Assembly (NCBI GenBank): GCA_037043015.1
Contig: CM073324.1
Coordinates: forward strand, 5,077,413-5,141,412
From: Bryum argenteum
Lineage: Eukaryota; Streptophyta; Bryopsida; Bryales; Bryaceae
DNA: 64,000 nt
Direction of reading: 5' to 3'
The notes under the pieces are model-generated. The model did not search any database. It saw nothing but the letters and a program-made list of their open reading frames with translations, and was not told where the DNA came from. Position 1 is the first letter of the stretch; the number at the start of each line of letters is the position of its first letter. This document shows positions 1-64,000 of this stretch, in pieces. The position numbers and the translations under genes are program-made.

Positions 1-935
1 GTGCGAAATCATGAAGGCAATTTACCAATGTGTTGTGTAAAAAGAGAGTAATTGGCACACAAGGTGTTGAAACAAAAGTCTTTTAAAGAGCTTGCAAGGC
101 AACTTATCAAAGGTATCATGTCAAACGAGTAGAAATAAATGTTAATAGAAGTGGTGCAATCAAACATGGTGCGAAAGAACCTTTGCGAGTATATAAGGTG
201 TCAAAGATTTGTGCCAGATATAGAATCAAAGCTAGTGTGTAGAGTCAAGCCTAAGAGGCAACTAGTTAAAAGTATTGAACAAGATGTTACAAATTTACAG
301 ATTTCATAATTTCACATGTAGGTTATATTCCAAGAATCACAATCCGTATAGAAATTCCAAATTGGTCACTATCCACATGTTAAGCTCGAAAGGTGTAAAT
401 TTGTAGAGGTCATGCCACCCAAATGTGACACAATAAAATATTAGAGTACAATGATTCATATGCAAATTAAGCATATGCTAAAACCTATACAAATCTATGC
501 CCAAGCACAAAATGTTTCAATCGGTCAAGATAAGAATTTCCTACCCCAATTTTGCATAACACAACTACTTACAAAATGTACAACTCTATTCAACTTACTC
601 TATTACACAACGCAAGCTTCCCAAAGTTCCCAATTGAGCAGTTCCATTGAAAAATGCAAAGTCGTCACTCAATTCTAAGTTGAATGTCTAGAGAGTAGAT
701 CCAATGAATGCGGAGAAGAATTGACAAATCTTTCAAGTCGCCTTCTCTCACAATTCGGAGAGTTCTAAAGAAGACACTTACGCTCTATGTTATACCGAAT
801 AAATAACCAGTTGCTCTTCCAACTTATCCTTCATGTATGATTGACCAACCTTGGTTTGGTAGTGCTCCTCTTCCGGTAATGTGTAATTACTTCTTGAAAC
901 AAGGCAAAAGCTTTGCAAACATCGAATCAAAAATC
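1..935. other. no gene seen
   Basis: AT-rich sequence with only short spurious reading frames. I see no domain, repeat or RNA gene. Confidence 0.6.
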
Positions 936-1320
936 CACCTGAGAGCAGATAGATAGATAGAAACTCCAATCCCTTTCTAAAGGGCCGGCGTGAATGAAGT
1001 GTCCGTTTGTAATGCTAATATCCCAATGGCCACCGGACAAGGGGAAATTGGAACAATACTACTTCCCCCTCTCGAGGGTGGACACTATAACTACGCTAGT
1101 TTCTAGCCTAGTTACTAATGCCTTGAAGATACTTGACATAGTATCCCCCCAAAGGGCTTTGAGGTACCCATACAACAAGGTCCAAAGATCCCACACAATA
1201 GTTGGGTGGACTATAGTGGTGAGCACCACGCCGGCATGGGGAATAGAACCCACGACCTCCTCATTGGGGGCCTAAGCCCTAACCACCAAACCGAGGCTTG
1301 TGATGCCTCACCTGAGAGCA
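936..1320 (-). mobile_element. tRNA-derived SINE with 12-bp target duplication
   Basis: The element itself is 948-1308, read on the minus strand. Its first ~75 bases (from 1308) look like a degenerate tRNA: an A-box-like GGTGGTTAGGGC, then a B-box-like GGTCGTGGGTTCTATTCCCC. A ~270-base tRNA-unrelated body follows, ending in a short (TCTA)n tail at 948-960, a common SINE tail type. The direct repeat CACCTGAGAGCA flanks it perfectly at 936-947 and 1309-1320, as expected of LINE-assisted insertion. Reading frames across 994-1275 are artefacts of this element. The intact duplication suggests a fairly young insertion. The SINE family is not identified. Confidence 0.85.
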
Positions 1321-1530
1321 CACCAACCCGAGATTAAAGAGAAACGATTTCTAAATTTCTCGCACAACTATTTGCAAGATCAACCCCACAATAGGATGAG
1401 AGAATCTAGTTGTGGGCTCATGGACGAAGGCGAATGGAGAAAGATTGCTCGCAGAAGGTTGTTGGCAGAAGGTTGCAGGCACAAGGCGGCTAGAAAAAGC
1501 TTGCTCGAGGAAGGCTAGCGCTAGGCTGCT

Positions 1531-1673
1531 GGCGAAAGGCAAAAGCTAGAGCGGATACAAAAACACGAGGGCCAGGGGACAGTTGGTCAGGACTCTACAA
1601 CATTAACCTTGAAGAAGAAGACGGAGACGTCTTTTATCCAATTGGAATCATGGAAGACGTACGAGTGTAGGAC
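1531..1673 (+). repeat. dispersed repeat, copy 1
   Basis: About 143 bases, clearly similar to 3739-3882 with small indels. Both copies end in the same stretch GGAAGACGTACGAGTGTAGG. The similarity extends patchily upstream (ATTTCTCGCACA at ~1354 and ~3711). The copies lie ~2.2 kb apart in the same orientation, so they could be remains of long terminal repeats or simply two dispersed copies. No retroelement coding is visible between them. Confidence 0.7.
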
Positions 1674-3317
1674 GAGTTTACTATTGATCCCTAAACTACC
1701 ACGGTGTTTTGTGAGCTCCAAACTCCAAAATTGCAATTCCATACCACCTTGTAAACTTTGGAGTGTGAGAATATTTTTTACACTTTTTTGAAACTTTCAA
1801 CCGTATGATCTTAAAGATAAGTATTATTAGAGGTAGTGGCTGAAATTTCAACCGTTGGATCATAGCCATTTGTAAGATCATAACATTCAAATTTGATTCA
1901 ATCTTTTTTCAGCAAACATAGTCGACTTTGTGCAAAGGAAAACATGATGCTTATTACCTTAAACATCTAGCTCATATTTTTTTCCATCTATATAACTAAG
2001 TTGGGCATGCCCATGCAAAATTTAAGACACTCATTTTGCTTTTTGAACCTTCATGCAATTTATTTACTAGTAGAAGGTAGAAATCAAGGATTTGGTAAAA
2101 CATGCACCACGTTTATTGTATATGGTTTAGGGGGAAAATGAACGGCAAGTATATACCTTCTTGAGTTTTTGAAGTTCAAGAAAAAAGAAATTCAAGAAAT
2201 TCCAAAATCTCAAATTTTGGCAAATTTTGAAAGAAAAAATTGTAATATCAAAGAAAACTTTGAATCTAGCTCTTGTAATTTTTGAAGGGTGCCCTTGTAG
2301 GATTGGTAAAAGTTTCAACCTGGGTCACATGGAAACCTAAGTACAAAATCAATCAAGAGAAGATTTCAAAAAAAAAAAAAAAAAAAAAGTTTTTTTATGC
2401 CCGCCCCCAGGCTGAAAACTAAATTTTGCGTTTAAAACCTTCATAGGTGGAGTTTGACTTTGCAAATTTTCCAACATACACCTTGTAGTATAGGGAACAT
2501 TCAGTAAAAATCTTAGGCAAAAATATTACTTTTTACATCTTCACATAGGCTGCCCAAAATCACAAATCTCCTAATCGGAGGCCTTGGTAGTTTAGGGGTT
2601 AAAGGTTTTGAAAATAAACATTACATAAGAGAAATGTTCACTAAGTTGGCTATCAAATGCAGTTGTGAGCTCTTTTATCTAGGTGTGTAGAACTTTCATA
2701 CTTCATAAGTCTCTATAAACAAAAAGACGGTAAAACGTTTTTTATGGTAGTTTGGAGATTAATATTTGGATCAATGAGCCTTGAGTATTGAGATGGCATG
2801 GGTAATCCCTTAAAGCTCTCACCACCAAAATTTTGTAACAAGGGTCACGAGTCATTTACTTTGTCAAATACTAAAACGTCAACTTTTGCAGTTAAGAACG
2901 GGTATTTACATCTATGCGGACATCAACAAATGAATTGGAAAAATATGATAGTTATGAACTGTCACTCTTTTCTTTTAGACCCAATAATAAACAAAACAAA
3001 ATAAAATAAAAATAAACACTTCTCTCAAGTTGCAAAGATTCATTTAACCCCAAGTCTTCACATTAGAAGTCTAAAAAGAGGCTTAACAAGGCTCGGAAGG
3101 AAGCATTAAAGTAAGAACATGAATGCTATATAGAACCCGGAGTGCCGAACCATCTCGAGAACTTCTTACTAAGAGTGAAGCAAGTTGGAATGCGACAAAA
3201 GTGCACAACGGATATTGCAATTGATTGGTTTCTTTGCAACTATTGAGAGACCGGGTCAAATCCAACTGCAAGAGGGCAACAAAAGAATATGGAGAAAACG
3301 TCAACAAAGGGCAACTG
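1674..3317. other. no gene seen; poly-A run
   Basis: Low-complexity AT-rich DNA with a 21-base A run at about 2368-2388. No reading frame here looks like a protein. Confidence 0.5.
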
Positions 3318-3373
3318 GTACGCTTGATCAGAAGCCATACGGTTAGTACGCTTGATTAGAAGCCATACGGTTG
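3318..3373 (+). repeat. 28-bp tandem duplication
   Basis: Two adjacent copies of a 28-base unit (GTACGCTTGATCAGAAGCCA... and its one-mismatch second copy). Confidence 0.85.
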
Positions 3374-3738
3374 ATGCAAACTACGAGAGACTCCGCATCG
3401 GAGAGCAGTGGGTGAGCGGAAACAAGAACGCTAGGGTTGGAGTCTTGGCTCTCTCTGGTGAGCAGCTTACAACTTCAAGTGGGCCCAAAGTCACAAAAAA
3501 GCACGACACCATGCTTGGAGTGCAATGTTGAATCAAGAGCAGGGGCCAATGCTTGTTGGAACTTGCATCGCCAAGCCATTCCGAGAACGTCTTACAAACG
3601 GTGTGAGCAAATTAATAGTCGATATGAGTGCACACCCACCGAAGATTGGAGAAATACGATTTCTCAATTTGAGTGCATATCCACATAAGATTGGAGAATA
3701 TGATTTCTTAATTTCTCGCACAGCGCTTTCGGCCAGCT

Positions 3739-3882
3739 GGCGAAAGGCGAGAGCTAGAGCAGATACAAAAACACGAGGGCCAGGGGACAAGTTCACTTGG
3801 TCCTTTACAACATTAACTTGAAGACGAAAACGGAGATGTTCTTGGTCCAATTGGAATCATGGAAGACGTACGAGTGTAGGAC
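3739..3882 (+). repeat. dispersed repeat, copy 2
   Basis: Second copy of the repeat at 1531-1673, same orientation. See that entry. Confidence 0.7.
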
Positions 3883-4924
3883 AACTCGACTGTGAAAGGT
3901 TTTGAAAATAAACAGTACATGTGGGAAATTTATGATAAATTTTAATTTCTAATTACTACTGAAACAAAAAACTTTGAGAATCACTAAAATCTCTGCAGCG
4001 CACTCTTGGGATTATAGGACGCAGCCCTTCAAAAGTGAATAAATTCTTTAGATTGGGTCATTGCGTGAGATGGAAATCAGTAGAGGAATCATACAAACGA
4101 GAGGTCACTGCAAAAAGAATTTGAAAAAAATTAATTTCTGCCCTTGTTGGCCATCTCGTGCTCGCAAGAAATATATCTGAATCTTGAACTTGCTTTTTGA
4201 GTATCTAGGGGGAACGCTTTAGAGCTTATAACTCTTGTCAAATTTTGTTGCATACTATCGCCGTTCAAAATTACCTCCATAATATCACCGCTCAAAATCA
4301 CCTTCATTAACTTTTATGACCTTCGTAATATCACCAATCGAAAAAACCTTCAATTGTACGCAGAATGGAATTCATGTGCACGTGAATGCGGAGCACGTAA
4401 GTTCAATTGTGATTCCAGTCGATCGGTTCGACGTCGGATCCATTTTCTGCTGCCAGGCCTTCACGAGGCGGGGAGTTTCACGAGGCACGGAGATTTCGAT
4501 GCAGCAAGCGGAACGTGGAACCAATCTGGTGCTGTTTCTAGTGTCAAAGTTTCGCCAGCGTGGTGAAATTGCTGCTTCTCGTCGTTTCGATTGAAGTAAG
4601 CTGGATATGGAGTTCATATGTGAGATTTGTAAATGTAGTTGCAAACCATTTATCGTTTTGCTCGTAGTGTTCGGTAGTTGTTGCCATTTTCAAATCACTC
4701 ACGACCTGTTATATACGCAGCTCTGTTGGAGGTCGACAATACGTGACTTCACTCGGCCGAACGATCTCACTTGTGTGGAACTATATCGCTGCAGTTTCTG
4801 GTGAGATTTCCTTCCATCAAATGTACAGTCACGAACGGAGATCGCGAGCTGTGGTTGAGGTGCTAGTTTCAGATGTGGTCATGCTCGTCGTCTGGCATGA
4901 TGATTGTTTTGTGTACAGAATTGA

Positions 4925-5410
4925 TTGATGAGAATGGCGGAACCGCCGGAGGATAGTCATGCGTTCAGGGTGTTTATCTACATTATCTTCGACTGGTTCC
5001 GGGAGAGGTTGATCAGGCATCTTCCTCCAGACGACGGGACCCCGGAATACTGCGGGAGAATCGGGAGATGGGTTATTGGTGGAGGCAGCCGGTTCGATAG
5101 GACCACGGAGGTCATCGACAATCGGCACTACAACATAGAATCCTCGATAGAGTATGAAAGAGGGCCCATACTGGAGTCTCTCATTGTGCACTGGCTGCCG
5201 CATTTGGACCCGCAGTCTCTGCAGCCCATCCCCACCACCAACCATTTCGTGAGCGGACTCTTCGAATTGCCGAATTTTAGCGGCCTTTACCGCATGATAT
5301 GCGAAATCGATGTGAATTATCAGTATCTTATTAGCATGAAAATCATGTTTACATCGTTCGTAACTCAGAATTCAGTGTATCTTCATCTGCCGGGCAGGTG
5401 CCATGTTTGA
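4925..5410 (+). CDS. hypothetical protein or exon, unrecognised
   Basis: A 161-codon open frame starting with two ATGs. The composition is protein-like: an early hydrophobic/aromatic segment (FIYIIFDWF), then a charged middle containing GRWVIGGGS. The last ~25 residues look less like coding sequence, and a GATGTGAATT near 5310 could be a splice donor, so this may be one exon of a larger gene. I recognise no domain. The surrounding DNA has no RNA-processing signals I can defend. It could equally be a chance open frame in a decayed gene. Confidence 0.25.
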   Translation: MMRMAEPPEDSHAFRVFIYIIFDWFRERLIRHLPPDDGTPEYCGRIGRWVIGGGSRFDRTTEVIDNRHYNIESSIEYERGPILESLIVHWLPHLDPQSLQPIPTTNHFVSGLFELPNFSGLYRMICEIDVNYQYLISMKIMFTSFVTQNSVYLHLPGRCHV

Positions 5411-6009
5411 TTCATATTGAATCATAGAATCAGTTTTATGTGGACTTCAATCGTGATGTACAGTGCATTCTCTGGAACTATAATGAGACATCTGAGCCCG
5501 GATTAAGCATTGTCAAGATAGAGTTTTGGATTTTCTTGCACTCTTTACATATTTGTGTTTCACTTTCAGGAATGAACTGCAGTCGTATATGTACTTCCTC
5601 TTAAACTCCTGAAGTTCCCTGTCGCTTAATAAACCCAAGCATACAATCAAAGCCAGAAAGAAAATCATCAACACTGTTTCGCATCAAGAATCCCTCGACT
5701 AATTTCTCATTCCGCTCAAAAGTCCCAAGATCTTTGTACCCAGAATGTAAAAAAGAGATGGAATTACTGTACACTGTAACTGTCAACCTCAGTTCGTACA
5801 AGCGGCTTTGCCGAGACTGCTGGGTCAGCTAGCGCAATTGGATCTCTCCACTCCATCCCTTACAGAGGCCAATTTTCACCTCAAGTATTCGTGATCGCAA
5901 CTTGATTGTCGATTGTCTCTGTACATAAATTGACCATCGACGTGAGTTTCGAGTGTGATTTTCGAGATATGAGTTTCGAGTTTCGACATACGGCGCCGCT
6001 CAACGGCTC

Positions 6010-7637
6010 CTACTCGTTGTCTGCATGGGCCTCGTGAGTATCGCGACCCGCATTGTCGACCTCGTCGACGAGCTTTCCTCCGCCGGCTGCTTCAACAATT
6101 TCAGTGTCACCAATCTCATCCTCCCGCCTGCCATCTCCTCGACGATTGTATCTCTTTTTCCCTCTTTGCAATCCGTAGTTGGCAGCCTGCATGAGAAGCT
6201 CACGCGGCCAAAGTATTTCTTCCAAGCCACCTCCTTGCTCACCATCTGATCGACCTTCTTCTGCAAGTTCACTTTCTGAAGTTGATTCATTGTCACGTCG
6301 TTGTTCTTGGGAGGCGAGATATTGTGCATCAAAGTCCACTTCCATATCATGAATTGTCACAAGTTCGACACCTTCCAGTCCAAGATCTGGAAGTTCGTGC
6401 AGTGAAGCAGTTATGTGCACTTCATCATTAGGTGTCTGTGTGGGAGGAGATGTGGGAGGGGTAGGTTCTAGGATCAACCTAGAGCTTCTTCTTACTTGGA
6501 TTCCGTCCCACTCCATCTGATCACACAAGATTAGAAATTCATGCATTAGAAGTTTTGTGAATGTCATGGAATGGAAATTTTATTGACATGAAATCATGGA
6601 AGTGATTTACCTCTTTCGATAACTTCCATGGTTTTCGTGGTGCCATGTTTTTGGTCAGGCCAAATCGACCTTAAAATTTCAAGGAATTCTTCCTCGAACA
6701 CCTCCTTTTCTCTAAACCCTAAGATATCTTGTCTGTAAAAATGGTGTATGTAATTGTTGGATTCCGGCTCCTTTGGCCACTTTCTAGTTTTCTTGCGAAC
6801 TGGTAAGCTACGTAGATAGATCGGATCAATGAGACGCACTAAACTCTGAATCAGATCTAAACAAAGTTGCTTCTTCCGTGCCCATGCAACAAGCTGATCT
6901 GCAAAGGTAGACTCTCCGCTGCTGCCGCATTCAAGATTGGATGCCCGACGCTTCACCTGATGATCTAATCTTGCTCTCGAAGATTGCTCCAGGACGGTGG
7001 CCAAGCCGGGGGCTCTCGAGCTTCCTACCGAGATTCCTTCTGGGTCGACGCTCGCAACCACGCTGACAGTCAGGTTCGCTCCTGGATCCGTCGTTGGTAG
7101 AGATGTCGCGCCGTTGTAGAGCTCGGCACTCGCAGCCAGGTTCGCAGTCGGGTTCTTGAGAGGTCGGCAGTTGAGATTCTCCGCTATCAGTTCGCAGCCG
7201 CCGTTGTGGAGCTCGACACTCGCAACCTCCTCATCTCGGACTCCTAGCCGGCAGTCAGGTCCTCCTACAGCGGCGACCCTCCCCACTTGCTGATCAGTGA
7301 CTACACGTTGTAGATCCGTTGAGTCGATGGACCCAATCTCAGTTATCGGCCTGCGATCGGCAGCGTTCCCCGCAGCACCTGCCGGCAACTTTTGCAGCAA
7401 CCTCCGGCGGCCTACTCTTGATTCCAGGCTCCAGCAGTCACCAACCACAGCGTCGCTCAAGCTTCCTTGATGCTCTGCGCACTTGCATCGACCCTCACAG
7501 GGACTCGGTTGACATTTGCACAAGTAAAGCTCACAATGTACTGTCGATTTTCCTCTCTCAGATCGCTTGTGTACAACGGTAGTTTTAGATAAATCTAGCT
7601 TGGGACCTAAACCAATGTCATGAATTTCAACATTCAC
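6010..7637 (-). CDS. possible two-exon gene, unrecognised
   Basis: Two minus-strand open frames line up as exons. The first (about 7637-6600) encodes ~340 residues, including a Cys-rich segment (CKCQPSPCEGRCKC) and a basic, aromatic C-terminal part. It runs into a donor-like GAG|GTAAAT near 6598. The second (about 6527-6010) follows an acceptor-like TGTGATCAG and encodes ~170 acidic, low-complexity residues. The frame across the junction is not resolved, because the simplest splice changes phase. A stop lies just upstream near 7690, so the 5' end is uncertain. No domain is recognised; it may be transposon cargo. Confidence 0.3.
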
Positions 7638-7699
7638 AGGATTGCAATGTGCACTGTAATTGGTATTGTTGTAAGGAACACAAGCACCGTTCTATGCCA

Positions 7700-8290
7700 A
7701 ACTAATGTTTGTCATGATGTAGAATAGATTGCATGAGAATATTGCAAATTTTGTTTGAATTCAAACAATGCAATGATAAATACTTTTGAGAAGTGCACAT
7801 TCACTAACTTGTCAGTAATCAGGGGCTAACGGATTTACTGTTAGAATGGTAGGTGACTGCCATCATTGCAAGCCCCATTATTGTAATCCAGGGTTATGCA
7901 AAAACCCATCCCAAAGGACCTGCCCTTTGCCAATCCTTTCCCCTGACCTTCATGGCCGCCCGCTGTACGACCTCACTCCTCATTGGTGCAGAAGGCAACC
8001 CGATCTGCCCCAGTTGGGGTCCAAAAGTAAAGCATACTCCCAAAAATTCTAGAATTGGAATCTATCTTCAAAATTTTTACCACACAAACTATGTAGTATA
8101 AAGAACCTCCTGTGAAAATTGTGGCCTCAAATAATAATTTTAAGTCACTCAACGAAAGTGCCCAAAACAGCAAAAAGCCATTTCGGCTTTCTTGGGTCTT
8201 TAGGGGTTAATCGTGGTTCAAAAAATGACCCAATCTCATTGAGAAAATTTTAGCTCTTCGTTGACCCCAAATGCGATCGTCAACGTTCCA
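7700..8290. other. no gene seen
   Basis: Intergenic AT-rich sequence. Nothing supportable. Confidence 0.5.
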
Positions 8291-9527
8291 CTAGCGAAAT
8301 ATAGTCATTTGCAGTGCGACGTCGTCCGACAAGAACATGACACCAACATCAGTATCTCCAAGAACATTCTCGTTGCAAGCTTCATCTGGAAGGCAGACTT
8401 GAATTATTGCCTTGCCGAAGCAGGATAGATCTTCATTCAGCATGTCACAGCACTTGTTTCTCCACAGTGGTCGGTCGAGACATAGAGGATCGGATTCCGG
8501 ACCTGCATCGTCATCAGTGTCGCTTAACGACAGGGCTGTGTGCTCAACTGCATCCGATGTTCGATGTCCTTCCGAACCAACGCTAGGGCAAGAAGAACGA
8601 TGCTGGGGTGATACGGGGCTGAAGTCGATGTCCGCACATGTAGGGGGAGAAGGATTTCCAATTTGCACACGAGAGTTGGTTGAGGACCAACCATCATCGC
8701 TACGCTCGGAATATGAATGACCTTGCGCTGGAAACGGGTGACCGGGACTGCCACAACAATTGGCAGAGGGTGGAGAGTCGAAGAGTTCCGCACCTTGATC
8801 CTCCAGCTTTACCTTTTCCAAGGATGGCGGTGTCGACTGGCAGCCGATGGGTGTGAGATCCGTGATCTGGATGGGTCGAACCTTGTATCCACTCCAGAGG
8901 ATGTTGTGCCTAAGACAGTCACCAAGCGAAGAGAAAGCTGGATCCTTGCAATAAGCAGGAAGGCCTACAAAGTCCTTACATATTTTTAAAAGCTGAACAA
9001 CCACAAAGAAGCTGTGTGGAACGCGGTATCCCTCCCAAGTGCCTTTTGAGGAGCACTCGACAATGAGTCCCACTCCTGCGCACTGATAGTCAGATTGGTC
9101 TACGTGCAGAAGCGTGACCTCCATGTTCATAGTAAGGGTGAGGAACACATCGATAGGCTTCTCCTCGATACCTTCTGCTAGCCGATAGGCTTTGGAACCG
9201 AATCTACTTCATTCATAAAAGGCCTCACATATCGCTCTTCCCACACAATTCGTCTACCAACGCAGTGACTAAGAAGCTTGAGATCGTCAGTGGGAAATGG
9301 TAGAGCCATCTCGATATTGCTTGCAATATCCAGAACGTGCACCTCAAGAAAAGACGGGTCATGAGGAGCATTTTTTTTAAAATTACAGCCCGACCGGCAT
9401 AGTACAATCCTGAGTGGGTTAACGCGATAACGACGCCCTTAGCCAGCATCCATCTACCACATCCCCCATTTCTTGTGAAGGAGTCAATGGATTCAGTGTC
9501 CAGAACCGATGGCATGTGACGCTTCAT
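8291..9527 (-). pseudogene. broken gene downstream of palindrome array, unrecognised
   Basis: The likely ATG is at 9527, directly after the palindrome array at 9530-9850. The protein-like sequence must switch frame twice: once at an 8-base T run on the plus strand (9371-9378) and once near 9170-9182, where one frame ends at a TAG and another continues. The combined product would be roughly 400 residues, with a hydrophobic/aromatic N-terminal half and a Ser/Pro/Asp-rich, Cys-containing C-terminal half ending at 8291. No known domain is recognised. Its position beside an array suggests cargo of a second mobile element that uses a different palindrome. Confidence 0.45.
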
Positions 9528-9529
9528 TT

Positions 9530-9850
9530 CCCTATTGGCTAGCAGCCGATACATGTAGAAATACTGCTCTGCGAGATTGCACAGCTGGTATTGGCTGGCA
9601 GCCGATACATGTAGAAGTATTGCTCTGCGAGAGTGCAGAGATGGTATCGGCTGGCAACCAATAAAGTTACAAGTGCTGCTATGTGAGAGTGCACAGCTAC
9701 TATCGGCTGACAACGAATAAAGTAAATCTTGGAGTCTCTATCGGTTGGTCAGAAACATATATCGGCTGGTCAGACTTACAGGCGTAGGATACAGCAGGAT
9801 GTAACAGTATATATATCGGCTGCTGAACGGACGTTATTGGCTGGCGTCCG
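9530..9850. repeat. palindrome array, type 2 (ATCGGCTGGCAGCCGAT)
   Basis: Three to four tandem units of ~59 bases occupy 9535-9715. Each contains TATTGGCTGGCAGCCGATAC or a variant, followed by a TACATGTAG and CTGCTCTGCGAGAGTGCA stretch. More isolated half-sites lie near 9738, 9760, 9815 and 9834. The core is an imperfect inverted repeat (ATCGGCTG / CAGCCGAT). The array lies just upstream of the broken minus-strand gene at 9527. Confidence 0.85.
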
Positions 9851-10499
9851 ACAACAAATAAGAAAACTACACTGTTAAAGGCTGTTGCTTGCAGATTCAA
9901 TATTATCCAGTAAAATTAAAGAATATAAATTGTAAAGATATCTAAGTTGTCCAGATAAAAAGCACATGCTCGAATATTCTACGTGAACACAAAGTGGAAA
10001 TGAAAATATCAGTGAAATTAGTAGAGACGACTTGAGAATGCCTGAAAATCAGGAGGAGAGCAAGACAGCAGGACAACATGAATGTGAGCGTGAAATGAGA
10101 GAAATGCGAGTGAATGGGTAGTCTAGGCCTACTTCCATAAGCTATTGGCGCCCGAATCAAGAAAATTTTAAACATAAAGAAGCCGTTGATTTGAATTGAG
10201 AGCGGGACAATCTCGCTCTCCTTCTGATTGAGAGCGGCACAATCTCGCTCATTGATTCGTGACGTTTTGGCGGCGGGCAGGAGGATCTTTTAGCAGGCAC
10301 CTCTTCGGGAGCAGCGCATGGTCGCGGGCAGCAAGGCCGTCATTACGACAGTGACCGGAGCTGTCATGATGGAGGGAGGGGGTAACACCCCCATTCCCTC
10401 CCATTTTTGGCTCATTCTCATTCTTGTCGTTAGCGCTCCTCCCCTCTCCTCTCTCCCCTCCTCTTGTCTTACAGCCTTAAGATAGAATTTATTTTAAAC
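9851..10499. other. spacer between type 2 palindrome arrays
   Basis: No gene seen. A short tandem duplication (~32 bases) with GAGAGCGG...CTCGCTC hairpins lies at about 10196-10250. Confidence 0.5.
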
Positions 10500-11420
10500 T
10501 CGGTTTTGCGATCCGTTGCCTGCCGATATTGGAGCCTGGCTGCCAGCCGACGTGCATTATACAACCGCAGCCAATATACGGAGTGAACCAACTAATAGAG
10601 GACTGCGTGGAATCGTCATCAGCCAATATCCGAATCACAGCAGCAGACACATCTACACAGACGCGGAGATGGCTGAATCTGCAAGGTAAGATACTGAGAT
10701 ACTCCTAGCCTGTATGGTTCACTTATATCGGCTGGCAGCCGATAGATGTGTATGATGTGTATATATCTGATGACAAACAATAACCAGTGTCACTACCACA
10801 TATTGTCTTGATGAGATGTAATTCAACATCTATTTTAGCATAGACTATCTTCATTTTGCTTAACAGGTAATATGTCTTTACGTACAAAATTTTAAGACTA
10901 TGAATTCAAAAATGATTGACACTTTGTGACTCTGTCGGCCGGCAGTTGATACTTGTTATGCTCTCAGCCGACAAACATAGTGAACACCTTATTGAGGCGA
11001 TAGGTAATGTAAGCTAATTATCTGTTAGGATGATAATAATTGTTAATAACCTAATGTATTTCTTCATAGACTTAACAAATGATATCATTGTGAGCCAATA
11101 TGTAGTTATTATATCCGATAGGTGTCAGTCTCACTGTTGGCTCGCAGCCAAAAAAATTCTGGATACCTTACCGAATTGGAGACATAAAAGCTGAGTATTA
11201 AGCGCATGCGCTTAAATATCTCCAACAACTTATACGTAGTTATAGGCTTATTTATGGATATAGTCGTAGCTGAAATTATGTATGATGACACTCTTCTATC
11301 GGCTGCCAGCCGATAATGTTTGGTTTATCGGTTGCCTGCCGATATAGTTTATCCTTGTTTATCGGCTTTTATACGATATCTTGTAGACCGATACACTGCT
11401 AGATTATCGGCTGACAGCCA
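10500..11420. repeat. palindrome array, type 2, second block
   Basis: Dispersed copies of the type 2 palindrome and half-sites occur near 10505-10550, 10726 (TATCGGCTGGCAGCCGATA, a perfect hairpin around one central base), 10936, 10964, 11298 (ATCGGCTGCCAGCCGAT), 11325, 11360 and 11401. The block lies upstream of the plus-strand reading frame that the giant hAT element interrupts. With the 9.5-kb block it resembles a two-sided promoter or transposon subterminal region. Confidence 0.8.
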
Positions 11421-11588
11421 ACATGTTCTGACATGACCTTCCCTTTTTCAAGAAGCCGGGACTTCTGGAGAAGATGCTCGGTGATAGCCTCGCCCTTACT
11501 GACGTTACTACAGGCAGAATCGTGCCGCGCGCTGCCTGATTGGCAAACCCAACAATAGAAGAATGGGGCCTCACCTGGAGAGTGTAGG
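11421..11588 (+). pseudogene. left part of gene interrupted by the giant hAT element
   Basis: A plus-strand frame reads protein-like through KKPGLLEKMLGDSLAL and, after one in-frame stop, PTIEEWGLTW. It ends exactly at the 8-bp target duplication (11581-11588). The same frame resumes at 46,873 with RVQASGRVEIACSV once the giant element and one duplication copy are removed. The start codon is uncertain. The gene lies downstream of a type 2 palindrome array. The product is unrecognised. Confidence 0.55.
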
Positions 11589-11610
11589 CAGGGTTGTCTT
11601 ATTAGACACA
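11581..11610 (+). repeat. target duplication and left terminal inverted repeat of the giant hAT
   Basis: The duplication AGTGTAGG is at 11581-11588, followed by the terminal repeat CAGGGTTGTCTTATTAGACA(CA) at 11589-11610. Its partner is at 46851-46880. Confidence 0.88.
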
Positions 11611-11799
11611 ATTTTGGGAATGTCTGTCTGATTTGTCGTATTGGACATGTCTGTTAGACGTCGAGTCGACGAAAATGTCGACCGTACCAAAAATTACATA
11701 GTAAAAAACTTGCTGAGATTTACCTTGAGGTAAAAAGCTATTTTCCTACGTGGCGTAGGGTTGGTAATGACGTGGAAAATCAAAATACACGTCACAGTG

Positions 11800-12132
11800 G
11801 GCGACCGCCGGTGGCGACCTCGCTAGGCGACTGACGGTCGCACCGTGGCGAACGTCGGTCGCCTACTGCGACAGCCGATCGCCCTGGCTGCCGCGAGAAG
11901 GCGACCGGCGGTCCAGTATGGAGACCGGCGGTCGCCCTGGCAACCGCTAGTAGACGACCGCCGGTCCAGTACTGAGCGACCGACGATCGCCCAGGGCGAT
12001 CAACGGTCGCTTATAGCGATCGGCGGTCGCCCTGGCAACCGCTATTAGGCGACCGCCGGTCTAGTACTTAGCGACCGACAATCGCCCAGGGCGATCGTCG
12101 GTCGCTTATGGCTATCGGCGGTCGCCCTGGGG
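11800..12132. repeat. type 1 palindrome array, left end of the giant hAT
   Basis: About a dozen copies of GCGACCGCCGGTCGC-like palindromes and variants (GCGACCGACGATCGCCC, GCGATCGGCGGTCGCC, GCGATCGTCGGTCGC) starting ~210 bp inside the left terminus. hAT transposases are known to bind subterminal repeats, so this is a candidate transposase-binding region. It is downstream of the transposase 3' end, so here it is terminal rather than promoter-proximal. Confidence 0.85.
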
Positions 12133-12499
12133 GTAGCGCCCATGTGGCGATGTCTGTGGTGACCAGCACTATGGTTGTATATGAAACAAGAAAAATATAT
12201 CCATATTGGTACAAAATGAGCTTCAAAGCATTTTTATGAATACCTTTTTATCGGAAACAAGGTCAATGGTGCATTTCATAGTACAAATTTGCGCATGTCT
12301 ATAATCATAGTATTCATATATATGATGTAACTATTACATATACCAAACTATATGTATTATACTCCCGAAACATACTAGGATACCAAAGTATTGTAAGCTA
12401 ATAGTTGCCCTACTTTAAAGTACATTGTAGTATTGTACCAGTACTAACAATGAACTTCGTGCTTCCAATCCAAAATAACAAAATTCTAATAACCTGTCT
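12133..12499. other. AT-rich spacer downstream of the transposase
   Basis: No gene seen. Probably the 3' untranslated region of the minus-strand transposase gene. Confidence 0.5.
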
Positions 12500-14365
12500 T
12501 TAGGTATCCTTCAATGTATACGTATCGTCGCTTGATACTTCATCTGCGTTTGGATCGGTTTCACCTAGAGAGTCATCAGTGCTTTGGTCGCCATCCTCGT
12601 CTTCATCCTCTGTCTCATTGCGTACTTCACACTCAACCTCACTCGCCAAATTGCGCAATTCCGTGTCCGTGGTTGTTTTCTTGTTTACTGTAACGAGGCG
12701 CTTCAAGGGCCGTGAAGCATTAGTGATCCCGTTTGCGTTCAATGGTAGATGGCGCATTGTACGTGTATTCGGATTATTGGATGAAGCAATCCCAGCATGG
12801 ACTTCTTCATGTACGCGTGCTCCTTTCCGACATCGTCGATCGTGTGCCTTCCTCAAACGCTTCTGGCCTCGTGTAATACGATTGCGAGGTTGTGTAGATG
12901 GCCCGACGTCTCGTGCCACTGCCAATGCCCGGTTGCATGTTGGACTTGTTGGTTCTATCTTGACCTCCATCTTTGGCAATACCATACGAGTTGTATGGGC
13001 CCCTTTGGGTTGGGTAACCCTTGGGAACAATTGTTGTAGAGGTACATCGGAGTCATCTCCGTTAAGAGTTGAATTCCTTGATCGAATGGTTGAAACTCTA
13101 GGTGACCGTACTTCCATGCAACCTGAATTGGATACATCGTCAGGTTCCACTTTAATTTGGTCCATTTGAACTCCTGTCGTGGTAACCGTGCCCTTCACAC
13201 TCTCAAGTTTATCGTCGTTGTTAGAGTGTGGGCTGCCTTTAAGTGGACCAATGTTCTCTTCATCCATCCGGTTTACCAAGTCTTGTTTCGCTAGGCAGGT
13301 ACTCTCTTGGAGTTGTAAATTTGCCACTCCTTCTCCTTCTGTGTCGCTGGCAAATACCGCAAACTGGCGAGGCAGTTGTGGAACATCCTGGTCGTCATCG
13401 AACTCAAACGGGTCCTTGACATGAATAGTCATGTTTCCTTCGTTGTCGTTCCAATTCTCTAGGTCGTCGTGTTCGCTACCGTCATTGACATAATTGTCGT
13501 CATCCGCCTCCGAGTTATCCATGAATACACCATCATCCCATTCATTGTCCGGTACATAGTCTTCTTCGTCAGAGTCCTCTTCTTCTAAGTAATTTTCGTA
13601 CCACGTTCGGCGCGATCGAGTACGTTTCGGCGCTTCGAGTTTGGCGTTCGCATAGATGTACACAAGGTCCTCTGCTTTGGAAGTTGACAACCGATTCCTC
13701 ACTTTGTTGTGCACGAAAGAGTACATGCTCCAATTCCTCTCACATGATGAAGCTGAACATGTCAATGCCAAAATCCTCTTTGCAATTTTTGGCAAGGCAT
13801 TCCCCGACTTGATGCCACCATTGATGTGGTAACAAGTCACGATGAGCTGGATCGGGGGCCTCGAATTGGTGTTAAATGGACCCGTCCTCTCCTCATATTG
13901 TATGAGTTCCCGCACCACTTCCTCACTGAGACCACTCCCATTGGGGCGCTAAGCTTCCTTATGACCCGGTTTAAAGCTCTTTTTGCTTCTCCATTGTTTT
14001 GAATTGCTCCAATATTTGTCAAATAAGGGTTCAACAAAGGCTGGCTGCATAGTGGAGGTGTGAGCATCATCTCCCATCGTTTTTGAAATGCATCCTCGTA
14101 TTTTGTAGCAATGTCGGGGATAGTTCGAATGGAGGTTCACGCAAAGAGAACACGTGTTCCTTAAGGTCCGACATGATCACATACGCCACAGGCATGGTGG
14201 TACTTCCCCGTCGAACTCCCGAAGAGCTAGAGATCTTGGTTCAACTACTTTGACAAACTTCGTACAATTCTCCTTAACTCATCGCTCCTAATGCTAATCC
14301 GCACATTCCTTGCCTTTGTCTGTAACTGGTGACTGTTTTGCCTGTTGAACAATGTTTGGACAAAC
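12500..14365 (-). pseudogene. hAT transposase, C-terminal part
   Basis: This is the second half of the transposase whose first half is at 19393-20675; element A separates them. Near 14060-13930 the reading contains a NPYL...EAKRALNRVIRKLS segment, and then the hAT C-terminal dimerization domain (LTCSASSCERNWSMYSFVH, then KVRNRL) near 13790-13640. After it comes an unusually long tail of ~350 residues with acidic blocks and basic, possibly nuclear-targeting, patches, ending at 12500. The stretch 14300-13920 needs several frame changes and contains stops, so the gene is dead. The catalytic RNase-H-like fold would span both halves. Confidence 0.85.
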
Positions 14366-14864
14366 ACATGTGTCAAACTCCTATTTCTTTGGTTTTCTGC
14401 ATTTAGCTTAAATTTTTCGAATTTTTGTGAGCATTAGGAATAAAAGGGAACTTTTCTTTTGGTTTCCTTAGTTTAGAAAGGGTAGAAATGAATAAAAGGG
14501 TTTAGCCCCGGTTAAAGTGTTTTTGGAGGTTACCGGCTGGGAAGGTCAACCCGGGTATGGTAACCCTGGATCACCGGTGTCCTGGCCGGGCGCGGGTTGG
14601 GGATAATGGGCGGCGGGCCGACCCGGCCTGTCAGCCCTAACCCTTTTCAGACGGCGGCCCCCCCCATTTCGCGCCACCTGCTTCTCTTCCCCCTCGCGCT
14701 GTCGCTGCTCCGCGTTTTGTCGTGTTGCAGCCAGGAGTGTCGTCATCTTGCGAGCGCGGAGTGTGGTGTCGGTAGGCCAGGAGATTGCGCACGGGAGTGT
14801 ACCGCGTTGAGAGAGAGGGGTGTGAGTGCCAGCGATCGGGGTAGAAGTGCGGGGAGCAGAAGCA

Positions 14865-17800
14865 ATGGCGCCCAAGGAGAATGCGGCCAAGGGAAAAGCT
14901 CGGAAGAAGAAGTCCCTGCCCGAAGCCATCCGGGAGAGGGGAGTGCACCCGGAGATCCCCGTCAAGGCAGAGTACCGCAGGCAGCTGAAGGAAGACCTAA
15001 CGAGGATGGGTGCATCGAGTTTACAATCGACCCTCGGAACTGCAGAGGCCCGCGTTGCTGAAAGAGGTCCAGACAGGAGAGCGCACCGCCAAATTCCAGG
15101 AGGACATGGTGCGGGGGCAGCCTGATGTCTGGGAGAGGGGATTTGGAGAATCACCTACAACCTTGCTGAATCCGAGGTGGGGTATATCACGGTGCGGGGA
15201 GACGAGGAAGTGCAGCGGAGCCTCTCCCAGCCTGCACATGAGCATGACGGATTCAAGGTGGAGCATTGCCTCGATTCCAGGTTGAAGAGGGTGCTGCAGT
15301 TCCTCCTACCCATACTTACCCCGGACAGGCCTTCGAGCGTTGCCAACAAACTCGCCAAGGCTATCCTGGAGTCATACGCGGGGAGGCAGGTACTTGGATG
15401 GCACATCATCCTGGAGGACGTAGTAATCCGGGCAGTGTCCAGGATAAACAATGGCAAGGGTTGCCCATTGACGCCATTTCTATTCCACCTCTACGACGCC
15501 TACAACTGCCTGGATGATGATGAGGCCGCGCAATACGCCAAGGCCTTGGAGGAGAGGCGAACCAGGATCCCAGGAGAGTTTCCCCCGGAGGAAGGAGCAG
15601 GACAAGCCGGGACATCAAGGCGGGCTGATCCAGCAAGATCAGGGGATACCAGCGGAGCTGCAGAAGAGGAAGGGACAGCAGTTACTCCACCCCGGGCCCC
15701 CACCACAACCTCACCAGAAGTACAACAGGAGACTCCAACAGGGGAGTACAACCCCTTCTCCCCCATCAGTCCAGTACAGGGGAGTGGCTCAGGAGAGGAG
15801 TCACCTGCCGTCAGCACCAGGGCAATGCGCCGCAGTACCAGGCCACGGCAGAGGCAGGCCTCTCAACCAACATCCCGAGGCCCCATTCACCTAGACGACT
15901 CAGATGAGGAGAACCCTGTGCGGCAAGCAACCTCTCCAGGAGAAGGATCTCCTCACGATCCGGACCAGGGGAAGGAGTTAGAGGATCCGCTGGAAGGAGA
16001 GCCCCAGCCAAGGAAGAAGAGGAAGACCACCCCGGAAGTGCATCCGGAGTTGTCAGCAAGCCTCTGGATGGGATCCCCTTCACCCAAGCTGAAGAAGCCT
16101 TCAAAGAGAAGGAAGGTGACCTTTGCATCAGATCGGGGAGTAGGAGAGACGCAACCTCCCAAGAAGGTGGTACCCCTGGCCAAGGGGAAAGTGAAGAGGA
16201 GCATCCCGAAGAGGGGGTACGCGGGTCCAGGACAGGAGAGGGTGCCCAGGGAAGAGACGACTGAGGAGAGCAGCGGGTCCGAACCCGAGTCCATGAACAT
16301 ACCCCGGAAGCCTGCAAGACCCCCATCTAACGCAGGAGAGTCCAGCACCCCCGCTCCACGGAAGGAGACTGTCCCGGAGAGAAGGAGAGGAGCCATCCCC
16401 GGTGCACCTACTCCCCTGTTCAGGATTACGGAAGAGAATCCCCTGAGCCCTATCCAGGAGACCCTGCAAATGTGCATGGAGGAGCACAAAGTGATGTATC
16501 GATCGCTCAGGGGAGTAGGGGAAGTCCTGAAGACGAATGCGGTGGAGCGCTACCCCGAGCTGGTGAGAGCCATGCAAGAGCAGCGAGATGCCCTCAACAA
16601 GGAGGTGAAGGAGCTGCGGGATCAGGCCATGGATTTCTCTATCAACATTCTGACCCAGGATAAGGAGATCGAGGCGTTGAAGAAGTATGTCTCGACTCAG
16701 AATGGGTGGGCGCGGGCTAACCTCTTCGCCTTGCAGAAGACTCTGCTCACGCCAGGGGAAGCTCAGGCCAAGGCACGGTTATTTGATGCGCACTTGCAGG
16801 GTGATGGCGCGGATGCCGCGGTGCGCATGGCTGCCTTCCTGAAGAAGTATACGGCGCGGATAGAAGGTGCCATGGAGGAGATGCGAATCCTCCTCAAGGA
16901 GATGTATGAGCGATTTCCAGGAGAGGCAGCAGCAGCCGAGGTAGCAGCAACAGAGGCGGAGGCAACCTGGGGAGTTATAGCGCGAACAGGAGAAATGGGA
17001 GGACCGGGTGAGACTCCTGCGATGTCTACCCCAGCTGATCCAGGGGAGCGAATGGTGGAAGAATCCCAACCTGAAGTTGGGATGGCGTGGGAAGAAGAAG
17101 ATGATCCAGGGGTGATGGATGAGGCCCAGCTAGTGGCCGGGGTAGTGACGGAGGTCCCTCCGGAAGTACCCGAGGCGATGGATGTGGACCTGTTCTTGCG
17201 AAGCGCAAGAAGTGCGGCGGCCAAGTACTAGCCACCGAAGCTCAACCCGAACCCGGGGGTAGAGGAAGAGGTCCTCCCGCACCGGGGAAAGGCAAGAAGC
17301 AGAGATCCACCGGCGGGGGAGATAGAAGAGGCAGCTTCACCAATGGAGGAGGAGATAGCTGCTGCCCCATCAACCCTGGAGACAGAGGAGCAAGAACCAG
17401 GAGAAGGTGTCCCCGTGGTAATCCCACCCGAGTCGGCAGTGGATGAGCAAGCTCCCCCTGGAGAGGAAGCCGTTGCGGGTACTCCCTCCGAGTTGGGAGT
17501 AGAGAGGGAGGTGCCACTCACAGAGGCGGAGGTGATTGATTGCTTAACTGAGGCAGAGGTAGACGGGGAGGCTCAGTTAGGAGGGAAGGTCACCACGGGG
17601 ATCCAGCCTGAGCAGGAGTTACCATCAGTCGAGGCAGTGAGGGCTGATGAACCAGGGCAGCAGGACGGCACCCCAGGAGAGGAGGTCGTTGTAGATGGGG
17701 AAGCTCAACCGGGAAAGGAGGTCATCGAGGGGATCCAGCCCGAACCCAAGTTACCAACAGAAGAGGCCGTAGTTGATCATCTAACCAGGGTTGAGGTACT

Positions 17801-18254
17801 AGTGGTTGATGGGCCAGGACAGCAGGACGACACCCCAGGAGAGGAGATCATGGTAGAAGGGGGAGTCACTCCAGGAGAATCGATGGGCCCACCCACTGAG
17901 GAGCCTGCCCCGGACACTACCGACCCACCTCTAAGCGAAGTCGAGCCGGGGGTACTACTGATACCCGAGACCCCTGTAGTGGTTCCGGAGGAAGTTGTCC
18001 TAGGTGAGGTTGATGCCCTCTCCGAGGGAACGGAACCCTTGGATGTGGAACCCGAGGGAATCACACCCAGGGGAGGACCAGATCTGAAGGAAGGTGCGGG
18101 TAGCAATCTGGAGGAGCGAGGAGAACCAGAGGTTACCAGCATCCTCGTCCAAGTAGACCAGGGGAGTGAAGACAGGGTAGCGGCCAAGCAGACAGCACCT
18201 ACCTTAGTTGGATTCGAGGACCAACCTCGCATCAAGTTGACCAGATCTATTTAG
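14865..18254 (+). pseudogene. long acidic/Pro-rich gene of element A
   Basis: An ATG at 14865 opens a Lys-rich N-terminus (MAPKENAAKGKARKKK). Frame changes between about 15000 and 15150 then lead into a frame open from 15177. That frame has a conserved block around 15290-15520 (FLLPILTPDRPS, GWHIILEDVVIRAVS, GCPLTPFLFHLYDAY), then a long Pro/Glu/Ser-rich part with basic patches, a coiled-coil-like segment near 16440-16900, and an acidic tail. A TAG at 17229-17231 interrupts the frame, which continues open to 18254. The block vaguely recalls plant retroelement gag-like or 'putative plant transposon protein' domains; this is inference. Related copies lie in elements B and C. Confidence 0.7.
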
Positions 18255-19387
18255 CCGTAGGATAAGGGATAGGCATGTAGTAGTAGTATAGAGGTGTGTT
18301 CACACCGTTTTGGACTTGTATTAGCTTTTGTGTGCCTGACTGATAAGCGGTCCAGGAGAGGCCAAGTGGGCCTTATCCTGTCCGGGTATTCCGTGATCCA
18401 CTAAAAGCGGATCTGGAGCATGGAACCCGGAGTAGCGTGGAGGTACTTAGCCAATGAATGTTCTCATTCTTTGGGTCTCTTTTTGTATCATCATCATTCT
18501 CGAAGTATCTAGGATTGCGGCCGCCTTTCTAAGTCTAAACCGTCTTCCTTGATGTTTTGTGTGTGTGTGGTGGTGTAATTGAGTCCCTTGCATTGTTGGC
18601 TTGAAGATCTGGAGGGAAGGTTAGTGTTGGTGAGATCTGTACTAGTGTCCAGGGTAAGGAGTTTTGGCAGTTAGGCGTCACTACGAGTCAGTACTTTAGG
18701 TGAACAGGGGTTCCCTAATATTCCCCGGGGACAGTGGTCTAGCGCGGGGAAGTTGGTCACTGTTGCGGAGAGTGGGTCTTAGTCCTCCTACTATCCTGGA
18801 TCTGTATCCAAAGTTGTCCCTTTCTACCTTCTATCCTGGTTTGGGAGTTAACGTGTGAGTAGCCATACCAACAGGGGAACATTGGCACCCTTATAGTGAC
18901 CTGTACCGGGATTAACAACCCTGGTATTGAAGGGGGCCGAGTCTAACCCTGGGCGAAGTCGAACCAAGAGAAAAGAGCGTTGTGGGTTTGTGTGTTGTGT
19001 TGAGTAGTGAGAGATTCGAGGAGAGAGGAAGTCAAGTGCCCTAAATCCAGCACTTTAAACTAAGGGAGAACCCTCTGATGGACAAACTGAGGTAAAACTA
19101 AACCAGCTTGGAGATATACTGGTGGACCAGGGTAGGAGGAGTCAAACTCCCCTGGAAGGAAACCAGGACAGGAGAAGCAGAATTGCTAACCAGGAGATCA
19201 GCATCATCCTGGTCGAAGGAGAAGTAAGACAGGACAGTGATAGAAGCACTGTCCTGAGAAGGTTACCCTAGTCACTTTGGAGCTCAGTGAATCCCCGCGG
19301 ATCGATTAATCCGGATATCACCTCTGAGGGTGTTCTTAACACTTAAAAGAACACTAAAGGGGAATATCGCTATCACGAATTATGACA
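18255..19387 (+). other. noncoding 3' part of element A
   Basis: About 1.1 kb without a gene. Short blocks (for example CTGAGGTAAAACTAAACCAG near 19090) match the 3' part of element B near 31010 in the same orientation. A hairpin GTGTTCTT...AAGAACAC lies near 19330-19355, close to the end. Confidence 0.6.
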
Positions 19388-19392
19388 ACATG

Positions 19393-20675
19393 CCACTCCG
19401 GATCGATCACCATGTTGTTCAGAGGTTGTTGTAGCTTTAACAACCGCTCTATCATCAAGTAGTTTGTTGCAAATCGAGTCTGAGGTGGTACCTGAGTCGC
19501 AGCTTCGCGAGTACTTCCGAATAGAGCAAGGGGGACGTGGGACCCCTTAATAAATGTGCACACTCTCTTGGCTTGCTCCACCAATTGCTTAACCTACGCC
19601 TCTTTCCCCCAATCTTCCAGAAGGAGGTCTAGAATATGTGCCGCACAACCTTGTCCATACAAGTGAGGATAGTCTATCTGCAACTTCTTCACAGCACCTA
19701 ACATGGAGCTTGCATTGTCGGTGCATATCTGCACGATGTTTTGTGGTCCAACCTCCTCTATGTACTTCGCCATTTCATTTGCCACATAAGCAATGTCCTT
19801 TTTCTTCCCTGTAGTATCCACTGATCCCAAAAACACCTCTCCCCCTTTGGGCAAACGAGCATCATGTTAATGAGTGGTCTGCTTGTGACATCGGACCACC
19901 CATCTGAGCATATTGTTCCTCCGTACTTCTCGATAGAAAGTTTTGTTCGATCCTCTACCGACCTTTGCACAGCCGCCTTCTTCGCATCGAGCATCGTAGT
20001 CCTAATAGTATGATTCGAGGGTGGTTGATATCCACCAATACCGGCCTTTGCTGTCTCTTGAACGGCACTTATGAATGCTGGATGTCGTACGACATTGAAT
20101 GCAATGTTTGCCTCATAGAAAAATGAAGCCCACTTTGCATCCAAATTTTGCCTAATGGCAAGATCAAAACTATCCTCCATACTCCTTTGCCCATGTCGCC
20201 GTCCACTAGTGAGTGTAGAGATCCTTTGTCCATTGCTGCCATGACTCCCCTTGTTAGAGGATGGCACCTGATTAGACCTTAGGTTAGGGGATGGCACTTG
20301 TACAGAGTTGATGCAAGGGGTATCTATGTTCTCTGTAGTTTCCCTTGCCGCATATGGTATGCCGACATCCACTCGTGAGTCAGGAACAACATCCGCATAA
20401 AAAATGTTGTTCTTTGGAACTATCCCTCCGCAGTCACGGAATAGCTCGAGAACTCCACGGGGCAACCTCGTACACCGGAGTAATGGGGAATTGTGAGGAT
20501 ATCCGAAATGAGCAAATGCTCGTTGCCTTACAAAGACTGTGCTTTTCCCACAGAATAAGCACACGCGAGTATTTGGCTTGTCGTTCCGTTCCGTGGATAC
20601 TCGTAGCCACTCGTCCCATTTGCGAGTGTCTCTTCTATTATCTGGTACCCCGTTGGATTGGGAAGAATGCTCCAT
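19393..20675 (-). pseudogene. hAT transposase, N-terminal part (DUF659-type)
   Basis: The start is taken at ATG 20675 (MEHSSQSNGVP); an earlier in-frame GTG is less likely. A BED-like zinc-finger region comes first (KWDEWLRV, CLFCGKS, then HFG), then a Ser/Arg-rich linker, then the DUF659-type core of plant hAT transposases (GGTICSDGWSDVTSRPLINM, then VQICTDNASSMLGA and GCAAHILDLLLEDWG) near 19950-19610. The frame slips near 19860, and a TAG interrupts it near 19594. The reading then runs to 19393, where element A is inserted. A TATA box lies at 20846-20853 and a palindrome array directly upstream of that. Confidence 0.88.
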
Positions 20676-20845
20676 GTTCTGGAACCGCACCTCCGCCGCT
20701 GCAATGAAACCGGTGACGACAACACGCACTACAAGGGCTCAAGTTACTCTTTGCACATATAGACCGAGCAGGGGGCTTGTCATGGGGAGACCCAAGACAA
20801 CGGGCCAAGCGCAAAGGAAAGTGGCTTCGAGCCCGTGAACGACTC

Positions 20846-20853
20846 CTTATATA
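20846..20853 (-). promoter_or_regulatory. TATA box of the hAT transposase gene
   Basis: TATATAAG on the minus strand, about 170 bp before the ATG at 20675 and immediately downstream of the palindrome array at 20863-21018. Confidence 0.6.
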
Positions 20854-20862
20854 CTCCACAGC

Positions 20863-21018
20863 CAGATCGGCGGTCGCCACAGCGAGATCGGCGGTCGCCC
20901 TAACAACAACGCTGTCGCGCCATGTGAACCGGCAATCGCCCTGGCCTTGACTTCATCGCGCTAGCTGGACCGCCGGTCGCCCTAGCCCTGACCCACTTGG
21001 ACCGCCGGTCGCCATAGC
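20863..21018. repeat. type 1 palindrome array upstream of the transposase
   Basis: Copies such as GATCGGCGGTCGCC, GGACCGCCGGTCGCC and GAACCGGCAATCGCCC, ending just before the TATA box of the transposase. Candidate binding sites for transposase autoregulation (inference). Confidence 0.8.
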
Positions 21019-21558
21019 GATGACAGATTGTTCGGACGAAGAGCACTTTACTCTCCAAGTCAATATCCATGGTCCACGTAGTACAGCTATTATTAACTAG
21101 AATCCCGGAGACCATGTGGCTCAAAAATGTTTGATTCGCAATAATGCTTTTCTTTTGAAAAGAAAAAAAATTAATAATAATAAAGGGAACATGCGAAGGC
21201 AAGAGAGAGAACAATAAGGACTCATATTAGAAACTAGAGTTTTAACTTCTCTTGCTCCAAATCCAAAAAAATAAAGGGATGAATATTGCTCAATCCACAT
21301 TTCCTAAATAATTAAGAATGATAAAAATTGCCATGTATCAATGATGGTACCTCGGACATTGAAGGTTTTTCCTTTATGCTTATACCACATGCAATAGTGA
21401 GATTTCATTCACCAAGAATATTTAAATTGAAGAAAATCAAAAACTTCATATTCACATTCAACGTTTTTGTATACAAAATGGCAATTGCACTTAGTGTTTG
21501 GTATTGAGTACACTACTTTTCTACAATTGCTAAAAAAACGTGATTAACTAACTACCAG

Positions 21559-22263
21559 TCATTCTTCGCTTGGGCCCCCTTCATTGTAAAGTTGGCTTGG
21601 CCCCCCTTCTGTACAAACTTGGCTTGGCCCCCCTTCATTAAAATGTGCCTGACCTTCCTCCATCGTTTGGTTCGGCTCCCCTTCATCCACTTCTCGGCTT
21701 TCGGTCCCTTCTTCTTCCGAATCTGACCAAACTATGTCCTCATCAGGGATTCCTCCTTTGTAACCCCTAGGTGTTGTAAGCCCTTCTCGTGGGTTGGCCG
21801 ATGGATAAGGAGCTCGCGGAATATGGGGTTCTGTTGGCTTAATTGTTTGAGGGGATTTTTTAAACGTCCTCCAATCCACGTCCCTCTGCAAAATTACCTC
21901 CGCGTACACCATTTGTGCTATGTTGTACGAAACCTCGTTGCTCACCACATGCACACCGGCGTAGAGGAACTTCCACACTTCAATGCATCGTTGCACAAAT
22001 TCATCGTGATGGCAATAGTGCAAATTTGCGCAATTCAGGCGGCGATGAAACTCGTGACGATAGTGTGGAAACAAATGGCCGATGTGGAACCAAGCAATGT
22101 ACCACTTGCAAGTCTTAAGGGTCCACGGTTCCTCTACTTGCGCCCACCCCGGAAAAGCCTGTTGCGTGGGATCTATGAGAATCTTGTGAAATCTCCTTTG
22201 CTTCTTTCCTTTCCTCTTGCGGTCCTTGTCTCTCGCTATCTTCCGCTCCTAGCTAGGCGTCAT
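21559..22263 (-). pseudogene. WCHI-family gene 1
   Basis: From ATG 22263 the frame meets a TAG at codon 5, then stays open to 21559 (~230 codons). The N-terminus is Lys/Arg-rich. The family core follows: an FPGW motif, WFHIGHLFP (where the paralogues have WCHI), then H-x3-H, ANLHYC, EFVQRCIEVW and MVYAEV. The C-terminus is acidic, with four EGGPS repeats. The closest relative here is gene 2 (33526-34485). The function is unknown; spaced His and Cys residues suggest metal binding, which is inference. The early TAG may be a decayed CAG or GAG codon. An array and a weak TATA-like CATATA (22529-22534) lie upstream. Confidence 0.65.
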
Positions 22264-22550
22264 GGTCACCCAAATGCTAACCAAGGAAGAAAATTTTTAA
22301 ACTAACTCAAAACAAAGTTATATCTATTCCGTGGACTAACACAGAATTTAGAAAACTCGAAAATTGGGCAGCATGTATGTGTAAAATGCACACGTGTGGC
22401 ACGTGTGTGCCAATCACCGCACGCTCTAGCACTCGAACAAGCAGGCGGCAACCACAGGTCGACACCAGACAATGCGCAAGGCCCGACACGTGGAGGTGAG
22501 AAATGGCGACTGGCGGTGTCCGCGCGCGTATATGTAACCCTGGTTCTAGG

Positions 22551-22875
22551 GCGACCGCCGATCCAGCTGAAGGGCGAGCGTCGGTCGCCAGGGCGACCGC
22601 CGATCCACCCAATGGGCGAACGTCGGTCGCTGGGGCGAACGTCGGTTCGCTGGGGCGACCGCCGATCCAGCGGATGGGCGACCGCCGGTTCACTTGGTGT
22701 GCGACCATCGGTCAGAGGGCGCGACCTCCAAATGGGAGGGCGCGACGTATGCGTGGGGGCGCGACCTCTGGATCGCGCGACCGCCGATGCAGCGGACGGG
22801 CGAACGTCGGTCGCTGGGGCGACCGCCGATCCAGCTGGTGGGCGACCGTAGGTCACTGGGCGACCGCCGGTCCAC
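22551..22875. repeat. type 1 palindrome array upstream of WCHI gene 1
   Basis: At least ten copies of GCGACCGCCGATCCAG, GCGAACGTCGGTCGC and relatives, sharing the GCGA(C/A)CG-N-CGGTC core, on the 5' side of WCHI gene 1. Confidence 0.85.
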
Positions 22876-23002
22876 CTCGTGAGCAAGTACTAACCTTCCT
22901 CCCAGCGTGTGTGTCAGAATTTTCAAAGTAGTAACGAATGTATATAATGACTTTTGGTGGCAAGTATTTGGAACTATCGAAACTAAAAACAAAAAAAAAT
23001 TA

Positions 23003-23053
<51 letters not shown>

Positions 23054-24097
23054 GGGCAATAATGTGATTTTAATACTTGGACTTCCTAATAATGACCCTA
23101 TGAAAATGATAGAATCATAAAAAGAAGCATAGGGAAATCGCATCCATATGTCATAATTTAGGTGCACCCACCACAACTTTGAATGATAAGGGAAAAGAGA
23201 ATGAAAGCATACAGGAGGTGATACGAACACTTGAATTAGGTAATAAGGGCCTCATAAATGTAATGGAAGAATTCATAAAACCATGGGAGAATGCCAACTA
23301 AGTGGTTGAGTTTATATGGGGATATTTGAATTGCGGGGTCTGAAGAACGGGGGAATATGTAAATATATAAGTAAAAAGGGAGTAGAAGGGGTGTTGATAA
23401 CTTTCCTAGGTGATTCATATTGTGTAAAAAATATAATATAAATCTTAGGGGCACAGCAGGAATGAAAGTATTTTTCCCGAATTTCCAAAAATTAAATAGT
23501 CATGTGAAAGTAGGCGGTTCGCGCACATGCATACGAAAACAAAGTGGGGAATGTAATTTGAACATTTGGACTACACTAAATAAGTACATTAGTGTTAGAT
23601 TTTTATAAGATATGAAAATGCTACAAGTTTTTACTTTTGGGATAAAAATTTTACCAAGAGTATCGATTCCAATACTATGTAAGGATCCCCATCTTCACCT
23701 TTGTAGAGGGTACAAATATTGACTAATAGTAAAAACTTATAGCCTATTTATGTATATTAGTGTATCTAACACTAATCTACCTATTTAGTGTAGGTAATAT
23801 GGATCATATAAAAATGATGGAACCATCAAAAATATTATAGGACAACCTGTACTATTTTCCCCAAATTAATATAGAATTTTCGAAGTAAGTAGAGCTTTAA
23901 ATAAAAGATAAAAAATAGTTAAATGGAGAGAAAAAATATTTTAAAAAGAATTGGACTATGTAATAACTACCTTATGAACATGATGGAGCTATAAAAAAGA
24001 ATCGTTGGAGTAAAGGATCTATAGGTTGGATTTTGGTTGCAAGCACTTAGAAACACCAAAACTTCAAAAAATAAGAAAAAATAGATAAAGGGGGTAA
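22876..24097. other. AT-rich spacer with (AT)n microsatellite
   Basis: No gene seen. A (TA)n run occupies about 23010-23050. Local repeats such as ACCCTATGAAAATGAT recur at ~23090 and ~31390, which were the two sides of one region before element B inserted. Confidence 0.6.
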
Positions 24098-24690
24098 GAG
24101 GATGTCGAACCCTGTTCTCCAATATTTTTGTTTTTAGCAATTAATTAGGAGTAAAATAGCTGATTTAGCAAATAGGAATAAAAACCGGCCTGTTTAAACC
24201 GGTTCGTAGGTAGTAATTTTGTGTTAAGATTCTTCCGGCTAACCTTATGGGATTTTAGAGCTTTATTGGATAGCCGGGTTGATACCCGGCCGATACCTCG
24301 AGATGCCCGGATGGCGGTTCTCCTACCGGGTTGATGGCCGAGCCGCCGGTCGACCGGAGAAAGGGCGGAAAACTTCGCGGGGGCGCCGACATAATCACGG
24401 CGGCTCAATGATGACCGGGTACTTCCCGGTGTACGTATCGTCTCGAGCGCCTGGTGATGATGTCTCGGAAGGAGAGTTCGGTTTGTTGTTATTAGGAGCC
24501 GCCGCCTCCATTCTCACCATTCCATTCCAGCGTTTTGAGAGATAGAGCAATTTTGAGAGCTCGGCGATCCGAGAGTGTTGGAAAAGCGAGTTTGGAGAGA
24601 TTAGGGTTTCGGGAAGTAGGGTTTCTACCGGAATCGGTCCGGGAAAGCGGGGAGAGAAGAGTTCCGGCGACTACGAGGATACCGGAGCGA

Positions 24691-27390
24691 TGCCGAAGAG
24701 GAGGAGGTGGTCCCGTGGCGACCGGGGATGCCGATCCCCTCAAGTCGGTGAAGCCGCAGTACCCGAGCTTCCACCGCACAAGCGGAGCCGAGGATGACCT
24801 CCTCCGGATGGGGTGCGCCGGGTCAGACGATGCCCCGTGGGACTTGGCGGACTGCACCATCATCGAGGAAATGATCACCCACCGCTTCCCGAGATGTACG
24901 CGACGCACCTCGAGGGGGAAGACGGACAATCGGGACCCCGCCATTGAGGGCGACTTACAAATTTCCGGACTCCCCAATCGGCTACATCAAGAAGAAGGGC
25001 GGCGACGGATTGAGGAATCGGTTTCGCAGGGGGCCCACGGAGAAGGACGGATTCAAACCGAGGACCGCAAGGACCCCGGTGACGCGCCTCCTCCGGTTTC
25101 TTCTCCCCATACTCGGCCCGGACAAGCCGACCACCGCACCGTGAAGGCGATGAAGGCTATCTTGGGAAATTACGATGGGCGGATGCGGGTCGGGTGGCAC
25201 CACATCATCGAGGTGGTGTGCGGCGAGAGGTGATGAAGATCGGGAATCGAAGGGGTGCCCACTCGCCCCTACATCTTCCATCTCTACCAACGGCACGGCA
25301 TCCTCACCGAAGGAGATATTTTATTGGCACGAGAAACACGACCTCCCATCCGGAGATCCGCAGGGCCAACCTCTTCCGAGTCCGGGGAGGAGATGGAGCA
25401 AGTCAGGGCTACCGACTGGAGGGGTCACCGGAACCAGCCCACTGACAGCCCGAGCGGTGGGACCCAGCCAAGCCGGACCAAAGACAAAGACCGGGTGGCC
25501 ACCCGAAGGAAGGAGGAAGTAACCGGGTGAATCCTACCCGGACTTCTCAAACCATGCCCTCCTGTTCATGCCAAATGCGAGAGGAGGAAGAGGAGGAAGA
25601 AGAAGAGGTCGTCCCCCTCATCCGGAGGACAAGAGCCCAAAGAACGAAGGGCCGAGGAGATAGCCGAGGCGGGTGGAGACCAATCCGCGGAGGAGGAGGG
25701 CAGAGCGAGGATGACGAGGAAGAGGAAGAAGAGGAAGCACCACCTCGACAGCAAGACCATCCCGAGGGGTGAGGAGGAAGGATACGACCGGCTTTGGGAG
25801 AAGACGTTCTCCCGTCCGGATCCCACCCCGGTGGTACAGAGGTCCCGAACGAGGAGGTGGGCGGCGCAGGCTATTGCAGAGGTGCCTCCACCCGGACAGA
25901 GACCCCCAGGAGGGAGAGTGCCCAACCTCAAGCGCAAGGCCAAGAAGAGGAAGAGGTCAGCGAGTCCGGTGGCACAGCCGAGGGCCGTCGAGGAGGAGCG
26001 TGCCCCAAGTCCGGATCCTGCGCCAATGCAAGATCCGACTCCTGCCCCGATAGCCGAGCCGATCCCGGAGAGCCAGCCCAAGACGAAGAGGAGGCTGCTC
26101 CTTGCGGAGGAGGAGGACACCCGGAGAAGGCCACACCTCCCGACTAGAGTTACCGGAGCGGAGCAGGATTGACCCCGCCCGGCCACTCCAAAGATCGATG
26201 GCAGCCCGAGTCGTCCCACGAGGACATGTGACCCCGGGACGGGCAACACCACCCCCGGTGCTCCCCGCCCCTACTACCGGATACCCGGCCGAGGGTATCC
26301 TCCACCCCATCCGGTGGCCATGGAAGAGGTAGATCGGGAGAATGAACAATTGTTCACCTCTCCGGGCGCGACTCGAGCGGGTTTTCAGACCCCAACGTGG
26401 AACGGTACCGGAGTTGGCCGAGGAGATGCGGTGGGAAACGGCCAAGGCGAGAAGAGAGAAGGTGGAGTGGTGTGAAGGCCCGGCCAAAGGAGAAGGCATC
26501 CGTGGGAGTCCAGTGTGGACCGGACCCCTCGGACACGGAGGCACATCCGGAGGTGGAAGCCCTCGGGAGGATTGTGGAGGAGCGGGGAGGCCGCACTCCG
26601 GAGGTTTGCGAACATTGATCGGACGGTCCGCACTCCATCTTGAAGGTGCCGCAACCGGATGCAGAGGCCCAAACGAAGGCGGCCTTCTATGATGCTCGGA
26701 TTGGGATCGGTGAATCACCCCAATCCTCGGAGCCTGCTCGGGAGGCACGCCACCGGCATCAACCAAGATGTCTCAAGGAGTTCCGCACCCTCACCTGGGA
26801 AGGTCGTTGGGGGCCCTCCCCCACGTGGAGATTCAGGAAGCCCTTCCGGAAGAGGAGGTAATCGCACCCCCAGAGGTGCCCACGGAGGGGCCGGTGCCCA
26901 TGGAAATAGAAGAAGTGCCCCTGACCGCTTCGAAGGAGCAAAGGATCCCGATCGACGGTGCCATTCGGGAGAACGAGGAGGAGAACGAGCTGCGACTCCC
27001 CCTCAGGAAGCGGATACCTCAGGAGAACCAGGATTACCCGGTCCCTCCGAGGTGGAACAGGTGGTGGAAGGAGAGGTGAACCCCTCTCAACAACCGGATG
27101 AGCACCCGGATGGCGATGTCACAGGAGAAGGGGCAGTACTCCCCGAACAGGTTGAAGAGGTAATACCTCACCCGGAGGCCCAAGTCAACGAGGTGGGAGA
27201 TCCGGGCGAACAAGGGCAGCAGGAGGAGCTCGAGGTCCCTCAAGAGGAAGTTGAGGTCCAACCCGTGGGCCCTCAGGTACAGCTGGAGGAACCCGTGGTT
27301 CCTCATGAAGAAGAGGAAGTCCACCCCGTGCCCCCTCCATCGAAGTTGAAGGCACTCCGGGACAGGTGGAAGAGCCGGAGGACGCAGTAA
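24691..27390 (+). pseudogene. decayed gene of element B, related to that of A
   Basis: Fragments in all three frames match the product of element A in order: YKFPDSPIGYIKKKGG, RFLLPILGPDKPT, VGWHHIIEVV and GCPLAP near 24950-25270; a KVPQPDAEAQTKAAFYDA stretch near 26640-26700; and a long Glu/Pro-rich tail ending at 27390. At least five frame changes are needed. Very high Glu/Arg content makes long spurious frames on both strands. No enzymatic domain is visible. Confidence 0.65.
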
Positions 27391-27430
27391 AATCCGAGAT
27401 TTTACATCCACCCCGGGTTGATCAGGGAGG

Positions 27431-30085
27431 GAGATTGTCGTAACGTGCTTTCCCGATTCGTGCCCGGATAACCCTTTTTCACGGTAAAAGAGGTTTCCTA
27501 AACAAGAACCCGAGTATTCGTTCCACGGAGATCCTGTGAAGTGCAAACGCAATGTTTCCACACTGATTAGCTAACCCGGATTTGTGCTATCCGGGTTCTA
27601 TCCTATCCCCTCTGTGCCCTATATCCCGTCTCCGGAAGAGCGCCCGGACGGGAGAGAGGAGAGGGTGTTTAGTCTTTGTGGTTTAATTTAGCCTCTGTAT
27701 TCACCTCGAGAGGGATTTTCCCGGACTTAGATAAGTGGGGGATTAGGCCACTTCTCCCGTTGATTAACGTGACCGGAAAGGTCACCGAGACTCTCTCTCC
27801 TTACCCCTGTTAGGAACTTCCCTTATACCTCCCTCTACGCCCGGACTCTAAATCCACACGCATGTCACAAAGGTTGGTATCCGGTTCTCCTATGGTCCGG
27901 TTATCACAACTTACTACCCGGGTTAGTAGATCCCGGGTTCTTCGGATCGGGGATGGTGCGATCGCCCGGAGTTCACCGCTATCACCTACTGAGACAAACC
28001 CGCCTACCCGGACTTCAGCGATCTAGGGGACTCAACCGATGGTGTTCTCGGGAGTCGGTTGAGCGGCCGGAATCCCTTCCCGGCCGCCTGTAATCCCGAG
28101 ACGCTACACGGACGTGACCGGATGAACCCTAAGTGGCAAGTGCCGTTCGCTAGCCGCACTCCTCCCCGTCGCCTTCTCTACCTCCCGTACTACTCTCCGT
28201 TCAAGGACGGAACCGCTCTCTCTCTTGCCCGGATAGCAAGGGTCCTCCGGACTCTCGCAAACACCCCGACCAATGAGACAAGACAGGAAAAGGAGAAGGA
28301 CACACAATCGACACACACGCACACACACGAGGGAGATGAGAAAGAGGCGTGCTTGCACTGGATTAGGGTATTGCAGAATCACAAAAAGACCCCGAGGGAG
28401 TATCCTTCCCTCGGCTAAGTAGCAGATCCTCCCTGGCATCCCAGAGAGGACAAAATCCTGTGCCAGGGAATCTTTCTAAATCTAGCCTCTGACACTCTAG
28501 CGCCGTCATCCTCCTACTCGCCATAAAGGCACTAAAATCTAACCCTATCCTCGGCCAGGTGCACCCGCCATCAATCAACTCGGTCCTAGTCCTTCCTGTC
28601 GCGCTCATCCTACTTCGCAGCCTCGGAAGCCTCGGCAGTCTTGGTAGTCGCGACCTTCTGAGCTCCCAACCCGGGTTGGGAAGTGACCTCCTCCTCCTCG
28701 TTCCTCGTCTTTTGGAGCGCTGGAGCAGTATCCTCACTCCCAAGGATCTCAGTGTCTCCAGAAGGCATCGGGGCTGAGGTGTCCGGGAGGGCCTCCCCGA
28801 TCTCCGGGACCTCGATCAAGTCCTCGTGGATGAGGGGGATCATCTCCGCGGGCAGTGCCTTCTCGGGGAGGGCCCCGAGATCAGATGGCTCCAATGGGAC
28901 GACCGGATCCGGGCACGGGGGTGCCTGCAGATCTCTATGCCCGATCCGGGTTGCGGGTGCCGGCTTCCCTTTCCGGTCTGGTTGGATCGTGGCCTCCGTA
29001 GCGAGGTTAGGACTCTGCTGTCGGGGTCCACGGGTCGGTCCGGGGAAATGGGAGAGGGATTTCTTACCCTGGTATCCTCCTCTGCTGTTCGGGAGACCTC
29101 CTCCCCTGCCCGGGGAACTGCCTCGACTACCCGGGTTGCCTCTGCCTCGACTACCCGGGAAGCCTCTGCCTCGACTACCCGGGGAGCCTCTACCTCGACT
29201 ACCCGGGGAGCCTCTACCTCGGTGCTCTCCGGTAAGTCGCTGCTGAGGGGATGTGAAGTCCCTGTCTCCTTCGGGGTCTTCTCCGGGCTCAGGCTCGTGG
29301 GCGGAACCGGTTCCTCCATTACCGCGGGTGCGGTGGGCTCCTCCTCCTCGGCCCTGACATCCTCGATCACTTCGGGGTCGCCCTGGATGGGATTATCCTC
29401 GGGGAGGAGTGGCAGTGCGCTTGCCCCGGCCGGAACCTTCTCCGGGCTGCGGACGGGCGGAGGAATGGGCTCCTCCATAGCTGCGGGGTCGGCAGACCCC
29501 TCTTCCTCTGCTCGGACAGCCTCCACAGACTCGGATGCCCCCCGGGTAGGAGGGTTTTCAACTGCCTCCGGTGGGGGTGCTTCTCCGGGAAAAGCCTTAG
29601 CCATTTCCCCAATGAGGGTCCTCATCTCCTGGAGGGCTCCCTCCATCCTCTCTGCGGCCTTCTGCATGTACGCCGCCGCCAGGTTTCCCCGCCCGACCCG
29701 TTCGTGGCTACCGACCCGGCCGCTGCCTTCCCCGGTTGAGGTATACCCGGTTGAGGCAGCCCTTTCCCGGGTAGGAGTCAACCCGCGAAGAGCCGCTACG
29801 CGTTATCCGGGTCCGCAGCGGGCCGACTGGATACGACTAGGCAGGATCCTGGCTCGAGAACAGGAGATACAAAGCAAAAGAAAATTCAAAAAGGTAGTGC
29901 TACCCTACCCTGTCCACTAAGCCTAAGGATGCTCCTGGGTGGGCAGGTTCCTGGCCGAGCTAACCTTACCCGGTCATTACCCGGGTAGGCCGGGATATGG
30001 GCGTTTATTTCTCCTAATTAGCTATAACTAACCGCTATCCGGACTTACGTGGGGCAAAAACGAAAAAATGAGGTTTGACAGAGAT
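27431..30085 (-). mobile_element. element C: 2.6-kb relative of A, inverted inside B
   Basis: The element is 27436-30080. On the minus strand it starts TGTCAAACCTCATTTTT and ends ACGTTACGACA. The direct repeat GAGAT flanks it at 27431-27435 and 30081-30085. Its minus-strand 5' end matches the 5' ends of A and B (including CTAATTAGGAG near 30015). Its 3' end shares TTCACAGRATCTCCGTGGAA with the 3' end of B (27518-27540 against 31245-31265, inverted). It is shorter than A, and its gene lacks the conserved N-terminal block, so it looks like an internally deleted derivative. Confidence 0.87.
28610..29781 (-). pseudogene. truncated gene of element C
   Basis: The minus-strand frame from 29781 contains AAAYMQKAAERMEGALQEMR and GEMAKAFPGEA, matching KKYTARIEGAMEEMRILLKE and ERFPGEAAAA of element A (16840-16930). 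An acidic low-complexity region follows, with four to five repeats of EAPRVVEVE-type units near 29090-29210. A frame change near 28850-28890 leads to a last frame ending at 28610. The block corresponding to 15290-15520 in A is missing. Confidence 0.65.
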
Positions 30086-31355
30086 TCCTCCCCGCGAGTT
30101 GGCAGGCCCTTCCAGGATGAATACGCCGCCGTCAAACCCCTCGAGCCGACCCACGCCGCCGGAAGAAGACACTAGTCAGTAGTTAGTTAGGTTAGAATGG
30201 GTAGGATTAGTAGGTGCCTTTTTGGCCACTCACCCGGGAATCTCGGAAGCCCGAGAATTCCGGATCGATAGGGTTTCCGGGAAAACGGGACCCCCTCAGA
30301 CTTCACCGAAGACTCTGCGGAGTCCTTCGGGTCTTCTCTGTGTTTCCGTACCTGTGAGTAAAGGTTGATCTTTGCACCTAAAATTCGTGATTGTGTGTAA
30401 GTCGTGATCTTGTAATTGTGTGTGCGTAGTTGATGTCTGAGCCGGGTCGTGGATACAGGAAGTCCCTCGTAGATTCGGTGGTTGCAATCCCAGAACCCGG
30501 GAGAGGTCTCTAGGAGAGTGACAGAGTCGGTGAGAGGTCCGTGTGAGAAGTACTAGAGCATATCTCGGGAGTAGTCGTCACCTAGGAAGGTGATACACTA
30601 ACCGGGTTGGGGTGAGGTACTAGGGTTAGCAAGAAACGCTAACTGATTGCCAACCTCCCGAATGGGATGTTCGGTTGAGGAAAGCTCTCTCGGGAGTAGG
30701 GTACGAACCCGGTTCTATGTTATTGGAACTCTAATGGATTAAGTGGCGGGATACCACCCACCGTGATCCGGGTCACGAGTAAACAACCCCCTCGTTGGCT
30801 CAGTTAGGAGGAAACCGGGCCACCTTCTTTGTGTGACCTTTGTTTGGGTGAGAATCCGGATAGTGGCGTAGTAGCAAGGAAGGAACTCCCAGAGAGAGAA
30901 GGAAAGGGTAGTCGAGATACTAAGGGTGGAACTCCGGACACCTTAATCAACCGGTAGGGAGCGACATTCGCGCTCTTCCAAATAAATAGGAAAGACCCCT
31001 CCGAGGATTTACGGAGGTTAAACTAAATCACCACAGGATACTAAGTCCCCCTCCCGGACAAGGAGGCCGTTCGAATCTAGAAAACCACCGGATCAGACGC
31101 AAAGCTGGTTTCCTTGGGGTTTTGGGTTTGGGAGCTAGTCAGACCCCAACCCCTCCCCGAGTTCCCTAATCCGGTAGATTAGAACGTTTTCTGTCGTTGT
31201 AGCGTCCATAGGTTGTTGGTCCGGATTTCATTTGGTCTTCACACTTCACAGAATCTCCGTGGAACGTTACCCGGAAGGCGAACCATTTTGCTTGGTTGTA
31301 TAAGTAAAATTGTGCTGTTTTTGGTCTTCTCGGTCTGGTAACTCACGACAGAGGA

Positions 31356-31840
31356 TAATTTAAACCCTTACACTACCTAATGATGACCCTATGGAAATGA
31401 TGGTGTTATTTAGAAAATCGTGGGGATATGTCATCTATAGGTCATCATTTACTTGTAAGTCATTTGAATGAGTAGAATATTGAATGATATACGGAAAATA
31501 GATTTGTGGAAAGAGGTAACGATTATAAAACTTGTGTTGACTAAAAAAGACCTTATAAAAATTATGGAAGAACAAAATTTCCCGTAAAAGAAACGTATCT
31601 ACATGTTATGATTTACTTTGACTTTGTAGGATGCTAAGTAATAGAAGAAGTTATACTAAAGGGGGGAGGAGGTGGTTTTACTATTTTCTCTAACCGTATT
31701 AAATATATTAAATCATGAAAGAAGCCACATGGAACTTGGAATTACATGGAAGGAAATACTTGGTGTTAATTTGATTCAACCTTGGCATGGTATAGGTCTA
31801 TAGGTTACTTGGTGTTAACTTCATTCAAAACCTCCAAATC
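31356..31840. other. AT-rich spacer
   Basis: No gene seen. Continuous with 22876-24097 before element B inserted. Confidence 0.5.
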
Positions 31841-32205
31841 GCGCGACCGCCAATACAGCGGATGGACGAACGTCGGTCGCTAGGGCGACCGCCGATCCAG
31901 CTGATGAGCGAACGTCGCTGACAGGGCGACCGGCGGTCTACGTGATGGGCAAGCTAACTAAGGAGAAAGTGTCCGCGAGCCTCCGCGCACCCTCCTGCTG
32001 GGGCGACCGCCGATCTAGGCGATGGGCGAACGTCGGTCGCTTGGGCGAACGTCGGTCGCTTGGGCGAACGTCGGTCGCCGGCGAAACGTCTTGTCGCTAG
32101 GGCGATCACGATCGGTGATGGGCGAACGTCGGTCGCTAGGGCGACCGCCGATCCAGCTCATGAGCGAACGACGGTAATAGGGCGACCGGCGGTCTACGTG
32201 ATGGG
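31841..32205. repeat. type 1 palindrome array downstream of WCHI gene 2
   Basis: About ten copies of GCGAACGTCGGTCGC, GCGACCGCCGATCCAGC and GCGACCGGCGGTCTACG. Unlike most arrays it is not upstream of a visible gene, though a gene could have been lost where element B now lies. Confidence 0.82.
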
Positions 32206-32892
32206 CGCGAATATCTGCTTCCCCCCCTTTTGCTACAAATCTTTTTCTGCATATTTGAAATCATGTACGAATCATTGCCTTTCGAGGTTTTGGGGGGTTT
32301 GTAAAAATATTCATTGACTCTAAATACTTGCAACTAAATCCCACCATATATTTATACGTAACTTCAACAACTTAGTTACGATTCCAAATTTTTACAAATT
32401 ATTTATCATTACTTCATCGTGGATTAATACTAATCAAAGCTTTCCAAAATTCAATATCATTATATATACATATGGAATGGTATACACGACATAATTTTCT
32501 AAAAGACCACTGTCCAAAGTATCCACCAACCTACCAACATACAAACCTACCAACTTAAATAATTACCAACCTACATACCATTCTAAGAACCTTTTTTTAG
32601 ATATTTCCAAATCATGCATTTCAAATAAAAAATAAAAAAATAAAAAGAATAAACAAGATGATTAAAATAACACCGTGCGCATATATACAAATAATAAACA
32701 TAACATTGTTCAACGGGTATCTTACTAGTAAAAACATATCATATAATCAAAAAGATACATTGTATAACATCCATTTAGCACTTATCTCCCAACTTTCAGT
32801 TCACAAATAAAATAAAGTAAATGGATATAACCAACACACCAACGTCTTTCTAAAACTTGATTCCGCTTACTCTAATCTTCTTCCATTGTACT
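32206..32892. other. AT-rich 3' region of WCHI gene 2
   Basis: No gene seen. Confidence 0.5.
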
Positions 32893-34485
32893 TTAGATTT
32901 TTTTTAGATGGTACCAGCTCCGACATTTCTCCTTTGTCTTATTTGCAATACATAGATCTTCGATCCTTGCATTTAAGAACCTCTCCTCTTCTGCGAGCAC
33001 AAGTAGCTTTTTGACCAACTCCTCAGTTGTTTCATTGCGCTGTGAACTTTGACCCTCTTCTGCAATATCCACGGTTCCATCTATTCCATTGAGGACTAAC
33101 TTTTCCTTGTTCCCCTTCAATCTTATTGATGCTAGGTTCACCCTTTTGATCTTAGCTCTCAAGGCATCGCATGCCGAAATGAGTTCCTTTAGCTCCTTCT
33201 CAAAATGACCTTGGTCCTTGGCTCCTTCAACCATAAAATCCTTCTCGCGACCCCAATCATTGACCACAAACCATTCGTCGACGCGCTTGTATCTCCTATG
33301 CACATCCTCGAAATGTTTCGTCTTCTTTATGAGCTCTTCCTCATAATCGACCTGATCTGATGCAACCAGAGCTGGGAGAACATTCGTCGCCTCCTCTTGG
33401 ATCTTCTTTTTTGCATCCTTGATTACCTCTATGTCATGTTGGAGTTCAACACACTTTGCCCGTTCGTATGACAAAGCATGAAACAAATATTCATAATCCT
33501 CATAAGCCTTGTTCAACAACTTCATCTACGAATCATCGTTTTCATTCGGGCGTTTTGCTTTGAAGACTACTTGAACTTCCTTCTCCTGCTCTACTTCTTC
33601 ATTTCCTTCTCTTTCTGGCTGTTCAATCGTTTCCATTGGATATTCTAGAGTCCCATCCTCTACGCTAACATTTGTTTGAGGAGAGGCGCTCATAACGGGC
33701 CGAACTATAACTTCGGGTGTTCCCAAAGTATAAGCACCAAACATTGCTTCAACCTCCATGTATTCAATGCCATCCGCTTCTCCTTCTGTTCGTAGGTCCT
33801 CGATGTGCTTCACAGGTGCATCGATCACATCCAAATCTTGCACGCTTGTTTCACCCACATGAAAGTGTTCAACGCCACCAATAGAACCTTCTACAAGAGG
33901 AGTATGATGCTCCCTCTCCTTAACCTCTTCTTCATCAGAATTAGGATTTACCCAAACATACACATCATCAGCATCCCCATCTTTCCGATGCCTTGCTGCC
34001 GTAAGTCCTTCTCGTGGGTTTTCTCTCAATGGGGCTCTTGGAATATCTTGCTTGGTTGGAAGGAAGAATTGAGGCGATTTTTTCATTGAGCTCCAATCCA
34101 CCACTTTCTCCAATATTACCTCTGCATACACCATTTGAGCAATATGATACGAAACCTCGTTCTTGGTGACATTCTTGCCTTTATATAGGAACCTCCACAC
34201 TTCAATACATTGTTGCACGAATTCGTCATGCTTACAATAGTGCAGATTTGCAGCATTTAATTTCAAGTGCGTCTCATGTCGAAAGTGTGGAAACAACTTG
34301 CTGATGTGGCACCAGGCGATGTAATTCTTCACTGTTGTCTGACTCCACACACCCTCTTCGGTCTCCCACCCCGGAAAAGCGCGTTGAGTGGCATCTTGGA
34401 GAATACGGTGATTCCTCTTCTCGTGTTTTCCTCTCTTCTTGCGTCGCTCCCCAAGTACTATTTTACGATCCGCAATTGTAGTCAT
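32893..34485 (-). pseudogene. WCHI-family gene 2, one in-frame TAG
   Basis: ATG at 34485. The frame is 531 codons with one internal TAG at 33526-33528, directly followed by ATG in the same frame. The basic N-terminus (ERRKKRGKHEKRNHR) leads into the family core: FPGW, then WCHISKLFPHFRHETH, AANLHYC, FVQQCIEVWRFLY and AQMVYAEV. An acidic middle follows, and after the TAG a ~210-residue coiled-coil-like part (LLNKAYEDYEYLFHALSYER onward). The same order (core, acidic middle, coiled coil) occurs uninterrupted in gene 3, so the TAG is probably a decay mutation rather than a real end. The alternative is a true 319-residue protein. A palindrome array lies 5'. Confidence 0.75.
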
Positions 34486-34689
34486 TGTTACCTCCGATCA
34501 CGGAAATGCCGCTATGATGTGATGTTAGATACAAAACACCAAAAATAGTGCAGTCCACGTTGGCCTCCAATCGAGCAAGCAAGTGGCAACTTTGAGTCGA
34601 CACCGGACAATGCGCAATTCCACGGCACGTGGATCGAAAAGTGACGACTACGGCCAATTACGATTGTATTTAACCTCCTGTGGCGGCGG

Positions 34690-34895
34690 GCGACGGCGGT
34701 GTCCCGGCGACATCGTTAGGGCGACCGCCCGGTCCAGTGTTTCTTGCAAGACTCGCTCCGGGCGACCGCCCGGTCAGTGTTTCTTGCAAGACTCGCTCCG
34801 GGCGACCGCCCGGTCAGTGCAGCAGACCTCGGCGACGCGGTGCGGCCGAGAAGAGTTTCGATCCGGCCTCGAGCGGAGAGCGGGCGACCGGCACG
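34690..34895. repeat. type 1 palindrome array upstream of WCHI gene 2
   Basis: Two exact 40-base units (TTCTTGCAAGACTCGCTCCG then GGCGACCGCCCGGTCAGTGT) and a partial third at about 34730-34820, with single copies around them. The core here is GCGACCGCCCGGTC, a slightly longer centre than elsewhere. A weak TATA-like TTAAATAC on the minus strand lies near 34668-34677. Confidence 0.85.
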
Positions 34896-34899
34896 GCAC

Positions 34900-36215
34900 T
34901 GCAGGGCGACTTCGGAAGAGCTCCCGCTCTTTTTCTTGGATCCTCTTTATGCAATATTCAAATTTTGAATTAACCGATTCAAGCATCTCCCCATTCCCCC
35001 TTCAATCCCCCTCATCCCCCTCATCCCCCCTCATTCCCTCTCATTCCCACTCACTTCTTCCTATATCTCATTCCCAATTGAAAATGATTCTCATGGTCAT
35101 GGGCATTTTGCCAAGAGCGGTGACCATGATACATGAAAAATGATTTTATTCTCATTGGATACTCTTGTGGTGTAATATGGATTTAGATCGATACAAGTTT
35201 AATCACAATTTACAAAATTATAATTTTCAACATTCTTTAATTCTCAACATAAAATACTCATCAAATATTGGTTCCAAAAGTACGCTCAGTAATGGGTTGA
35301 TAAGAATGTCCGCAAATCATTAGTCTTCTTCACTTCAAATATTTACCTTTATATACTGGTCACTCATTTTTTCTCCAAACATATAATATGTCATGATATA
35401 TCACCTTTTAATTTGGTAAGCAACTATTTCTCTTAGTGCTTTCTAGGGTATATGCACTAATTCCATTCACTTAATTGTATTTCAAGACCTTATTATTTGA
35501 CTTGCCAAAATTTTCAAATTCCTCCCCCCACTCAATTTAACCAATTTCATAATGTTATGAGCCCATAAACTCATTGCAAGGATAATCTATCAGTCGGATA
35601 TTATATACGGAGATCTTATAATATATTAAAGGCTCCACTGATATAAAAAGAAACTAGAAATTGTTCTTGAATGTGATGTTAAAATATGAGGTGCAGTTTT
35701 GGTACAGAAATGGTATCTTATTTAGGTGCTAGGAATTGACTACCTAGGATTACATTCTTAGATTGTAGGTATTGAATCGTTTGATTCATTAAAGTGTTTT
35801 CATGCATTGAAGAGGCTGATGCTCTATTAATGATTTCACATTTTATCAATTATTATAACTGATTAGGCACGATATGACTTCTTAAAATATACACCATACA
35901 AAATAATATATACCATTCATGCCTACAAAGAGGACGAAAAACTCTCACCCCATCCTTCCTCCCATTCATTATTATCCATTTACACATCTCTTGTCCATTT
36001 CTTAGGAATTGAATGATCATAAAATGGGAATTATGGGACCCACGATCCGAAATTCCTACCCTATGCATACATTCCTAATTTTTAAATTAATACATTATAA
36101 ACTAAAGGGCTCTTTTATTCCTCCCCCATCCAATATTCATCCTCATCTCATGATTCTCATCCTCGTAGGAGATGCTATGAAACCTGATGCCCTCGCATTC
36201 AACATAAAGAGGTGA
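34900..36215. other. spacer between WCHI genes 2 and 3
   Basis: AT-rich with short CT-rich runs near 34990-35060. No gene seen. Genes 2 and 3 are transcribed away from each other, each with its own array. Confidence 0.5.
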
Positions 36216-36220
36216 AATAG

Positions 36221-36530
36221 GGCGACCGCCGATTCAGCTCATGGGCGAACGTCGGTCGCTAGGGCGATCGGCGGTCCAGCTTTGGGCGAACGTCGGTCGC
36301 TAGGGCGACCGCCGGTCCAGCTCATGGGCGAACTTCGGTCGCTGGGGCGATCGGCGGTCCAGCCAATGAGCGAACGTCGGTCACAAGGCGACCGCCGGTA
36401 TACCTGATGGGCGAACGTCGATCGCTCATGGGCGAGCGTCGGTCGCTGGGGCGATCGGCGGTACAGATAGGGCGATAGTTGGACCAGCGGGCGACCGGCG
36501 GTGCACATTTTGTAAACCGCCGGTCGCCTT
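36221..36530. repeat. type 1 palindrome array upstream of WCHI gene 3
   Basis: About twelve copies alternating GCGAACGTCGGTCGC, GCGATCGGCGGTCCAGC and GCGACCGCCGGTCCAGC, spaced ~20-25 bases, ending ~145 bp before the gene 3 ATG. Confidence 0.87.
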
Positions 36531-36672
36531 ATCACTGTGCTTAAGAACGCGACGGGCAGTCCATTTTCACACTTTGCGAGTTCCTCCTTTTCGCGCATTG
36601 ACTAGTATCGACTTCAGAGTTGCTGCTTGCTTGCTCGTAGAGGGACTTTGCGTTTTTCTACGAATTTTTCTT

Positions 36673-37998
36673 ATGGAGGCACTACCCGTTGTAGCGAGCA
36701 CATCCATGGTGCGCCATGAGCGAGGTCGGATTGCGAAGAAGCGCAGAGCTATCTTGAAGAATCCAAAGTTAGTAGCGTTTAGAGGATGGGAGAAAGAGAG
36801 GGGGCCGTGGTCTTTTGCCATATGTGAGAAATATGTGGAGTGGTGCCACATCAACAAGCTCTTTCCTTTACATTGGCACAATATTCATCGGCACAAGAAT
36901 GAAGCTAACCTCCGAGAGTGCCATCATTACGATTTCAAAGCGAGATGCATCTATGCTTGGCATATGATATACGGTAACAACCATATTTTTAAATATGAGG
37001 TTCCCTACTTTTTGGCACAAATGGCATATGCGGAAATGATTCTCGGGAAGAATGTGCATTGGTGGACGCATCCACGTTTGCCTATACAAGAGAAGACCGA
37101 ACCAATAGAGGTTGGAGAGACATCAAAGACTATTGAAGGAGATGGAATTGGAACGGTACCTATGAGTCCTAAGGCCGACGCGGAATTTTACACAGCAGGG
37201 TCTTCTTCTGAATCCTCGGAGGATGAACACACACACGAATACGAGCTCGATGAACCAACTGGTCCTCCAATGCATTGGATTGAAGGAATATCCTTTGAGG
37301 TAAATCCATTCCGAAAAGTGGGTGGAAGATTATCCAAAGCCATGGATACTTTGATCATTTTGCACAATTTAAGTATAGCAAAATGCATCGAATTGGATTT
37401 AGTACTGCAGAATAGAAAGGAATTGGAAGCCCTCAAAGAAAGAGCCCTTTCTACACCATACGATGTACAAGAAGAATGTCGGGAGGTTTTCGAAAAAGCT
37501 CTAGACATCATAGCTGACATGGAGACCATGTTTGTGCTACGAAAAGAGGCTAAGGAGAAGTTTTTCGAGAAGAAAAATTCAAACAGCCTTTCCATAGAAG
37601 ACTACGTAGAGTTCTGGACAACTAAACATAATTACCTGGAAGGGGTCCTAGCTGAGAGGAGGGATCAGTTGACGGATATTGAAGAATCTATTGCTCTAGA
37701 GGTAGATAAAGAGATGCTACGCATTCGGGATTTGGCATTAGCGGGTAAGTATGGCAAGACTCCAGAGGAAGTTGACAAATTAAAGAGGCTGGTGAAATGG
37801 AGTGAAGACCAGAATGTAAAACTCGCAAAGCAACTACGTGTAGCTGAGGAGAATGCTCGATTTGAGGACGCATGGGCAGAGTGGGCTCATCGTAAAAGTA
37901 ACGCAAAAGATGACATCAACATAAACGCAATCGACGTTGATTTGGAACCGCAACGATCACTTTTTTCAAAGGGCAAGGAAAAAGTTGAAGATTCTTAA
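36673..37998 (+). CDS. WCHI-family gene 3, intact
   Basis: Start taken at the first ATG of the frame, 36673 (MEALPVVASTS); the ATG at 36706 (MVRHERGRIAKKRR) is the alternative. 441 residues, no stops. A basic N-terminus is followed by FRGWEKERGPW, then YVEWCHINKLFPLHWHNIH, EANLREC, FKARCIYAWHMIYG and FLAQMAYAEM, a middle region with acidic/Ser patches, and a coiled-coil-rich C-terminal half (about residues 215-420). The H, H, C, H, C spacing could bind a metal (inference). It is the only cargo gene of the giant element with a full open frame. The function is unknown and I recognise no named domain. Confidence 0.8.
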   Translation: MEALPVVASTSMVRHERGRIAKKRRAILKNPKLVAFRGWEKERGPWSFAICEKYVEWCHINKLFPLHWHNIHRHKNEANLRECHHYDFKARCIYAWHMIYGNNHIFKYEVPYFLAQMAYAEMILGKNVHWWTHPRLPIQEKTEPIEVGETSKTIEGDGIGTVPMSPKADAEFYTAGSSSESSEDEHTHEYELDEPTGPPMHWIEGISFEVNPFRKVGGRLSKAMDTLIILHNLSIAKCIELDLVLQNRKELEALKERALSTPYDVQEECREVFEKALDIIADMETMFVLRKEAKEKFFEKKNSNSLSIEDYVEFWTTKHNYLEGVLAERRDQLTDIEESIALEVDKEMLRIRDLALAGKYGKTPEEVDKLKRLVKWSEDQNVKLAKQLRVAEENARFEDAWAEWAHRKSNAKDDININAIDVDLEPQRSLFSKGKEKVEDS

Positions 37999-38432
37999 CG
38001 TAGAGGCGATGGACTTACACCCCCAACATTCACCAAACGATATTTGATTTATGTTATTTAGGTGTAGGGAAAGTGTACGTATTTTCATCTATGTACTTTT
38101 TCGCATACACTTTATATATGGAAGTTTGTTTTTACCTTTCATCATGCGTAAGTACGTGTTTGTGCATTGGTACAAGGGGTTGGGCGGGTTAAATGGACTA
38201 TGAAGATGTAGTATACAATAAAAGCTGACAAAGTACAATCGATAGACCACAAGCAAAGGAGCGAACCAAATACATACCATTGATTTAATCGATGCAAAAA
38301 GTAGTACAATAGGAAATGAGATACATTGTTGCGCAAAAAGCTACCACTCGATAATACTATAATGAAATATAGTCCTATATAGCTAAAACCATACGCTATG
38401 CTGGAGTGTATGGATTCACAATATCGTAATTA
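37999..38432. other. 3' region between convergent genes 3 and 4
   Basis: AT-rich, no gene. Genes 3 and 4 converge here. Confidence 0.5.
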
Positions 38433-40762
38433 TCATTCACTAGGCTGAGGGTTGGAGCATTCTCCAACAAGAAGTTTGTGCTTTTCACGAGTTCGATTGA
38501 ATGGACCATCTGCATTTAAGATCAGATCTAATACTCTAGAGTCTTTCAAGTCCTGCAAAGTCCTTCTTGTGAGGGGACTATGTACATCCAGTAAATAGTC
38601 TAGAGCTTGAGATCGGTATCGTGGCCCCCAAGTAGACTCAAAGATATTGACACTCTTCCAAATCTTCCATGGAGGCACGACCTTCACCGTCGGTTACTCT
38701 CTTCCCATATTGATTCCATCGATGTCCCATTGGATGGGGCCCCCACTTGAATGTATTAGAGCTCACATCAAAATAACCTCCAAGGCATTGGAAGAAGAAC
38801 ATCCGATTACCGTCATGCTGTGGACCGTGTCCGGCAAGTATTGGAGCAACTCTTAGAATCTCGTTTGGGTCAGTCTCCCAATTCAATTGGGAGCTAGGAG
38901 TACTCTTCTCGAGATCATTTTCACCTCTACGCCAACTCCAAATAAGGTTTTTACCCCAGAATCGAACCTCGTCAGTAGTCTCAGCATTGTGTTCCCAAGA
39001 AGGCGGCATATAAGTTCTTAGATTGAACATCTCGTAGAACCGCTCGTGAAAAGGCGCTTTGCATATAGCACAACGACTTTGAGTCAAACAATGAACTAAA
39101 AGACACTGCGGATGATACATATGGACACAAGAGCCTAAAGCCCATCCACCCTCAGGTCCAAATGGATTTAGGCATATGGGACACGTAGAGTGATCCAATA
39201 CAAACTGCGGAGGGTTGGGCCACAATAATGTCCTGGATTCTACATCAACATGTGCCGACATGTGGTGTTTGAAATTCCACCCGGCCTTGCTCCAATCTAC
39301 AACCTCTGTAGAAGTGTCATCTTGCATCTTGATGTCCATCATAGGAAGATTATCAAACAATGTATCCACACTCGGCCACGAGGTCATACCGAACGTTCGC
39401 CGACCGGCTCCACTAGTAAAATTCTTATTGATCTTCTCAACTCGCCGCAACTTGTCTCCCTCTATCCACCGAAAGTATACATGCCACCTTCCAATGGTAG
39501 TAAGTGGCAGACAACTGCTCCAAACGGGCTTGCAGTTGTTGCTTTTCCTTTAATAAGGAGTTGTATCCATCAGACGACATGAAAGGGGGATTACGAATAG
39601 GGGAAAGCGGTAAAGATAAAGAATCTTGAGAATCACATCGTACATCTTCTTCTCGTTCGAGGCCCGACATATTAACAACACATGGCTGAGCTTTCACAGG
39701 ACGGCGCAATGTAGGGCGTTGCGGTGACATTTCTCCAAATGCCAAGTCCTTTGTAAGGTTGAAGACAACTCTATCAACATCCGCCATGTCAGATTTCTCT
39801 ACATCTCCACGAATGTTACGTGCGTGAGATAGTTCTTGCATCTTCTCGCGCATGCGTGCATATTCCACGGAAAGCTGCTCCCCTTCTTTCACCTTCTCCT
39901 CATACATTGCTCGTGTTTTTTCGAGATCCGCTTCCAATCTTGCTATGACGTCGTCTTTACTCTTCAGAAGAGCTTTGAGATCAGAAGATGTGTCAAGTTC
40001 TTCCAATGGTAAGATGCAAGTACCATGGGGCTCTACTACGGGTGGATGATTACTTGCTATTGGAGGGCGAGAGCCACCTATTTCAGGAACGCGGCCAGGT
40101 AAATTACGACGATGATCCGCATCAATCACAACGTTGGCGGGAGGAAGAGGTTGTTGAACTTGACGCACCGCCTTACGAGGCCGCGAACCATCCGAGTCAT
40201 CGTCCTCTTCCGATGTAGCACTATGATAGGCAGCCTCTTCCATAGCCTTGGTAATAGACCTCGTCACCGCCATGTCACCATTAGGAGCGTCAGGGAATCT
40301 TAGAATGCCTGTCGGAATGTCACTCGTTGAAAGTCGTGTTACATGCTTCCCCTCTTTGACAGTTGTCCAATCTACTCGTTTACCAAGAGCAACCTCGGCG
40401 TATACTCCACGAGCAAGAAACAATGGAACCTCGTTGCGCTCCACACATGGCATGCCATACAGGACTTGGTAAACCTCAATGCATCGTTGCTTGAAGTTTG
40501 GGCATTCGCAAAACTTAAGATTTGCCTTGTTGGTGCGCCGATGAAAATGGTGACGAGACAGAGGGAATTTCTTCTCAATGTGACACCATTCAATGAACGA
40601 TTCGCAAGTGGCCATCGTCCACATATCTGGTTCATCTTCCCAACCTCTGAAGGCAAGCTTATTTGGATTTAGAAGCACGTGTAATCTTTTCCGTTGTGGA
40701 GCGCCCTTCCTCTTCCTCTTCTTGTCGTTCTCTTCCTTCCGAAGTTGCCCGAGAGTAGCCAT
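38433..40762 (-). pseudogene. WCHI-family gene 4 fused to a RING-H2 finger
   Basis: ATG at 40762. The first frame (40762-39437, 441 residues) has the family core (FRGWEDEPDMW, WCHIEKKFPLSRHHFHRR, ANLKFC, FKQRCIEVYQVLYG, VYAEV), an acidic middle and a coiled coil. A frame change near 39480-39490 leads into the next frame, which carries a RING-H2 finger near 39190-39050 (CPICLNPF, then GSCVHMYHPQCLL, then RCAICKAPF) and Trp-rich sequence. A second change near 38690-38670 leads to the last ~80 residues, ending at 38433. RING-H2 domains are typical of E3 ubiquitin ligases. Short introns cannot be excluded, but frameshift decay or a fusion of two genes is simpler. Confidence 0.7.
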
Positions 40763-40888
40763 GGATGAAAGAGTCAAAAATGGCAAATAGTTATTACCTA
40801 CCCCGCACGAGCATGCAGCCAATTCAATGGATGTAAGACAACGCGCTAGGCCAGTAAACCCAAATAACAAGTTTAGGTACGATGGGGG

Positions 40889-40896
40889 AATATATA
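40889..40896 (-). promoter_or_regulatory. TATA box of WCHI gene 4
   Basis: TATATATT on the minus strand, ~127 bp before ATG 40762, on one side of the array at 40911-41267. Confidence 0.6.
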
Positions 40897-40910
40897 CGCC
40901 GGGGGCCCGG

Positions 40911-41267
40911 GGCGACCAGAAATTTAAGGCGACCGGCGGTCAAGATAAAGGTATGGCGTTGCGTGGCGACCTCCGGCCCAGTGAGAGCGCGACCGCCGGT
41001 GCAGCTAATCGCGACAGCGGGAGGCAGGGCGACCGCCGATGCAGCTGTTCGCGACAGCGGGACGTAGGGCGACCGCCGGTCCAGCTGTTCGCGACAGCGG
41101 GACGTAGGGCGACCGCCGGTGCAGCTGTTCGCGACAGCGGGACGCAGGGCGACCGCCGGTCCAGCTGTCGCGACTGCGGGACGTAGGGCGACCGCCGGTG
41201 CAGCTGTCGCGACAGCGGGACCTGGGGCGACCGCCGGTGGGCGACTGTAGGGCGACCGCCGGTCTCC
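40911..41267. promoter_or_regulatory. type 1 palindrome array as bidirectional promoter
   Basis: Six to seven units of ~40 bases, each GCGACCGCCGGTCCAGCTGT plus TCGCGACAGCGGGACGTAGG or close variants, with extra single copies at both ends. The array sits between the TATA box of gene 4 (minus, 40889-40896) and that of the kinase gene (plus, 41273-41280), so it probably serves both genes. The GCGACAGC and CAGCTGT segments add further small inverted repeats. Confidence 0.8.
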
Positions 41268-41272
41268 AAGGA

Positions 41273-41280
41273 TATATAAA
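41273..41280 (+). promoter_or_regulatory. TATA box of the kinase-like gene
   Basis: TATATAAA starting six bases after the end of the array, ~155 bp before ATG 41431. Confidence 0.65.
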
Positions 41281-41430
41281 CCCCAACGCGCGGGTTTGTT
41301 ATTACTTTTCCCCAAACCGCTACCGAATTCTCTTCCGCCCTGTGTCCTTGCTCGTCTTAATGATGCGCACTGCCGGGTCGTCTGAGGAGTTTTGGGGTTT
41401 GGTGCACATTGATAGCAGGGGGGAGATTTT

Positions 41431-41710
41431 ATGCCGCTTTTTTCAAGATTTTCGACGATGACTAAATCCAAAAAGCACGGGAAGGGACAACAAGCATGGG
41501 ATCTGGATGCCCCCGAAACATTTGCACCAGACGTTGGAGGGGAACAACCTAGTGGAAGTGGAGGCCATAAGAGGAAGAGGAGACACCCAAAAGAAGACAG
41601 ACCCGGATTCCCAACAACAGATTATACTAAGTTTGCGGAAAAAGCATGCATGGATTGGTATGAGGAAACGGAGGCTCAATTCCTAGAGCACAACTACCTC
41701 ATGAATGTTA
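41431..41710 (+). pseudogene. kinase-like gene, N-terminal part
   Basis: ATG at 41431 or 41458 (MTKSKKHGKG). Basic and Gly-rich N-terminus (GGHKRKRRHPKEDRPGF), then YTKFAEKACMDWYEETEAQF. At 41710 a CACTA element interrupts the frame; without it and one TTA copy the frame continues at 44719. See 44719-46016 for the catalytic part. Confidence 0.7.
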
Positions 41711-44700
41711 CACTACTAGAAATAGTGTTATTTGTGACCGGCAAATATATGACTGCTTGGTACCTATGACTACAAAATGAATGAGAGATGACTAAACGTC
41801 GTACAAATCAATTGCCTGTCATTCGCCTATCATTGACTTTTGGTTGCATCGGACACCGAACGAAGAGAGGGCTGAAAGACTAACTACATCCACCTCTTCT
41901 CATTCCTCCTTCCTTACGTGGCTAATCGCAAGTCATTCTGCAGTCATTGCCTTTGGGGACTATTAGTTTGTTTTCCCCCGATCTGACATATTTTTTACAT
42001 GTTCGGCTGACGTGGACATTGGAAAGTCATTCAGCAGTCATCTTTGTGAAGAACTCTAGTTAGTATTTTTAAAGGATCCCGTGTGGCACGTTTGTTTTTT
42101 ACCTATTTTATTTTTGTTGTATATGAGTGATGACATGGATAATGCAAAGTCATTTTGTTGTCATTTCATGTCGATTACTTCAGTTATATTTTTTTTGATG
42201 ATCTGACATGGCTTATTTTTTTTCTATTTAGTTTCTCTATTTAAAAAATATTAGTTGATGTGGAAAATTTAGTGTCATTTTGTAGTCATATGTTGTTGAA
42301 GACTTGAGTTATATATTTTTTAGAATCCGAAGTGGCCGTTCGTTTTTTTCGTCATTTATTATTTTCGATATATATTTTGTGACGTGTATAAGGCGTAGTC
42401 ATTGAGCAGTCATTTGATGTCGATAACTGCAGCTTCTTGTTTTTTTAGATGAGATGTGCCTAAGTTTCATTATTTTGCAATGGATTTTCAAGCAGCCCAT
42501 GTGGCGCTTTCTATTTTTATTAGTTTATATATTTCGTATATTTGTGCTGACATGGATTTTGTGAAGTCATTTGGAAGTCATTTACTCTTTAGTATTTCTG
42601 ATTTCTTTTTTAAAGGATCCGACGTGGCATCTTTATTTCTACGTAGTTTTTAGATTTAAAAATATTTAGTTGATGTGGAAAATTTAGAGTGATTTTGTAG
42701 TCATATGTCCATGATGACTACAGTTCAAACAAGTCATCTTTATTACTATAAAAAACTAAATAGCAAAATTTTCATCTATGGCAATAGAATTGCTGACATG
42801 GCAATACAATTCTTCAAAATATCATTATTCTTATCCAATAGGGCTAACAAATGACAAATTTAGGCCTTGTGACAAATTTCATTAGTCTTTCAACATGACC
42901 GTAAGGTTGAGAGAAGACTCATTAAATAATGTGAAATTGAAATTTACAGCAATTAGTGTAGGCAGAATGGTCATAAATTAGTGTGGTCAAACTTATCAAA
43001 CCCTAACCCTAACTGCACCACATATTATGGGTTGCACCATCTCTCAGCCTCTCTTTTTCTTGTACCATTTTTTGAAGTTTAGATTACTCTCTTTCCTCTC
43101 AATCTGAAGCTCTCTTGTTCTTGATTTTTTCATTAAAGCTCCTCTCTTCTCTTAGTTACCTTGCACTTATTGCCTTTTGTTTAGAGTAGTTCATTCATAG
43201 TAGTTAGAGAAAAACACAAACATTACTAATTAGACATGCATTTTTTTTTTGTTTTTTTTGTGAGTTTAGGTGTTATGAACTTATGATGCCATCTCTGAGT
43301 AAGGAGTGTGGAGAAGAATGGTTGTGAAGGTATGTCTATCTCCTTCCTTTCTTTTTTTCTGTTTTTTGCTTGTAAGCGCGGTAGGAAGTTCAAGCAAATG
43401 GTGATTACATACCCTAAAGTAATGTTTTAGCAACCTAACACTTAAACAAAGATGAGAGAATACACACATGCCAATAATGAAGTCTACCAAAAAAATCCAG
43501 TACTCAATCTTCAACAATAGTACCTCGGCAATCTTGAAAACCCTAATGTTGTCGGCGCCGCCATACTAGGGCTGAGATTTTAGGGTTTAGATCTTAATAC
43601 TATAGTATGACTTAGAAATGACATAGAAATGACTTAGAAATGACTTGCAAGAACCAAAATATGACTAAAGAATGACTCGTAGGGAACCAATTTTCATACC
43701 TTTCAGCAAGCATCGGAACCACTAGTCGTGAATATATGACTTTGAAATGACCTGATCAATATAGGGAATGACTAGTAATTGACACGAGAAACAAGAAAAA
43801 TCTGGTAAATTCGACCAACCATAATCGGACACGGGTTCGCCACGTCATCTCCCGCGCATCTACTTCGTATGTCGACGAACCACATTCCGCCACGTCATAA
43901 GTCATGCCTTCGCTCTAGTCATAAATAAGTAGTAACGGCTTACAGCTACAGACATAAATCAGTCACATTATGAATTCCATAACACAAGCCACATCATCAT
44001 TCTCGCCTTTACATCAAATTTGGACCAACCAGAGTCGTCCACGTCAGCAGTCATGGCCACCCTATAGTCATAAATCACAAGTCACGCCTAAAAGCTATAG
44101 TCATAAATCAGTCACATTATGAATTCCTAAAAAATAGCCATGTCATCATTCCCGCCTCCACATCAGAAGTTGACCAATCAGTACCAGCCACGTCAGCAGT
44201 CACGGCCACGCTATAGTCATAAATTAGCAGTCACTCCTAACAGCTATAGTCATAAATCAGTCACACTATGAACCCACAAAAAAATAGAAACGTCAGCATT
44301 CCTGCCTCCACATCATATTTGGACCAACCATAGACGGCCACGTCAGCAGTCATTACTACCGGATACAATCATAAATCAGTCACAGTAAGATATTGAAAAA
44401 AGTTGACACGTCATCTCTCACGCCTCCACGTCGGATTTCTACCCCCCTGCCTGAATCCCACTTCAATTCCACGTTGGAAGCCACATCGGAAAATCCCGCC
44501 ATGTGAGTATCCACGTTGGCAGCAGACGCGATGACGTGAGGATGGATGAAATCGCAGTCATATGTACCATTGGAGAGACATGACTTCGTACCTATGACTA
44601 CAAAATGACAAAAAATATCGAAACGACCAGTAGTCATATCCAGGCCGGTTTTGGTACATATGACTGGAATTACAGTCATTTCTACAAGACATAAATACGA

Positions 44701-44718
44701 ATATTTCTAGTAGTGTTA
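41708..44718. mobile_element. non-autonomous CACTA (En/Spm) element, 3.0 kb
   Basis: The element is 41711-44715. It begins CACTACTAGAAATA and ends TATTTCTAGTAGTG, the classic CACTA terminal repeat, with the 3-bp duplication TTA at 41708-41710 and 44716-44718. Both ends hold dense subterminal repeats of AGTCAT/ATGACT types (41740-42720 and 43600-44690), as in CACTA elements generally. It contains no transposase frame; the interior (~42,900-43,600) is AT-rich and unrecognised. It inserted into the kinase-like gene. Confidence 0.92.
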
Positions 44719-46016
44719 GCACGGGCAAAGAGAGACTGAAGAAGAAATTGGCGGCAGTAATTTTGAAGGCCATGGAGGAAACGGAGAAATACCAAGATGT
44801 GGATTATTATTCACAATAAGGGTTGTGGATGGATAATACAGTTGAACAATGCATCTTAAATGTAAAGGAGTTGTGGAAGAAGCGATTTGGAACGAGGCGT
44901 CTAACACAAGAAGAGGACTAGTTTAAACGCAAGATGGATTGGTGGATACACACAATCCAAAAGCTTAGCAAGAATAAAACCCGAGGGAAGTCATGGGAAA
45001 AAACCGCTTTGCGCGCCACATTTGAACGAGACACAGGGTCGGGGGTGGTGCGGATTCCTCAAGACGCTACGATAGAAGCTCTATCAGGCCGCAATATGGA
45101 GGGAGGCCATGGACTGGTGCGGAAGGTGAAGATACTTGGAGTAGACCACGTTCCAGAAAATGTCGAGTTTGCAGCAAAGCTTTCCAAGAATATGAATCTT
45201 CAGAAGAGGAGGATAGAGACTGCTGCAGAAGCTCTTGTATGTCCTTTGAATCATCCAGGAATTATCAAGTTTTGGGCGTTGCATACAAGGACATTCGAAG
45301 CTTACTCATATTGGTGGAATGGGGGATCACTACACGAGATGTTGAAGTTGGATGAGAAGGTCGGGGACAAACATCTTCATTGGTCGAAAGTGAAGGAAGT
45401 TCCGAGTCTCACTCCAGAGGAGGCTTTCAGAATTAGCCTTTTCCGTCAGCACATGATGAAGTTAGCTTGGGGTTTAGTGTACATCATGAATCTCGTGCAT
45501 AAGACAGGAGTTCTGCACAACGACCTATCCCCCTCGAACATACTATTGCATTTCCCAACTTTCGGAGGAACCAAGATTTGTATTGGAGTGTGTGACTGGG
45601 GGATGGCATCTCGTATAGTAGAACAACAGCCTTCACGTTACGGATACCAGACGACGCCAAAAAAACAGGAAGATAAGACACGTCGATGGTGGGTGGCGCC
45701 CGAGTTGTTCTATACTTATGGACCTGAAGGTTCTGATACAAATTTGAACATCTAGGAACTTCGACATCCAACCACGGTAGCATCAGATTCGTATGCGGTT
45801 GGCAAGCTCATCCAGCTGATTGGTGTGCATAACGAATTCGACGAAGAATTATTACCGAATTCGACGGTGCGAGATTCATTCCTAACGAAAGTGTTTTCAA
45901 TGACCAGGCATGAATTAAATGAGAGAATGACCTGTGCGGAGGTGGTGAACCGCTTGATGGCGAAACCATATCATATGCTTCCACCGGAGCTTGTATTTAG
46001 AGAGGACAGTTATTAG
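44719..46016 (+). pseudogene. kinase-like gene, catalytic part
   Basis: Continues 41431-41710 after the CACTA element. Kinase landmarks in order: a Gly-containing N-lobe start, FAAKLSK (candidate ATP-binding Lys, ~45170), the catalytic loop HNDLSPSNILL (~45517), CDWGMAS replacing DFG (~45592), WWVAPELFY as the APE motif (~45690), and DSYAVGKLIQLIG in the C-lobe (~45786). In-frame stops lie at ~44818 (TAA), ~44920 (TAG) and ~45753 (TAG), so the gene is dead even without the insertion. The HNDL loop is unusual but keeps Asp and Asn. The plant kinase subfamily is not assigned. Confidence 0.8.
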
Positions 46017-46429
46017 TTTATAATATCAGTATATCTTCTTGCAATTCATAGACTCCTTTGGATGACCATCTCACGTCATTGAGTGCTCATTTAGCCATGT
46101 AATTCACATTTCATACTTGCAATATATACAATCTACTTTTTGACATATTGTTCCAAATCTAATAGATTTTTGCAACTCTTATAATTATGTTCCCTTTTTA
46201 CACTAGTCACGTATGTATGTCACCACATTTTGTGTTACATGAGTTTCAAACCTCATGGTTGATGTTAGCCTTTTCTTCAGGGGTTTGTGGATTGTTGTAC
46301 TTTGTTTCATCTTGAATTCTTAATGCTTCATATACGTTTAAAAACGTGAACGGAAGAATTTTGGATAATGTTGGATAAAAAAATTTACTTATTCTACTCG
46401 GGGGAAGCCTCCAATGCAAGGCCAGCCTA
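46017..46429. other. 3' region of the kinase-like gene
   Basis: AT-rich, no gene seen. Confidence 0.5.
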
Positions 46430-46430
46430 G

Positions 46431-46700
46431 GCGACCACCGGTCCAGGGGCCAGAATAGGCGACCACCGGTCCAGCGAGACCGCCGGTCGCCCTGGGCGAT
46501 CGTCGGTCTCTCATGGGCGATCGTCGGTCGACCCTGGGCGATCGTCGGTCGACCTGGGCGATCGTCGGTCGCTAAGGCGACCGCCGGTCCAGAGAAGGCG
46601 ACCGCCGGTCCGGCCAAGGCGACCGCCGGTCTAGATGACGCGACCGCCGGTCTAGATGACGCGACCCCCGGTTCAGTCCTACGTGGCGCGGTCGCGAACC
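46431..46700. repeat. type 1 palindrome array, right end of the giant hAT
   Basis: About a dozen copies of GGCGACCACCGGTCCAG, GCGATCGTCGGTCGC and GCGACCGCCGGTCTAG, ~170-440 bp inside the right terminus. This mirrors the array 190-540 bp inside the left terminus. Confidence 0.87.
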
Positions 46701-46850
46701 GTATTGCTGAGCTGTACATGCCACGTGGCAGCCACGTAGGATGCAACGTGGACAGGGTAAATCCAGGGTAAAAAAAAGATTCTGTAGATTCTATTATACA
46801 TTCTGAGGCTCAATGTCTGTCTGACATGTCGTGTCTGTCTGACGTCCGTC

Positions 46851-46880
46851 TGTGTCTAGCAAGACAACCCTGAGTGCAGG
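46851..46880 (-). repeat. right terminal inverted repeat and target duplication of the giant hAT
   Basis: Terminal repeat at 46851-46872 ending AAGACAACCCTG, followed by the duplication AGTGCAGG at 46873-46880. Pairs with 11581-11610. Confidence 0.88.
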
Positions 46881-47520
46881 CATCGGGGAGAGTTGAAATC
46901 GCATGCTCCGTGGTGCTGAAGTGCAACATGATGCCGGGCGACGGTTTGGTATTGGAGGTCGACAACTGAAGGCAGTTGATATTCTTGAGAATGTCGACCT
47001 CCTCATTAGCGTCATGCCCGGCGGCCAACCGGAGGGAGAGACGGATTATGTCGCTGTATCCTTGCCCTGGGGTAAGTGCACGGAGCGCACTTGCGGACCG
47101 GCTGCCGTAAAAAACGACATGATTTTTGACCAGTCGTATCCGATGGACATCATGGAGTTCATGGAGTTCATGGGATTTACTCAAATGCGCGAGGGACTCT
47201 ACAAACAAGGAAGTGGCTAACGTCGAAGCCGCCAAGAAGCAGAAGAAAAAGACCACTCCTGCGCGGAAGAGAAAGGAGTCTGGTGCCCTGAGACCGCGGT
47301 TGTTAGGAGTGGTGATCTTCCAATTGTCGTGGGGGACAGCAGTCGCCAAAAGCGGAAGTCCTCGGGTTCGAAGACGCTGGCGCTAACCCTGGACGAGGCG
47401 CTTTAGAGAGGGAATCACATGTCTACGAAGAAAAGTGATGCCGAGATCGACGCGATCTACAAGGCATTGGAGACCGGCTTGAGCACATTGTTTCCATACA
47501 AGAAGCGACGACTTCCCGGG
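46873..47520 (+). pseudogene. right part of gene interrupted by the giant hAT element
   Basis: Continues the frame of 11421-11588: RVQASGRVEIACSVVLKC, then MPGDGLVLEV. After a frame change near 46960 it reads DILENVDLLISVMPGGQPEG onward to KNDMIFDQSYPMDIMEF and GLYKQG (47216), then changes frame again into Lys/Arg-rich sequence (EAAKKQKKKTTPARKRK). A last segment (KKSDAEIDAIYKALE, then GLSTLFPYKKRRLPG) ends at a donor-like GGG|GTAATA near 47520. Product unrecognised. It was already or has since become a pseudogene; the minus-strand frame over 46810-47349 is a shadow. Confidence 0.5.
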
Positions 47521-48740
47521 GTAATATTTATAAGTAACATAGCTCTAGAAAAAAACCCTTCTACAACAATTTAGAATTAAACATAGTCTATCTCTTAATA
47601 CTCAAAAGAGGAGAATCATGTAATGATTGGATGCTCAATAATAGTTAGACAAATTAATACCCTCCAATAAAATACGTTATGTTTCACACCTATCCCCTAA
47701 CTTTTTATGATGAGTAACTCCCTAAGATTTATACTCAAAATTGACATGATTGGCATAGTATTCTTCGGCACTTGGAGCAAATCACCCTCTTGGAGATTGT
47801 GTAATCAATAATAAATAATAGCAAATGTATGTCGTAATGAATGCATGAGGGCATGAGTCTAGCTTGTTGACTGTGCACTCAATTCCAATCTTCAACTATC
47901 ATAGAAGGGGTTGGCTGCACTGTAGCAGTTCCTCTGGACTCTTTCTCTAAAAGGTGTTGGAAGGGATTATTGAAGAATGCTATGGGGGCCTACTCAAAAT
48001 CCTAAAAAATCCTCCTATGGACTTTGTTCAATTAGGAGTTAAGGTAGTTTTGAACCTCAAATCGCCATATAACTTTAGGAATTAAGGATTAACCACAATC
48101 CTTGAAATGCAAATATAAATATGTCATAGAGTACTTATATTAAACAAAAATAACATATAAATACAAATTCTAGTTGGTTGTGATGGCATACTAAGAAAGT
48201 GTATACAAAACTTTGTTGATATATTTTCATTTTAATCACTGTGGAATCATTGTTGTACTCTAAATAAAAATTTAAAGATCACATTTAATAATTTAGTACT
48301 AATTTATAGGGCCTTTCCAGATATATAAATACAATACATGACTCATGAGTTTAAGATGCATATTATTATACTATTCTTAAAATTATATTTTTCCCCCAAA
48401 AAATAAAGAAAATTCATTACAATTTTTCATAGCAATATTTCAAAATTTCAACCCATAAACTCAACAAACTCTGGAAATGAATTCAAGGCTCAAACTCGTG
48501 CATGGAAATGGGTCTAACGAATTTGTGATTGGCAAGGTCCCAACAATTTCGCATTATTTTGTGTTCAATTCAAGTCCAGCAAAATTCATTACGTCAGGCT
48601 TGAAACCCATATATGATACATAATACACCGCCCATAATGCATAGGGCTACAAGTGATCAATGTATCGATCAGAAAATGTCACTCGCAAAAATAACACTCT
48701 CAGCTAAACTACAAGCTACATGTCGGCCAGGAAGGAGTGT
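47521..48740. other. no gene seen
   Basis: AT-rich intergenic DNA between the interrupted gene and the 3' end of the HSPA12-like gene. Confidence 0.55.
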
Positions 48741-48743
48741 CGA

Positions 48744-50483
48744 TCAGGCCCAGTCGAACTTCACCGGCAACATTTCGGCGCCCTCCGAAGTTCCAAGCAA
48801 ATGAGAAGGTTGAGCCTTCACTTCGATGCTGGTTTGGCCAAAGAACATGGACACCAGAATCTTGCGATCGTCCTTCGCCATGTGCAAGCTCGATGAGATG
48901 TCCACATCGAATTTCCCTTCCATAGTGACCCCTGGGTCTGTCATATACGTCGGCGAGGGTGACTGGGAACTAAGCACCTCGATAGAAATATGCGTCTGGT
49001 CCTTCGCTGTTGGCCAGAAGTATTCTTCCTTCGAGAAATCCATGTCGACAGTGCTTCCTACTTCCACAAACACAGCGAATATTTTGGTACAATATTTGAC
49101 GCCATCAATGTACTTAGCCGAGCTCTCGGGATGAACACCACTCTCGAATACATGGGACGTGCAGATGCCATAGGTGCGCCTGGCAACTCGGCACAGAATG
49201 TTGTCGGGGAAGAAGCCGATGCTGACGGCCCCGTCGCAGATGGCGCGTCCCGGTTCATTGGGGCTCACAACCGCGATGCCACTGGGCTCAAATGCCTTCT
49301 TGATCTCGGACATCAAGTACTTTGAGGTCGCGAAACCGCCCACCACCATTATCATCTTGATGTTGGACGTTTGCCGGAGCTGGGCTTTGATGAGCGCGAT
49401 GTTGTCGTTCACCACGCCGGAGAAGATTTGCACCATCTGGGCGTGGGTGATCTCCACTTCGCTGTAATCGCCATCATATGACGGGTCGTGCTTCTCCCAC
49501 GCCATGGCCAGCTTCGGAGAGAGTTGGCAATCCAGGACCTGATCCTTGTCACGGCCCTCGAATGAGCTTTTGGCGTTCTCCCACCACGTTTGTAGCTGGA
49601 TCTTCACCTTGGGATACTCCACCAGAAATTTGTCCAGACAGCCGATCTTCGCAGACATAAATTTCATGAACGCCTGGTCCACGAAGGAGCCGCCGCATAG
49701 GCCACCGGAACTGGCTGTCACTTCCTTCACCTTCAAGTTTCCCGAGGAATTTGCCTTCTCTTGCACCACGATGTCAGAGGTTCCCCCTCCGATGTCTGCA
49801 ACCAAAAACTTATCCCCTTTGTTCAGTTTGAAGCTCCTGAGCTTCTTCAAGCAGTACACGGCAGCAGCTTCCGGCTCCAGAACGATCATCACCGGGTAAG
49901 GGCTGCCCCTGTTGCCGCCCACCAGCCCCGCCCCTTCCATGAAGCTCTTCATCTGCTGCTTGGCTTTGTCGCCCCAGATGGAGGGCACCGTCACGCACCA
50001 TTGCATCTCCTGCATGCTGAGATGGGAGCCGTACTTAAGTTTGAGATGGTCCATGATGAAATTCCCAATCTCCCTGAGAAAGTCGGTGATGACCTGCTTG
50101 GTGGTGAGGCCTCGTGGCAAGGGCGCGGCGGACAAGGGGCCCGAGCTCTTATCTGCGAGGTGGAGCTTGAACCTGGTGATGAACTCACCCACCGTGCGCT
50201 TCTCAGCCTTGCTTCGTTGGACCAAGTCCAAGTCTCGGGTGTAGTTCAACTGGGCTTGCCATCCCCACGCATCAAATTGCAAACCATTCCGTGCTGGTTT
50301 GTAGTAGAGAGCTGTCTGCGTTTTGCAGTAGGGCTTTCCGTTTGCCTCGGTGAACGCTGGCCATTCGTGGTGCACACACACTTCCTCTGGATCGGACTTG
50401 TGTGCATATCCAAACCCTGAGAACGTTGTTCCAAAGTCCAGCCCCACAACTATCCGTGCATCAGGAAGCGTTGGATAGCTCAT
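48744..50483 (-). CDS. HSPA12-like Hsp70 family protein
   Basis: Single-exon frame of 579 residues with ATG at 50483 and no stops. Actin/Hsp70-type ATPase motifs are in order: phosphate-1 loop VVGLDFGTTFSGFGYAH at about residues 12-28, a CVTVPSIWGDKAKQQM segment (~165), phosphate-2 VADIGGGTSDIVV (~230), and the adenosine motif IMVVGGFATSKYL (~380). It lacks the classical Hsp70 substrate-binding domain and EEVD tail and is slightly shorter than animal HSPA12A/B, which it resembles in layout. It is probably a cytosolic ATP-binding protein; there is no signal peptide. The function in plants is unknown. A heat-shock-element-like AGAAATTTCA lies upstream at 50623-50632, too short to prove regulation. 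Confidence 0.88.
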   Translation of the reverse strand: MSYPTLPDARIVVGLDFGTTFSGFGYAHKSDPEEVCVHHEWPAFTEANGKPYCKTQTALYYKPARNGLQFDAWGWQAQLNYTRDLDLVQRSKAEKRTVGEFITRFKLHLADKSSGPLSAAPLPRGLTTKQVITDFLREIGNFIMDHLKLKYGSHLSMQEMQWCVTVPSIWGDKAKQQMKSFMEGAGLVGGNRGSPYPVMIVLEPEAAAVYCLKKLRSFKLNKGDKFLVADIGGGTSDIVVQEKANSSGNLKVKEVTASSGGLCGGSFVDQAFMKFMSAKIGCLDKFLVEYPKVKIQLQTWWENAKSSFEGRDKDQVLDCQLSPKLAMAWEKHDPSYDGDYSEVEITHAQMVQIFSGVVNDNIALIKAQLRQTSNIKMIMVVGGFATSKYLMSEIKKAFEPSGIAVVSPNEPGRAICDGAVSIGFFPDNILCRVARRTYGICTSHVFESGVHPESSAKYIDGVKYCTKIFAVFVEVGSTVDMDFSKEEYFWPTAKDQTHISIEVLSSQSPSPTYMTDPGVTMEGKFDVDISSSLHMAKDDRKILVSMFFGQTSIEVKAQPSHLLGTSEGAEMLPVKFDWA

Positions 50484-52183
50484 GTTGCCCGCTGTAAGTT
50501 GGCTACACGGTCGATTGAACTAGTGCTGGCCGTCTACAACCAGCTCTAAGTGCGAAGCAGCAACCTGAACCGTAAACCACAAGCTGCGTGGTGTCTCGGG
50601 CGCTATAATAAATTCGGAGTCTAGAAATTTCAAACTCACTTGAGAAGGCTGGCGCACAAGCTAAAACTCACCTCTATGGAAGTAACTAAATGACAATGAG
50701 ACCAAATGTTGAATTTAACGATCCGCTCCTCGTCTAGTGCAAGAAAGGCTATCCTCCCGACAGCATCATGTTCTGAGTGCTCCAAGCAACTCTGGAGAGC
50801 ACAGATTGCTAAGTTCCGAATCTGCTATGCCTTCACAGACGCGCCTGATCTTGCACATTGATCTACTGCAACTTATCTCATCTTAGAGGGAATCAGTTAA
50901 GGTGTGCACAAAACGAAAGCACTTCACCCCCGTGGCCGACCCGTGTGGTAAAATACGCATTAATCCGTCGGACGTCCGGTAAATGAGAAGATACCAGTGT
51001 GGACTACGGGTGCACTTGTCTGAGAATATTTTCTCGGATCCGAATTTGTCAAATTGATGGCGCAGCAGTCGGTATGCAAAGAGGCGTTTCACAGCCCCCA
51101 AGGACCGAACTCCATCGAGTACCAAACTGTGCTGAAGGGCCGAGTTTAGGAGCTAAAGAAAAATATTAAAATCCTTCATTCAAGGTCAAAAAGTACTTGT
51201 ATCAATCTAACAGCTAAGATCTTGTCAGATTTTGAACATTTTAATGAACAAACTTTTGGCTCCTCTACAAGAATTTGGGTTTCTAATTTTGTTAGACCCA
51301 AATTCTCCTTAAGGGGCGGAACTCCTAGTGCCAAAATTCTCAAAGAGTGTTGCTATATAAGCATTTTTGTAACCTTTGGCCCTTAGCCCTTGGCCCCAAG
51401 TGTGAAGTCCCAGGGGCCGATTTTCACGGCTCTAGACCAATCAAATTGCTAGAATTCCTCAGCCTCTCAACCTCGGCCCCTAGTGTGAAACGCCCCTAAG
51501 GGCCTCCTTCCATGTTTAACCCTTAAACGCCTAAGGTGACCCGAGGGGTCATATTCCAACAGAATCTGCTCTGTAGCTCTCAATGTATTCAACTTTTCAC
51601 TTATATTTTGATGTCAAACTCGTCACCTTCTTGTGATGCATTCAAAAAGTGAAATTTTAGAATTCAAATCACAATTTGTATGAGTGATTTTGTGCTTTGA
51701 AAGGATTGTGGTAGGTAGTTTGAGGTTGTACGTAACCTTGTAGGAGGTTGCGAGCCCATCATTGATTGGTTCATTCATGATGCCCAAGTTCAAAAAGTGC
51801 ACTATTCATGATGCCCAAGTCCAAAAGATGCTGTGATCCAATACTGGGCTGCCCCAATCTGTATAGCTAGACGTTTAAGGGTTAATTTGAACCCCAAAAC
51901 CAATCAGCCCCTCAAGGAGAATTTGGGTCCAACGAAAATAGAAACCCAACATGCATTCCGATCCCCAAAACCTGGATTCTAATCTTTGCAATTGAAGTAC
52001 GGTACTATTCAACACTTCGGCATTCTGGGTGGTGTTCTGGTCATTCCCGGGTTCTCAGCAGTGACTTTGTATACTTTTCTCTTTGCAATTGATTTGTTTC
52101 AATTTGTGTTGGAAAAAGTGATAGAAAACACTGTAATACAATTTGTTAGGGAGAAAAAAAAAAAGGGAAAAAGAAAAACTGGC
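50484..52183. other. intergenic region upstream of the HSPA12-like gene
   Basis: No gene seen. Contains the 5' flank of the minus-strand HSPA12-like gene and old repetitive sequence with GGGGCCGA-type blocks near 51390-51480. Confidence 0.5.
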
Positions 52184-52283
52184 TGCATTCCACTTTTATG
52201 TGCACATATGGTAGAAAGGATTCTGCACCACCATGCATTCCACTTTTATGTGCACATATGGTAGAAAGGATTCTGCACCACCA
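52184..52283 (+). repeat. perfect 50-bp tandem duplication
   Basis: Two adjacent identical 50-base units starting TGCATTCCACTTTTATGTGC, apparently with no mismatch. This points to a very recent duplication. Confidence 0.9.
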
Positions 52284-53386
52284 ATCACAAGGCTTGGCGT
52301 GACAATCGAGGTTTTCTTAATCATAGTAACTTATCTTTGAAACTACCGGACGGGGCGAACACTCAGAGATGTACCATATATTAGAGTTAACCGTGAAGTA
52401 CTACTTAAGGGTCACTTTGTCCCGAAGTGGAAAATATTCTAAAAGGCAGGGTAAGATTTTTTTTCACCAAAAATGGACCATTTCTGCATAAATTTCGACC
52501 AATGAGTTTTGGCAATTTGTATATTGGGAGTGGAACCGGGACCTGCCCACTTCCTTCATCCAGGCGCTCCGTCAACCCTTCCCGCCCAACCCTCCATACG
52601 CTCTCCCAATCCTCCCCACGCTCCCCCACACCTTGTCACAATAGTGCAACAATGCACGAGTGGGACCAACTCAAATACTTGCACAGATTTTATTAGAAAT
52701 AAAAACAGGATACAGGAAGATGACTTTGCCGTTAACTCTATTATGATCCACAATATCTGCGTGTGCCGGGTGCCTCACAAACACAGTACAATTTGTCTGC
52801 AATTTGAACGGAAAAATACACAATGGGTGGGCAAGTGGACTCGTGTTAAGACATCCGAAACGTCGGGAGAGGCGGCGTCATTGCCTCATGATCAACGCGG
52901 TGTGGTGTGCAGACGTGTTTTTCTTAAATTTCAGGAATAGTAATTCTCGGCCTGCAGAAGTGCTTTGTTGGCCAAATTGTCTACAAAGTCTCCGCCAGTT
53001 TTTAGAACCGGAGCTGTACAATTATTGGTGCACACCTACAATTTCAGACTAGTATATTTTTGGTTCCTCCTTCAATCAAGACTGAGCAAAGGAATCTCAG
53101 AAGTCTTGCAGAGACTAACTCTAGCAATTCTGCGTGTCGGAGAATTTGACTCGTAAATCACTGAAGGCTAGCTCATCACTCTAAATTTATCATAACGGGG
53201 GAAGATTCATTTATTCGGCCGGAGTGGCAGTCAAGCAAGCCTCGCCAGCAGCCGACAACCGATCTTTTTTGAATTTTGACGTAGCAACTTCCTGCATTAA
53301 AGGTTACATGAGCACCGTGTGTTGGTCCTAGGAGGTAAATAAACACCGAATATCCAGATTTGACATTCGGATCACATCAGGCATCA
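52284..53386. other. no gene seen
   Basis: Intergenic; short spurious frames only. Confidence 0.5.
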
Positions 53387-53714
53387 GTCTGTGCAGACAA
53401 TTTGTAGTACCAATTGAACTATTAAAAGTCTGTGCAGACAATTTGTAGTACCAATTGAACTATTAAAAGTCTGTGCAGACAATTTGTAGTACCAATTGAA
53501 CTATTAAAAGTCTGTGCAGACAATTTGTAGTACCAATTGAACTATTAAAAGTCTGTGCAGACAATTTGTAGTACCAATTGAACTATTAAAAGTCTTTACA
53601 GACAATTCGTAATACCAGTTGAACTATTGAAAGTCTGTGTAGACAATTTGTAATACCAATTGAACTATTAAAAGTCTGTGCAGACAATTTGTAGTACCAA
53701 TTGGACTATTGAAA
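53387..53714 (+). repeat. 41-bp minisatellite, 8 copies
   Basis: Eight tandem copies of a 41-base unit (GTCTGTGCAGACAATTTGTA then GTACCAATTGAACTATTAAAA). The first five are identical; copies 6-8 carry a few substitutions. Each unit holds a GTCTG-TG-CAGAC palindrome. It lies ~620 bp upstream of the GIL1/IRKI-like start codon. Confidence 0.95.
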
Positions 53715-54121
53715 GCACTGACACCACATGAATATGGTACAGACTTCGGCTCAGCTACAGTTACGCTAGTATCCTAGTCCACTTGCAAACATCTCGAGTC
53801 CCCACTGCAATTCAAAGTGGTAAGTTAACAGATACTTCGACTGTCGATTGGCAGCTGCACAGTGCACACCGTCCAAATGGGTGGAGGTTAAAACCGACCA
53901 ATGATTCACGCAATCCCACACATGTTGCAACTGAAGCGTTAGCTAGGCTATCTTTCACGTCTGAATTCACATGTGAAATTTCGGTGAGTTTCGCAACAAT
54001 GAGAATGCGCCAGTACTAGACTGTGTATGTCTTTGCAGGTAGAAGATTGGTATGCACACGCGTGGGTTGATCTTAGTTCTCGCAACTCTCTGTATGTTCA
54101 CTGTGTGCCATCCCTTACGTC

Positions 54122-54236
54122 GTGAGTGTAGTCTCTGAGCTTTAAAATTGACGATTCTGGTTGCTTTGTTGTTGACTGTTTTATGCTATGCCAGTAAGCT
54201 ATCTGAAACTGAATAGACCGTCTTGATTTACTGCAG
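54122..54236 (+). other. probable 5'-UTR intron of the GIL1/IRKI-like gene
   Basis: Donor C|GTGAGTGTAG at 54122 and acceptor TTTACTGCAG ending at 54236, 115 bases, ~100 bp before the ATG at 54339. An exon just upstream may begin after TTTGCAG near 54039. Confidence 0.5.
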
Positions 54237-54338
54237 CCGTAGGGGAGCGGTAGCAGCTCATTCAACGTGAGGTTCCAATTTCGAAGTGCGAGGGTGTCAA
54301 AATCGAGGAGCTGCCAATTCTACTGTCACTACCGAAGG

Positions 54339-56345
54339 ATGGGGACGCCAAACTATCCTACGTCTAGCGGTGCAGGCTTCTATCCGCCGGTTGCAGTTCA
54401 CGGTGCGCCAGCCGGCTCTGATCAGCGACAGAATCTTCACTTCCAACAGATGGCGACGTTGAGTACTGGACCTGGGTATTTTTTTCCTCCGAATCAGACG
54501 AACTGTGCTTTATGCAACGTTGCCCAAGGCCAGGCACACTCGAAACTGTGCAACGACGTCAACCAGTTGGCATTCCAGCTTTATTTACAGAACCGGCAGG
54601 CACAGCTGCAGCCGAGTGAGCAGCCATGGCCATTCCGCCCATCCCCAGGTGAACAGCAGCCTCAGTCACTGCGTACGGGCTCAGACTTCGAAATGGGCGT
54701 CAATCGGGACAACAGCTCCTGGACCAGCAGTAGCGGAGGAAAATTTGAGTTGTTGGAGGCTTCAAAGCACCCGACTTCGGATGATCATGATATGGATAAT
54801 GTGTCATCGGATCCCGGAGATCAGCCGGTCCATAATGGCGGTAGAGCACCGATGAATTCCAATGGCGCGGAGCACCGGGGAGGACATGAGGATGGACCGC
54901 CTGGAGTGGTCTCCAATCACGGCGAAGATTCTGCTACATCTGTTATCCACACTTGCTGTGAAACTCTGTGTCCGACTGGCCGGTTCTACTCCACAGTAGA
55001 AGATTTCTTGTGTCAAGATTACTCTCAGACCCCTCCGGAGAAGAAACCTGGCGGGGGAAGGGGTGGCCTATTCCAAGGGGCCATGCGGTTGCTGCGTCCT
55101 AAGGACGAATCTGAGGACCAGAACGATAAGGAGAGGCTTCAAAAGAAGGACACTCGTGCTAGCCTCGTGCTAGCCTCTTTGGGAAAGGACAAAGAGGAGC
55201 TGACGAAGAAAGTGAATGAAATGCAGACCAAGCTGGACAGGCATACTCGTGAAGCGAGCGAGGACTTGAGAAAGAAGCGTGAAGAGTTGCAAAAGAAGGA
55301 CTCACTGATCGTTCAGCTGGAGGCAGAGTTAACAAGGCACCGAAACGCTGCAAAGAGCCATGAAAGCACGGTTGCCAATTTGACGGCTAAGTTGTCCGAG
55401 TACAAAGCCATGGCTGATAAGTTAAGCGGGCAGCTTTCAAGTTTGGAGCAGTCGAACTCCCAGGCTGTTGGCGGTACCGGAGCTCACAAGGACTCTTATG
55501 CCATCCCCCCCAATTTGGTGAACTCCGTGTTTATTGTGAACGAGAATGCGTTTGCCTGCGCCAAGGCTTTCCACATCTTTCTCAAGGAGCGGAAGGCTTT
55601 GCGAAATCACGAGGCATTGCAGAATCTGCCGGCGGGGGCTGATGAGCGGCACCGCAAGTACGCGGTGGAAGCTTACATCTGCAGCCGCATGTTTGCAGGG
55701 TTTGAAAACGACAGTTATCTTGACAGCTTGGACTGTGTACAAGCCTCTAACCGCTATTTCCCGGCTAATTACAAGGACACCGATTTCTTCCTTCAGAATC
55801 AAGATCTGGAAATACGACACCAACGGTATCTTGAGGAATACGCTTCTCTTCAGAAGTTGGGTTTGCAGGGGGTCATGGACATTTTGAAGACCAACAAGGC
55901 TGTCAGCACCAATCCGTTTCATCTATTCTGCTGCCGAAAGCTAGTCAACCTTATGAGCAGCAGCTTGGATGCGTGGCACGAAGAGCTCGAGCTCATTCAC
56001 AATGGTGATTATTCCAAGGAATCCCTTCTCCATCATCTTGCAACGAACCCCAAGTATTGCGACAGGTTTCTGAAGCCGTTTGTCAACCTGGCTATGGTGA
56101 CCTTTCTATTGCACCGTCTGGTCTTCCAGTTCCGACCCCCAGCCCGGATCTTTCGTTACGCCCGGGGAACGAGGTTCGACCCAACTTACATGGAGAATGC
56201 ATTCCCCATTGACGACGATGACTCCGACGAGGAACTTGTTGTGGGCCTCATGCTTGTTCCTGGATTCCAAGTTGGTGCTACCATCGTTAAGTGCACGGTT
56301 TACCTTGTGCTTAGCAGTGCGGTCGCCACTCCTGGTAGTCAATGA
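54339..56345 (+). CDS. GIL1/IRKI-like coiled-coil protein
   Basis: ATG at 54339 (MGTPNYPTSS), 668 residues in one exon. The N-terminal third is Gln/Ser/Pro-rich, with a Cys-His cluster (CALCNVAQGQAHSKLC) near residue 57. Then come CPTGRFYSTVEDFLCQ (~225), a charged coiled coil (~265-380) and a conserved C-terminal region starting PNLVNSVFIVNENAFACAKA (~390). That region ends with FLLHRLVFQFRPPARIFR, GTRFDPTYME and MLVPGFQVGATIVKC near the end, the signature of plant GIL1/IRKI proteins. In Arabidopsis, GIL1 affects gravitropism in the light and IRKI interacts with a root receptor kinase; a role here is inference. The composition is ordinary compared with the transposon genes. Confidence 0.85.
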   Translation: MGTPNYPTSSGAGFYPPVAVHGAPAGSDQRQNLHFQQMATLSTGPGYFFPPNQTNCALCNVAQGQAHSKLCNDVNQLAFQLYLQNRQAQLQPSEQPWPFRPSPGEQQPQSLRTGSDFEMGVNRDNSSWTSSSGGKFELLEASKHPTSDDHDMDNVSSDPGDQPVHNGGRAPMNSNGAEHRGGHEDGPPGVVSNHGEDSATSVIHTCCETLCPTGRFYSTVEDFLCQDYSQTPPEKKPGGGRGGLFQGAMRLLRPKDESEDQNDKERLQKKDTRASLVLASLGKDKEELTKKVNEMQTKLDRHTREASEDLRKKREELQKKDSLIVQLEAELTRHRNAAKSHESTVANLTAKLSEYKAMADKLSGQLSSLEQSNSQAVGGTGAHKDSYAIPPNLVNSVFIVNENAFACAKAFHIFLKERKALRNHEALQNLPAGADERHRKYAVEAYICSRMFAGFENDSYLDSLDCVQASNRYFPANYKDTDFFLQNQDLEIRHQRYLEEYASLQKLGLQGVMDILKTNKAVSTNPFHLFCCRKLVNLMSSSLDAWHEELELIHNGDYSKESLLHHLATNPKYCDRFLKPFVNLAMVTFLLHRLVFQFRPPARIFRYARGTRFDPTYMENAFPIDDDDSDEELVVGLMLVPGFQVGATIVKCTVYLVLSSAVATPGSQ

Positions 56346-56569
56346 AAACAGAGATGACTAGAGTCTGTTGTCACTGCTTTTCTCTTCTTTTTCTTTAAGT
56401 CATCACGCAAATTGAGAACAGAGAGAGAAGTCAGGGTTCTGATGTCACTGAATCGACTCTGAGGTGTAATATAGAATGCATCGGATATAAATAAAAGTCC
56501 AGATATTCACCTTCTTACACCAAAACGTCGAGAATTCCTCAATGTATGTTATGTGCAGTCTCCATAGGA

Positions 56570-57700
56570 GAAACAACCCCCTTGCTCGTCCCGACTGGAT
56601 GAAGGGAGCTTGTAAGCCTCATCCTCGTCCTCAGTCGCCAAGGCACGAGGTCTCCTCGTCAACCGGAGTTGGCTTCCCCGGCGCTGGTTCCTCGCCGTCC
56701 CGGTCCTTCCGCAACTTCTTCCACTCCATTTCAAAATCTCCCGCCCACTTCGTCATGCTCTCCTCTTTCGCTCATCTTCTCTTCCGCTCGTTTTCTCTTC
56801 CGTTCCGCTTGCTTCTCACGCCAAGGATTCTCCGATCTCTCATCGTCATTCCCACTCCCTGCCCAGTAATGATTTTTGGGTGCCGCAAAGAACCGGAATG
56901 GTCTCTATCAATCATCTGCAAGAGCGTGGCAGTTTGTACACTTATAATTCCTGCGGAGAAGTGCACTTGAGTCTGAACCAGACATCTGAGCGTAAGCCCC
57001 AAGTTTTGAAAGGCCAGCAACAAACACAATCAATATTTTTGATATTCTCCGTCAGAACCTCATCTGATTCTCCCCATTGACCAGGCTTCTGTAGCCCAAG
57101 AATTTGGTTATACAATTCCATTTGCTTACATAAGAACATCATAGCATGGTCTGATTTCAGTGTCTTGTTCAGGTTGAAGCGAACTGAATGTATCCACATG
57201 GGCAATGGTATTGTGGAATATTTTTGTTTCAGAAAGTGGGTTTGCAACTAACTCCTCTTATGCTCTCAAAACCCTTTTCTTGCAAAGATTTGTCAATGAA
57301 TATACGTTCATTTTGGTCTGTCACATTGGCAGCATTAAAGTCGTACTCGAGATGTAGCGCTGGGTGATGTAGTGTGGAACAGTGATCGAAATCAGTAAGT
57401 ACTGTGAAAGCGTAGAATAAAGTAATTATCTTTGTAAAGGATGTGAACATGGAGAAGCAAGGAGGATGGAAGAATGCCCGGGCCCAGTTGGCTAGAGGCG
57501 TGATGCGAGTATTTAAGATTGATACCAATTAACTGGACTTCGCCACGCTCCACGCACTCATCGGCATCTTGGCCTATTCCATCCGCCTGTTCTCTGTAAG
57601 TTCCGGATCTCGTCTTGCACAATTTGGGAAAATTTGGTTGTACCTACAATGCAACGGTGTGCATGGCGGATTGTGCAGCTCTGCAATTAGTAGAGGGAAC
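56570..57700 (-). CDS. possible intron-containing gene, unrecognised
   Basis: Minus-strand pieces look like exons of one gene. One lies near 57620-57520 (ECVERGEVQLI, then donor-like GTATCAATC). One lies near 57150-57030 (ELYNQILGLQKPGQWGESDE, then VLTENIKNI). A last one follows acceptor-like ACTGGGCAG at ~56860 and is rich in Lys/Arg/Glu (NPWREKQAERKRKRAEEK). A nearby frame from ~56755 reads MTKWAGDFEMEWKKLRKDRD and ends near 56635, which would require a frame change. The exon borders and product are uncertain; it may be a decayed copy. Confidence 0.3.
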
Positions 57701-58074
57701 TTTGTTTATTTAACCCCTGGACGTCCCTTGGGGTCCGTATGTATCAAAATCGTAGTGCTCCCATACGGCTCTGAAATTCAAATTCTCCATCGCACCCTTC
57801 ATTGATTCTGACCGTTCGAGCATTAGCAATGAAAAGGAATGCTGTCAGTGCGTGCTCAGTGCGGATTCGGCAACTTTGCCACCAAGAATCTCGTAGGCGT
57901 TGTCGTCGGGTGGCCCGGACCATCTGGGGGTGGTTCTCTTCTACAGACGTACCTGCAATTCCACGTATGTGAATGTTTTCCCGGGAGCGGTAGTGAAATG
58001 GCGCCAATGCGCTGATGTGGAATCCCGTATGAGCTTGTGTGTTTTCCCGGGCGGGCACTTGCGCTTGAATTAGC

Positions 58075-58390
58075 TCACTGAGCAGAACCGACAGGCGAAA
58101 GTAGCAGTGGTGCCGAGCGCGGCGGCCCTGGTGATCAAGGCGTTGAAGGAGCCGGAGAGGGACAGGAAGAAGGTGAAGAACATCAAGCACAACGTCAACA
58201 TCTCTCTGGACGACATGATCGAGATCGCGAAGATCATGGCGCCTCGGTCGATGGCGAAGGAGATGGCAGGGACGGTGAAGGAGATTCTGGGGACATGCGT
58301 GTCTGTGGGATGCACGGTGGACAAGGAGGATCCCAAGGACTTGAAAAGCAGATCGATGATGGCGAGTTGGAGATCCCCAATGAGGCTTAG
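58075..58390 (+). pseudogene. RPL12: 60S ribosomal protein L12 pseudogene, 5'-truncated
   Basis: About 105 residues match the C-terminal two thirds of eukaryotic RPL12 ([58 protein letters not shown]). Near 58341-58349 one base is missing after DPKDL, and the normal ending ([14 protein letters not shown]) continues in another frame to TAG 58390. The first ~60 residues, expected to begin with the usual RPL12 N-terminus, are not found upstream; a TAG sits just before the match, though TTGAATTAG could also be a splice acceptor. RPL12 binds 28S rRNA at the GTPase centre. The frameshift and missing 5' part favour a pseudogene. Confidence 0.8.
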
Positions 58391-59473
58391 ATGTAGCAGC
58401 GGATGTACATGGTGACCCTTCTTTTTTTTCTTATTTTTCACCACAAGATACTCTTATGCCTCATATAAATTCTTGGGGCAAACAATCTCGTTTGCAACTC
58501 AATCGAAAAAAAGATGCGATAGACAAGGCCATGATGTGACGACGTTGGGAGTGTTTTATTGTGCTGCATCAATTATATCTGTTGTGCAAGGAAAGCATGG
58601 GCTATGACGGTGGCTATGCATTTTGCTGCTCTGTCCGGGACCGTGAAGCTGGGGTCGAAGCGGTCGAGATTGCCAAGATCCACGGCGCGCGCGTCTCGGA
58701 CGAGAAATGGTTGAAGGAGTTCATTCCCTGCGTGCTTATTATCAATGAATCCGCAGACTGACAGACGAGGTGAAACATGATGTTACTGGGATCTTCCGAG
58801 AAGAGCCTTTACAAGCTCTTTCTTCAAAGCCTCGGCAGTTGGCGAGAAGTAGTCTCCTGAACAAGCGCGGTTGCTACCGATGTCAGCAAGATACAAAAGC
58901 CTTCTCAAGTTCGCGAGAACTCCATGCAAACACGAAAACTTCAATCATCGCAACGTTATTATGCAAACCCAACAAATTGAATACCACAGAGATGAGGAGT
59001 AACATAGATTGCTTGTGGGAATGAGTGACGACGGACTGGGAATTACAATGATAAAACAGGAGAAAGGTATCTCAGCAATGTGGTTCAAAAGGCGGCCACG
59101 TCCTGTACCATGTAATCCTACACTTACACATAAAAAAAAAAACTCCGGTCCTGTGGGCTGGCGTGCATAAAGTGTCTATTCATCGTCCCTAGAATTATGT
59201 CCACATGACGATGGTTCTATACTCACTCTGAATGACACCCAAGTGTGCCTTACTTTCAACGACTAATCTCTGTAGCTTCATATAACGCCTCATGTAGCTC
59301 CTCATGTAGCTGTGCAGTCTTCCATCTCGTCTTGTGTGATGACAAAAGTGCCATCGTCTAGCATACCACGACCCTTTTTGGCATAACAACAGCTTCACTA
59401 CATGGACACTACATGTTAGCCGGGGTTTCAGCCATGGAGGTGTTCGAGGCACAGAGACGAGGTAAGGGCCAGG
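58391..59473. other. no gene seen
   Basis: A 67-codon frame at 58561-58761 (AVEIAKIHGARVSDEKWLKE) looks protein-like but is too short to assign. The rest is noncoding. Confidence 0.4.
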
Positions 59474-60169
59474 GTGTAAGGTACCCGGGCTGATACCCGG
59501 TTACCACAGAAGTCCCGAGGTCCAGGGAGGGTGTGGCCGGTCGTTGACCGGTCACTGTATTCAGGGAATGATTGGCCGAAGAGGGTCAACTCTCCGATGG
59601 CGGGGTTGAGCCTGAGCAGTAGGAAGCCCGAAGTGAGGTCCCGCGGCGCTACTCCTCGGTGAGGTTTCCACGGTCAAGTGTTCACTCCGCGAGAGTGATT
59701 CCTCGGTGGGGCGGGGTTGTCAATCTCAACTGCCGACCGCGTGACGAACCTGAGACACAAGTATCTCGGCTACAGGAGTTCCACGGCGCCACGGATTGTG
59801 CAAGGAATAGAACGGTGAGTAGGAAAGAAGGGTTTAGAGAACAGACAGACTTATAGAGTAGAATCGGAGCGAGTCCTGTGTATTACTTAGTGGATGCCGA
59901 ACGGCTACAGAGGTGAGCCAAAAAGGTGCTCGAGCTATCACTATTCGTGGGATTCAGGACTAGCAAAATGTGTAATTCTATTCTCTTCTTATAATAAAAC
60001 CTAACCTCCTGGCGCTGGCTTTCGCCTTAATTGTTCTGTGTCCGTGGCCTCGTTCCGTGGCTCTGTCACTGCACCCTCGGCCTCGAGCCCCGTGGTCGCT
60101 GTTATGTCTTGGTCTCCCCGTGGCGCCCCTGGTCTTCGGTAACGATACCCGCGGCCATGGCGGGTAACA
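59474..60169 (-). repeat. probable 3' LTR of the Ty3/gypsy element
   Basis: Starts TGTTACCCGCCATGG on the minus strand right after the polypurine tract, and ends ...GTACCTTACA at 59474, giving TG...CA borders and 696 bases. The left border is inferred only from the CA end and not confirmed by a second LTR copy. Confidence 0.6.
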
Positions 60170-60216
60170 TTTTGCCCTCCTTCGCAGAGTGCAATTCGTC
60201 CTCGAATTGCTGGATT

Positions 60217-61023
60217 CTAACGGCGCGTGGGTGCGGGCCTCCTGTTCGGTCGGGCTTGCTCTCGAGGGAGTTGTCGATCGCTGCGAGGTGGCTCCTGGCC
60301 GTTGTAAATTCGCCGAAGTGCCTCAGCTACTGCCCTGTGGACCAAGACATGGTTTCCGCGGAAGGTTAGGGCATGGGTGTATACATCGAACACCGTGCCT
60401 CCCAGCGTCTTGTTACATGCCGGACACTGTCTCCCCGTGGCGTCGGGATCATTGAAGTGTGTGGCGAGGTCGGGGTGTTCGTGGAAGTACCGAAGCACAA
60501 AGAGCATTGACTCTGATGCCTCGTCCCCGGCCTCGTCCGCGTCCTCAACGTTCCACCCCTCCTGTTCCTCCTTTTGGAGGATGGCCTGTTTGTGCTTGGC
60601 TAACGGCAACGGTGATGGTCTTGTCCGCAATGGAGAAAATGTGGGTAACGGATCCTCGTGTGCGATCGGGGAGTCAACTTGCCTTGGCCACGGATATGTT
60701 CCATCAAGGTTTTGCCTGACCGGGGATTCAAACTGCCGTGGCGGGGAGAGAACCGGGAGGTGGTATTGGGGAGAATTCACCAAGGTGTATGGCCGTGGAG
60801 ATTGGTGCGGCGTCTGCTCCTGCTCTGCGAATCCTTCTGGTATGTCTACCCTCTCCTCTCCTACCTGTGTGTCAAAGTGATATAACCCCTCCCCGGAGTC
60901 CTCCATGGCCCTGTCCTCGGTCTGTGCATGGGTTTGTTGGTCGTGGGGGTGTTCCTCTGGGTCGGCGTCGTAGTCCTCCTCGTGGGTGTGTGTCTGTGGC
61001 TGTGTGAGTGCAGGCTCGTCCAT
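60217..61023 (-). CDS. extra retrotransposon ORF with zinc-finger-like C-terminus
   Basis: ATG at 61023, 268 residues. It overlaps the last ~160 bases of the integrase frame in another frame and ends ~45 bp before the 3' LTR, the position where envelope-like or accessory genes sit in some plant gypsy elements. The first two thirds are acidic, Gln/Pro/His-rich and low in complexity. The last third has [10 protein letters not shown], then [20 protein letters not shown] and ALRRIYNG, a C-x2-C...H...H pattern recalling zf-XS-type fingers of plant RNA-silencing proteins (weak resemblance, inference). There is no membrane segment, so it is not an envelope protein. It appears intact. Confidence 0.6.
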
Positions 61024-64000
61024 GGGATGCGGTTGTGTCCCCTCCTCATCCTCCCCGAGGAAGGCCTCACCTTGGCTGCCCCAGTTGTGTGTATGTCCTG
61101 CAGGGTAGTTGTTGTTGTGTGCCGGGGTACTGTGGCGTGGTATTGTTTTAATTTTGCCGAATTAACAATTGTGGCGTGGGGATCGTAGTGTGTGCTGTTG
61201 ACGAGGAGCACTGTGTTGTTTGGTAACGCCAGTTGTACTGTGTATGGGCCATGCCATATCGATTCAAATTTGGAACGTTTGAGCTTGGGATCTCGGGGGC
61301 ACCAAAGCACTTGGTCCCCCTTCTGGAAAACTCGTGGGGGTTGTGTTCCTTGGAAATGCCGGGCAGCCAAGGTTTGTTTGTGTAGAATGTGCTCGGTTGC
61401 TGAGGCTCGAATTTCCTCGAGGTGGTGTAGATCTCCGAGGCGGGCTGCCAGTATCCTGTGGGGTGCGTAATCTCGGGGCTGCAGGGTTTGAAATGCTGGC
61501 ACGATGTATTCCGTGGGTAGCAGTGGTTGGGTGCCGTAAACCATTTCGAATGGGCTGGCCTTCGTGGAGGTTTTGACGGCTACGCGGTATGCCCATAATG
61601 CGGCTGGTAAGCAATCGTCCCAGTCTGCTTGGTTAGCGTGCACAAATCGTTTGAGCATGTTGATCAATGTCTTGTTTGTAGACTCGGCTTGCCTATTTCC
61701 TTGTGGATAGTATACCGTGCTGGTTCTATGCTTGATGACGTGGTTGTCGAGGAGGTCTTGTATGACTGCGTTCACAAAATGTGTGCCTTGGTCTGAGACT
61801 ATTTCCAATGGGCATCCGAACCTTGTAATTATGTTCTCGTAAATAAAAGATGCCGTGACAACCGCAGTATTGGTCCGCAGGGGCTTAGCTTCAACCCATT
61901 TCGTGGTGTAGTCCGTGGCCACAAGTATGTACTTATATCCCTGGCGGGTCACCGGCTTGATTGGACCCACGAAGTCTAATCCCCATCGTTGAAAGGGTCC
62001 CAGGGGTGGTATGGACTTCAATGGTACCTTGCCTTGGTGCTGGAAGTTCGTCGTGGAGATTTGGCAGGCGTGGCAATTTTTGATGTACTGAATTACATCC
62101 TTGTGCAGCGTTGGCCACCAATATCTCGCGGAGAGGATCTTTTTTATCGTGGTATCGGGGCCCTGGTGTCCTCCCGCGGGCCCATCGTGGAGGTGTTCTA
62201 TAATTCGTTGCTGTTGTTTAGCTGGTACGCACAGCCGGATTTCTTGATCCAGCCCTCGTTTGTATAATTATCCTCGGACCACGGTATAAGGCAGCGTCGT
62301 TTGTGCAAAACTGATTCGGCGCGTCCCTGTGAGTTCCGCGGGAGTAATGCCCGTGGTAAGGTAATGTATGATGTCAGCCCTCCAGTCTTCCTCGTGTCCC
62401 CTGGGGTCCGTGGCTATCTGTGCAGTTTGGACATAGGCCTCGTTGAACGAGTCGTCTATCCCTTCCGCGGTGGTGTTAGTGTCCCTGGAGAGGTAATCCG
62501 CCACAATGTGTTGTTTCCCAGGGACGTATACGACCTCAAAGTCGTATTCTAATAGGATCATGATCCATCGGGCTACTCGTCCGGTGACCAGGGTCTGATT
62601 CACGAGGTACGATAAGCTGTGATGGTCGACCATGAACCGGAATTTTTTCCCGAGGACGTAATGCCTAAATTTTTTAACGGCATAGATCATGGCCAAGGCT
62701 TCTCGTTCCGTGGTGGAGTAATTCCGTTCTGCTTGGTTGAGTAACCTGCTTGCATACGCCACGGGTTGGTCGTGTTTGCCGTTTATGTTTTGAGCCAGCA
62801 TCACTCCCACGGCAATGTTGGATGCGTCTGTATGGACGTGGAAAGGCTTGGACCAATCTGGTGCGATGAGAATGGGCGCGTTGGAGTATGCGTGCTTTAT
62901 CTTTTCTAACGCTGCCTGTGCTTTCGGTGTCCAATCCCGGGGGTAGACATACTTAGCATGGTTCAAGGCTGTGATTGGAGCGGTGATGTGAGCTAGTTTC
63001 TCGATGTAGATTCGATTGAACTGAGCTAGGCCCAAGAGTCTCTGAACACCCTTCTGATTGGTTGGCGGTGTCATGTCCAGGATGTCCTTAATCTTTTCGG
63101 GGTCGGGAAGCTTGCCGTGTTTGCATACGATGTAACCGAGGATGACCCCTGCGAAGTACAAAAACATGCACTTGTCCGCGTTGAGGCTCACCCCGTTAGC
63201 TCGACATGCGTGGAAAATTTGCCTGAGGTGGGAAACGTGGTCCTTCATCTTCTCGTACACGGTTCCGTCGTCCAAATAGATTCGAAAGAATCGTTTAAGG
63301 TATGGTCTGAAGATAAGCTCCATGACACGTTGGAATGTCATGGGTGCATTTTTGGCTCCAAAAGGCATTCGCTCAAACTGGTAAGGTCCCCATTCCGTGG
63401 AGAAAGCTGTTTTGCCTTTGTCCTGTTCTGCCATGGCTACCTGGTAGTACCCCGAAAAGCAATCTAAGAACGAGTACATCTCATGCCCAGCCACTTCATC
63501 GATAATTTCCTCCATGTAGGGTAGGGGGTAGTGGTCCTTCTTTGTCGCTGCGTTGAGTTTTCTGAAATCCACACAAATGCGCAACGTGCCATTTTTCTTG
63601 GGGATAATCACCATGGGTGAGAGCCACGGTGCGGCATCCACGGGTGATATGAACTTCGCGTGAAGCAGTTTGTCAAGTTCAGCTTTGACCCGAGCGGCGT
63701 AGTTCGGGTTCATCCTATATCGTCGCTGTTGGACCGGGGTGGCTCCAGGGACGAGGTCTATAGTGTGCTCGGCCAAGGCATTGGGGATACCCTTTAAATC
63801 CTCGTGGTTCCACGCAAATATATCTCGGTTTTCGTGGAACAAGGCGATAGCAGCTTGTTTGATGGCCGGGGGTGCATCGGTATTGATCTTGATGTATTTC
63901 GGTTCCTCTGTTGTACCGAGGTTGACTAACTGTACCCGTTCCTTGGCCCCGTGCGTCCACCCTGTGACCGTCTCATGGTGTAATGCTGTCTTTGCGGGGA
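60861..64000 (-). pseudogene. pol: Ty3/gypsy pol (RT, RNase H, integrase), partial, one stop
   Basis: The frame is open from the right window edge. The linker NLGTTEEP precedes the reverse transcriptase (~63840-63200), with WLSPMVIIPKKNG, the catalytic IYLDD box at ~63270 and LPFGAKNAP-type residues as MPFGAKNAP. RNase H (~62830-62560) has HTDASNIAVG and TEREALAMIYAV; a later motif is VDHHSL instead of the usual TDH. A TAA at 62268-62270 interrupts the frame, which continues in the same phase through the HHCC zinc module ([10 protein letters not shown], then CHAC) into the integrase core ([13 protein letters not shown], then QAEST; D,D,E) and ends at 60861. One stop makes this copy probably inactive. 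Confidence 0.9.

Follow-up and report, generated by a model that had tools for sequence, protein, structure and literature searches.

How does a hAT transposon come to occupy 35 kb and to hold a whole set of genes? Elements of this superfamily, as described, have 8-bp target-site duplications (TSDs), terminal inverted repeats (TIRs) of 5–27 bp and a size below 4 kb (PMC3517528); Ac is 4.6 kb long (PMC3260210). In the window analyzed here—a stretch of 64,000 nucleotides from Bryum argenteum, contig CM073324.1—positions 11589–46872 form a hAT element of 35,284 bp, three later inserts included. Its left TIR (11589–11610, forward strand) starts CAGGGTTGTCTTATTAGACACA, and its right TIR (46851–46872, reverse strand), inverted, reads CAGGGTTGTCTTGCTAGACACA; the pair is 22 bp long and identical at 20 of the 22 positions, and the ends of the family are CAGGGTTGTCTT. 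The 8-bp TSDs, AGTGTAGG at 11581–11588 and AGTGCAGG at 46873–46880, differ by one transition. These ends and duplications were already part of the original prediction, and they are confirmed. It held, too, that the target reading frame is restored upon removal, and joining the flanks does produce a candidate open frame of 228 aa. A search for an empty site had also been proposed: three paralogous ones were found, and they align without a gap across the insertion junction. Judged by sequence, they are better evidence of an empty site than the frame across the joined flanks.

The 35-kb span is due to nested insertions in a unit of ~20 kb. The 19.8-kb copy C9 aligns to the window element end to end, except for three stretches that are present only in the window. 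One (14371–19387; 5,017 bp) has the duplication acatg and the ends TGTCA..TGACA; another (24104–31349; 7,246 bp) has the duplication agaggat and the ends GTCG..CGAC; and both are missing in the five other copies discussed below. The third, at about 41711–44715, is CACTA-like, with ends CACTACTAGAAATA.. and the duplication tta, and it, too, is missing in other copies; its boundary is ambiguous by a few repeated bases (41711 or 41714 to 44713 by alignment). None of the three belongs to the original element. Their sum is 15,266 bases, and 35,284 − 15,266 leaves 20,018, which bears out the earlier estimate of ~20.0 kb after subtraction of nested inserts and rules out 35 kb as the true size. The non-coding DNA around the second insert is also missing in copy C1.

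Did this unit move as one, or do its ends belong to different elements? Searched against the 258.8-Mb genome at up to 3 mismatches, the 32-bp left end has 211 matches and the 36-bp right end has 106; the reversed controls have none, and ends that match by chance are thus excluded. When 107 left ends are matched to 100 right ends less than 80 kb away, 74 pairs result, 16 of them 19.0–20.0 kb long and 23 of them 17–23 kb. TSDs were read for 27 pairs of 17–50 kb: 22 are perfect, two have one mismatch, and three are unmatched. Five of the 23 pairs of 17–23 kb were read through (contigs C1, C7, C8, C9 and C10). Gene content and gene order are shared by all five, which are 94–98% identical to one another and have one left and one right end apiece; four have perfect TSDs, and the TSDs of C10 have one mismatch.

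Shorter same-ended pairs, of 2.3–12.1 kb, are common (36 of the 74), as might be expected if two short hATs had once moved the DNA between them, or if ends had simply been paired by chance. Against this, the five 20-kb copies share their content, occupy different places with TSDs of their own, and have no internal end at up to 4 mismatches. We discount both versions almost entirely: the five copies rule out two short flanking elements as well as chance pairing. The ends, then, are not those of distinct short elements, and a second copy with the same genes exists five times over; the giant multi-gene hAT transposon of the original prediction stands, and we regard it as very nearly certain that it moved as a whole. 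The derivatives retain about 346 bp of the left end and 420 bp of the right, array sequence included. Long pairs are not necessarily full-length elements plus inserts, because the C6 pair, at 29.2 kb, has ends of the derivative type.

The unit contains six genes: one for a hAT transposase, three for the WCHI proteins W1–W3, one for a fourth WCHI protein fused to a RING finger (W4-RING), and one that is protein-kinase-like. The transposase gene (12500–20675, reverse strand, start codon at 20675) is broken in the window by the 14371–19387 insert. Its DUF659 and Dimer_Tnp_hAT domains score above the Pfam cut-offs (2.2e-34 in C9 and 5.7e-6 in C1, respectively); the protein also has a long C-terminal extension and, at its N-terminus, stretches that match nothing in Pfam. 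The strings SDGWSD, CTDNASSM and CERNWS, spotted in it by eye, are candidate sites of the catalytic D-D-E triad. W1 (21559–22263, reverse) has an in-frame stop at codon 5 in the window copy. W2 (32893–34485, reverse) has one in-frame stop in the window, and in C7 its first 515 codons are open; W3 (36673–37998, forward) is open in the window copy. In the window, W4-RING (38638–40762, reverse), the RING finger C-terminal, is divided between two frames, and it forms a single open stretch of 551 aa in C7. The kinase-like gene (41458–46016, forward) is broken by the CACTA insert and by stops; in C10 its first 516 codons are free of them. The gene list drawn up at the outset was right about the transposase, the four WCHI genes and the kinase, and wrong to count the RING finger separately: it is part of the fourth WCHI gene, and the 551-aa frame rules out a gene of its own. 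The Pfam matches of the RING finger fall slightly below the curated cut-off.

None of the five copies fetched has all six frames open. Transposase sequence is present in all five, in decayed form; where its start was located, in four, it is never open to its end, and the longest stretch runs for 426 codons from the start. Autonomy is thus inferred; the window copy is a decayed member of a multicopy family of ~20-kb elements, one that was presumably autonomous once.

A CpG-rich palindrome, CGACCGNCGGTCG, recurs in arrays near both ends and upstream of the genes. The left subterminal array (11802–12124) has 14 matches at up to 2 mismatches, and its counterpart at the right lies at 46432–46653. 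Others are found upstream of the transposase start (20864–21011), of W1 (22552–22873) and of W3 (36246–36526), and between W4-RING and the kinase-like gene, a divergent pair (40930–41265). The 40-bp repeat array upstream of W2 (34719–34819) is missed at 2 mismatches in the window and forms a separate cluster of the motif in the five other copies. One array (31867–32195) has no gene assigned to it; a seventh gene was sought there among frames of 55 aa or more between arrays, compared by eye in C9, C7, C8 and C10, and no long shared frame emerged. All 70 matches in the window fall within the element and none in the 28.7 kb outside, and five sequences generated from the element by a first-order Markov model have 0–2. 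Start codons were sought at 30 places in the five copies and located at 25; in all 25 the nearest motif lies 155–312 bp upstream, and within 320 bp downstream there is none. Coding spans contain none of the 70 motifs of C7 and none of the 62 of C10, with rotation P values of 0.007–0.012 per copy, for a motif that was defined post hoc from these same arrays and for copies that are not independent of one another. In C7, CpG reaches 14.8 per 100 bp in the arrays, versus 4.0 elsewhere. A signal repeated near the ends and before the genes suggests that the element brings along its own control system.

Are the five extra genes merely 'cargo', as they were first called? Kinases and RING fingers are common host domains, which would fit accessory genes that had been trapped from a host between hAT ends and played no part in the element's life. 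There are precedents. Pack-TYPE elements hold host-type coding DNA between their TIRs (PMC8903248), with the difference that they are non-autonomous, whereas the present family encodes its own transposase (decayed in the copies read). ToxhAT, of wheat-pathogenic fungi, is at 14.3 kb likewise a large multi-gene element with a hAT-like transposase, accompanied by passenger genes (PMC6737239). It is composite, however, with 74-bp TIRs, no TSDs identified, and mostly fragments elsewhere, whereas our family is multicopy and has TSDs; and the portions of that report drawn on here make no mention of an array system (PMC6737239).

The pattern of substitution bears on the same question. Among changes common to at least two copies, 60 of 99 are nonsynonymous (null, 73.8) and none is a stop; among private changes, 236 of 351 are nonsynonymous (null, 261.1) and 13 are stops. 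Restricted to the accessory genes, the common changes give a modest signal (49 of 77; null, 57.3), and in W3 alone there is no constraint (13 of 14; null, 11.2), which is what capture would lead one to expect. The WCHI domains of W1 and W2 differ by dN 0.29 and dS 1.17; for the other five domain pairs, dN is 0.52–0.65, and dS is 2.25, 2.54 or saturated. By these sequence measures the WCHI genes form a set of old, constrained paralogues. Searches of 5.8 billion proteins yielded three WCHI relatives, one of which, P0001, is 55% identical to W3. Old, constrained WCHI genes with three relatives in that search are hard to square with capture, as are the recurrence of the same genes in five full-length copies and the presence of the element's own array at each located gene start, and we think it improbable that the genes are passengers. 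'Cargo' is probably the wrong word for them: with an array upstream of each and constraint on the WCHI domain, they are probably the element's own accessory genes.

What might they do? The mechanism that we propose starts with the DUF659-type transposase, which would cut and paste the whole 20 kb at its CAGGGTTGTCTT ends and so generate 8-bp duplications; the TSDs, the empty sites and the several full-length copies show the anatomy of cut-and-paste. WCHI proteins would be sequence-specific DNA-binding proteins for the palindrome CGACCGNCGGTCG: at the ends they might help the transposition complex to assemble, and at promoters they might activate the element's genes or hold them unmethylated. 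The RING fusion could bring ubiquitin-ligase activity to palindrome sites, and the kinase may have its targets among host or element factors. Not all of this is equally secure. It is probable, we believe, that the arrays are binding sites for a protein encoded by the element; that the WCHI proteins are the binders is an even proposition. No Pfam family scores above cut-off against the WCHI domain, and nothing in the PDB matches it by sequence or by fold, so that its predicted DNA binding draws no support from homology. The predicted structure, from an alignment of six sequences (P0003, which covers the C-terminal part only, was left out), has a mean pLDDT of 78.2 and a pTM of 0.72, with a spread of 47.6–78.2 in pLDDT across the five models. 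Without a recognized Pfam family or fold, WCHI is a candidate new family of DNA-binding proteins. A viral origin for it was considered and dropped: predicted viral structures gave eight weak matches and no significant one, and the exact left-end 21-mer is absent from a collection of viral contigs that may leave out the window's own genome.

The transposase could do the binding itself, of course, leaving the WCHI, RING and kinase proteins to act otherwise—for example, by countering the host's silencing machinery at places other than the element. Ac transposase binds subterminal repeats. Some such repeats are common to Ac and Ds elements (PMC3260210), and the N-terminal stretches and long C-terminal extension of the Bryum transposase would leave room for such a function. 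Arrays 155–312 bp upstream of every located start go unexplained, however, unless the transposase also activates transcription, and we rate this alternative as unlikely. Our leaning, a modest one, is toward a hAT with array-binding accessory proteins of its own, serving transposition together with promoter activation or anti-silencing. That the arrays serve to prevent silencing, and not simply to activate genes or to help in transposition, we suggest tentatively, and would sooner bet against than for. The fullest version—a self-regulating, six-gene hAT whose predicted WCHI binders read a CpG-dense palindrome at ends and promoters alike, coupling transposition to escape from silencing—falls a little short of an even chance.

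Set beside known systems, the family is a hAT by its transposase domains above cut-off, its 22-bp TIR and its 8-bp TSD (within one mismatch in 24 of the 27 pairs), and, like Ac/Ds, Tam3 and hobo, it has shorter derivatives with the same ends; it differs in size, ~20 kb with six genes instead of the usual <4 kb. The hAT7 elements of rust fungi also carry an extra gene, for a TET/JBP enzyme of a class that aids removal of methylcytosine, and have 7-bp TSDs (PMC12730594); here there are several uncharacterized proteins, and arrays, instead. In the VANDAL elements of Arabidopsis, a motif-binding protein encoded by the element brings about a loss of DNA methylation (PMC5735166), and there, as here, motif arrays occupy non-coding regions of the element. 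The VANDAL transposase is Mutator-like (PMC6446971), however, the motif is another, four paralogues are present here, and demethylation is known only there; the Pfam searches with WCHI, which gave no match above cut-off, showed no sign of a relation to VANC. In En/Spm, an accessory DNA-binding protein, TNPA, recognizes subterminal repeats that are cis-determinants of transposition, and a plant CACTA element of 20.5 kb exists (PMC2613891). Subterminal arrays are common to En/Spm and our family, the accessory binder being known in the one and proposed in the other; CACTA ends and a 3-bp TSD are absent here, and the arrays also mark gene starts. In anatomy, then, the element would resemble VANC/VANDAL or TNPA/Spm, but in a hAT. 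If so, the role of VANC and TNPA would have been invented independently, with unrelated proteins, in a third transposon superfamily.

Among the titles and abstract openings of the open-licence papers searched, we recognized nothing that described a hAT family of 20 kb with this kind of gene content. With 23 of 74 pairs at 17–23 kb, and the same six genes in the five read, hAT machinery is evidently able to mobilize large multi-gene units time and again. The arrays suggest a testable idea of how an element might keep its genes in step and withstand silencing, and their placement, at gene starts and both ends, would be a signature by which other self-regulating giant DNA transposons could be recognized. 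A 15-base core of the array has 3,764 matches genome-wide (control, 2), and 36 of the 100 array places among the matches listed are far from any listed end. The idea of a separate family behind these was not borne out at the one place sampled (2 kb, L114), which belongs to the same family and is 93.5% identical to C9.

Five other full-length members of the family, on contigs C9, C7, C8, C10 (at 4.18 Mb) and C1 (at 24.53 Mb), are 19.4–19.9 kb each and 94–98% identical to one another. Three stretches of the window element, 14371–19387, 24104–31349 and 41711–44713, are present in the window only, and because of this we take the transposon unit to be what the original prediction had obtained by subtracting nested inserts: ~20.0 kb. 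The first stretch is an insertion with ends TGTCA..TGACA and a 5-bp duplication; the second (24104–31349) has ends GTCG..CGAC and a 7-bp duplication. Both are GC-rich and contain long open frames; long terminal repeats were found in neither. The third, CACTA-like from its ends as read (CACTACTAGAAATA.., with a 3-bp duplication, tta), lies at 41711–44715, nested in the kinase gene. The remaining order along the window element is kept in all five copies, apart from differences in two: the C1 copy is without the non-coding DNA around the second insert and has ~1.3 kb of its own sequence within the transposase gene, and the C7 copy has ~0.3 kb of its own. Each of the five has one left end and one right end, with no internal ends at up to four mismatches.

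The inverted 22-bp ends of the window element match at 20 of 22 positions, and its 8-bp target duplications are AGTGTAGG and AGTGCAGG, both as first proposed. In the assembly (G000; 258.8 Mb, 25 contigs; the window is C4:5077413-5141412), the 32-bp left end has 211 matches and the 36-bp right end 106, allowing three mismatches; reversed controls of both ends have none in the same search. From 107 left ends (100 matches listed of the 211, plus positions from a separate genome search) and 100 right ends (listed of the 106), 74 same-strand pairs less than 80 kb apart could be formed. These span 2.3–12.1 kb (36 pairs), 17–23 kb (23, with 16 at 19.0–20.0 kb), 24–50 kb (12), and more than 70 kb (three, which may be false pairings). 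A long pair need not be the ~20-kb unit, since the 29.2-kb pair on C6 has ends of derivative type.

We read duplications in 27 of the 17–50 kb pairs (35 in all), including the window, C9, C5, C7 and C8 pairs, the 29.2-kb C6 pair and a 48.9-kb pair on C10. They are perfect in 22, differ by one mismatch in two (the window and C10:4180238), and are unmatched in three; three pairs below this size range, of 2.3, 7.9 and 12.1 kb, have perfect duplications as well. The 20-kb unit has inserted whole, with hAT-type duplications. Two of the three unmatched pairs—C1:10218197-10238168 (−) and C1:10436905-10456397 (+), both full-size and in opposite orientation—bear each other's duplications, CGTGTGAA and CTGACCGG, as would result from an inversion of the intervening ~200 kb by recombination between the two. 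The 19.5-kb pair at C1:26042522 (−) adjoins unlike 8-mers (CACCTGTC/GGTAAGAT) and is possibly another rearranged copy. A 19.6-kb pair at C1:26689050 (−) probably landed inside an array of another copy, because it is bordered by AGGGCGAC and array-like sequence; the left arrays of the window copy and the C1 copy are the only places where similar sequence (two mismatches) was found. C1 holds 37 of the 100 right-end matches listed and is 17% of the assembly, so the family is over-represented there; perhaps C1 is a sex chromosome or a repeat-rich one. The right ends listed fall into two main subtypes, ..CTAGCAAGACAACCCTG and ..CTAATAAGACAACCCTG, the latter closer to the left inverted repeat.

When the window flanks are joined and compared with the genome, five matches result: two are the flanks' own positions, and the other three lie on C1 and align at 75–78% identity with no gap across the junction. 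These three are paralogous sites without the element.

Many ends belong to shorter derivatives. Among 30 left-end loci, eight track the full element beyond 1.6 kb, 19 stop at 344–370 bp, and three stop at 291, 322 and 983 bp; among 30 right-end loci, 15 track it beyond 1.6 kb, 10 stop at 354–421 bp, and five stop elsewhere. Array sequence is present in the ends so retained, so the minimal ends seem to include arrays. Loci L037 and L040, and left loci L004, L008, L010, L013, L018 and L022, have the same non-coding segment beside the retained end; it corresponds to about 6.6–7.2 kb of the C9 copy at 95–96% identity, which suggests a few amplified, non-autonomous derivative types.

The array motif is a 13-bp palindrome, CGACCGNCGGTCG, counted with up to two mismatches. 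All 70 matches in the window are within the element and none is in the 28.7 kb outside it; five first-order Markov sequences built from the element gave 0–2. The arrays sit near both ends and between genes; ends and gene starts have one motif in common. In the five other copies, where 25 of 30 start codons sought were located, the nearest motif is 155–312 bp upstream of every one, and none is within 320 bp downstream. No motif falls in the coding spans (0/70 in C7, 0/62 in C10), which make up about half of the element, and a rotation test on the motif positions puts P at 0.007–0.012 in each copy, the copies not being independent. The W4-RING and kinase genes diverge from one array. Motif numbers per array differ among copies, and CpG is denser in arrays than elsewhere (14.8 vs 4.0 per 100 bp in C7). 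The array at 31867–32195 adjoins no recognised gene start.

The transposase matches DUF659 (2.2e-34) and Dimer_Tnp_hAT (5.7e-6), each above cut-off, and 15 of 19 relatives of its N-terminus carry the DUF659 label. Four genes, W1–W4, have in common the WCHI domain of ~130 residues, with conserved W, C and H positions and a basic stretch before it. W4 continues into a stretch that resembles, by eye, a coiled coil, and then a RING finger (PF13639, 1.5e-5; 25.6 bits, below the cut-off of 27.3). Gene six is protein-kinase-like, its match to PF00069 (2.9e-11) being above cut-off.

The copy in the window has decayed: the first insert splits the transposase, W1 is interrupted by a stop at codon 5, W2 by a single in-frame stop, W4-RING changes frame, and the kinase gene is split by the third insert and has stops besides. 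Each of the five other copies has at least one of the six frames closed, and among them the transposase stays open from its start for 426 codons at most. Other open runs, likewise counted from the start codon, reach 234 codons for W1 (C7 and C10), 515 for W2 (C7), 443 and 444 for W3 (C9 and C7, respectively), 529 for W4 (C1) and 516 for the kinase (C10); W4-RING in C7 is open for 551 codons downstream of a stop.

The counts of changes among the five copies use codons that vary at one position at most, have no more than two alleles and are represented in at least four copies. Of 99 changes common to at least two copies, 60 are nonsynonymous, against 73.8 expected at random placement, and none is a stop; for the accessory genes alone the figures are 49 of 77 against 57.3, with W3 going the other way (13 of 14 against 11.2). 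Private changes are nonsynonymous or stop in 236 of 351 cases against 261.1 expected, and include 13 stops. Between the WCHI domains of W1 and W2, dN is 0.29 and dS 1.17; in the other five pairs dN is 0.52–0.65 and dS 2.25, 2.54 or saturated. Judged by these divergences, the paralogues are old and constrained, and we read shared changes, private changes and dN/dS together as a sign of genes that were kept up during the active life of the element lineage, after which each copy decayed.

WCHI proteins were found only in this element and in three database relatives: P0001, found with W3 as query (55% identity, 46% of W3 covered), and, by an alignment-based search, P0002 (88%) and P0003 (94%); each search scored about 8,000 candidates, and distant relatives may have escaped. 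An AlphaFold model of the domain (pLDDT 78.2, pTM 0.72) found no match in the PDB.

A protein encoded by the element probably reads the array motif. The WCHI proteins are the best candidates, since they form an amplified and constrained family, confined within the reach of these searches to the element and the three database relatives, with a basic N-terminal stretch and one RING fusion. Such a reader could have a dual role, in transposition and in activation or anti-silencing, a proposal for which VANC and TNPA are the precedents: VANC is described as binding motifs that recur in tandem in the non-coding parts of VANDAL elements, and as inducing loss of methylation (PMC5735166), and TNPA as recognising the subterminal repeats of Spm/En (PMC2613891). 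The likeness of our family to these systems is one of anatomy only. Its transposase domains, terminal inverted repeats and target duplications place it among the hATs, described in one account as smaller than 4 kb (PMC3517528), whereas this family is ~20.0 kb. Larger or gene-bearing hATs are already on record, including ToxhAT at 14.3 kb (PMC6737239) and the hAT7 elements, reported to carry a TET/JBP gene (PMC12730594).

The window flank beyond the element holds an Hsp70-like open reading frame (48744–50519), eight copies of a 41-bp tandem repeat (53386–53715), a GIL1/IRKI-type gene with the GIL1/IRKI C-terminal domain (54333–56345), from which the host is probably a land plant, and a retroelement-type integrase (60861–62267).
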